In this document: piece by piece, positions 1 to 64,000 of the stretch
Position numbering within the stretch: the first letter of the stretch is position 1
How the letters are laid out: every line of letters begins with the position of its first letter
From: Asterochloris sp. CNOR1
Lineage: Eukaryota > Chlorophyta > Trebouxiophyceae > Trebouxiales > Trebouxiaceae
Reading direction: 5' to 3'
Assembly (NCBI GenBank): GCA_963969365.1
Contig: OZ017747.1
Span: 806,001 to 870,000, forward strand
Length of the DNA stretch: 64,000 bases
Position numbers and translations under genes: made by a program
The notes under the pieces: generated by a model
The model's input: the letters and a program-made list of their open reading frames with translations, nothing else
The model's database searches: none
Told to the model about the DNA's origin: nothing

Positions 1-2540
1 GCAGGCCTCAGTTGCGTACATGTCTGTCCGCCACAGCCCCTGCAGGATCAGTCAGTAGCAGGCTGTGCCCACTTCCGCCTTGCAAGTGCACGCTGGTGGG
101 GCACACTACTGACGCCTTGTCATGCAGGTCGCAGCCCAGCAGCATGCGCAGGGCAGCTGTGCTGGCGCAGGTACTTTTCTAACTCCAAAGCTCATCTGGG
201 TCACAGGGAAGCTGCTCACCTGAATCAGGGTGCCGGACACCTTGGTGCTCCTGGGCAGCACTGCCATCTTGAGGTAAGGTGTCTTGATGGCAGGGTCCAG
301 ATCTGACAGCACCACCCAGAGCACGCGCCACAGGCCAAGCATAGACCTTGGCGCAATGGTACGCGCAATCTGCAGGGCAGAGGCCACCTGTTTCCTTACT
401 GGACACGGCCACAAGGGTCCTCCATCCTGGCTGCCTTGGCAAAGGCTTGGCTGAGCCATATCAACTGCTACAAAGTCGGCACTTGGGCGCATTCAAGCCC
501 ATCTTGGGCTGAGCAGACATTGATGCAGGGCCTCGACGCTGCGACACTGGACAACAAGCCACTTTGCTTTGTGGAAGAAAGCAACAATGACTGTGCGGAG
601 CCTTGCGGCCACAAGAACACTTTTGAGGACAGGCATCAGGTCTGTCACCTTGAGCTCCTTGTGCTGCTTAGCTGCCTGCACCTTCTCCTGAATTGCCTTG
701 AGGGCATTACACTTTCGCTGCAGGTCTGGGGCCAGCACCTGCGCCTCTCCAGCCTCCTGAACTGACTGCAGGCAGGCAGCACATCAGCTTGCTAAAGTGC
801 TGCAGGGCCAGGGCTTGTGAAGCTGCCCATCTGCAGGGCATGCTGTGAATTGGCACAACATGCGCAAAGAGCTGCCGGCAGACTTTGTCTGCACCGCAAA
901 CTGCAGAAAGCAGGCTGCCTCCTGGCAAAATTGCAAGAGCGCCGCTCATGCAGCCCCAGGCCTGAGCATGCTGGGCATGGTCAAGCTCAGCGAAAGGAGG
1001 CTACTGCCAGCCCCAGTGGGAGGCCAAACATGAACAGCTCCTTATTGTCACAGCATGGTGCAGCACAGGCTGAACAAAAGCTTACGGCTAGCTGGGGTGC
1101 AGGGCTGGGCTTGACCAGCTCCTTCTGCAGCAGGCGGGCCAGCATGGCCAGCTCTAGAGGGCTCTTGCTGGTGTCATTGATCAGCACCCGCATGGTGTCA
1201 GCGGGCAGCTGCTCCACTGGGCAGTCGAGTGCTTTAGCAAGCGCTGCTGCGGCCTCCTCAAATCCTGCAAGCAGGCGGTGGACTCCATATGCAAGCCAAG
1301 CAGATCAGACGCACCCATGTGAAGGCTGAACTGAATTACTTTGCACAGCCCAGCAGAGGCAACATGCATTTCTACAGCTCACATTGCAATTGTCAAGCAT
1401 GCTGGTCTGCTGCAACATACTTGAATGGCTGAGGACGTCTGTGGCCTCGAGGCCATGACACTGCAGCACGGTCTTACCAGATACTGTGCGGCAGACAGCA
1501 TGCTCACCAACTGCAGTGGTGTTCCACACTGGGTCCCCCTCGGGCACAGCAGTGTCCCCAGCATCCGCATAAGGCTTTGAAAGCCGTGACTCCGCTCCTG
1601 AGGACCTGTGCAGTGCATCTGTCCAGCTGGCAGCAGATGGCGCCACAGTGTCAACCTCGCCAAGGTCCAGTGCCCTTGTGTCTGGCAGCTGTGACAGCAG
1701 CTTTGACTTCCGGTTGGCGGCATTGAGCTGCAGCGGCACAGGCAGAAGCAGGGTAGCAACCAGGCCTGCAGCGCTGCAGGCCAGCGCACTGCAGTAGGAG
1801 TGTGCTGCAATCTGCAACAATCGTCCCAAGGACGACCACAGTCCTGCCTAAAGCTGATAAGAGGCAGACGGATGGGCTGCAGACAGGGCAGCACTGCCAG
1901 GCTACCCAGTGCTCTCTGACAGGCTGGGAGATTCCTTGGTGCCAGCCTGCAAGACGACAGGCGGCAGAAGGCCATGGCGACTGCCGGCCCTCACCTTCTG
2001 TTGCCGGGCCATGACGGAGTCAAAGCCATACTGGCGATTCAGCTCCCCCAGGCTGTTGGTCTTGCTCCTGTCCTGCGTGGACAGCTTCTCAAAGCCTGGG
2101 GGTGGCAGAGTTTCAGGCTCTGCCTCCTCATCGCCGAAGGCGCTGTCGTCCTTCTGCTCTGCTGGTGCGGCCCGAAAGGGGGACACCGGAGAGCTGGACT
2201 GCTCTGGAGCAGAGCCCTGCTGTCGCGGGGGGGTGGCTGCCGGCTGGGAGGGCACTGCCGCCCTGACTGGCGGCACAGGCTCTGGGGGTGAGGTAGCTGG
2301 CAGGTACTGGTTCACTGTGTCGACATGAAGGTCTGACTTGAGGTGAGAGGAGGTGCACCCCATGGGGTGCCCCAAGGGCACTGCTGGGACGGGCTGGGGC
2401 GGTGAAGTGGCACTGGCAGGGCCAGGGGTGGGGTTGGCAGCGGCTGCCTGCTTGCTGAGGCCCTGACTGTCCTTGCTGGGCCCTTTTAGCCGCGTTTTCC
2501 CACGCAGCAGGCTCTTGAAGCGGTCCAGTGGAGGAGATGG
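1..2540 (-). CDS. Unrecognised multi-exon protein, 3' end beyond the left edge
   Basis: I do not recognise this protein. The minus strand reads a long exon from about 2540 down to 1995 ending AAG|GTGAGG. It codes for a basic stretch (FKSLLRGKTRLKGPSKD), then a Pro/Ala/Ser-rich linker, then an acidic segment (DEEAEPETLPPPGFEKLS). Further exons follow near 1730-1440 (LNAANRKSKLLSQLPDTR and on), 1300-1120 (PVEQLPADTMRVLINDTSK, then SPLELAMLARLLQKELVKP), 780-610 (helical, LQRKCNALKAIQEKVQAAK), 440-220 (IKTPYLKMAVLPRS, ending CAG|GTGAGC) and about 175-120 (TAALRMLLGCDLHDKA). The frame is open upstream of the internal MGCTSS, so the true start probably lies on an earlier, unseen exon. A mostly helical, low-complexity N-terminus suggests a scaffold or adaptor, but that is only a guess. 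Exon edges are approximate. Confidence 0.5.
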
Positions 2541-2544
2541 TCAG

Positions 2545-3498
2545 GAGAAGCAGATGCCTGCTTTAGTAAGCGTATGTGCAGCCTGTATTGGAGCAGTGAT
2601 GATGTCAAAGGTGAACTTGACTCTGTAGAGGTGCCTGCACATGGCAGGCTCTGCAGCAGGGAATGAGAGCAGGCCATGCCTGACCGTTTCAGCGCCAGGA
2701 AGACCGCCAAAGGGTCAGCCCCCGCTGGCAGGCTGCCAAAGGGGGCAGCACATGATGCGATGATCCTTCAAAAACCTCAAATCGGAGTGTGGCAATGTTG
2801 TGCAAACACCTGACCTCAAGGTCTCATGCCAAATCAAAGGGCTGGCTCTCCAGGAAGCTCAGTACGAGCAGCCGGACATTCTCAATTGGCCAGCATGTTT
2901 TTACGAAAAAATAATTGTGAATCAGCAGGAGCGGATGATGCCAGCCTCAAGCCACAGAACCACTGGACAAGAGCTTCAAGGCCAGGTGACTGCAGCATGG
3001 ATCGCAGCCGTCAACAGCAGCTCCATAGGCTCCATGCTCCTAGGCTGGAAAGGCGTACTGGATACGCTTATGCTGCACAGATCAAAGCGCTGCAACATCT
3101 TCCTAGCAGCTTCCACCTCAAGGCAGCAAGTGGCTGTGGCCTGCTTTGACATGGACAAGCTGCTGTCCTCTGCAGCTTGGCTGATGGCTGGTGCAGCTCA
3201 CCCTGAGCACACCATCGCACATCCAGAGAGCCCCAAACCAAGTTCTGCATGTAGAGTATGACAATGCAGCAGGATGAATGGGAAGATGGCAAGCCTCAGC
3301 CAGATGCTGAGCCTGTCACCGGCATGACTGCATTGCTACCGATGGTGGGCTGGCAGGCTGCCCCTACGGCCAAAGCAGAGACACTAGAAATATGAAACTG
3401 GTGTGCCTGACCTTGTGAGCCATGTCTGATAGATTCTGCTTTTTCTTCTCCAGCCTACATGAACTGGGGGACTGCCCCAATTTTGTCCAACACTGCCC
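2545..3498. other. Stretch without a supported gene
   Basis: This gap separates the left-hand minus-strand gene from the divergent NSUN6-like gene. No exon with matching splice sites or a recognisable protein was found. It probably holds the two promoters and 5' untranslated or first-exon sequence. The open frames at 2800-3261 have no family resemblance and no good splice borders. Confidence 0.4.
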
Positions 3499-6400
3499 AT
3501 GCCAGCCCTTGCTTTGGCAGCAATGAACTTGCAGAGACCCCTGACTGACACTGTGGCAGCCAGCAAGACGTTTGCTCCTTTGCACAGGGGCTCCAGCTGG
3601 AGTCCATGCATGGAATTCTACCTGGCTGCTGCCTTTGGGCAAGAGGGACTGCGCCGTCTATCAGAAGCCCTCTGCCGGCCGCCACGTAGCACGTGCCTGA
3701 GGCTCAACACTCTGCACCACACCCTAGAGGTGCTCAATGCATTCTCTCATTGCCCGCACGCTGCAGAGCTCATGCAGCCTGCCAGCAGTCCATGACCATG
3801 TGTGCATCCACTCACCATCCCATGCAAAAGTTGTATACAGAGGGCTGGTCCCAGCCTGCAGCATTCCCAAACCGCATTGACTGTCATACGATACCCATGC
3901 AGGAGGTCAGGCACGAGCTGCAGCAGGAGCTCCAAGCCTCCAGCTGGCAGGCCCAGGCAGAGGGCAGGGTGGTGGACCAAGTACCTGAGGTGCCCCAGGC
4001 CATGCTGCTGCATGGAGGAGGGCAGCAAGACGTGGACTATGCGCCAGCACAAGGTGAGGCTAGGATGCCATGTTGATGAGCATCCAGCTGCTTCTTTCAG
4101 CAGCACCTCGAGTATCCTGGGCCTCTCACCTGCTGCTAACTTTGGCGGGCAGCAGCCCAGTGGTAGTCAGGGATGGCATTTGTGCAGCGGCCTGTGCTTG
4201 CCCAGCAGCCTTGACCTTGTGGCCTGCAGGGCGGGAGGTTGCTGTCAGCCGCAAGGCGGCTGAGGGCATTCTGAGGGGAGCGCACGTCTTTGTGCCTGGT
4301 GAGCGCTTGCAGTGCTCCAGTGCCTGAGCCAGAGTTGTGCTTGACTCTGTCCAGTCACTGCCTCAACACGGTATGGCAGATGAGCTCCTCTTCACAGTAG
4401 CATCTGGCCGCACCATGCCACCTCTGCCCTGCTGCGAGCATCGCGTACAGGCCAGGATTCCATGCTAGCCATACTTGAAGAAGATGCAGGTCTTGCGCTG
4501 TGCATCTGTGCAGGTGTTGTGGCAGCCAGTCGGGACATGAGCGTGGGGGATTTGGTGGCAGTGAGCACCATTCTGGAGCAGCCTGGCACCACGGGCGTGC
4601 CCCGAGGCGCAGTGCTGGGGGACGCAGCGGCTCCTTTGCTGGCGGCCGCAGACCGCTCTCACCTGCATCTTGGCAAGTCTGTGGCTGCTGAGTCACCGGC
4701 TTCGCTGTTGCTGTCAGGGCGACTCCGTGTGGAGGAGGCAGGGCCACATGTGTCTTGAGCTGTTGCATTCAGTGGGCCAAAAGTTGTCCCTCGCCCATGG
4801 TGCTCAGCAGCACTGCTTCCTTACATGGGTGCTGTGTAACTGCTGTAATAGCTGTGTTGGAGTAAATCACTCACGACATTCCAGAATGGAGGCGCCTCTG
4901 GGCAGGCTGCGGATGGGGGCAGTTCCCTCCCAGCCAGCAAAGCATCTCTGACAGTACTGCAACGTCTGCTTGGCCTGGACGTACAGGGCAGCATTTTGCA
5001 ATTCTGCACTGCATGAACATGTGAGGATGCACCAAGATGGCTGCAAGTCTGTTCAGGCTGGAGATGGGGTGCAGCCCCTCACACGCAAGAGCTGCATGGG
5101 AACTCTGGCAAAGAGTGAGCTTGCCCAGCACGGCGGCAGGCCCAGCAATGTGGCAGCAACCCGCAATGCAGCACTGCAGGTACCCTCTGAGCAGCACTTG
5201 CCCTGGCTGCAGGTCTTGGGAGGCTGGAGATGGGCCGCAAAGCCCTGTTCAACAAAACCCGAGGCGTTGCAGTCACCCTGCTGCAGCGGGCCTTTGAGCT
5301 GCCCCCTTGCAACGGCCTCCTGCCTGGAAAGCTCATGCTACAGAACCTGCCCAGCATCGTGGCCGCCCAGGCGCTCAGCCCTACCAGAGGCTCCCGGGTT
5401 CTGGACATGTGTGCGGCCCCTGGGGGTGAGTGCACAGCGCCAGCTCAATGGGCAATCCTCGGCGGATGCATGTGGTGCATTGCTGTGACCTGGTTGCTGG
5501 GCGGCAGGCAGGTGGCTGCTGGGGTGCAGTGTAGCCAAGAACCTGCAGGCCAAGCAGGGATTCACCCGACCCATGCAGTGCTGGACCTATGCGCTCCCAA
5601 TGCGTCTCAGTTGCCTGCTGTTGACCAGCTACTTTTCAAGCACGATGAGATGGAAAGGAAAAGTGCTTCAGCAGCAAACATTTCCCAAGGCACCCTCGTT
5701 GCGCTCTTCCATGCAGTCAGGCTCCCCACCAGCCTGGCCACAGCTGGCCTGCTACCCTTCTGAGCAGGAATGATGGTTGGAGCTGATCGTTGCTGCTGGT
5801 GCTGGCAGGCAAGACCACAGCGTTGGCAGCCCTGATGGGGGATGAGGGCACCATCATTGCCCTTGACCGCAGCCATGCCAAGGCGCAGGAGATCAGGCAA
5901 GTTGCCTGTTTGCCCATGCTGTGGTAGAGCTGCACGCCTGGGAGCATCACCTGCCTGCGCGGCCTTGACCAGTGCAGACAGCCCCAGGCTGCCTGCAGGA
6001 AGAAGGTGTGAGCCCATCCACATGCAGCATTTCCCCTTCATGCACAGTTGCACAGCAGGAAGAAGGTGTGAGCCCATCCACCTGCAGCATCTCCCCTTTA
6101 TGCAGAGTTGCACAGCAGGAAGAAGGTGTGAGCCCATCCACCTGCAGTATCTCCCCTTCACACACAATCACACAACAGGTAGAAGGTGTGAGCCCATCCA
6201 CATGCAGCGTCTCCCCTTCATGCACAGTCACACAACAGGTAGAGGTGTGAGCCCATCCACATGCAGCATCTCCCCTTCATGCACAGTTGCACAGATTGAC
6301 AAGACTGCCACTGTTGCCTCTAAAGGCCCTGGCTTCTGCCGGGCTTCAGCGGCTGAGCCAAGGCGCCACTTGTGCAAATCCCTGAGCAGCGCTAGTCACA

Positions 6401-7859
6401 GCATGCTCAGCCCCTGCTGCTGCCCTTTGGATTCTTCTGCACTGCAGGGATTTATCAGCTGAGCTGAGGTGCTCCAGCATAACAGCTTTCAAGATGGATG
6501 CCACTCAGGCAGTGCTGCGGCCTACAGCTCCCCCCACCACTGCCACCAGCCAGCCAGCAGGTGGCCCAGGAAGCCTGCCTGGCCCTCCACCATTGACACC
6601 GGGCGCAGCTGAAATCCCTGCAGAGTGGAGGCAGGGCATGCCCATGAGCATGAACCCCAAGGTCATGCGCAGGCAGGAACGCAGGGCTGAGGTGAGGCTT
6701 CAATGCGCTTCCAATGTGTTCTGATGTCCACAAAGTATGCATGGGCCTGCACACAGCAGTCAGGCGCCCACTACAATGGGGCTTCAGCTGTCCTTTCCCA
6801 GCCTGCATGGTGCTTTGCTGGCCCTCCTTGCCAGGCATCACCTGCCTGTGAGGCTGTGCTCATTGCTGCTGCAGATGTGCCGCCAGCTGGGAGTAGCCCC
6901 GCCCAAACAGCCAGTGGACATACAAGGCCCCACCTGCAGGGTATGTCCTGCAGCCGCCTTTCAACTTCAAAACAAGTACTGCCACAACATACTTGAGGGC
7001 ATGATGGTGTCCATCTGCAGCCCGAAGTAAGAATGCGGAGCATCAGTGGCTCTACCTGCCAGCCGTGTGCTGCAGCATGCCACACACTGAGCTCACACTC
7101 TCTAGGGCCTGCCTGCAGGTGGGATTTGAGCCTGCCAGCTTTGACCACATTCTGCTGGATGCTCCCTGCACAGGACTGGGCCTTCGGCCGCGCCTCATGC
7201 AGCATGCCACACTTGACTATGTGCTTCAGGCAAGTGGCTCGGGCAGATGCCTTGGGCAAGCTGATCAGGCTGCCACATGGAAGTTCCTTCCTGCCTCCCT
7301 CTGAAGAGACTCTGCTCAGTCACTCTGCTGGCTTCCAAGCTGTGGGTAAAAGCGACGCCATACACATGCCGGCCTTGGCTGATGTGATCCACGCTTTGAG
7401 ACCTGGTTGTTGCCTCTTGTGTAGACGGCAAGATACCAGCGCAAGCTCATCCGTGTGGCGGTGGAGCTGCTGAAGCCTGGGGGAACAATGGTATACAGCA
7501 CCTGCAGCATCAGCCCAGGTGAGCTGTCTTTTGCGTGTAGCACTGCCCTATCTGCTTGTGCCAATAAAGTATCTGCTTTTGCCGACATCTGGACTTTGCT
7601 CCTTCTAGTGCTGCCTGCCTGTGCTACAGCGGAAAACGAGGCCAATGTGGCGTGGCTGCTGAAGGCCTACCCTGAGATGGAGCTCAGCAGGCATTCTCCA
7701 GTGCTGGGTCAGCATGGCTTGAGTGGGCAACTCAGGCATCAAAATGGTGACCTGGAGGATTGGCTTACAACATCTCAGGCTGAGAGGGTACAGCGTTTTG
7801 ATCCCACTGCTGCTTTGGACACCATCGGCTTTTTCATAGCAAAATTCACAAAATCGTGA
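3499..7859 (+). CDS. NSUN6-type RNA cytosine-C5 methyltransferase with PUA domain
   Basis: Encodes a SAM-dependent RNA m5C methyltransferase of the NOL1/NOP2/Sun family, closest to NSUN6, which methylates certain tRNAs and mRNAs. Exons read 3499-3729, 3903-4053, 4230-4298, from 4514, about 5230-5425, 5809-5896, 6469-6691, 6875-6940, 7119-7229, 7425-7518 and 7630-7859, with phases that join. The N-terminus (FGQEGLRRLSEALCRPP) is followed by a PUA-like part containing ILRGAHVFVPG, then QNLPSIVAAQAL. The SAM site is VLDMCAAPGG|KTTALAALM, split by an intron. DAPCTGLG and YSTCSISP carry the two cysteines of the family (motifs IV and VI). The end DTIGFFIAKF matches the NSUN6 C-terminus. The exon between 4514 and 5230 is not fully resolved. 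Start 3499 is the first in-frame ATG; 3610 is an alternative. Two introns use GC donors (5897, 7230). Confidence 0.88.
5998..6296 (+). repeat. 60-b minisatellite inside an NSUN6-like intron
   Basis: Five head-to-tail copies with a period of exactly 60 b begin at 6001, 6061, 6121, 6181 and 6241; the last is shortened by one base. Each starts AGAAGGTGTGAGCCCATCCA (AGAGGTGTG in the last) and runs through CTCCCCTTCATGCACAGT. The array lies within the intron 5897-6468. Because 60 is a multiple of three it is open in several frames, which creates long but meaningless open frames on both strands. Confidence 0.95.
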
Positions 7860-7982
7860 TCAAAGGAGGGAGGGGACTGTCATGTGAGCTGCCCTCGAGC
7901 AGCTCAGTCAGGTCGCGTGTTCTGTTCCTACATGTTAGGGAGCTTCTCAGCGGGTGCATGTTCTGGAGAGCAATGACATGGC

Positions 7983-9120
7983 TCAAAGCCTGGCGCGCGG
8001 CTCGTCGCCATTTTTGACACCCAGCAGAGCAGCTTGGCGCTGCTTGATCTTCTTGAATTCCCGCTGGACATAATCTAACAACCCATCTGGATATGAAATG
8101 CTAGACCACTCATTCAAGTTGCCCGCCTCCCACCTGCAGAGAGAGTCACCAGTGTTGCTGCCCATGCGCTGCGCCTCCTATGCGACTGGCAATGAATGGT
8201 GGCCTTGTACTGCCTACGGACCCGTTGAAGCAGCAGCCAGATTGCGACCAGGCATAATCGCCAGGCTAGGCCTGGGCAGCTGAGCTCATTTGGTCCTGCT
8301 CGTTTGAGGATGATTGACTTCACAGCGTGAAAGATAGTCGACGAACTCCCTCACCTGGACATCAGGACCTTGGTGGTCTTGACATATGCCATCAGCTTCA
8401 AGAGTAGGGGCTCCACCTCTGCTGATTCTAGCAGATCTATGTGGTTGGTGATGGCATCAGCCGCTTTGTCGTTCAGCGGCTGCAGCACCTCCTTCATCCA
8501 GTGCCTGCACGAGCAGCGCTGTGAGCAAGCCTGCTCTGTCCAACAAGCAGAAGAGGTTTGCAGCGCCAGGCTGACAGCCCTGATGGGCTCAAAAGGTTGT
8601 GAAGAACATAGTCAGCGGATGCTTGCTTGGCACAGGTCCCCTCCAGGCTGCCCATTAGGCTGAGCTACTGCCCCCTAGATCCAAGACTCAGCCTCCTTCT
8701 CACCAGCCATGAAAGCAGGCCTACTGCAGGACGACTACCTGTAAGCCTGAGCTTCCTTCCCCTCAGCATCCTCTCGCACTGCCTGGATAAAGCTCTCCTT
8801 GGTGCCATCGGGGCTGTGCTGGCGCACCATGGCGTCAAAGGCGCTCTTTGAGGCAGTCACGCATGCCAGTAGGGGCCCATACAGGTCTCGGACCTGCTCG
8901 TTGATCCTGTCTATCTGCGCCTCGCGCTCCTTGGTTACCTTTGAGTTGTAATATGTAAACATGTAGCCTGCATGACTTAGCATGAGGTTATGGCACGCGG
9001 GCAGGTTCTGCTTGTGGATTCTTAGGCTGCATGGCCTGCATGCTGGGTCCGCCTTGGCATGCAGTCCAACTCACCTCCTCCTGCCAGCACCACTGGGGTC
9101 ATCTGCTTGATGACGTCCAT
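7983..9120 (-). CDS. Conserved 191-aa protein of unknown function
   Basis: Four exons join cleanly: 9120-9075 (MDVIKQMTPVVLAGG), 8967-8739, 8504-8355 and 8133-7983. Together they give 576 b, or 191 residues plus stop. All donors and acceptors are GT-AG. The short N-terminal segment (VVLAGGGYMFTYYN) is hydrophobic and may touch or cross a membrane. It is followed by a helical body with TKEREAQIDRINEQVRDLYG, LHWMKEVLQPLN-like HWMKEVLQPLN, NHIDLLESAEVEPLLLKL and a basic helix FKKIKQRQAALLG. From memory, similar uncharacterised proteins with an N-terminal membrane piece and the RINEQ..DLYGPLLA motif occur in algae and bacteria; no function is known to me. It is convergent with the NSUN6-like gene, with 123 b between the stops. 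Confidence 0.8.
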
Positions 9121-9960
9121 CCTACAGCTTGGCTTCCCGCGAGGTTGCACCCCAGAGGCAGGTCACAACATTTGCCTGATTTGGGCTGGGCAAGAAAGGA
9201 AGTACTAAAAAGCAAAACCTTTGCTGCTGATCTCTGCCATCAGCTTATCTTAGAGGAGCCTCTGCATCAGATCTTTGGCAGCTTGGAGCATCATGAGGGT
9301 CTCTGCACCATGGCAGGCCAAATGAACTATGGTGGCAGCACCACATCCGTGTGTGTACAGGTATCTATCTACATTGAATGGCACTACTTCTCAACAGAGG
9401 AATGCAGTGGTATGCTTTCTCGTACCCAGGAGGTCTAGCCCACATTGATACGTTGAGGATTGCCAAGGAGAATGAATCGAAACAGCTGTGCATAGGACCA
9501 ATGAGGCACCCAAATGATAACCCTGCTGGCCTCACTGCAAGTCTAACCCCCTGGGGATTTGATTGCCAATGCAAAGATGCTGTACAATGCGACATTTGTT
9601 AGTGGATGAATAGTGGTACCACTAGTGGCATGCCTCCCTCTGTGCCAGTGGGCAGCCTTCCGCACCGGCACACAGATGAGCCAGAGCTCCTAGCGCCTGG
9701 CGTCGCTGCAGGGACATTTTCCAGGCTTGTGTACGGCCCACCTCCACCTGGTTTAGAAGCTGTGCCATTTGGTGTGGTTGCATTGCAGCAGCTGCTGCAT
9801 GACTGACTCTGACATGATGGTGACAAGGCAGAGGTTGCACCTGATACTCAAAAAAGGGCTCAGCATCTCCAGACGGACGCAGAGGGAAAGTCAGTAAGGG
9901 AGGGCATGTACCATTGGATGCCTCATCTCGATGCAAAAAACACAAATAATCTGGTGGACG
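9121..9960. other. Gap between the 191-aa protein gene and purple acid phosphatase
   Basis: No exon could be supported on either strand. Both flanking genes are on the minus strand, so the region should hold the 3' untranslated part of the phosphatase and the promoter of the 191-aa gene. No repeat or RNA gene was seen. Confidence 0.4.
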
Positions 9961-12900
9961 CTAAAATCTTGATACGTGGTGGTTTGCGCAGCCTCTGAAA
10001 GAGTCCTTCTCAATGATCACCTGCAGCGGCAAGTATCTCACTCGGGGCAGCCTTCAGGGACAATGTTCAGCAGGTGAGACCACCACGTTTGCAAGTGAAG
10101 TCACTGCCTCACCTCGTCGGCTGCCATGCGCTGGCCTCCGTGATTTCTAAACCAGGCCCACTTCAAGCGGTCAGGGCTGATCTCAAGCGTGCCCTGTGTC
10201 ATGAAGCGGCAAGAGGTCACACCGGGTGGCTGGTTGAGTGACTGCAGGACTGGCACCAGTCGATGTCACAGCTGCAACCCTTGCTCACATGTCCAAAGGA
10301 GGCCTCCCGGAATGCGCTCCATTCTGGCTGGTGCTGCGGGCAGAATGAGGGCTCCCCATCACGCATGCCATCCTGCAGTTCAGAGACATTTTGATGATGT
10401 TCACTGACATCTGAGGATGGATGTACCTGCCTGTTTTGCCAGCCCATGTAAACCTTGACCCTGGATTGTCAACCCGTCAGCGGGGTGTCCTGCTCAGCCC
10501 TGCACATGTCTGATCAGAAGCAAACAGAAGCAGTCCCTGGTGGTTGCCTCTCTGCAAGCAGTCTGCACAATCAAGAGCCTCTGCGTGCTGACCTGGGACT
10601 GGTAGGTGGGGCAGGCTGCCGGCCTGGGCATGGGGCACTGGGAGCCGTCAGGCGCATCGTCTACCCACACACGAGCCAGCTGCTCCAGGTTGCCTGCACA
10701 CACACAGGCTCTGTGATGCGCATGGCCCTCCCCCTTGTTGATCCACGAGGTGGGCAGCTTGCACAAAGAAGACTTCTTTAGGGCACAGGGCCTTCCAGAT
10801 GAGTAGCCCACAATACCCTTCTCACGAAGCAGGCCAGCTCACGGCCACCACCGAAATGCGGCTGGGCGGGCAATCGCCAGGCAAAGAGCTATCTGGACTC
10901 CCATCATTTGCATACAGCAGCCACAGAAAGGGTGCAAGCCGCACCTGCATCTCCAACTGTTATGTGTGTGATGCCACAGGCATCCACAGTATAGTTGTGC
11001 ACCCTGTTCATGCGCTCGTATCTGCAGGCAACGAAATGAAGCTGAAAATCACAGGTGCAGAACGCCTCAGGCATCCTTCAAGACTGCGGGATGCAACACT
11101 TACGCATGCACATGGCCTGTCAGCACCAGATCCACGCCAGCATCATAGAGAATTGGCCTGCAGCAGACCATTCATTCCTTGAGATCATGCCTAGCAAGAT
11201 GGCGACAGCCAGCAATGCAGTGGTGGCACCATGAAAGCACTGCCAGCATGCAGACAAAGCTCTGCTCACTCCACAGCTTGCCGCCAGCACTCCAGCTCCT
11301 TGAAATGATTCTGCACAGAAGGGGACTGGGATTAGTGTAATAACTTTGCATTTGTGACAGCAGCAGAGGCCACTCTGCGCATCTCATGCACAGCTCTGAG
11401 GGTCTGCTCAGAAGTCGCAAGACCCCGAGCTGCACATGTAGCAGAGCCAGCCGTACCCCCCAATTGCAACAAGCAGAGTAAGTCAACAATCAAGAGCAAC
11501 CCACAATGTAGGTGTTGTAGATGGGGGTGTGGAAGCCAACAATGAGGAAGGGGGTCTTTTTGCGGTTGAAAGCTTTGAGGTCCTCCTTGAGCCACACCAG
11601 CTGAGGGTCATGGGGCACTGTGCCCTGCTGGTAGTCATTGGGTTGGTTGGCATAGGGGTCTGCAGGGGCAACAGACAATTACACGGTGCGCATCGTGATG
11701 CAAAAGAGCACGCATCCTGGCATAGGGGGTGAAGGATGGGGTGAAAAATGGTGTACCGCAGCTTGCAGGAGCAGTGTTGGGGTGGCAAGGGATGCTGCAG
11801 CCAGCCACAGAGCGCAGCTACCCAACAGCGTCACACTCTACCGGGCCCAAGCTGGAGCTGATGCACCCCTCAGCATACACAGGGAACGGTGACAGGCAGC
11901 AACCGCCGGGTTCAGAGCTGGCCACACTCACTCAGCATGACTACATGTGCTGCCCCCACATCTGTGGAATAGTACAACTGGCTGTGGGAGCTGTTGTAGG
12001 GGCCCCTGAAGCGAGCCAGGTAGGAGGCAAAGAACTGCTCAGGCTGGCCGTCTGCCTGAGCTTCGATTTCTGCAGGCAGGCAGGGCGACAAGTGTATGGC
12101 ATTGCAAGCGAGAAGCATGCTGGCAAGACAACAATGCATAGTCAAGCTCCCCATTCACAGCTCACCATGGTTCCCAGGGATCATCTGCAGGCAGTGGCAC
12201 TCAGCTCAGCACCCGTTCTGTCAAAGCTTTGCGGCGCTGTGGAGCACCAGCCAGGCAGCTGTGATTGGGTACGCACCAGCATCGGTATTCTAGAAAAGAG
12301 GTTGGACACCATGCGCTGCCATCCGCTCCAGCGGGGCTGGTAGGTGCCATGCACAGCCCAAGACATGGCCTGCTGGCCGTCAGGCTGGTAGTCGTCTGCA
12401 GCCCACGTCCCAAGCTGTCAGAGGCAGGGCCAGGGCAGCTCTTGTTAGCCCTGGGCGGCATGACAAGCTCCCACATTGCCCGGTCAAGATGTGCTGGGCA
12501 GCTGAAGATGTGGGGGCTCTGCCTGCAGCAACAGGGCCTTTGCAGTGCGCCACACAGACAGTCCAAGCTCACCAGCATACGTAGCATCGCCAATGAGCCA
12601 CACCAGCTGGGGGTCAGACTGCTTCAGGTGGGCCAGTGTCTCACTGGAGTTGGCTGTGGCGCCCATGTCAGCCACGACCCCCACCCTGCAGGCACCAGAC
12701 GTGTGCAGTTGCCATGAACCAGGCGCACAGACTGGGCCATGCCAGAACGCCAATTTGGCACCAGCAGCGCTCTGTGCAGGCAGCCACACTTGTGCAGGGG
12801 AGGCAGCATGCACAGCTGCACCCTGCAAAGTTTCCCTCAGACATGTTGCCTGCTGCTGCTTGCACCTGACAGTGCTGGTGGGTTGCTGCAGGCCAACATG

Positions 12901-14417
12901 TTTGAACTCCAAGCCACCCTCAGTAGAGCAGCAGCATGCACAGCTCGACCCTGCCACAGAGGCTCTGCCTGCTGCTGCTCGCACCTGACAGTGCTGGTGG
13001 GCGGCTGCAGGCCAGTGGTCATGAACTCCAGGGCCTGGGTGCTGTTGCCGCCGCCATCGCCAACCGAATAGGTGTATGTCTGATTGGGCAGCAAGTTTTC
13101 CAGCTGCACATGGTGGATGATGGGGCTGCTGTACACCAGGCTTGAGTTGATGGGCACCTGCAGCAGCATGTGCCGCACTGTCACACAGGGCGTGCGATGA
13201 GTTTGAACTTCTGCATTTCATCAATTTGACATTGTGCGCCATGGGCCCAGACGAGAGCTGTACTTGAGCAGGCTGCCAGAAGCTGGTACCACTGCAAGCA
13301 GGGGGGCACGGGGAGCACAGCAAGCTGCTTTAGGGAGGCACTCTTGGTCATGGGCTGGCCAGCACTGCAGCAGTCTGCGCCAGCCCCACCTGTGTGTAGA
13401 CCTGCCGGTCGCTGCCTGTCACATTGGAGCTGGGCAGCGAGGCTGCGCCATATGTGACCACGGAGCCAATGCTGTCAGGGTCAAGCCTGGCCTCTGCTGC
13501 TGGCCCACTTTCTAGGGGCCCAGAACCACTGTACTCGTTGCCTGCACGCGGCGTGCACGCCTGAAGTCTACACAGATTTCAGTGTCATAGGCACTGGCGA
13601 CACCTTGTGCAGTGCATCTTCAGTGCGCAACTCTGTTACAGAGGCAGGCCCGGGAGAAAGCACAAGCTGTGCAGCTGTGGACATAGCAATCTGATGCAAG
13701 TTGGGTCTGCTGCCAGGCCTGCATGATGCACAAGGTGTGCAGCTGCACACACAGCGGACCTGTGCTCCATGACACCCACACCGAGGTTGGACTGTGGTAA
13801 TTGAGCAGCACCTGCTCTGGCTGGAAGCCCTCCACTGTCCGGGCCAATGGAGCCTGTAAGGCAGGCAGCGTGTCAGCACTGGCCCTTCAGCATATATCCA
13901 CCTCGAGCACCTCCGCTCACACCTCATCCAGTGGCATGTCAAAACCATCACCGGGGCCAGTGTCGCGATCGTAAGGAATGGCTGCAGCGTGGGACACCCT
14001 CAGCTCATAGCCATGCGAGACTGCAGTCCTATCTGCACAGCTGTCTTGATACCTGGCACGTAAGCTGGTGCACACCTTGAGGCTATGAGGGGCCTGTCAA
14101 GCAGCGGCTTCACCTCTTGGACTGTCTGGCACATAAGCTGGAGCAGGCCTGGGTGCTATGAGGGACACAGCAGCAGCCATAAGGGTGCTGATGGCCAGCA
14201 CTGCGAGAATGGCAGTGACCACAATGAGCACTGCAGAATTCTTCTGAGTGAAACGCTTCCATGGGGAACTGAAGCTGGATCGCTCCTGATCCAGCAGGGC
14301 AGTCTGCTCCTCCTCCTCAGAGGGCATGGTGCAGATGCACTGCTCAGTTTGGTGCTGCTCATCGATTTGTCCTTCTTGGCGTCTGTCCTTGTGAGGTGGA
14401 GGCCTCAGGTTCTGCAA
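9961..14417 (-). CDS. Purple acid phosphatase with N-terminal membrane anchor
   Basis: A dinuclear-metal phosphatase that hydrolyses phosphate esters at acid pH. The first exon carries an acidic cytosolic tail with EEEEQTALLDQE, then a hydrophobic anchor (VLIVVTAILAVLAISTLMAA). Next comes the fibronectin-like N-domain (PEQVLLNYHSPTSVWVSWST; SPIIHHVQLENLLPNQTY). All five metal-ligand blocks can be read: VADMG near 12665, GDATYAG near 12575, GNH near 12165, VGFHTP near 11540 and LTGHVHA near 11110, continuing as YERMNRVHNYT in the next exon. The C-terminus reads EWSAFREASFGHV, WAWFRNHGGQRMAADE and VIIEKDSFRGC, with stop at 9961-9963. About 15 exons. ATG at 14417 or 14327 could start the protein. 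It is divergent from the BRM-like gene. The anchor plus acidic dileucine suggests a vacuole- or Golgi-directed type II membrane protein (inference). Confidence 0.88.
12803..13040 (-). repeat. Diverged tandem copy of a phosphatase exon edge
   Basis: The exon end coding for ...PPTSTVR with its donor (copy 12966-13036) is repeated about 120 b downstream in the intron (12846-12914). Both contain GCACCTGACAGTGCTGGTGG on the plus strand and the same flanking GCAGCATGCACAGCT. The intronic copy keeps CACTGTCAG|GTGCAAGC at the place of the real CACTGTCAG|GTGCGAGC. Confidence 0.9.
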
Positions 14418-14660
14418 ACGAGGCTCTACTGTGTGCTGCGGAGGACTGACAGCGCTCTGCAGCTTCCAGCATGGATTTTAATTGTGCAAGTGAGGAAAAC
14501 TCTTCATGTCAGTCTTCCCTCATCACCGTTGCAGAGCAGAGAATCAACACTGGAGAGTTTCTTATGCAGGCTCACAAGCTACCTGAGCACCCCTGAGGCT
14601 TCTTGTTCCAAATCGGAGCAGAAGCCAGGCTATGCTGCTCTTGACATAACAGAGCTCAGC
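14418..14660. promoter_or_regulatory. Short divergent intergenic region PAP/BRM
   Basis: Only about 240 b separate the putative start codons of the minus-strand phosphatase and the plus-strand BRM-like gene, so both promoters must lie here or within the flanking transcribed sequence. No TATA box or other defined element was recognised. Confidence 0.4.
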
Positions 14661-26728
<12,068 letters not shown>

Positions 26729-26843
26729 CATGAGTGGCATTCTGATGAGAAGCCCCAGAAACACCTCCCCTACTGGCCCCCTTTTGAAAGACGCACATGC
26801 GTGTACATTGATGCAGTTTTTACTGATGCAAGCTGCTGCGTGT

Positions 26844-26848
26844 TGTAA
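26844..26848 (+). terminator. TGTAA polyadenylation signal of the BRM-like gene
   Basis: TGTAA lies 116 b after the stop codon. This pentamer is the usual chlorophyte poly(A) signal. The assignment is by position and motif only. Confidence 0.5.
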
Positions 26849-27300
26849 GTGTTGAAAGAGCAGCACTGGCTTGCTGCAGTATGCAGAGGGCCATATGGTT
26901 CGCGTTCCAAACCATTGTTGTGATCAGGCACGTCAAATGGGGCAGCTTGGGCATGTTATTTTAGACTGTGAGAGAGCATGATTGGCAGAGGGTCAAAGCA
27001 GCATGCAGTGATCATGATGAATTGCAGCATTGACAGGTTTGCAAACACCCTGGGAAAGTGCCGCTGCGCTGCTCCATGCATCAGTTGCTCTGGAGTTTCA
27101 TGACTATACAGGGCTCCAGGCATCTGACCCATCCTCGAATGCCCAATCTCTCTCTCTCTTGTGGCAATTGGTCTTTACAGCAGAGGCCTCCCCTGCAGCA
27201 AGGCAGCAGGCTGTGAGGAGTGTACGTGCTGCATCTCAAACTGCTGCAGTATCTGCTGCATGAAGCAGGAGATGCCGCAAGCAGGACAACAACTGTTAGT
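26849..27300. other. Gap downstream of the BRM-like gene
   Basis: Apart from a short (CT)n run near 27149 nothing was recognised. The region lies between the convergent 3' ends of the BRM-like gene and the minus-strand coiled-coil region. Confidence 0.4.
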
Positions 27301-30300
27301 AAGAGAACCAGGAAGCCAGGCTAGCCTATCTCATTTGCAGTTTCACCTGCTGTCTTTGACCCTTGGCTGCTACCAGAGTCAGCAGCAGCGCCGTGCCCAC
27401 GGTGTACTGCAGAGATGCTCCAGTCATCACTGCGGACAGCTGGCGCAGTGTTGAGCCCAGATGCTGCATCACGCTCATGCCCAGCTGCCAGCAGCCTCTC
27501 AAAGGCAGGGCCGCAGGCGGGCGCCCTGCGCTCAGCCGCCTCATCGTCCTGATTGTCAGCCGCCTCATTGTCCTGAACCTGGCCAGCCCAGTCTGCATAG
27601 CATGATATGGCACTCACAGACTACGCTGACTTCAAAACGTTACTTTCACAAGACAGGATCTGTCATGGGCAAGACATGCTGCAGTTTGCAGCTGAGAGCT
27701 GACAAAGTACTTCAGCAGGCGGGACAGTCGCACCTGACACAACATCTCCTTCGGCTGCAACCTCTTCCTCCACGGCAGCCTGCTCCTCCTCCTACTGTAC
27801 AGCGGGGGGGGCAGATGTTGCGCCCATTCTCACACTGTTCTGCCACCAGCAGCGTCTCCAGGGCCTGACGGGCATGTCGTCATTGCTGCAGGTGCTTCAA
27901 GGTGATGCCCTGCGCGGCAGCCCTTGCACCATCAGCGCGAGGGCAGCAATGTCCATCCCCAGGTGCCAAGGCAAGCAGTCCAACAAACAGGGGCCGTTCC
28001 GACCTTCTGCCTGGTCCAGAGCTCAGGTTGTTGCAAATCACACAGGGCACGCTGCAGCTTAAAAGCAGCTGCGGGAGGGATACACGCGTAGATGCACAGG
28101 CACATACTGTCACCTGTAGCCCAGTCTGCTCTGCTCAGCGCCATGTAGTGTGATGTCGCCCCTCACTTCAGGCAGGTCACCGCCCCGCATGTTCTGCAGC
28201 TTGTGCCCGCATGCACCAGGTAAAGCCGTCCTGCCACCCTTGCATGCTGGCAGCGTCCAGCCAGTGCCATGCGCTTGGGCCCCTCACCCCACTTGAGTCG
28301 GTGCCCAGCATGCCCTGCGGCTCTGCTTTGATGCACCTGGTGACACCAGCTGTGCTCAGCTCTCGTCAAGGGCTCGTGCCGCTCACCTCACTCGAGTCGC
28401 CATCTGCGTCGCCGCCCATCATGTCCTGCAACTCTGCCCAGACACCCTCCGGATCGATGGGCAGGTCCATGATGACGCTGTGCCGCTGGGTCAGCTTGCG
28501 CACGTCTTCAACGGTCAGGGTGCCGCTGGGGCAGACTGTGCGCCACAGGCGACGCAGCGTGGGCAGGTGCAGGCTCCCTGCAGAGCAGTGGCTTGTTGCT
28601 GAGGGCTGCATGCTTGCAGGGTGGCAGAGCCAGTATGCAGGTGCACGCACACTTCAGAGCAGGAGCTTTGTTTGAAGGCTGAGACTTATTTGCGTTGCAG
28701 AGAGGACCTAGCAAGCGGACTATGTCAGGCCTCTTGCTTGCCTCCACCACCCCAGTCTTCAAAGCATAGCCAAGACGCCGTCCCCGGAACAAAGCTGGCC
28801 AAGCCATGCAAACCCATCAAGGGGCTGCACAGGAGCTGTCGGGCTTACAGAGCATCCCAGCTATGCGGCAGAGGCTGCTAGGCTCATGCAGCATAGGCTG
28901 TGCTCAGACCCAGTTGCTGGCCTGCAGGTGCATGTGGACTCAAACTGACAGCAACCCAACTCGGGGGAGGGGCTGCTGACCTGGTCATGCAGCATAGTCA
29001 CCACCATCTGGTGCACATGATGATACACTGACAGCAACCTACCTGGTGGGCAAGGGCTGTTCAGCTCGTCAGGCACGATGGCGCCCACCAGCTGGCGCAC
29101 CCACCAGGGCATCAGCCTCCAGGCTGCACTCCCGCAGCTGGCCCAGCGCCCGCTCGAAGTCGTCAGCAGCCGCCTGGGCCTCTGCGGCCTCCTGCTCAGC
29201 AACATTTCTCGCGTGCACCAAGCTGCAGGGGCAAAAGCCAGTGTCAGACATCATGTCGTGTCGGGCCATTCGCTCACTGCACAGACGCTCTGCCTCCTGC
29301 TCACCCCTGGCCTGCACCAGGCTGCAGGGGGGCACACAAGCGTCAGGCACATCTCAGCGCTTACACTCTGTTCCAGCAGCAGTGAGCTCTCCCTGCTGCT
29401 CCAGCAGGCCTGCGTGCCCGCATTAGGCGGCAGGGGCACACAACAGTGTCACACGTCATGTAAAGTCCCACTCAGTCCCACTTGGGACCCCGCCAGCTTG
29501 GTCTGCCTTTTGCTTGATGTCTCTGCGCACCGTCTCTGCGCGCCTTCTCCAGGCATGCACAGCTGCCAGCCTGTTATTTAGTATCAGATATCTTGTATGT
29601 CAGCACTCAGCGTCTGTGCCGGCAGAGAGGCACTTTGCCTCCCGGCATGCATGTGTGCCTGCTGCACCAGCCTGCATAGTCACAGACCAGTGTCAAGCTC
29701 CATGCCCGCAACAGGCTCTGTACAAAGCAGACATGGCGCTCTGGCCCCTGCTCGGCATCTCTGGTCGCCTGCACCAGGCTGCAGGCGCACAGACCAATGT
29801 TGGTCTTCATGTCAGCAAGTCATGTGTGGTCAACTGCCTCAGCTGCTGCCTGGCGTCATTGTGTGCCTGCAGCAGGACATCAATAGGTGCCAGTGTCAAT
29901 TCTTGATGCGCTGCCACTGTGGCAGTCCTCCTTCTTCAGGCAGCGCTGCACACGAATGCGATGCTGCAGGGGTGCATGACAAGGTCAGAGAGACGCCCAC
30001 GTGGGTTCTGTCTCTTCGCGACGATGTCATATTTTACCTCAGGCTGCAAGCCCGCAGGGCAGACACAACAGGGATCCAACTCTCAGGTGCTGCCCTGCTG
30101 GGGCAACTTTGATGCGCTGACATGCTGCATTCAAGCAGCCCGGCAAGGGACTTCATGCCTGTGCTACACCTTGTCGACCTCAAGGGCAGAAGGTCAGGCA
30201 GACTGAGCAAAGATGCCCATTCAAATAGTTGACATCAAGCTGCCCTGCCAGCTTCTGAGCGCAGCCCAGCATATGACAACAAGCTGGTTTAAGGTCACGC

Positions 30301-33300
30301 AGCCATCTATCTGAACGGGAAGCTCACTTGCTCAGCTGCGCAATGGCATCGTGCACCATCTCAGGGCTCCACTGCAGCCACTCCTGCACGATCACAGGCT
30401 GCCTGCCCTGCTCAAACTGCTCCAGGACGCTGCCCAGCCTGGGCTGCAGCAGCCTCCAGGGCGCCGTTGCTGAGGCTGGGGGTGGCTGCCAGGGTGCCAG
30501 CTGCCTTTATCAGCCCCTCAACATCCACCTTCTGCAAGCCAGTGTGGGTTTGATGTGAGTCGTCAGACCTTGACAGCCCCCAAAAGCTAGGCAGGCACTT
30601 CCCAAGATTCTGTCTTGTCTGTCTGCCCTGGCAAGTGGCCGCACAGTGCTTTCAACCTTGGTGTATCATCCAGCAAATCCAGCCTTTGAGCCAGAATGCT
30701 AGCCCAGTTTGCCAACTATTGAACGCAACCAACCTGGACAGCCGCATCCAGCCCCAGGTCCCCAACATCGGCCAGGGCCTGCAGCTCCCTCAGCGCCTTC
30801 ACAGCCAGCTGCATCTGGTGCTGCACGGCAGCTGTCCGCGCCTGGCTGGCCAGGCTGCTCATCAGCACGCAGGCGGTGCACGCCTGCAGGCGCCACAAGG
30901 AGCACGGTTGCTGGGCGCAGCGTGCTGCCTGGCCAGGACGGGTGTGACTCTTTATCTGGATGCGATGCAGGAGGGCAGGCAGGGTGGCAAACTCATGTGC
31001 AGCATCGTGTGCGGCACGCTGCTGGCCACGCTGTGCACCAGCGAGCCTGCTGGCAGGCCTGCAGGCACAGGGTCCTGAGCATGTGAGGAAGCAAGGATGC
31101 AGCCAGGCACATCTGCTGCAACGCTTGTGGCACAATTTGATGCCGTTCCCACAAACAGTGCCTTTGTATGTGTTGGGAGTGCCTTGGCGCATGAATGTAT
31201 GTGCCTTGCCCAAAAACGTTGATGCACATGCTGAGCAGCACACTGAGCAGGACCGACCTGTTGCCTGTGAAGGAGGGCAGACAGGGTTGCGGCGTGGTCA
31301 GCCCCCGACACCATAGGCACCCCATCTGGCTGCTCCCCACCCCCAATCACCTCCAGCTGCTCCTGCAGGTACAGGGAGGCAATGATTGGCTCAGCTCTGG
31401 CACCATGGGATCAGAACACGCAACCTCATTGGAAACCCTGCAGGTTTGCAAGAGCTGCCTCAAGCTGCTCCTGCAGGCACAGGCAGGCACAGCCTGTGGC
31501 CAGCAGGCTGTAGGGTATAGAAGGCGTAACTGCCTCTGGCTTGCCAGCTGACACAAGCCGCAATCAAGCCTGCAAGAGATGGGCTGCAAGAGGATGTGCT
31601 GCAGCGCAGCTGTGAGTCCATCTCTGGCAGGCTGCTCAGCATGTGAGCGACCTGCCCTCACAACTGCACCATTCACCATTAGTCTCAACATGAAATTACT
31701 GCCTTCCAACACCCCAGCACACAGGACCCTACCAGGGATTCAAAGCATGCTCAACTGTTACTGCCCCAGGAACCGCAAAGATAAGCCCCTGTCCAGCCCT
31801 TCCAAGTTCTTGACACATGGCCCCCTCGTACGTGTAGCATGCTCACTTTCAACTGCTGCGGGGCACCACGCAGGCGCTCCACCAAGGGCAGACGCTTGTG
31901 GTTGCAGGCCCAGCCAAGTGCATTGACATGCTTCTGTGAAGTGGGCCCCCACCAGGGACAGCCTGCTCGCCTGGGCCAGCGCCAGGGCAAGTTGTTGGAG
32001 GTATGGCTGGCTCTGGGTGGTGCAGAACGGCCAGTTCCAGGGCCTCCTGCAGGCGCTGGTCACAGCCCTGGCATACAGGCGCTCCCAATCCAGATTTTCC
32101 ACAAAACTCCGTAAACTTGGCCCCCTCTCAGGTGCAGCGTGCTCATCTGAACCATTTCAGTGGGTCCTGCAGCCCACTAGTGTGCAGCAAGACACTTAAG
32201 ACTCGTCCAGGTGCAGGCTGCTGACCTGGGCCAGCTCGAGGAGGACCTGGGCCTCCTGCAGGCGCCGCTCAGAGGCCTGGTGCCCTTCAGCCTGCTCCTT
32301 GTGGCGACGCTCTGAGTCCAGCACCTGCTGCTCCAGCTCCGTGATACGGCTGCGCAGGACCCACCTGCAGGGCAGGTGGTGCCCGGTAAATACCTGTGCA
32401 GGTCACGCTCAGGGTTCCCTTTGACCTGCTCCTGTGGCCCCTGCCCTGCCATCAGCACCTGCTGCTGCAGCTCTGTGATGCAGCTCTGTGATGCAGGTGT
32501 CCTGTGTAGCAAGTCTGCAGGAAGAGGCCACCACACTTTGCATCTTGCAGCTGAAGCATCAGGCGGCCTGCTCCTGGATGTGGATCACTCTCCCCTGCAG
32601 CTGCTGCTCCAGCTCTGCAATGCAGCTGCATGGCGTCACCCATGAGGAGGGCGCATGCCAGGACTGCTGCGCAGGGGCTGGTGCAGTCTGCAGGAGCCAC
32701 TGCCCAGAGATCACCTGAGCACTCCCGTGGGAGCCCCACAAGATGGCAGTCTGTAGCTGCACAGGGTGAGAGCTTGACGGAGCTGTAAGGCGCTGTCATG
32801 CACGCTATTGCACTGGAGGGACCAGTGGGGAAACGAGGAAAGAGGAGACCTCTGGGGTTCTTGTAACCAGGCCCTGCTCACCGATCAGGCAGTCAAGGGA
32901 CCAAGCCTTGAGACCGGATCTGCCCATGCATGTCTCACAGCTGCGCATCACCTTGCTCTCACAGGGGCCACAGGGAGACAGGGCTGTTCAAGCAGACTCA
33001 CTGTTCTGCATCAGTGTCCGCATGGTCCAGGGAACCCTCCGCCCTCAGCTCCTGGCCAGCCACCTGCAGGCAATAGGGGCTGCCGCATTGGCGTGCAGGC
33101 TTTCTGCGAACAGATGCTGATGGCCAAGCATGGGACGTGGCTTCTTCAGAGGGCCAGCACATGCTGCTGTGGCCAGTGCTTGGTGTTGCGCTACAACCGC
33201 CCCCCCTTCAGGCTACCTCGTGATAGAGCAGCAGCAGCACAACTGGGCCGGTCACACCAAAAGTGCAACAGGGTGGCATGCTGCTGTGGTCACCAACTGG

Positions 33301-35212
33301 TCTCGAGGTGTGGCTGACAAGTCACACCACACTTTTGAGTGCATTAGCTGGCATGCTGTGCCCATCTCCTGCATGCCATCTTGCAGCAAAATGCCCTGGC
33401 ACCCTGCTGCAACTCCACCACATCCCATCATGACACCAGATTGCAACTCCATTCCAGTGCTCCAAGGCTCCATGGCACCACCAAGACTGCCCTTCCAGTG
33501 CAATTCCTACATTTAATAGCTCACATCTTGAACGCATGCCTCTTGCACACCACCCCCGGCCATAGTTGCACTGCCCTCCTGCTGCAGCTGATGCACGTCC
33601 CAACTGACGGCATCAAAGTCTACCTGTAGGGGCTGAAGCACTCTGCGGGTGTACTGAAAGTCATCCCGCAGCCTGGACAGCTCCAGAGCCTGCAGGGTGC
33701 CAAGCACTGAGACACGGTATGATGTCTTCTGCAACACAGCATCAAACAGCTCGACAGGACTGCGTTTGGGTGATAACAGTGGGACGTCTTGAATCCCGTG
33801 GTTACTGGCGTTTGTGGGTCAACCTATGGTGGCATCAAAGCCCCACATGTTCTGTATGCATGCATTGTTAGGTGCCGTAAAAGCGCATCAAGCTGCAGGG
33901 TGTCCATGCAGCCCCTGGGAAGGCATGGCAGATGCAGCCTCAGGTTTTCACCCACAGGAAAACTCAATGACAGACCCCCCATCTTTTCTGCTGACCTGAC
34001 ACCCCACATTTTGCTGCAGCCGCTGGGTGACCTCCTGCTGGTGGGCGACCTGGCTGTGCAGCTCCTGGCCTGCCAGGGTGGCCTGCTGCAGCTCCCTCCG
34101 AAGAGCGCATTTCTGCTGCGCCATGGCTGCCTGCACCTTGGCCTCCACAGCAGCCTGAATGGCCGCATCTGGCACCAACCCTGCACCCGCCTGGGATGGC
34201 TGCTGCCAGAACGCATCAGCTGCCTGGGTGGGCTGCTTGGCGGGCCCAGAAGCTGCTTCGGCAGCCTGCTCAGCAGCCTCTGCCACTGCCGTGGTGCCGG
34301 CGTGCAGGGGCTCCATAGCCTGCTGTCGCTGGTGCTGGAGGGGGTCTGGCCTCGGTGCCGCTGCCCCAGACTGCAGGAATGCCTGTCCGCTCTGCTGCAG
34401 GTGCTGGCCATGTGCGCCCTGCGGCGGCTCTGCACTCCGGGATCCCAGTGCACCCTGTGCTGCGTCAGGCTCTGTTCCAGCCTGCAGTCTCACAGCGCTT
34501 CTCTCTGCGGCGTCGGCTGAGGCTGCACCTGGGCACCCCTGCTCTGGCATCCTCTCCTGAAGCAGGATGTGCCGCGCACCTCTGCTGGGTGGTTTGGCAG
34601 CAGCAGAATGAGAGCTGGAGTTCCCGGATGGCTGCACAGCCCGACTGGCACCACGTGCACTGCTGTCGCCAGTGGCAGAAGGCTGCTGGGGCACATGCTG
34701 CAGCTGCAGGGCTGCAGGGGCCAGCGCACCCTGCAGCGGCCCCTGGATGTCAATGCGGCGGGGCGGGCTGCTGGGCTGCTTCGAGGAAGGCAGCACCACT
34801 GCTGCTGGCCAGGCCTCGTCGTCGCCTGCTCCGCCCAGCCACTCTCTGGCGCTGCCAGTGCCAGCAGCAAATGCCTGCTGCTTCTGCACCTGGTGCACCA
34901 CTGCCTGCACCTTCTTGAGGGCCCCGGCAATGTAGGCCTTGCGGGCGGCAGGGTCGTGAAGCTGGTTCTGAGCCCAGGCAGCCTGCTGCCAGTAGTCGAT
35001 GGCCATGAGCTTGAGCTCCAGCTTGCGAGGAATGTTGAGGCCCAGACTGAGCTGGGGCGGGTCGCTTTCCACAACAAAGGTGATTGCGTCAGGATTGCGT
35101 GCATCCACCATTGGCGGCTGGTACTTGAAGTCAGCAGGGATCTCCCTGTTGCAGGGGATGGCCAGTGCAGCGTAGTCTGCTTTGGAGCTGCGGAGGATCT
35201 TGGCCCAAGCCC
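27300..35212 (-). CDS. Large coiled-coil protein gene(s), unrecognised; boundaries uncertain
   Basis: A set of minus-strand exons, perhaps one gene and perhaps two. The largest (about 35212-34003) begins after CTGCAG with AWAKILRSSKADYAALA. It continues NPDAITFVVESDPPQLS and LELKLMAIDYWQQAAWAQNQ, then a Gln/Ala/Pro-rich linker, and ends in a helix (RRELQQATLAGQELHSQ). Later exons: 33689-33624 (LELSRLRDDFQYTRRVLQ), about 32356-32230 (ITELEQQVLDSERRHKEQAE), about 30910-30735 (QHQMQLAVKALRELQALAD), about 30400-30325 (VQEWLQWSPEMVHDAIAQLS), about 29205-29085 (AAADDFERALGQLRECSLEA), about 28790-28710 (YALKTGVVEASKRPDIVRLL), about 28570-28380 (LRRLWRTVCPSGTLTVEDVR) and 27600-27330 (possible hydrophobic end, QYTVGTALLLTLVAAKG). 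Helical heptad-like sequence suggests a structural or tethering protein. I do not recognise the family and the exon chain is incomplete. Confidence 0.45.
29205..29910 (-). repeat. Degenerate array of about six exon-edge copies
   Basis: Plus-strand copies of a CTGCACCAGGCTGCAGGGGC-like core followed by CAGTGTCA...CATG start near 29209, 29310, 29410, 29655, 29767 and 29869. They are preceded by variants of GCCTCCTGCTC. The first copy is the start of the exon coding for NVAEQEAAEAQAAADD; the others lie upstream of it (in transcript sense) in the intron. Spacing is about 100 b, except for one gap of about 245 b. Confidence 0.8.
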
Positions 35213-36508
35213 CTGCAGGCACGACACGACTTGCATGAGAGGGTCTGACACCTGCTGTAGACCAGGTGGGCATCAAGTTGTGGGGACTCACAGGGGCGAG
35301 GGCTGCAGCAGGCAGTCCATAAATGAGCAGACAGCCTGCCATGCAGCTACAACAAGCACGGAAACAGAGACACCACACAGCTCAACACAGCCTCAGCCAA
35401 TCATCTGAGGCCCCAGGCTTGAGCACCAGCCAACACATGCAGCAGGCACATGGGACCAGGCCACCCCAGCAATTTTACCGATGATGGCCGAAGCAAGAAG
35501 GATGACGGCACAGCCAAGCAGGGTTGTGCTGCACTAGCGCAGGGCTATGCTGTCTGCCACGGCGCTGAGGCCCAGTACAAGGAGGCCAGTGGAGAATGAA
35601 GCGCTCCCTGCGCATGCCTGCACAGCACAGGCCGGACGCTGAGGGCTGCCTAAGTCAGCGTGCAATGCTGCTCTGCGCTGCGCTGCCTGCCGCAAGACTC
35701 ACCAGCCACGCCTCTGCAGGGTGACATGTTAGCCAGGCCTTCCAGGTTTCAGGGACCATGTCAACTGAAAAAGCATGCTGCCACAAGCTGCAGCACCAGC
35801 GTCGCATGACGGCTCTGCAGTGTGCTGGCAGAGCCACTGCCACGCACCAGGCCACGGCGCATGTCAGCAGGCACCCCAGCAGCTGGAGCACAAGGAATGC
35901 CAGCATGGCAAGGCATGCCGTGAACTCCAGAAGCTTTTCCATGCAGCCTGCAAGGTTTGACATCTAAATCCTCCTGTAACATTCCGGTTCATAACGGAAG
36001 TGACAGAGCTCTAGAGCTGGATATAGCTCCATGGAGGGCTTGCTGCAGAGCCACTGCAACCATCTCCTGAGCAGGAAAACGATGCTGGCTAGGTCTCTCA
36101 GATCGGTCTCCCGGACAGTGCCAGTTGGGAGGCTGCAAGCCATGTGTATGAGTGGCAGGAACAGCACCACAGCCTCAGCAACTGCACAGGCGGCAGCCCC
36201 AACCTCAGTTCCAAGAAAACAGGGCATAAAGGCAAGCTGTAGCAAGCTGCAGCTGCTCCTTGGACATGCAAGTGCCCAAATGGTCAACACGTCCGCTCTG
36301 GCTGCAGGATGGCCCATGGCAGTCACAGGACCAGGCCCTGGTCCAGCTCACAGAGCGTGATGCTCAACAAGCCGCCACACTGCAACCAGGTGGGGGGCGA
36401 GAGGGAGGACTGGACACACCGCTCGTACAAGGGCCTGCCATCTTTTGCAAGAGCTGAAAGCCATGTGCAGTTTGTCGGCCCTCCTGCACCAAGGCTTCCT
36501 TGGCCAAA
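35213..36508 (-). other. Unresolved region with hydrophobic minus-strand frames
   Basis: Two minus-strand stretches look protein-like but could not be joined or identified. One at about 36330-35990 contains AVVLFLPLIHMACSLPTG and ASIVFLLRRWLQWL. The other at 35950-35750 contains LLEFTACLAMLAFLVLQLLG and a Cys-rich second hydrophobic segment. They could be exons of a small membrane protein or upstream exons of the coiled-coil gene. The rest shows nothing recognisable. Confidence 0.25.
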
Positions 36509-36532
36509 GCTGAGTAAATGGAACTGATGCAG

Positions 36533-38802
36533 GTCAAGCGCTCTTGACTTCGACCCTTGACGAGCTGAACCAGCTTGCTACGGAGACAGAGCAGCCAGCC
36601 TACCGTGCAAAGCAGCTGAGGGGGGGCTTGCTGCGCGGCGCACGCAATCTGGAAGACATTTCTGATGTGAGAATGCTGCATAGCCACCTGCTAATGTGCT
36701 GCTCAGCGCATGCACTTGGCACCTAGACCAGCGCTCAATTATCTTAGTCGAGCACAATTGAGGTCAAGTTCTCAGTGGCATGTTTTGCGTTCAGCTGCAT
36801 TCCCAGGCCCGCTCAGCCAAAGCATTGCACCCCTGCCTGTGCCGAGCCTCGGCAGCCTTCAAGTCCTGTGCCTGCCCCTGCAGCTGCCCAAGGCCTGGCG
36901 GGAGGAGCTCGCCCGTCGCGGCCTGGTCACCGGGCGCTCCCAGCTGCACCACCATGTGGAGGCCCCTGATGGCACACGCAAGTTCCTGCTCCAGCTTCAG
37001 GTGCCAGATCCTGTGGGGATACTGCAGGCACCAGCATGAACACGACATGAACCGGGACCTGCAAATGGCTCGTGTGTCTTCAGGCGCTGACGCCTGTAGG
37101 ATCATTGTCACAGGCGTTGGCCATTGGGCAGCCAGCTGCCTCCTCTGACCATGACCTGCAAATGGTGGGGGGCACTAGGCCCCTTTCCCCCCTCTCCCTC
37201 CACGTTTGACTTGGCTCATGGCAGGCCTAGCAGGGCCTGCTGAAGCTGGCTCTCCTTGAAAGGGCGATGTGCTGACCTCTTGAAATTGCTGTTGCAGGAT
37301 GGGCTGGTAGTTGAGACAGTGGGCATCCCAGCCTCGCACGGCAGCCGGGATAGGCTCACTGTCTGTGTCAGTTCGCAGGTGTGCAGCTGCATCATCATGA
37401 GCTGTGCAAGTAGATGCTGTGGGATGGGGATGCGCTGGCTGGCTCCAGGAGGTGGACACGACGCCCCTTATGCTTCGGGAACCACACACAGGGATCACAG
37501 CAGCAAATGTCCATGCATGCTGATGCCTTCTACAATGGCAGCCCCTGACTATTGCCCGTCAGCACCAGTGGGAACCAAAATTGTTCTGCTCTTGGAGCAC
37601 CCTCCCCTGCTGGTGCGCTGAGTCTGCCAGTCCCCGCGCAGGTGGGGTGTCCAATGCGATGCACCTTCTGCGCAACAGGCAAGGGTGGCTTTGCACGCAA
37701 CCTGAAGGCCCACGAAATTGTGGACCAGGTCCTGACTGTCCAGGAGGCGTTTGGCACCCGCGTCAGCAATGTCGGTGAGCCAGCAATGCACCAGGCTGCG
37801 GTCCAGCAGTACTCTCCTGCTCAGCAGCTGCCAACTGTCCTCAGCTGCCTGTTTGCATTAATCCATGCAAGGCGTGCCAACGGCTGCATGTTGTCGGCCA
37901 GCCTGTCTCTATTCGGGTGCCAGCTCGAGTTGTCACTGACCATCACATTCCTGCACATCTATTCTCAGATGCATGGCTTCGCACATCCCTCGCTTCCCTG
38001 TCTGCAGTTTTCATGGGCATGGGGGAGCCTCTCCTGAACTGGCGTGTGGTTCTGCAAGCCTTGGAGTTCCTCAATAAGGACATAGGCATTGGTGCTCGCC
38101 ACATGACGGTCTCCACTGTGGGCATCCCCAACGCTATTGCAAAGCTGGCCGCCCACGGCCTGCAGGCCACCCTGGCTGTCAGCATCCACGCACCCACCCA
38201 GGAGTTGCGCGAGCGGCTGGTGCCCAGTGCTAAGCTCTACCCGCTGGAGGCTCTTATGCAGGACAGCCGAGAGTACTTCAAGGTCAGGGGGTCGTCTGCA
38301 GATCCTCTAGTGCGATGCCAATCAGCTATTTGCTTTGGGCTGCTGCGTCAGTGCAGCAGTCTTTCTTAGCACTTGAGCTGGGCTGAGATGCTCCAAACAT
38401 TCCTGCTCTGCCTCTTCACATTTGCCTGCCCTTGTGTGGCAGCTTGCTGACTGCATGCCTGCTTTGGGCGAGGTGAGCTGCCTCTGCGTGCAGGTCACAG
38501 GAAGAAGGGTGACGTTTGAGTACACGCTTATGGCAGATGTGAACGACAGCCCACAGCTGGCAACCAAGTTGGCCAAGCTGCTCATACGTCACGACTTGTG
38601 CAGCCATGTTAACCTCATACCCTGGAATCCCATCTTGGACAGCAGCTTTGAGCGCCCCAGCAACAACCGGGTCAGGGCCTTCATGAATGAGCTGGAAAAG
38701 CACCACATTCCCGTCAGCATCAGGCATTCGAGGGGTCTTGAGGCAGCAGCTGCTTGTGGCCAGCTGCGGAACATACATCAGAAAATTCCTGTGGCTATGT
38801 AG
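36533..38802 (+). CDS. rlmN: RlmN-like radical-SAM adenine-C2 methyltransferase (rRNA/tRNA), probably organellar
   Basis: Methylates C2 of an adenosine in 23S rRNA (A2503 in E. coli) and some tRNAs. It uses a 4Fe-4S cluster and two SAM molecules, one of which methylates a cysteine on the enzyme. Exons: 36533-36666 ([20 protein letters not shown]), 36884-37000 ([14 protein letters not shown]), 37298-37378 ([16 protein letters not shown]), 37642-37774 ([20 protein letters not shown], the CxxxCxxC cluster), 38008-38282 ([10 protein letters not shown], then [13 protein letters not shown]) and 38494-38802 ([22 protein letters not shown]). All join in phase. The C-terminal segment [17 protein letters not shown] carries the expected cysteine. 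The first listed exon starts in phase 1, so at least one 5' exon with the start codon and possible transit peptide is missing. Plastid or mitochondrial location is inferred from eukaryotic RlmN homologues. Confidence 0.9.
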
Positions 38803-39199
38803 GCCTCGATCAATGCTGTGCTGATGTTGTCGCATTGACGCTCAAGGTCCATATATGCGTTTGCATCATGGCACCTGTCCCAGCTATTTTCCAGATTTAA
38901 TCATTTGCTAGCTCGAACTTATCAGATGCAACCTCGCAGGTGCAGATAACTATTGGGGCTCAGCTTTTCATGATTTTATATCAGCTGTGATGCGGAGCAG
39001 GAAGCATATTCAACAGATGCTCCAGATGGTGGAGTCCAAAGGGCATAATCTGAGCGATGGCCAAAACAGAATCTGGTGACACAACTGATTGGCGGGGAAA
39101 GGTGCTGGATTGAGAGGCGGCAGCAGCATTCTGACGGCAGTTTGTGGCGGAGGCATGAAACAGAGCAATTGGAGAGGGGTTGGAATGTTGACCTCGAGA

Positions 39200-42100
39200 T
39201 TATGAAGCCTTGCTACGTGGAGTGATGTGGAGGTCCAGCTCTTTCTTGGGCTGCAGCGTGATCTGCACGGCAGGAGCTCAGTCATTGGGGCAGGGGCATA
39301 CAGGCCACAGCAAGAGCAGATGGTGCAGCACAATTGTCAGCATGCAGGCTATAGAAGGATTGTCAGGCTTGAGCCTACCCTGAAGACTTGGTTGTCTGCC
39401 AACCATTGCTGCCTGTCCTCCATGCTGGGTCCTGGGCTCAGCTTGTATTGTGCTACCATTGCTGCCACAGCCGCCCTTGTCTCCAGCATGCCCATTGCCT
39501 GGCCGATGCAGGCTCTGCAGGGTGGCAGGGTTGTTCGATATGCATTGCGTGCACACAGGTTGGCCTAGATCTGCAGGAGTGCCAGCCAAAGCATCCATGG
39601 CACCAACAGTCACCTTGGACCCAATGTGAAAGGCGACCAGCTGTTGGGAATGTCCTTCTTGTTGCCAATCAGGGTTGCATCCGGGTGACCTGCAGCAGAG
39701 CAATAGTGCTCCAAAAGATGAGCCTTTGCCTGGACTCTTCAAACACTCAGCTCTACCATGCACAGGGCTGCACTGCCCCATCAAGAAGTTGCCCAAGGCA
39801 TGGGCAGCCGGCAGGATGGCAGCACGCCAGGGCATTCGCTGCTCAGGGGCATAGGCACCACCTGTACTGTGAGCCACACGCCCTGGCAGGACTGGCCACA
39901 CCAACATGGGGATGCAGAGGCAGGCAGGTGGGGAGAAGGCCAGGCTTGCAGCTCACGAGCATCAGACATCTCATGCTTGCCCTGCCCGTCCAGGAAGCGC
40001 TCGGGCAGGAACTCGTCGGCGCGGGTCCAGTTCTCGGGGCTGTAGTGCAGCGTGATGGGGCAGAACAGGATGGGGGTGCCCTTGGGCAGGCGATAGCCTC
40101 TTATGGTGGTGTCTCTGTCCAATACTCTGCAGGCAGAAAGGGTTTTGTTTGTGGAAAAGAATCTGGCATGAGGGAGGGCTGAAGGTGGGGGAGGGGCGGC
40201 TGCCATGCAGGAAACCAGTAAAAGGGATCGTAGGGAGCTGGGCGCCAGGCGCAGCCGCAGGTGGTGCCAAGGAGTACAGGCAGGTCCTGGAAGGTCTTTC
40301 AGACATGCGGTGGCGTGTGCAGTGGGGGGCATGGCAGGCATACCTGTTGCTCCCCAGCGGAGCAGCAGGGTGCATCCGCAGACCCTCCTTGATGACCTGC
40401 AGGCAACAGGTTCAATAAGCGCTGCCTGGGACTCTGCATGCTCTGCACGGCGGCCAGGCGGGCCGCCTGTGCAGCTCACCGCGTTCAGGTAGGGGAGCTT
40501 GGCCAGCTCTGCCAACTCTGGGTGACGGGGCTGGGGGTTCTCAGGTGTTGCCAGCAGGCCAGCTTCATTCAGCTCCGCTGCCAGGGCAGCCTGCAGTGCC
40601 AGAGAAAGCTTGTGACAAAACGTGCTACGCAAGCATGGGGTAGCCTGCAGCGCTGTGAGGGTGCCGGGGCAGGGGCTCTGGCAGGAGCCCAGGCGCAGAC
40701 GACAACAGGGCCTCCACCTGAATGCGGAATTGTGACGCAGCACTGAGGCCATTGGATGGAGATGGGGGCCTACCTGCTTCTCAGGATGGTGTGCCAGCTC
40801 AAACAGCAGGAAGGTTATGGAGTGGGCGGTGGTTTCAAAGCCTGCAGGTCAACAGATGCAGGTGTGAAACAGGCAGCAGACGTAGGGAAATGCAGCTTGG
40901 TCTCGGTCAACAACACTAGGTGGTGTTATAGTTTCAAGAAACAAGTGATAATATTGTGAAGGGGATTGGTGCCATCCCTGACCTGCTGCAAAGAAGAGGC
41001 TGAGGTTTGCCTTGAGATCGCCATCATTCATGGGTTCCCCTGCAGCATGAACAGGCACCTGTGTCTGCATCTGCCTGCTTGGATTGCACTGCCTATGTCT
41101 CGGACAGCATGCCCACCAGGCCAAGCATCAGCAAATCAGACAGTCTGCCTTGCAGGCACTGCATGCAGACCTCTGCCTACAGAGGTGACACATTGCTGCA
41201 ACCAGCTCGAGCGGACCCGTTTACAAGGGCCTCAAGACACAGATGTCAGTGGCTGCCTAGCACTTGCTGCGGCTGTTTTGGTTGTACTGGTGCGCACCAG
41301 TTCTGTAGTCCTTGAGACGGGAGGCACAGGCCCAGATGTCAACATTGTCCTCAGGCTGGGGCCCAAAGCCGCGCACACTCTCCAGCAGCCTTGTGTCATG
41401 CTGCAGGGATGAGTGCCAACGTGTCAGTCTTGGAGTCGTTCCAAAGAGCAGATGGTATCTACCACATCATCCTTTCCAGCCAGTGCAGGCAATGCAGCTT
41501 CAATGAAGACGCCTGCGGCCGGCACTAGGTGCCCTCTCAACATGATCTTAACCCCCAATGATCAAACAAGACGAGCTAGCCTGCTGCAGGCCCTGCCAAG
41601 ACCCCTGGCAGATACATAGCTGATGCAGCTTTGCATACTGCAGGCCCTCTGCACAGCATCGAATCTTGTACAGGGATCTTCTGCCGCCCATCTGCCACAG
41701 AAATCGCATAGAGCCCTTTAGACCCACAACAGTGACCCACTGACGATGTTATGTGTACCAAGCCCACCTCCTTCATGAGCTTCTCATTCCGCACATCATT
41801 CTTGGGGACCCAAAACGTGAGGTTGGACACAGCTGCCGCTATGGGGTTAGTGATTGCCATAGACGCATGCTCCAAGGCTGCCTTGATGCGCTGCAGACAG
41901 CAGAGGGACACAGCTGGGGCAGGTTCACAAACTTGTCATACAACATAGGCTGACATGCCACCCTGCCTGGCTCCAGACTGACCATGGTTGGTTTGGGCAG
42001 GCGTAGCAGGCATGAGCTGCAGCGCGCTGGCCTTGTGTTGTGCTGGCTGCACCAGGCTGCCCACCTCAAAGCAATGTACATACAAAGCACCTGCACCTGA

Positions 42101-43812
42101 GGAACGCAGATGAGGCTTTGTTGCACAGACCTGCAGGAATACGTTCTCCTTGAACCTGTAGCCGCCGTCCGAGCACTGCTCAATGCTCAGTGATTCGTAG
42201 TCCTGCTTGAAGGCCAGCGAGCTGATGATGTCTGCAGCAACAAATCCCGGGTGTAAGGGGCTCAAAGTCTTACAGTCGGCAGTCGCCCCTGACGGCATCA
42301 CACAGTTGAACACCGCGGCACAGAGTGCTGACATAAATGGTCAAAGCATACATGGTTCCCGCCTGCTCCCGAGCTGTGCTCATAGTGCTCAACGCACAGC
42401 CAACTGAAGGCAGCAGGCACAATGACCTCTCAAACCCCTGGGAGCAGCACAGACATCATGAACACAGCGGACCGGTGCTTGCCTGCCGTGAGGCGCGACA
42501 TGATGTCGTCCATGTCCACCACTCCCTGGCGGGCCACCTTGGCCATGCAGTCCAGTGCAGCGTACACCTTGTCGTGAATGATGGGCCAGAACTGCAGGCA
42601 GATGCTGCACTCTTGTGTATGTTCATGCTGCAAATTCGAAGCCAGCCGGCCCCAGCAGCCATGCAGTCGGCAGCACTCTGAGCCTGCAAAAGTGGCTGCA
42701 GATGTGCAGAAGCGGAAAGTGGCTCTTTGCTCTGTGAAAGTGGTTGGAGCAGGCTGCAGTGACTGTCAATGTGCGTGTCATGCTGTCTGGGTCTGGAGTG
42801 GTAAGCAGATGCTGGTCAATGCCTTCCTGGGATTTGACGCAGCACAGCATGCAGTGTGTGGTTTGTAAGGAAAAGGGGTGCCAAAACCATACTGCAGTTT
42901 GCAAGCTGACCTTGCGCATGGCTGCGGGACTGAAGGCCACATTGAAGGTCTTCCTGCAGTGCTTCCACTCAGCCTCGCTGGGCGTGGAGATCATGCTGAA
43001 GTGTTTGGGAGCATCCTGCAGGAGGCTAGTGCCCACTCAGCCCTGGGTTCAGGTGGGCTGCATGAGCACTTCACTGGGCACTGCCTGTTGCGCCTGTCAG
43101 CTGGGCATTGTGCAAGGGGAGTGGTCACTAGTGGGCTGCTCCAGCGTGGCTGCAGGTGCCTGGCAGGCAGGCTCCTGCATAAACACTGTCTATGCCACAT
43201 TGCTTGACAAGGATGCCTGCATGACAACAGCTGGAAGCGACAGGAGATTGGCCTGCAGCAGCTTGCATGCCTCATCAAGCTGCAGGTCAGGTATGCATGC
43301 GAGTGCAACAACACATGCACTGCATTCACCCAAGCGGCAGCCGATCTGCCAGACACGGATCTTGCTTGGCTGCTGGATGTGGCTGCCTGACACTCACCAC
43401 TTCGATGACCTGGTACATCCTGGTGAGCTTAGGCAGGGGTGGCGACTCCTTGCCGGACAGCAGTGTGACCCAGTCCACTGGGTCAGACAGGACCACCATG
43501 GGAGTCGAGCCCAGCCTCCAGCACATGATGTTACCAAACTGCTTCACCCATTGCACATAGAGCTGCATGCGGGGCAGAAAAGATCAGGGCAGCATCTTTG
43601 GCAAGCCCTAAGAAGCTATCGCTGAATTGGAGGCTTACCTGGTGCCAGCGAGTGGCATCCCTGACCTGTAACGCATTCCCCAGCACAGGGATGCCTTCGG
43701 GGCCTGGCAGCTTGTGTACATCATACATGGATCTCTCCCTCTGCCTGCGGAACAGGATGAGAGCGGCCAGGGCAGCCACTGTGCAGACTACAGCCTGCAG
43801 AAACCATGCCAT
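39200..43812 (-). CDS. Membrane-anchored cytochrome P450
   Basis: A heme-thiolate monooxygenase; substrate unknown. The first exon 43812-43639 has an N-terminal anchor (VVCTVAALAALILF) and the proline-rich hinge LPGPEGIPVLGN. Then 43562-43398 (FGNIMCWRLGSTPMVVLSDP), about 43030-42915 (EWKHCRKTFNVAFSPAAMRK), about 42600-42483 (MDDIMSRLTA), the continuation DIISSLAFKQDYESL, the I-helix LSLFFAAG|FETTAHS split by an intron, ExxR in VIKEGLRMHPAAPLGSNR, and EFLPERF. The heme site reads SPFTLGPR (39689-39614) joined to ACIGQAMGMLETR (39514-39379), giving FxxGxRxCxG. The last exon ends LHITPRSKAS, stop 39200. An upstream in-frame ATG at 43932 is possible. One intron has a GC donor (42482). Family-level CYP assignment was not attempted. 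Confidence 0.9.
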
Positions 43813-44227
43813 CGCTGCTGTCCCTTCTTGGCGCACAGAGCGACTCAACCAGGCCGATCCTGCGATGCCCTTGGTTGGGATCCCGTCACAGGATTGTGTA
43901 CAGCGTGCAATGCATCCTGTCAGCGCAAACAAAATCTAGTTCTGCTGTCGTTCTGTGCTGATCTGACGCGTATTCATGAGAATTCAAGACCTACCCAGCT
44001 TCTCAGCACAATCAGTCAATGCATACTGCACTCTCAAGGCATGGTGATCTGGGCAGCAGACCTGCCCAAGCATTGCCCTGTCTGAGGGCCAGTCATGCCC
44101 ACCCTCCCAGCACGCAGCAAACTCAGCCAGACACAGCATTGGGCCAGACACAGCATTCCATCCTTCACTCCTGCAAGCACTATGTGAACTTGACCAATGT
44201 GAGCTGTGAGGACAAGACGCCACCCCT
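43813..44227. promoter_or_regulatory. Divergent gap P450/unrecognised gene
   Basis: About 415 b between the P450 start (minus) and the first supportable exon of the plus-strand gene. It should contain the P450 promoter and perhaps a 5' exon of the next gene. No defined element was seen. Confidence 0.35.
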
Positions 44228-45308
44228 ATGCTGTCATATATTGCACATGCCATATGGCAGCAATTAGATGGTGCAGACCTGTGGCTGCAGGGCATTGAGG
44301 CCATCCCCATGTTGGAGCAGCTTGGCCTCCCATTCAGGTGGACAGCTTTGCCTATTGCAGCATGGGAGCTATGCTGCTAGATCCTCAGCACCTGACCTAA
44401 GCAGCAGGATTCTTGACATCTCTGGTCACTGTGCCTGCAGCTTTGTGTGCCTCACGCATGCCTCAGCTCTCACTCTGTGCAGCGTACAGACAGCTGAAAC
44501 ACCCCCCATCTGACCTGCAGCTATGTGCGCATCCAGTCCACGGCATGTGAGCAGCACCGCTTTGAGCACCTGATGAACGATTTGGATGCAGACCTGCTCA
44601 TTAACCTGGCGCTGGGCCGCAGGTGAGCTGGCAGCAGCTGCATGCTGCTGAGTGAGACCAGACTGCAGGTGGGGCTCTGCAGCAGCAGTGCCCTTCACTG
44701 CAGGGCTGCACATGAGCCTTGATGCGCTGCCTGAGACTGACTGATGCTGGGCCGCCGGCGAGCTTTGAAGCTGCTTGCTGCTGAGGGGTTGGGCTGCAGA
44801 TGAGCTGCAGGACAGCTGTATGCTGATGCTGCTGACTGACATTGGGCCATAGGGAGTTCTTTAGTTGCCTGCCACTGGCGCTCTTGGCCACTCTGGCTGA
44901 GGTTGTGACGCTGAAAATATTTGGAGAAGAGTATGCTTGCTGAGCCCAGAAGAGGGTGCCTCCCTGCCCCTGAAAGTAGACAGCAGCAGCTTGTGCACAC
45001 ACTCAAGCATGTGTGACTGGATGCCCACCTGCTGCAGGTGTCTTGTCTGGGACTATGGCTCAAGGTCCCGTCGTGACGGAGTCCCCAAAGCACTCTGGTA
45101 TGGGATTGAGTTCATCAAGTATGCTCTGCGGCGACAGTGGCTGGGCAGGTGCCAGCAGTGCTGGCTGAGGGGCCGCCCCGCTGCCAAACAGTTTGAGAGA
45201 TATGTCACTGGCTTCAGCGACCTCACCAAGAGGTGCGCCTGCACTAGGCTGCTGAACTCCCAGAACAATAAAGAGAACATTGAGCCGCACCCTAGTGCAG
45301 GAGACTAA
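44228..45308 (+). CDS. Unrecognised conserved-looking protein
   Basis: Three exons join in phase: about 44228-44337 (AIWQQLDGADLWLQGIEAIP, then MLEQLGLPFS), 44517-44622 (YVRIQSTACEQHRFEHLMND, LDADLLINLALGR) and 45039-45308 (CLVWDYGSRSRRDGVPKALW, YGIEFIKYALRRQWL), ending NNKENIEPHPSAGD. That gives about 160 residues if ATG 44228 is the start, but 5' exons may be missing. The sequence is compact and amphipathic, without signal peptide or membrane segment, and has a charged tail. Aromatic-rich VWDYGSRSRRDG and LWYGIEFIKYALRRQW look like a folded domain, but I cannot name the family. The second intron is full of copies of the preceding exon edge. Confidence 0.55.
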
Positions 45309-45638
45309 GGTACTTTTCGACCTTCCGGCATCCTGGCCTGGCAGACATACACCTCTTGGGAGCCAGCCACTTTACTGAGAAGGATGGCAGCTCCCAAGCA
45401 TGGCACAGGTATGCACTGCTTGCAATTCGTCTCTGGAGCATCACCAAAAAGCTGTGTGTGATGTGGTTGCAGGGCAATTTTGCATCAACATTCTTTGAAA
45501 GCTGGGCCACAAGTACATCCTGAGCTGTTACAGATGGCAGACGTTGATGCACTCGGTAAGGCTCTGCATGAAGGGGGCTTCACACTGTTTAGAGGGGGGA
45601 CATCTGTGCGGCCTGAAGATGAGCAGACGTAACAGCAA

Positions 45639-45643
45639 TTACA
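45639..45643 (-). terminator. TGTAA polyadenylation signal of the E2 gene
   Basis: TTACA on the plus strand reads TGTAA on the minus strand, about 70 b after the stop of the E2 gene. It matches the chlorophyte poly(A) pentamer. Position and motif only. Confidence 0.45.
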
Positions 45644-45712
45644 TGATGGGAGCTCATGCATGGTGGTCAGCAAGCATTTCTAGCAGACAGATCTGATTCA
45701 AAAGGGATGGCG

Positions 45713-47531
45713 TCAGTCAAAGCTCTCAAAGGCGTCCAATCCTGCCAGGTCGCTGCTGTCCCAAGACCCCGTTAGCTGCAGAACTTTGCGTACCACAATT
45801 GCCAGAATGCACAGGATGATGGCCCCAGCCAGCAGAGTGAGACCTAGGTCCTCCCAGCTTGAAGGTGGCAATGCCGAGGCGACCTGTTCCTGGGCGTACT
45901 GTGGTGGGGGGGCCTGGAACGGCACTGAGGGCTGTTGCCTGCAGGGGCACACAAGGAGGAGATAGCAGGGCTCCTATGCCTGAATTGGTACAAAACAGAG
46001 CTCCGGACTGCTGCTGCAGTTCTCCATTGGCACACAGCGGGTGTAGGTAGTGTCAGTCCCACCTGACAGGCACCTGCTGCGGCACTGCACTCTGGGGCAT
46101 CTGCTTCGTTGTCTGCTCAGCAGACTGTGCCGCTGTAGGCTCAACTCCTGGACGGGCAGCGCCACCAGCATGCCTGGAGGGCTGCTCAGGTGCAGCAGGT
46201 AAGTCAGGAGCCACAGGCGCCGCAGGCTGTGCTGCAGCGGGAGCTGGCTCAGACTTAGGAATGGCCTGCGTGGACCCAGCCCCAGCTGCCTCTGCAGCCA
46301 GCATTGCCTCATGCACCTTCTGGGTGATGGCCTGTCGCGCGGGGCTGCCGTGCTTGGGAACAATGGCTCGGGATTCCCTCGCCATGACTCGCCGCTCCTC
46401 ATCAGGGAAGTCCTGTAAGGGGCCACAGAACTCTTATGTACATGATACGCCTTTCAGTTGCCAGCTTCCCATAGGGTGTGGAAGCTGCCTGCTGACTCTA
46501 TTGGGCCTCCCATTGGACAGTGCCAGCTCACCATGGAGCCGATGGCGCCCTTGCCGGCGGTGGGCATGAAGGCGATGAGCGCCACCAGCGCGCTGCGCAC
46601 GCTCCAGGAGGGCTGCCAGTGCTCGGGGTGGTATGAGGACATGGACAGGCAGATCTTGACGCCCACCTCAAAGCGTCCGCTGGGAGACAGCATGATGAAG
46701 CTGCAGGCAGGGTCAAGCTGAAAATGTGACAAAGCTGCAAGAGGCCATGATGGTGAAAGCTACCTTTTAGAGCATGAGGTTGAGCTTGCGGAGCTGGGGT
46801 TGCTGTGCTGAGGGATACAATGGGGAGGGTGCCCCAACCGGAGCAGTGTCCATGCCAGCATGAGCGTGGTGAGGCTCCCAGGGCAGAATGGCTCGATGTG
46901 ATACCAGTCCTGAGCCTCTCAGGGGGATGCACTAGACAGCTGACAAGATCTTTACAGGAGGGGATTGACAGCAAAACTGTGCTGATTGGGCCAGTGTCAG
47001 GGCATCATGACGTGGCCTCTTTATGGACATGTCCAGCAGGAGGAGGGCGATGAGCGCACCTGGGGGGCTTGAAGGGATACTCAGCTGGCAGCAGGATGCG
47101 CCCATGGTATATGCCACCCTGCAGCAGCGCAGGCCAGCTGGATTTGGTGTTTGCAGGTGTCAGAAGCAGTGCAAAGTGAGCCATCTCTGGTGTGCAGCAT
47201 ACCTGGAAAGGGGTGTCAGGAGCACCCCGCACTGCGAAGTGCCACTCAAATATGTTGTCCTGAAGGCTGAACACTTGGCTTGAGATGAACTTGCTGGATG
47301 GCACCAGTAGACTGCCACACACACGTCTAAAGAACAAGTCCGCACCTCGAGAGCTTCAGCCATGATATCCTCACTAGGATTCTGTTGCAGTTCACGCATC
47401 TCCTGTGGAAGCCGTGGCAGGGTGGGAGCTGGATGTGAGACAACAAACAGAGAAGCAACTCAGCTTCCTGGAGGTCCCACCTGCATGATGCGCTTCACTG
47501 CCGGATTCCTCATGTTGAACTTAGAGGCCAT
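45713..47531 (-). CDS. ER-anchored ubiquitin-conjugating enzyme E2 (Ubc6/UBE2J type)
   Basis: Transfers ubiquitin to ER-associated degradation substrates from the cytosolic face of the ER. First exon 47531-47481 encodes MASKFNMRNPAVKRIMQ. Then EMRELQQNPSEDIMAEALE, DNIFEWHFAVRGAPDTPFQ, GGIYHGRILLPAEYPFKPP, and the catalytic block FEVGVKICLSMSSYHPEHWQ with the active cysteine in KICLS, typical of UBE2J, where the classical HPN is altered. SVRSALVALIAFMPT follows. A long Pro/Ala/Gln linker precedes a single C-terminal membrane segment (LTLLAGAIILCILAIVV) and a short tail ending DAFESFD. This tail-anchored layout is that of plant UBC32-34. It is divergent from the syntaxin gene over 341 b. Confidence 0.93.
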
Positions 47532-47872
47532 TCTCCTACGTGGAAAGTACGGGGCTGGCAGTTCACAGTTTGCTAACCAATGGGTGACTTGTTGTTTCCG
47601 TATTTGGGCTAAACCTTTTTCTGGCTCAGCATCGCATGCCAAAACGGCTTTAACAGCTTCAGATTGACAGCTTGCTATTTTGTGACGTACAAATTATCCT
47701 GCTGTTGGGTAGCAGACCCCCCTCTGCTGACCCCCTCTGCAGCTCCATAGCTAGCAACCAATCCCTCTGTTGCATGAGACTGCAGCAGGCAGGACATACC
47801 AGCACTGAAGCAGCGACCTGCATCCATTCTGCCTGTGACGCCCACACAACATTCCTCTCGGCCTTCTGAGGA
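47532..47872. promoter_or_regulatory. Bidirectional promoter region E2/syntaxin
   Basis: 341 b between the two start codons of divergent genes that both act in the secretory pathway. There are no obvious TATA boxes. Shared control is plausible but unproven. Confidence 0.45.
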
Positions 47873-49912
47873 ATGGGCAATCCATCACAGGACCCTTTCT
47901 ACCTTGTCAAAGATGACATTCAGACCTCAGTGAGCATGCTGCTTAGCTCATGCCCTGCTCACAGCTTCACATCCTCAGGCCCAGCGAACATAAGTCACAG
48001 TGTCCCCTGACAGTTACACCATCCTGCGCGTGCAGCTGTCCAAGGCCCAGGAGAAGTTTGCACGGTGGCAGGGCCTCAGCAAGGGCAGCAGCGACCGTAA
48101 GCGGCTGGAGCCAGAGATAGAGGACGAGTGCAAAAGTATTGCCTGGCAGGTAGGCAACTGGGCCAGCTGTGCTGATGCCAGCAATGGCCGAGGTGTGATG
48201 CCAGCAGGTGAAGCATCTGTGGGCAATGGCTCAAGTTGTGCTGCAGCCAGAGGTGGACAAGTCAGCATCTGGCAGGCGGGCTGCTCACATGCAAGAGACT
48301 AAAGTCTCTATTGTTGCTAAGAAATGCATGCTCCCTGTGGAGCACCAGGAGCACTGCCTGGCAGATGCGGTGCTGTGCAGCCAGCCGTGACGCTAGAGCA
48401 GGCGGCTGCCTTTCTGCGTGTGCAGCAGGGCGCCAGCTGTGTGAGGCCAGGAAGAGGACATCAAGTGCAAAGAGCAGTGCCTGGCAGGTGGACTGCTGTG
48501 CTGCTGGTGGCAGGCCTGGGGAGCAGGGTCATCAGGGTCCAGCCCAGTCCCTCTCTGAAGCACAGTGCAACAGCAGTGAGGTTGGACTGCTGCATGCTGC
48601 TGACTGCATAAACTGTTTGGCTGCAGCATCTAGAAAGCGAGGCCCCGCCAAAACCCCATCAGCGGGCACTTATGGTCACAGGTGTGTGACTAAGTCCCAA
48701 GCTGTATGGCTTCAGGTTGACGAGATGGACAAGGCTGTGGACGTGGCTGAGAAGCGGATGAACCAGTTTGGCCTTACGATGCAGGAGATCCGTAACCGCC
48801 GTAACTGGGTGCATGCCACCCGCAGGACGGTGAGCCCGATTTATCTAATCAAGTGTTTCGATCCTGGAGGGAGCTCAGGCTGGCGGCAAGATGTGCTGCT
48901 GAATGCCATGCGGGACAAGGTGCATGGCATCCTAGAACAAGGCAGTCGCTTGTGTGGAGGAGCCGAGTGAGTGTCAAGCCGGCAGAGCAAAAGCTGCTGG
49001 TGGTCGCCTCTTGGGATGCGGTGCCTGCAGCCCGTAGCACGGTGCACATCGATTGCAGTGGAGCTTGTGGCAGCAGCAGGCCACCTGCAACCTTCCTCGG
49101 TCAGGCAGGAGCTCCTCCTTGTGGGCAGTGTGCCAGGGATTGCTGCTTGGTGTCATGGAGGTCTTTCTCCCCCGCTGCTACCTGCAAAGCAGCGGTCTTT
49201 GCTAAAGGCTGAAGCTGCTAAGCAGGGATGGAGGTCTGGTGTAACATCAGTCATGCATCTGCAGGTAGACACCATGCAAGGGTCAGTGGAGGCTGCCCAG
49301 CAGATCGCCAGCAAGGTGGCCCAGCCCAGCACGGCCACTGGCAGACTGGGTGCAGCTGTACAGCAGGACAATGATCGCTTCCTGGGATCAGAGCAGGAAC
49401 GGCAACAGATGGTGATGCGGTGAGTGGCATGCTGCAGCCTGAGCAGTGGCCCCGTCAATGCTGCCCATGCTAGCTGGCCCTCATGTCCTGAAGGCCTTGT
49501 CCCCCACATGCCACACCAGCACATCAACAGCGTCTCCCCCATTCCTTCTCTTCACACGTGTTGCTCCATTGGCACTGGGTCAGGAGGCGGGGTGCTCAAC
49601 ATGCATCCAGGGCTTCTCATGGCTCATCCAAGCCCGCAACTGTGCAGGCGACAGGATGAAGATCTGGATCAACTAGGGGACCAGGTGCAGCGAATAGGGC
49701 ACATGGGCCTCCAGATCAATGAGGAGCTGACCAGTCAGAACGATCTTATAGAGCAGTTGGACGAGGATGTAGAGGGAACATCGAGTCGCCTTGCAGCAGC
49801 GCAAAAGAAGATGAACTCTGTTCTGAAGAAGGCTGGCCTCAAAGGCCAGATCATGATCATCGTTTTCCTGCTCGCTCTGCTCATCATTCTGATTCTTATT
49901 GCCTTTAGCTAG
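47873..49912 (+). CDS. SYP61: SYP61/syntaxin-6-type Qc-SNARE
   Basis: A trans-Golgi/endosomal membrane-fusion protein. Five exons join in phase to 235 codons: 47873-47929, 48036-48149, 48716-48829, 49265-49419, 49648-49912. The N-terminal DPFYLVKDDIQTS and LSKAQEKFARWQGLS align with the syntaxin-6 N-domain start of plant SYP61. Next are VDEMDKAVDVAEKRMNQFGL and RNRRNWVHATRRT. The SNARE motif (DLDQLGDQVQRIGHMGLQI, NEELTSQNDLIEQLDEDVEG) carries the zero-layer Q in SQND. A C-terminal anchor (IMIIVFLLALLIILILIAF) ends at the stop. Acceptor 48036 was chosen over an in-frame upstream open stretch because only it keeps phase and aligns with the family. The intron 48150-48715 carries copies of the preceding exon edge. 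Confidence 0.93.
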
Positions 49913-50018
49913 GCGTAAGCATGTCAGAAAAGCTGCAGCCAGTCTGGAGGTCAAGGGGTAGACCATAACATGCACAGCCACTCTGGCATCTGGAGCAAAT
50001 TGACTGGATTCTCCCAGC

Positions 50019-53000
50019 TCACTGACGCAGGCTGCCAGGCAGGAGGGACTGCGAGTCTTCGGCATGCAGAAAACTCTCCTGGCTGACGTGCTTGTCAGGC
50101 ATGTCAATGACAGTGTACCCAGGCGGCAGGGGCTGGCTGGCCTGCAGGGCTACAGGGCTAGCTGCCTGGGACCACGAGGGGATCTGCAGCTCTGGGCTAC
50201 TGGTCCGCTGCTGCTGCCCTGTGGCATGCAGAGGCGGCAGCTTGCCGCCCCTGCCCTGCGTGCCACGGGAGCCGCTGCTGCTCTGGGACTGAAGGGGGTC
50301 GGGCCCCAGGGCTGCAGCGCTACTTGCTAAGGCTGCAGCAGGCAGCCCCTCCTGGCTACTCTCCAGCAAAGCCTCCTTCTGGAGGCCCCCCTGGCTGCCC
50401 TTGCCTTCCCGCCTGCCCAGGATCTGGTGCAGGCCAGCTGCCCCCATCATGTACTCGGCCATGCTGCTGTACTTGGCTTTGTTGACGACAGGGCCCTGCT
50501 CCAGCGACCAGGTGCGCCGCTTCATGCGCAGGGCTGTGCAGGGGTTGAGCTGCACGCTGGGCCGACGCTGACGATGGCCCTGCAGGACCACACTGTCAAG
50601 CCTTGTCGACTGTTAAACCAAGGGCAGCAGCTGACATGCTGCACTTCATCTCTGGTGATGGGCCTGCAGCATCTCCTTTGAGTATTGTTGGCTGCCAATT
50701 CAGGGACAGCAGCTGACATGCTGTACCGCAATGACCCTGCAGCAGCTGTTGACTGTCAGCACAAGGGCAGCAGCTGACATCCCGCTGTGGGCCTGCAGAC
50801 GGGTAACGTGGACCTTCTGGATCAATCCCAGCTTGGCAGGGGCCTGGTCACTGCTGGTGGATCAGCAGCATCACACAGGGGGTGCATGTTGGCTGAGTCA
50901 ACCAGAGAGGCAGCGCACAGCGCTGGCAGTGAGCCTGCAGCACCACGCATGACCCAGTGCTGACAGCCACTTGAGATCCTCACCATGGTGCAGTGCACCG
51001 GGGGCTTCTATGAAGACTATGTGCACCCTCAGGCGCCCTCTTAAGCCAAGACCCTCCCTGTGCCCTGGCAAGCTCAGTGAAAGGATATGCACAAGGGCCG
51101 GTATTGCACTGATGCCACACGCAATGCCAAAAACTCCTTTACTTCCTCGAGCTCCATCCCCACCTTTTTGCAATGCCTGCCACTGCTATGCAACGAATTC
51201 AGTCCTGCATGGCAGATGCTTACGGTGGCACCCGCGCCCCCGGTGGCTTGCCCATTCCCGCCACCAGCGTTTCCCGTCACGTCCGGCAGTATGCGCAGCT
51301 TGCGGCAGCAGTTGGTGGTGGGCGCTGCACGCTCATGGAATGAGCCTGTTGCAACAGCCTCGCGCTGGGCCAGCTCCCTGCGTGCTAGGATGTAGTCATA
51401 TGTACTCATCCCCTTCCACAAGAGGACACCATGGAAGGCCAGCAGCTCCCCCAGCAGGCTCAGCAGCGCTGCAGACAGGATAGAATGTTGCTTGAACATC
51501 GTGTGCAGAAGCTGGCAGCACTGCAACCAGAAGGCAGCGGGCTGTATGCATGGAGTGCAGGCGCAGGCAGCATGACAGACAGGGGCCAACCTGCTGTGTT
51601 GAGCATTCCAGCAGCACTGCAGGCAGGGACTCTGCATGCCTGGGGTACATGGCACAAGCAACAGGCAGGCCACCCTGGTGTGCAGAGTGCTTCAATCGCA
51701 GTGCTTGTGCGAGGAGGCCAGCAGCACAGCATGCAGTGGCGTGTCCCTGAGGTGCAATGTGGGCGAGACAGACTTTGCTGGGCCAGCTTACAGGCTCTGA
51801 TGCATTGATCACCGCCTTGGGCAGCCCGGAGACTTGAGCTGCGATGCAAGGCAAAGAAATTTGCACTGTACAAATGTGCTGGCAGCACTTCTTTGTGCGC
51901 CTGTCAGGCTACGCGCACCTGCTGGCAGGGCTGTCAGGATGCACAACACCAACCCCGATCTGACAAGCTGCACTGACCTGACTGACTGATGGTGGGTCAC
52001 CATAGACACATCAGTGGACGATGTGTGCAGCAAAAGCAGTCCCAGATATTGTGTGCTTCCACATTGCATTGCTTGCCAGCTGCTTCGTACCCTGTGCAGC
52101 TGAGCTCACCTGCTGGCCAGATGGTGTCAATGCGCCGCACCTTCAGGGCTCAGCTCTGCGCTAAGTGCTATGCTTGTTCTTAAGTACGCAGCTGCTGCGG
52201 TGAATTACCTGCTGCGCCTAAAAGTGGGTATGAGCAAAGCATCCAGATGCTACCTTTCAGCGCACCTGTAGGTAGGGCAATGTAGATGCACCACACCACG
52301 CGGAGGCCGTTCAGGCTAATACCCCCGCCATACACCGTACGCTGCCTGTGGCGCGCAGCTGCCTTGTGGGTGTAGCTGGCTGCCACCAGGTAGACACCAA
52401 AAAACAGCTGGAACATCATCAGGGCCACTGCCGTGCACAGCAGAGCCAGGAACTTGCGGTAGTTGGCGGCGCCGATGCAGTTGTTCAGCCACACGCAGTG
52501 GTGCTGCATGGCAAAGGAGCTCCAGGCTTGTGAAATGCGTGCAGAACAAGGCATCAGCTGCAGCATATGCCGCTGATGAGCCAATGCACTCGTGTTGTTG
52601 GGAGGCAGCTGTAGAGTGTGCGCAGTCCTTCAGCCACATGCAGCGCTGCTGCAGCTTGCAGTGGTTCAGTAGCATGCAGCAACTCTGCAGGGCAACGTGG
52701 GAGCATGCAGGATGTGCAGCATCACACGGGCAGATCTCAGGTCAGCTGCAAACACTTGCACACAGCTTGTTGAAGAACAATAGCTCGGCAGCATGCCAAG
52801 CAGCAGCAGTACATGCAAGCAGGTGCACATAATCTTGCTGGACGCAGCGGACCCTCTCAGATGCACTCCCTCATGTCTGATAGCAGGACTTGATATAACA
52901 TCTGCAACCTGAGCTACTCACATCAAACTCATCCACGCAACGATCGCACTTCCTGCAATGCTTGCTGCGCTTCCTGACTTGAGCCTGCAGGCAGCAGCAG

Positions 53001-53584
53001 GGAGATGGATCACCAGTCTTCAGCCGCAGGGATCAGCCAGGAGCCCCTGCTGCACAGCTGCACTGCTGCACAGTTTGGTGGTTGCATGGGCAGCTTGGCG
53101 CCAGACGAGCACAGCTCTGGGACTGGTCTGCTGTTGACTGGCCAAGCCCACCTGGCACAGCACACAGGTGAAGCACTGGGCTGGGCTGGAGCCCAGGCTC
53201 TTGTCTTTCACTCCAGGGTCTGAAGGATCGGTGCATCTGCAGGTGACCAAGGATGGAGTCAAAACAAGCTCAGCTGATGCACATCATAAGGAAGGCACTT
53301 GCAGCAGTCAGATGCTCATCTCCTACGTCGTGAGGCAGTTCAAAGTTAAGGTGGTGGCCATGAGCAAGCCGTAAGCTATGAGAGCGAGGATCCGCAGCCA
53401 TCTGATGGGGATGAACGGGCCTGTGAAGATGTAGAAGCCGACCAGCAGCACAGCAAACACCACAATCGATGCTATCTGCACCAGTTTGCCAGCTGAGGTT
53501 AGTTTGAAGGGTAGTGCAAGCTTGAACCCTACTCATCAAGGCTGGCTCTCACCTGGTGGGGGTCCAATGGTGCCTGAAAGCCAT
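50019..53584 (-). CDS. DHHC-type protein S-acyltransferase
   Basis: Attaches palmitate to cysteines of membrane proteins. The minus-strand exons read a two-helix N-terminus (about 53470-53330: IASIVVFAVLLVGFYIFTGP, LIAYGLLMATTLTL), then DPSDPGVKDKSLG, then the zinc-binding cysteine-rich domain KHCRKCDRCVDEF|DHHCVWLNNCIG, with the DHHC motif itself split by an intron (near 52920 and 52510). Two more membrane helices follow (ALLCTAVALMMFQLFFGVYL; SILSAALLSLLGELLAFHGV), then YDYILARRELAQRE. The last exon (about 50591-50019) is a low-complexity cytosolic tail starting MKRRTWSLEQGPVVNKAKYS. The N-terminal exon is uncertain: a possible start at 53584 (MAFRHHWTPT) does not join in phase to the next exon. 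The stop lies 106 b from the convergent syntaxin stop. Confidence 0.85.
50619..50799 (-). repeat. Three tandem intronic copies near the last DHHC-gene exon
   Basis: Plus-strand units with GGCAGCAGCTGACATGCTG or close variants begin at about 50619, 50702 and 50763, each ending in a CCTGCAG. They lie in the intron just upstream (in transcript sense) of the last coding exon. Confidence 0.8.
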
Positions 53585-53854
53585 GCCTGCGCATTGGAGG
53601 CTATTCAGCATGGGCTGCAGGTCCTTCATAACCTGCAGTGCCATGCGGAGCAAGCTCCTAGAGTAGGGCTGTCACACCATAGAAGGTTCCACTGCGGCAT
53701 GTCAGACTCTAATCACTCAGTGCCCAGCTTGTGATAGTGGCTCAGCCAAGGTGAATATAAATCTGACCTAGGTCAGCATGTTGTGCTGCGCTTGACAGTC
53801 AGATCTGGGGTGGACAAGCTTGCTCATAGAGCTCCTGCCAGCACTGTGCAGTAA

Positions 53855-56800
53855 ATGTCTTGTCAACTTCTGAGAGCTGGCCAGGTGTGTTTTTGCCGAT
53901 GTGAACTTGCTTGTTTCGAACAAGGATCGTCATCTGAGTCCTGCTAATCATCCTGACTGCAGCTCCTCAGACAAGGTCTTGTAGCTCAGCAGCAGCGACA
54001 GGCAGGCAATGTTAGCAGCTTCCTGAAGCAAGTGCGGGAGCAGCTTGCCAGGTCAGATGGTCAGGTCTGCACCACTCAGCATGCAGATCTGATGATGGCT
54101 GACACCCAGCATGTCCTTCATGTCTGCAGCAACCCTGAGCTGAAGAAGGGTCTCGACTCTGTGAAGCAGGGGTGAGCATGGCACTATGCAAGCTGACTGG
54201 TCCCTAAATGCTGGTTTCGCCTTGCAATGAGCCTTGGCTACAGGGTCCATTACCCGTGTTGCAGAGCCTCAGATGCCACCCAGACCCTGAGACGAGCTGC
54301 TGAGACTGCCAAGCAGACGGCAAGCCAAGCAGCTGAGGAGCTGAGGAACTCTCAGGTGAGCTTTCAGGCAGGTGATGCTGGCAGCAGCTCGTTTGCCTTG
54401 GGCCAGGACAGAGATTTTGGCAGCAGCACTTGCCAGCAGGCTCCCTGGTGGAGGTTCCCAGGTGGGCATGGCTTGCCGGCAGCCCCAAACTCCCTGCAGA
54501 AATCCAGTCTGGCCCACTCCAGGAGCATTGCTCCACCAAGCAAACCTGTAGTGGGAGGTCATGCATCCCTGAACTGCAGGCAGCCAAGCCGGAGGCCAGC
54601 ACAGACCCCAACTCAGCAGCTGCAAGGGACCAGACCGGCACTGCCAGCAGCAGCGCTCCGGGTGCTGGCGCCCAGTCAGCACAAGGGGCACAGGCCGGTG
54701 GCTCTCAGGCATCAGGCCACCAGCAGAGGCAGCGGTCAGAGCAGCAGCAGGCCGGCTCTGCTGGGGCTGGAGCCCAGCAAGGGGCCCAGCAGCAGGCAGC
54801 AGCAGCGAGGGGAGGCCTGAGCAGGTTGTGGGCTGCAGCCCGAAACGAGGTAAAGCATGTAGTGCACGCTGTTAGTTGCTTGCCCTCTGCACTCCTCACA
54901 CCCAGTCCTGCTTGGGTTGAAGCACTGCACACCTGTTCTGCTGAGCTGCAAGGCTGTGTCAAGTGCATTGTGCACTTGGCTGTGCAGTTCTGCTGCCATC
55001 CTGCTGTGCATCCCTGCATGCTTGCAGACTCCAAGTGCAGCAGGCATGCACAGCTTGGGGAGGTGCAGCTTGTCTCATCCCTTCGTGGCTGCAGAGATTT
55101 GCACTGGGAGAGTGGCAGCTTGTGCATGCCAGTGGGGTCAGCAGCTCGTGCTTGCAGGTGGATGCAGCGCCGCTGATGGCGTTACGCACTGCCTGTTCTC
55201 CCCAGATGCAGCAGCCATGCATGCTAGCAATCTGCAGCAGACGTGTTTTCAGTCTGTCTGCAGCCCCTCGCAGGCAGCGCCCCACCGGCTGTGCAGCCCC
55301 CTGGGCTCACTGCAGCGCCTTTGCACCAATGCAGCGGACATGCATGCTGGAGGATCGCAGCAAACATGTGCCCCGTCTGTCTGATGCAGGTGGCTGCAGC
55401 GGTGCTTCCGCGGCCACGCACTACCTCCGCAACGCGAGCTCCCGCCATGCAGCCAGCTGCCTCCACAGCTGGGGCGGGGGCAGGGACCTCTCAGGTCATG
55501 GTTGTGCAGGAGCAGATCCCCGGCTGGAAGCGGCACTGGCGGGATATGCAGGCCAAGGTGGGCTGCAGGCTACGTGCCTGCTGGACTCCACCTTTGGTTA
55601 CACCACCTGTCTAAGTGCAGACTCTGCAGATTAAATTGTGCTGCAGGCCACATGCCTCCAACGACTGCAGCTCTTGTTGCGTCACCTGCTCTGGTTGAGG
55701 GTGCCTGGCTGCAAGCGGGCAGGACATGCGAAGCAGGGTGTGCTGCAGGCCATATGGTGTCCCCTATGCATGGTCTGTCAGGTCCTTGCTTCAGATGATA
55801 TCAAGAAATTGCCGCCAGCATGCATGTCTGCATGCACCTTAATTTGGCTGTCCCCTGCTGCAAGGGCATCCAGATCCTGTGCTGCCCGCCTGTTGGCACA
55901 GGAAGCCACAGCTGCCCTGTTCACACACAGTATGCGCTGGCGGCTGCGAGGCTCTCAGGTGTTGGCACGTTGCAAGCCTCATCGAGCACATGCTGACCAA
56001 TGCGCACGCTGCGACCTGCAGCTGGGGGCCCATCCAATGTTCAAGGGCCTGTGGGACCGCACCGCGTCCCTCAGGAAGAGCAAAGTCGTCGAGAAGGGGC
56101 GTCACCTGAGGGAGGACCTGCGGGAGCGCTGGGAAACTGCGGACAACCGAGTGGTGCACAAGATACAGGTGTGCGCTGCAACTTGGAGGTGCCTGAGGGG
56201 GTGCAGAGCTCGATCATTGCCTGCTCACTGCTCTGGCACCCTTCCCTGTGCAGCTTTGTCTTGCAGGACATCAGTGACCGCTGGCCAAACAATGTCAAGT
56301 GGTGCAGGCAGCAGTGATGCATCAGGTAGTACTGGGAGGGCATCTCAAGGCTTTACACTCACCAAGCACCTGGCTTCTCAGGGCAGAGATCTGCTGTCCC
56401 TGCTGTACATCCTTTGTACCAACCTGACCACATGGCCTGCAGGACATCAGTGACAGCTGGGCAACTGAGTCCGAGCCAGCCCAGGTGCTGCGCGAGATCC
56501 GGTCGCGCGACCCCAACTTTGACATGATCCGCTTCCTGTACGACCTGCGTGCGGACGTGCCCGTCGTCATCAAAGCCTTCCTGACGGGCAATGTCGGCAC
56601 GCTGCAGCAGCACTGCACGCCCGACTGCGTGGAGCGCCTGTCAGGCATCATCCGGGCTCAGGAGGCCACGGTGAGCATGGAAGCTTGGCCATGGTCCTCG
56701 TCAGTCGCAACTCTTGCTGGAACTGACAATGCCATGCTAGACCCAACAAGTGGACCTCAGATGACATCCATCCCTGGCCTCATGCAGAGATGGAAGGGGC

Positions 56801-57634
56801 CTTTATAGTGGTGCAACGTCATGCCAGCAGCTGGAAAGTTATTGTCGTCTCCCAGATACATCAGCAGATCTTCATGTATCTTGTGTTCAGCGCTTGTCAG
56901 GCATAGTGCGGGCACAGTAACCCATTTTGAGCACAACTGAAGTGGGCCCAGGTAGTGCTGCCACCTCATGCCAGTCAACCACAGACTTCAGTGCCTGTGG
57001 GGGCATCTTCCTGGGGCACTAGCAGATCTGCATGCGTGGTGTGTCGAGCGCCTAGTGGTGCATGCTGACAGGCAACGGGGGGCTAGGGGAGCAGAGGACC
57101 TTCAGGTGTGAGAACTTTGCCTGATTATGATCAGCTCACAGCTGGGCCTGACTGCTGCAGCCAGCACCCGCAGCCACACGAAAATACTTCATGCTTCAGC
57201 TGCAGGTGCTGAGCATTCTTGTGCATGCGGCAGCGTCTGGGCAACTGACACAGCTTGCTTGTCTGGAAGCTTGCGCGCCTGGTGCAACATGCCATGTAGC
57301 AGCCATTCTGAGCTCGTTTGCTGTGTATGTCTTGCAGGGCGCTGTGTCTGACCCCACCATTCTAGACTACAGCGATGTGGAGCTGGCAGACCTGAAGTTT
57401 CTAGACGACAATCCCATTGTCGTCACCAGGTTCACGGTGCAGCAGATAGACTGCGCCAGAGACAAGTACGGCAATGTGGTGGAAGGCAGCCCAGACACTG
57501 TGCAGAAGTGCTTCTACTTCTGGGCTCTCCAGCAGGACAGCTCAGGGTTTGTTGGCGCAGATGGCAAGCACTACCCGCCCCGCTTTCAGGTCAAGGAGAT
57601 GTTGGTGCAGGGCATGGTGAAGCTTCTGGGATGA
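53855..57634 (+). CDS. TIM44: TIM44, matrix-side subunit of the mitochondrial import motor
   Basis: Tethers mtHsp70 to the TIM23 channel for protein import into the matrix. The short first exon 53855-53884 (MSCQLLRAGQ) joins in phase to 53963-54051 (LLRQGLVAQQQRQAGNVSSF, LKQVREQLAR), giving an Arg/Gln-rich, acid-free start typical of a mitochondrial presequence. Then NPELKKGLDSVKQ (about 54127-54172), SDATQTLRRAAETAKQTASQ, a Gln/Ala-rich linker (about 54578-54850), IPGWKRHWRDMQAK (to about 55557), MFKGLWDRTASLRKSKVVEK, and the C-terminal TIM44 domain: DISDSWATESEPAQVLREIR, DPNFDMIRFLYDLRADVP (to about 56670), then ILDYSDVELADLKFLDDNPI, QKCFYFWALQQD and VKEMLVQGMVKLLG (57340-57634). The start is inferred from phase and presequence character. 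Introns carry several exon-edge copies. Confidence 0.9.
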
Positions 57635-58227
57635 TTTGGTTTGACCTGTTCTACCCCCAGCAGTGAATGTGCCCAGAATCGTCAATTTTGGGGCATTTGA
57701 ACTCTCTGAACTTAGGCAACCTTACAACTAGAGTGAACGGCATTACAGGTGACTCGGCAGGCAGAGGCATTCTCACGCGCTGTGCTTTGCAGCAGCAGCT
57801 CTCCGTGGTGGAATGACTGGGGGTCGAGCGGGGACCTGGCAAAATTGTTGCCTGCTGCTAATGGGCAGGACCTGCTCGCTGTGCTCTCAATCTGTGACAG
57901 AAGTCAACATCGACGTGGGTGGCTGTGGCCTGGGGGTTCATGGGTGATGCTTAGGCTGAGCTGCAGGGTGTAGCCTGGGGCGGACTGGTGATGTTCTCAC
58001 CATTGGTACTTGGCTGCAAAAAGACAGGGAATTTTTTGGTGAGAAAATGGTGGAAGCAGAGTCAGGGAGAATCTTCACTTCCCTCGCTGACATGGCTCTA
58101 TGTGGCAGCACTTTGCCTTGCTGGCATTCATTTGCATCAGGCGTTTCTTGAGGGGTAGCAGGCACAGCCATGGCAGGCTGGCAGCATCTCAGGATGCTGC
58201 TTGACGCCAGCCCAGACAGCTGCACAC
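57635..58227. other. Convergent 3' intergenic region TIM44/starch synthase
   Basis: About 590 b between two convergent stops. TTACA (TGTAA on the minus strand) occurs at 57722 and 57742 but lies far from the starch synthase stop. No other feature was recognised. Confidence 0.4.
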
Positions 58228-61200
58228 CTAGTACAGCCTGTCTAAGGACCAAATACTTGGCAGCAGTCTCTGCGCAGCCTCACCTGCCACCAGGATGTTT
58301 TCATACTGTTCAGCAGCGTGGTCCCAACTGAGGTCCTGCTGCATGCCTCGCTTCTGAACACCCTGAAAGGACTCTCGGAACTCCCTGCGTGAGCAAGTCA
58401 GTGTCACACTTCTGGTTCGCAGCCTCAGGAGGCAGCAGCCGTCTGACACTTGATTCATACATACAACTGCAAATGGTAGCATGAGGCAGCATTCTTGCTG
58501 CAGGCAGGCACTGCTGGTCCCTTTGAAGCGCAGCTGGGGATTGTCAACAGGACGAGACCCCCGCAGTCACGCCTGACAGCAGCACCTGTAAGTGTAGAGT
58601 GCATTGCCGATGGCGTCTCTGAAGGCGCCTGCATCTGCCCACTCAAAGCTCCAGCCTGTGCCAGTGTTCTCATATGGGTTGTACGGGTGCACAGTGTCCC
58701 TCAGGCCCCCAACCTGCAGCAGGGCGGCCAAAGCCTCGTAGGCACACTTGGGCTAGGAGACAAATGGCTGGGGCCTCTATGTGCCTCTCCACTTGCGCAG
58801 CTGCACCCAGCTGAGCGCATACGCTTGCAAAGAGGATTCTGCAAGCAGATGGGGCCCAGAGCCTTGTGTGTAACACTGCAGTGTCTGCAGGAGGAAAGGC
58901 TGCATCCCCCAGACAATGCCCAGCCCTTGCCTGGCACATGCCCAATGCACAACAGGCACAATGTCACAGGTCACAGGTATGCACATTCCTGGGACCCTGA
59001 ACACTGCCCAGCATCACTCACCGAGTGCACCACTGGCACGGTACCATAGGCCATGGCATACAGCTGGTTCAGGCCGCAGGGCTCAAAGCGAGAGGGCATC
59101 AGCAGGATGTCGCAGCCAGCTGTGATGCGGTGGGCCACGCGCACGTTGAAGCCCACCCAGCTGCGGCACTGCTGCTGGCGGTGCATCTCCATCTCCCTGC
59201 AGGCAGGAAAATGGGGTAGAAGCCAGCCCCGCACCGGCATCGTTGCTGACAGTGCAGCTCATCACAAAGATGCGGGGGACACAAAGGTCGAAGCAGAACT
59301 GCTGTTGGCGCAGCTTCTCTGGCCATCCTGCAGGCAGGGATCTGTATTCAAAGACATTGGCTTGATGATGTTGGGTTGAAGACAAACTTGAAGATGAAGA
59401 GGGACGCAGCCGCAGCTGGTGGTGGAGTGAAGACAGTTGCTGAGCTAAACTCCACCCAGCCCTGACACTGCCGCTCGCGGTGCAGTTCCTCATTTGTAAA
59501 CAGGTGTGATGCACACATGCCTGGGGGAGGCCTGCCAATGGTGGCGCAGGTGCATCTCCCCCTTCCAGGCAAAAGTGTGTGGCATTTGTGGAACACAATG
59601 CACATGGCACTAAGGTGGGTTGCTCAGGTCAGGTCAGAGCTGCAGCCACCTGAAGGACTGCTCCAGTCGCTTTCATCCCCTCACAGAAGCAACCAGTGAT
59701 GGCCCTCGCAGATGCTCGCTTCACCGTTGCCTGCCTTGAGGTCTGTGCAGTGCCTTTTGATTGAGTAACTCCCAACACCTTCCAAATCAGTCCACTCCAC
59801 TGAGCCCATCTACAGGACTGATTATGCCTGGAGCTCTCACCACCTCAAGGAGCCCTTCTCAAGGGTTTCAACTTAGCCTGTTTAGGGAGAGGAACAGCTG
59901 AGCTGTCCCAGGCCCCACTTGAGGACTCTCGAACTCCTGAAAGAGGACCTGAATTCCATGGCCTGCCCCTAAAGAGTGTACCCAGTCATTCCAGCGGCTC
60001 ACCTGAGGGACTGCTCCAGGTCGTCCCTCCCAGAGCCCAGCAGGATGAGCTGCACGCCCTCGCCCATCATCCACTCAAAGTTGTCGCGGATGAGGTCCAC
60101 CCCCTTCTGGTAGTCCAGGCGCCCGATGAAGCCCAGCATGGGGATGTCTGCGCCGACAGGCAGGCCCAGCTCCTGCAGCAGGGCAGGCAGAGAGCCTGGT
60201 CAATGAAGCAGGTGCCATGAGTGCCGCCTGGCAGGCCCAGGGTGGGTACTCAGGCAGGGGTGGCACCTGGGCAGTGCAAGTGTTGCATGCTTCAGGCGTT
60301 GCAGGTAGGGAATGACTCCTGCAGCACCGCAAGAACCCCCTGCAATGGAAGGTCCGCAAGGCAACTGCAAGCTTGAGGATTCGACGTGAGCCGCAGAGGC
60401 ACTTCCCTGTAGAAACCCCCCCTTCAGCAGTCTGGGCAGGCATAAATGCGAGCAGGGCAGGGCAGCAGAGAGACCTACAGGCAGGAGAGGCTCCTGCAGC
60501 AGCACAGCTTAGTGATCTCAAGCGACAGGACTGCAGCCCCATATGGCAGGCACATTCAGCTGGGGAGCAGGCTTTGCCTGCTGCTGATGGCACTGCAACC
60601 TTTGCAGCTGCAGGCTCAGCCCTCAGGCAGCTTACTTGCTCTCAACTGCAGTAAGGAGCAGCATACAGGCTCCATCTGCTGCCAGGGCTGGGCATTGCAG
60701 AGCAGCTACAGGTCACCACAGGAAGGCAAATAGCTCTGCTTATGATCTCCATAGCCAAATGCCGGTGAGCAGTCATAAGCCTCCAAGGCACTGCCAGACC
60801 AGCATGGCCAGCCCAAACCCGGAGCCACAGGCACTCAAGGCAAGCAACCTGCAACGAGAACCAGGCAGGCCCCTCAATACTGAAGGCAAGCAACCTGCAG
60901 CGAGAACCCAGCAGTACCCTCTCGACTACAGGCCAGCAACCTGCGATGAGACCCCAGCAGCCCCCTCTCACACGCTGCAGCGCCTCCTTGCACTGTGCCT
61001 TCCCCCGTGCCAGGGAGTCCAGCCCATAGTTGCAGTACCCATCGTCGCGCAGGTGGGCGTCGTGCTCAGGACTCCACTCGGAGTAGTCCATCCCATTGAC
61101 GATGCCCTGCAGCTTCCAGCTGTGCTCCCGCAGGACGCCGTCCAGGCCCCATCCGCCCTCCTGTGTCTGGCACTCCCACGCATACCTGAGGCAGGGACAA

Positions 61201-63886
61201 GGTTCAAGGCTCAAACCGCAGAAAGATTGCAGCACCACATGAATCAAGACTCAACAGTGACAGATGTTTGAGTACCGGCCAGGGCAGCCATACACGCAAC
61301 ACATGTGTCAGAACCCTGCAGCGCACAGCTCAATCTGGGTACTTTGTCAACCATTGCAGAGCCAATCCCACAGAAGCCGATCAGCTGCAGTGTCGTGGCC
61401 CTGACATCAGGCCTGCGTAAGTCCGTCCCAGTCTTACCTGTGAGGCCTCACCACACTGGCATGTGCAATGATGCGCCCAGCCTTCACAAGAACGTGACTG
61501 CATAGCATACGCAGCCCAAGCCTCAGCGTGCCACCGCACGTCTATCCGCCAACCCTAGACTGTTTGCCATCCTGCATCCTCACCCATGAGACACCGCCAC
61601 AATGCGGTGCGCATTGATGAGCCCAGCCTTCATGATGTTCATGTGCTCCCCTCCGATGGGGTCATACAGGCGGAAGTGCTCTGCATACTGCCCAGGAATC
61701 TCAAAGTTGGACAGCTCGGCCAGAGGGCCCCTCCCCTGGTGGGCCATGTTGTGGATGACCAGCATGCTGCGAGCGTAGGTCATCTGGGCATGGTCCCGGT
61801 AGTGGGCCTGCAGGGGGAAGCATGACAGCAGTGGGGAGGGGCAGGCAGCATGCTCCGAGTGGAGGTCATCTATGCATGGCCTGTGAATAAGCCTGCAGAC
61901 AGGGAGAGGCCCAGAAGCATACTTCGGGAAGGAGCATGCAGGTGCATGGCATCTGAGCATGGTCCCAATGGTGTGGACTGCAAGCAAAGGGGTCACTGTG
62001 CTGGGGTGGGGGAGACATGGAAGCCTCTCAGGCACGGGGTGTCAGCAAAGCACAGCCATGATGTATGCGCTTCTGGTGCTTTGCTAGGCCAGTAACACTG
62101 CACATACTCCTGCCCAGATGCGCTCCGAGTCAAAACGTCAGCACAGCCCTAAAAGCATCAGAGCAGCAAAGTCGTCAGAAAGGAGAGACCATGGTGCTTG
62201 GCTCACCTGCAGCTGCAGCTGTAAGATAGCCAATCATGAACAGCATTGGGGATCACCCCACCTGACACCTCTGGCCTGTGCTGCAATACTACACAACTCA
62301 CATGGCCTTCTGAGACAGAGATACACAGGCAGAAGGGCATTGTGCCAGCCGTCCTCAAGGGCCGAACATATGGAACCCTGAGGGGGCAGCTTTCAGAATC
62401 ACTGACCTGCAAATAGACGGGCAGCAGGGCTGTGTGCCAATCATTGGCAATGAAGACCAGGTTGCTGTCGCCATAGGCTGCGCCCCCGCAGGGCACATGC
62501 CACACGGCCTCCAGCGCCGCCTTGCACAGCAGCGCACACCTGAAGGCGATGGCCAGCCGCTCGCCTGCAGCAGGCCAGAGGCAGCATCCTCACTGATCCT
62601 TCCCATGGCAGCAGGCATCTGCCTTGCATGAGACTGAGGGGCGTCAACTACCGCTGCATCACCCAATGGCTCGCACCGCTTGCAGCAGAACAGAGGCAGC
62701 ACCTTCAGCACTCTGCCCTTGGCAGAAATCAGGTGCCTTGCTGGGCCACAGCGTGGGGTCTGAGTGGCATCGACTGCAGCCGCTGGCCAGCTGCACCCCT
62801 ACAAAACGTGCTCCTGACTGTCCTGAGGGGCTACACCCCAAGAGTCAGGGGACGACAAGCTGCCAGTGAGGCCCAGCAGCCCTGAGAATCGACCGTCACC
62901 AACTGGCAGTCACCAGCCGGCGTCCTGCTCTGGACTGGCTGGCCGCTTTTGGTGACAGACTTCGGCTCAGTGCTTCACACAGACTGCATCTGCACGAGGG
63001 CCTCCAGGGAGCTCACCCCCATAGATGTTCTCCCCCAGGTGGTGAAAGCAGGGGTGGTCGATGAACACATAATCAACGCCATCATGGTACCCATGGAAGT
63101 AGCCCACCTGCACGCAAATGCCAGTCTGTGTCAGTGATGGCGCCAGCCTGCATTGCTCAAGAGGCCCCAAGCTGCATGATGGAGGATTCCTGCTCAGAGG
63201 GCCTGCTGCTGCAGCAAGCTTCAGCAGGCAGCACTCAGGTTGCCAACATGCCTATGACCAGGCAGCTCAGCTGCTGCTGCAAGAAGCAGAGCCCCTCAAA
63301 TTGCAAGCAGCTCAGCGAGTGCCGCAGGATTCGCCAGCTGGCTGCAACATGAGACTTGCTGGGACGGCTGGAGACCGGCATGGCCTCAAATCGCAGATTA
63401 GCTGTCCTCAGAAGCATGCCCCAGCCAACTGCAGACTGCTCTGATCAATGCTCCTCAAGCAGAGTGCACAACTGGGCAGGCTGAAGCTGGCTGGCTGGCA
63501 AGTTGACACTAGTATACCTGTTTGCTTTGATGGTGGAGAGTCAGTGCATGCCTGTACAGCCAGAACATGCCCAGCAAAGCACCCAAGCGTTTGTCTAATC
63601 CCCCACGTGGCAGTGAATGCAATCCACCAGCAACCCGGTAGATACCAGTAGCGCAGCCACGTCCTCTTGTCAGGCTCCCTGTCAGCCCCCCTCCTCTTCT
63701 ATCATTGATCCCATGTAGAATGTCAACATCTTGCCTCCTGGTCCGAGTTGAAGATGCGGAAGATGCGGCGCACGCCGGTCTCCCATCCCTCGGCGTATTC
63801 GCGGTAGCGCGGCGCGCACACCATCACGCGATGCCCCCGGCGGGCCAGAGCCTTAGGCAGGGCACCCATCACGTCCCCCAAGCCAC
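58228..63886 (-). CDS. Starch synthase, SSII-like, N-terminus outside the window
   Basis: A plastid GT5 glucosyltransferase that extends amylopectin chains from ADP-glucose. The first visible exon 63886-63735 starts within the (KT)GGLGDV ADP-glucose motif ([15 protein letters not shown]) and runs to [10 protein letters not shown], then a GC donor. Next: [20 protein letters not shown] and [10 protein letters not shown] (about 63110-63015), [16 protein letters not shown] (about 62540-62410), [20 protein letters not shown] and [14 protein letters not shown] (about 61810-61585), [20 protein letters not shown] and [20 protein letters not shown] (to 60972), [19 protein letters not shown] and [15 protein letters not shown] (about 60180-60003), [20 protein letters not shown] and [20 protein letters not shown] (the KTGGL-like end motif), [18 protein letters not shown], and the last exon ending [14 protein letters not shown] and the YHDGVDYVF insert favour SSII over GBSS, SSIII or SSIV. 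Plastid transit peptide not visible. Confidence 0.9.
59152..59575 (-). repeat. Diverged copies of a starch-synthase exon start
   Basis: The exon start reading [16 protein letters not shown] with its acceptor (59152-59205) recurs in the upstream intron at about 59295-59340, 59450-59496 and 59530-59575. The 59450 copy still reads [13 protein letters not shown]. All are in the same orientation. Confidence 0.85.
60838..60974 (-). repeat. Three tandem 44-47-b units starting at a splice donor
   Basis: Units 60838-60881, 60882-60928 and 60929-60974 each contain GCCAGCAACCTGC or GCAAGCAACCTGC followed by GAGAACC-like sequence. The transcript-sense first unit begins at the donor CAGCGT|GTGAGA of a starch-synthase exon. 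Confidence 0.9.
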
Positions 63887-63991
63887 CTGCAGGTGCAGCG
63901 CTGGCAGTCAACCTTTAGTTTCCGCAGACAATTGTAAACAATGGCAGGGCGCCCAACACTCCCCCCAGCGACCGCCTGCAGGGGCAGCGCT
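63851..63991 (-). repeat. Duplicated acceptor of the GGLGDV exon at the right edge
   Basis: The acceptor and first codons of the exon at 63851-63902 are repeated at 63939-63991 with an offset of about 88 b. Both contain CCTGCAGG followed by GCAGCGCT on the plus strand and GGCAGGGC(A/G)CCCA on the exon side. The distal copy has lost the reading frame. Confidence 0.9.
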
Positions 63992-64000
63992 TTGATCTGT

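What the first reader, a model, noticed from the sequence alone, without database searches (positions are those of the whole stretch)
5056..63991. Systematic 'exon-edge echoes': introns contain diverged tandem copies of adjoining exon ends with their splice sites
In at least eight genes the intron next to an exon carries one to five diverged copies of the exon's last or first 20-70 b plus the splice-site context, in the same orientation, commonly 80-180 b away and sometimes up to about 300 b. Donor-side cases: phosphatase, BRM exons 12, 13 and 15, syntaxin exon 2, TIM44, the 44.2-kb gene, the coiled-coil gene. Acceptor-side cases: BRM exons 17 and 19, TIM44, starch synthase (three places), NSUN6 (5056-5080 against 5221-5245). 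The recurrence in unrelated genes suggests a general process in this genome: repeated local tandem duplication across exon borders that lengthens introns and seeds decoy splice sites. Tandem duplication is an established model for intron origin, but such a dense record of decaying copies is not something I know to be described.
Basis: partly seen in the sequence, partly recalled or inferred. Interest (0 to 1): 0.85.

Follow-up and report, generated by a model that had tools for sequence, protein, structure and literature searches.

The report
Old tandem duplications lengthening algal introns
Introns of this green-alga-like genome carry many worn copies of the neighbouring exon ends, apparently left by small tandem DNA duplications that were mostly made long ago, a fossil record of how introns can grow by stretching at their edges.

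Summary
In 314 kb (window plus 250 kb from two other contigs) there are 203 pairs of local direct repeats at 30-400 bp. Shuffles leave 2-4 of 76 pairs in the window and 4-8 of 109 in the C1 sample. Exon ends match their own intron in 38 of 610 donors and 37 of 610 acceptors, against 0.23% and 0.37% for other genes' introns. The window is richer (17 and 14 of 124) than C1 (19 and 21 of 394) or C6 (2 and 2 of 92).

The interpretation changes in three ways. (1) No border targeting is needed: border-blind simulations give border/intron ratios of 0.85-2.0, observed 1.15-1.18. (2) Introns lengthen but are not born this way: 0 of 459 reach the intron-gain signature. (3) The record is old: 1 of 77 intron-intron pairs scores 30 or more, against about half under a constant rate.

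Best reading: an old wave of small tandem duplications in which border-crossing events survive because the outer splice site keeps the protein intact. Open: two simulation misfits, and few pairs outside genes. A new variant of a known kind; no relatives or RNA data.

The parts
5038..5239 (+). NSUN6-like gene: acceptor echo (5038-5073) of exon start at 5213, offset 166
   Evidence: 36 nt, 81% identity; RsmB/F methyltransferase + PUA domains
12847..13030 (-). Purple acid phosphatase gene: donor echo 12847-12911 of border 12985, offset 119
   Evidence: 65 nt, 85%, echo keeps GT; SW score 72; Pfam PF16656/PF00149; only other match in the whole genome is its own exon end
20683..20899 (+). BRM-like SNF2 gene: donor echo 20870-20899 of the exon ending at 20726
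   Evidence: SW score 32
21490..21596 (+). BRM-like SNF2 gene: donor echo 21567-21596 of the exon ending at 21518
   Evidence: SW score 32; protein runs on across this junction in the BRG1 alignment without insertion
22580..22802 (+). BRM-like SNF2 gene: donor echo 22745-22802 of the exon ending at 22634, offset 165
   Evidence: SW score 76; no insertion in the protein at this junction; only other match in the whole genome is its own exon end
23438..23566 (+). BRM-like gene: acceptor-side echo 23438-23482 near border 23556, offset 84
   Evidence: 45 nt, 73%; border placed by the gene finder only
24847..24988 (+). BRM-like gene: acceptor echo 24847-24888 of exon start 24954, offset 99
   Evidence: SW score 42, echo keeps CTGTGCAG
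25554..25748 (+). BRM-like gene: acceptor echo 25554-25596 of exon start 25718, offset 152
   Evidence: SW score 34; 43 nt, 70%
28158..29818 (-). Coiled-coil gene: echoes at borders 28194, 28386, 28578, 29089, 29223; a five-copy family at 29208-29818
44606..44785 (+). 44.2-kb gene: donor echo of the GCTGGGCCGCAG|GTGAGCT exon end
   Evidence: SW score 50, best of up to 300 random places in the window 40; gene not modelled by the gene finder, border read by eye
48140..48453 (+). Syntaxin gene: weak donor echo 48407-48453 of the exon ending at 48192
   Evidence: SW score 32; Pfam STX6_10_61_N and SNARE
51913..52695 (-). DHHC palmitoyltransferase gene: donor echo 51913-51951 of border 52266; acceptor echoes 52622-52653 and 52657-52695 of border 52504
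   Evidence: Pfam PF01529
55519..56933 (+). TIM44 gene: donor echoes 55704-55747 (border 55558) and 56882-56933 (56671); acceptor echo 56257-56288 (56443)
   Evidence: scores 34, 48, 48; Pfam PF04280
59153..62803 (-). Starch synthase gene: acceptor echoes of 59196, 60172, 61807, 62564; donor echoes of 60002, 61583, 62406
   Evidence: scores 44, 40, 56, 32; 38, 52, 34; Pfam PF08323

Best explanation
The echoes are eroded small tandem duplications (spacing 30-200 bp in 78% of pairs, up to the 400 bp searched) that hit genes without regard to exon borders. Shown: the repeats are direct, local, present in all three samples, mostly old, and found at exon edges and inside introns alike. Inferred: a unit that crosses a donor or acceptor leaves two candidate splice sites; using the outer one (upstream donor, downstream acceptor) restores the old mRNA, so the event adds its whole unit, exon piece and spare splice site included, to the intron and survives. 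Units that would add bases to the exon are mostly removed unless in frame. The exon original stays nearly frozen while its copy drifts, so exon-edge events stay readable longer than intron-intron ones. Inferred too: most events date from a past period, and the duplication rate relative to substitution has since fallen steeply. The likely molecular route is end-joining of staggered breaks after fill-in, which is known to give small tandem duplications; that step is not tested here.
For: Direct only: near-band excess over far lags, none for inverted repeats, 0 and 1 mirror repeats in W and C1; shuffles give 2.1-3.5 pairs against 76 in W and 4.0-7.6 against 109 in C1. Own-intron test. Echo rate falls with depth into the exon. 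Four echoes searched against the whole genome match nothing outside their own locus (two of the four found their exon partner, two only themselves). Selection filter: border-to-intron pairs 57 against border-to-exon 7 where random placement expects 29.0 and 14.7 (p=5e-5 with pairs taken as independent); exon-exon spacings are multiples of 3 in 16 of 18 (p=2e-6), while II (28 of 79) and BI (16 of 57) show no frame. Unit-wide homology: the rest of the unit is still significantly similar in 59% of testable II pairs, against 12-27% in short-copy simulations and 44-73% in tandem ones of uniform age or K=0.2-0.3. Border-blind simulation: 0.85-1.13 against 1.15 observed. Age: score >=30 in 1 of 77 II pairs, against 50-56% under constant rate; 60 implanted fresh duplications raised the count of such pairs in C1 from 7 to 66. 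Spectrum exon to echo is ordinary, Ts/Tv 0.97, no C>T excess per site. The BRM protein is continuous across two echo-bearing junctions.
Against: Outside the aligned cores the same-diagonal identity is at baseline (0.255); gapped coverage of the unit is 0.55 at the median against 0.68-1.0 in simulated tandem units; and by a stricter per-pair test the remainder is significant in only 38% of 173 pairs (chance 5%), below the 67-74% of tandem simulations, most clearly for high-identity cores (37% against 73-87%). So some pairs may be short copies, or units cut by larger indels. Old-age simulations expect exon-only matches to outnumber border-spanning ones 1.5-1.8 to 1; observed 0.60, which I cannot explain. 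Their border/II ratio reaches 2.0 at one of the settings that fit the II scores best, which the observed counts reject (p<0.001), so border events would be in deficit there. Outside predicted genes pairs are scarcer than random placement expects: 3 pairs touch intergenic DNA against 15.6 expected, 1 against 8.0 with both copies there (only 23 kb, short segments), so the process may favour gene bodies. Borders rest on ab initio models. The age argument assumes an ordinary neutral clock in introns.
Confidence: 0.71

Rival explanations
1. Border- or gene-targeted duplication: a process tied to splicing or transcription (for example nicks at R-loops) duplicates exon edges, or gene bodies, preferentially.
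For: Border-to-intron pairs are twice the random-placement expectation (57 against 29.0; p=3e-7; 23 against 11.6 in W, 34 against 14.9 in C1, 0 against 2.3 in C6). Pairs touching predicted intergenic DNA are scarce (3 against 15.6), which fits a gene-linked process.
Against: Random placement is the wrong null for tandem units; border-blind simulations with selection and a slow exon give 0.85-1.13, not different from 1.15 (p 0.09-0.94 for the settings), and 1.2-2.0 when young ages are left out. 79 of 203 pairs are purely intronic. The intergenic sample is only 23 kb.
Confidence: 0.12
2. Tandem genomic duplication creating introns (Rogers/Hellsten model): the echoes are remains of intron birth.
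For: Same kind of mutation; tandem duplication is an accepted intron-gain route (PMC3443670).
Against: That model puts the repeat on the diagonal equal to intron length, donor region against acceptor region: 0 of 459 introns reach 36 of 80 matches, mean 22.28 against 22.38 in controls; 7 of 459 reach 33 where controls predict 4.
Confidence: 0.04
3. Short local copies (20-60 nt) made by template switching or filler synthesis, with an unduplicated spacer, not whole-unit tandem duplications.
For: Median core is 37 nt at median spacings of 110-166 in II, BI and EI pairs; many high-identity cores lack flank similarity.
Against: 59% of testable II pairs have significant similarity in the rest of the unit, against 12-13% for simulated 20-60-nt copies and 27% for 20-100-nt copies; uniform-age short copies also predict 38-44% of scores >=30, observed 1 of 77.
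Confidence: 0.15
4. Chance or local composition (TGCAG-rich, skewed GC-rich introns) mimics repeats.
For: Splice consensus and CTGCAG-rich sequence give some free matches.
Against: Dinucleotide shuffles leave on average 2.1-3.5 of 76 and 4.0-7.6 of 109 pairs, and none at score 25 where 17 and 23 are observed; far-lag control about 10 chance pairs expected in W and C1.
Confidence: 0.02

Closest known systems
Small tandem duplications at staggered breaks (end-joining after fill-in; Schimmel et al. 2021, PMC8355091, abstract and introduction read)
   Same: Direct, local, small units; [quoted passage not shown]
   Different: There studied as fresh mutations; here an old eroded layer with spacings to 400 bp, few young copies, and a high share crossing exon borders; break intermediates not observable
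[quoted passage not shown] Hellsten 2011; Gao and Lynch 2009, known through PMC3443670 and PMC4974935, passages read)
   Same: Tandem duplication in genes with duplicated splice-like signals
   Different: No new intron: repeat diagonal is not intron length; existing introns would lengthen
Potato RdRp duplication crossing an intron-exon boundary (PMC4974935, passages read)
   Same: Duplicated unit crosses an acceptor border, as in the acceptor echoes here
   Different: There a single case that produced a new intron; here 91 exon-to-intron pairs (BI+EI) in 314 kb, lying inside the old intron according to the gene models
Introners (PMC9860276, start of abstract in a search listing only)
   Same: Intron-related repeated DNA; occurrence in green algae is recalled
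   Different: Introners insert copies in many genes; four of four echoes searched match only their own locus

Membership tests
Small tandem duplications | Direct orientation, local | tested here: met
   Direct excess at 30-400 bp, no inverted excess
Small tandem duplications | Homology over the whole unit, head to tail | tested here: inconclusive
   Clearly above null (38% of 173 against 5%) but below simulated tandem units (67-74%); median gapped coverage 0.55; 59% of testable II pairs by the test
Small tandem duplications | Breakpoint microhomology / end-joining dependence | not testable with these tools
   Too few young copies: 2 arrays of period >=30 with >=90% match in 314 kb
[quoted passage not shown]
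   0 of 459 introns at >=36/80
Introners | Dispersed similar copies in introns of many genes | tested here: not met
   Four of four echoes searched genome-wide match only their own locus (the tool skips very common words); far-lag matches at 3-25 kb in W and C1 are few, 44 in 447 million cells
Repeat-induced point mutation of duplicates | C>T/G>A-dominated divergence | tested here: not met
   Per-site rates C>T 0.117, G>A 0.104, A>G 0.133, T>C 0.135 in 91 pairs

The most novel reading that the evidence does not exclude
This lineage went through a period of intense small tandem duplication that has since largely stopped, and introns acted as a ratchet: border-crossing events were absorbed by the intron, so a large part of present intron sequence, including stretches that were once exon, is eroded local duplicate. 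From the detection rates (0.37 for a short burst, 0.05 for long activity), 77 II pairs, a mean spacing of 125 bp and 187 kb of intron, the II events alone would account for about one seventh of intron length up to essentially all of it. This is a model-bound extrapolation.
Probability: 0.35. Interest if true: 0.72.

Novelty: new variant of a known kind. Interest (0 to 1): 0.52.

Why it matters
Where intron sequence comes from and why introns lengthen is often discussed through transposons (my recall). Here introns appear to grow from their own borders, with a readable record and a natural clock, since the exon original is nearly frozen. It gives a quantitative null (border-blind duplication plus outer-splice-site rescue) that can be tested in any genome, a source of decoy splice sites, and a hint that small tandem-duplication rates can change sharply over evolution.

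Tried and rejected
Border-targeting, intron-gain signature, RIP-like hypermutation, composition artefact and pure short-copy models were tested and set aside as described. Selective erosion of echo splice sites: identity at the echo GT columns (0.81, 0.85; n=27) and AG columns (0.79, 0.93; n=29) is not consistently below the neighbouring columns, so no selection against decoys is seen; small numbers, and the matches were chosen for similarity. Single-base lag autocorrelation was dropped as too sensitive to composition; it showed an excess for II and EE pairs but none clear for EI. The 53 of 56 intron-side count is partly true by construction and is not used; the BI against BE contrast is used instead. 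Intron length with echo 401 against 228 without (medians) is not used as proof, since longer introns are larger targets. Nine of ten literature searches listed no paper whose title or abstract start describes such a record; the library lacks most subscription papers and only listings were seen for most hits.

Rows dropped before counts: low-complexity matches, overlapping matches, arrays with match length >=1.6 times the spacing; and the statistics also the minisatellite pairs at 5995-6294 (II 79 to 77). Exons under 20 nt were treated as intron and the introns round them merged; introns under 70 or over 1500 bp were left out (610 used; 729 predicted). Own-intron counts are blind to introns split by doubtful predicted exons (for example NSUN6 5213).
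Full report
What was examined. The window is G000:C2:806001-870000 of a 56.4-Mb, 21-contig genome. A hidden-Markov gene finder trained on these 314 kb gave 52 genes, 777 exons and 729 introns, with donor CAG|GTGAGC and acceptor CTGCAG|G. Pfam confirmed window genes: RsmB/F methyltransferase with PUA, purple acid phosphatase, SNF2, syntaxin, DHHC, Tim44, starch synthase (7 of 11 model proteins given, some shortened). The BRM protein segment aligns over 335 residues to BRG1 with no insertion at the two echo-bearing junctions looked at, 21518 and 22634. The gene finder has known faults: it missed the 44.2-kb gene and a GC donor near 23145.

The repeats are real. Ungapped direct matches are strongly enriched at spacings of 30-400 bp and fade by about 600 bp; inverted matches are not enriched. 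After filtering there are 203 pairs (76 window, 109 C1, 18 C6). Dinucleotide shuffles in 60-bp, 150-bp or whole-sequence blocks leave on average 2.1-3.5 pairs in the window and 4.0-7.6 in C1, and none at score 25 where 17 and 23 are observed; mirror matches 0 and 1 (C6 not shuffled). Far-lag control in W and C1: 44 hits in 447 million cells, about 10 expected by chance in the near band. C6 alone has extra matches at 600-1000 and 5000-6000 bp, so it holds some non-local repeats; these were not followed.

Exon edges (60 exonic bases plus 10-15 intronic) against their own intron and against 30 length-matched introns of other genes: donors 38 of 610 at score >=32 against 0.23%, acceptors 37 of 610 against 0.37%; reverse-complemented queries give 4 and 5 of 610 (controls 0.24% and 0.36%), and 0 and 1 at >=34. 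67 of 610 introns and 27 of 52 genes have an edge echo. Own-intron similarity falls with depth into the exon: 45/939 at the edge, 10/719 at 40 nt, 1/475 at 80 nt, 0/286 at 120 nt. The window is unusually rich: donors 17/124 against 19/394 and 2/92, acceptors 14/124 against 21/394 and 2/92. Four window echoes searched against the whole genome match nothing but their own locus; two of those searches did not find the exon partner either, so the tool is not very sensitive.

Where duplications fall. Classes of the 203 pairs: II 79, BI 57, EI 34, EE 18, BE 7, BB 5, with intergenic parts 3. Random placement expects II 70.1, EI 48.5, BI 29.0, EE 20.7, BE 14.7. Pairs that add to the intron are thus kept and pairs that add to the exon are depleted (BI against BE, p=5e-5 with pairs taken as independent). 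Exon-exon spacings are multiples of three in 16 of 18; codon periodicity may add to this. Spacings of II and BI pairs show no frame. Pairs touching predicted intergenic DNA are scarce, 3 against 15.6 expected, in 23 kb of mostly short segments. I cannot tell whether this is a real gene-body bias.

Is the border special? A tandem unit of about 120 bp often crosses a border simply because introns (median 240) and exons (median 126) are short. Simulated border-blind duplications, with coding-breaking events removed and exons evolving slowly, give (BI+EI)/II of 0.85-0.89 and 0.88-1.13 with splice consensus held; observed 91/79 = 1.15 (p 0.09-0.94 over the settings). When young ages are left out the prediction is 1.2-2.0 (observed 1.18 after dropping two minisatellite pairs); 2.0 is rejected, p<0.001. 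No border targeting is required, and a deficit from selection against border-crossing events is possible. Against this fit: the old-age simulations expect more exon-only than border-spanning matches (EI/BI 1.5-1.8), the reverse of the 0.60 observed.

Tandem units or short copies? In 59% of testable II pairs the rest of the unit is still significantly similar, against 12-27% for simulated short copies and 44-73% for tandem units of uniform age or K=0.2-0.3 per copy (12% and 2% at K=0.4 and 0.5). By a stricter per-pair test over all classes the figure is 38% of 173 pairs, below simulated tandem units (67-74%). Gapped coverage of the unit is 0.55 at the median against 0.68-1.0 simulated, and same-diagonal identity outside the cores is at baseline. 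Eight alignments looked at by eye include one with a 20-bp indel breaking the diagonal. I read this as mostly whole-unit duplications broken by indels and later events, with a minority of short copies possible.

Age. If duplications arose at a steady rate, about half of detectable II pairs should score 30 or more; 1 of 77 does. Over all classes 17 of 203 do, the window minisatellite included. Implanting 60 fresh duplications in C1 raised the count of such pairs from 7 to 66, so they would not be missed. A model in which activity stopped at about 0.25 substitutions per site per copy roughly fits the II scores (0.49/0.18/0.10 simulated, 0.42/0.13/0.01 observed at 20/25/30) and the exon-to-intron scores less well (0.63/0.38/0.23 against 0.58/0.22/0.10). 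Loss of young repeats alone cannot explain the gap, because at a constant birth rate loss leaves at least as many young as old survivors; a fall in rate, or unusually fast early divergence, is needed. The substitution spectrum is ordinary, which speaks against hypermutation of duplicates. Only 2 arrays of period >=30 with >=90% match were found by Tandem Repeats Finder in 314 kb.

Splice sites in the echoes. 19 of 27 donor echoes keep GT and 22 of 29 acceptor echoes keep AG; 11 and 14 score above the lower quartile of real sites, far above random intronic GT/AG (6.1% and 3.6%). Decoy potential is therefore real in sequence terms; use in RNA is untested.

Known context. Small tandem duplications are described as the most common short human insertions and linked to break repair (PMC8355091, abstract and introduction read). 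Tandem duplication is one of the accepted intron-gain routes (PMC3443670, passages; PMC2891723, passages; PMC2809761, passages), and one potato case crosses an intron-exon boundary (PMC4974935, passages). What I did not see in the listings of nine searches is a dense, mostly old, border-rich record of this kind.

Verdict. Observation confirmed; interpretation partly supported; a new variant of a known kind. The part that would surprise a specialist is the near-absence of young copies together with the number of old ones.

Noticed in passing
L014 about 2340-2830 (G000:C1 about 1122340-1122830): A unit of about 95 bp holding what looks like a 42-nt mini-exon with both splice sites is present five times with spacing of about 79-115 bp: probably a whole-exon tandem duplication.
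   Followed up: partly
window 5995-6294: 60-bp minisatellite, five copies at 89% match, in an intron region of the NSUN6-like gene.
   Followed up: no
window 14952-15259: 81-bp coding tandem repeat, 3.8 copies at 76%, in the N-terminal part of the BRM-like gene model.
   Followed up: no
window 23067-23145: BRM-like exon that appears to end in a GC donor (GGCAG|GCAAGT, read by eye); the gene finder cut it short, and the longer reading aligns to BRG1.
   Followed up: partly
L013 about 2566-2729 (G000:C1 about 1112566-1112729): Youngest clear border-crossing duplication: 79-bp unit, 2.1 copies, 94%.
   Followed up: no
   Followed up: no
predicted intergenic DNA of all three samples: Local repeat pairs are scarce there: 3 against 15.6 expected by random placement, a possible gene-body bias.
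   Followed up: partly
C6 sample, L022-L026: Extra direct matches at 600-1000 and 5000-6000 bp (7 and 9 at score 25), so some non-local repeats lie there.
   Followed up: no
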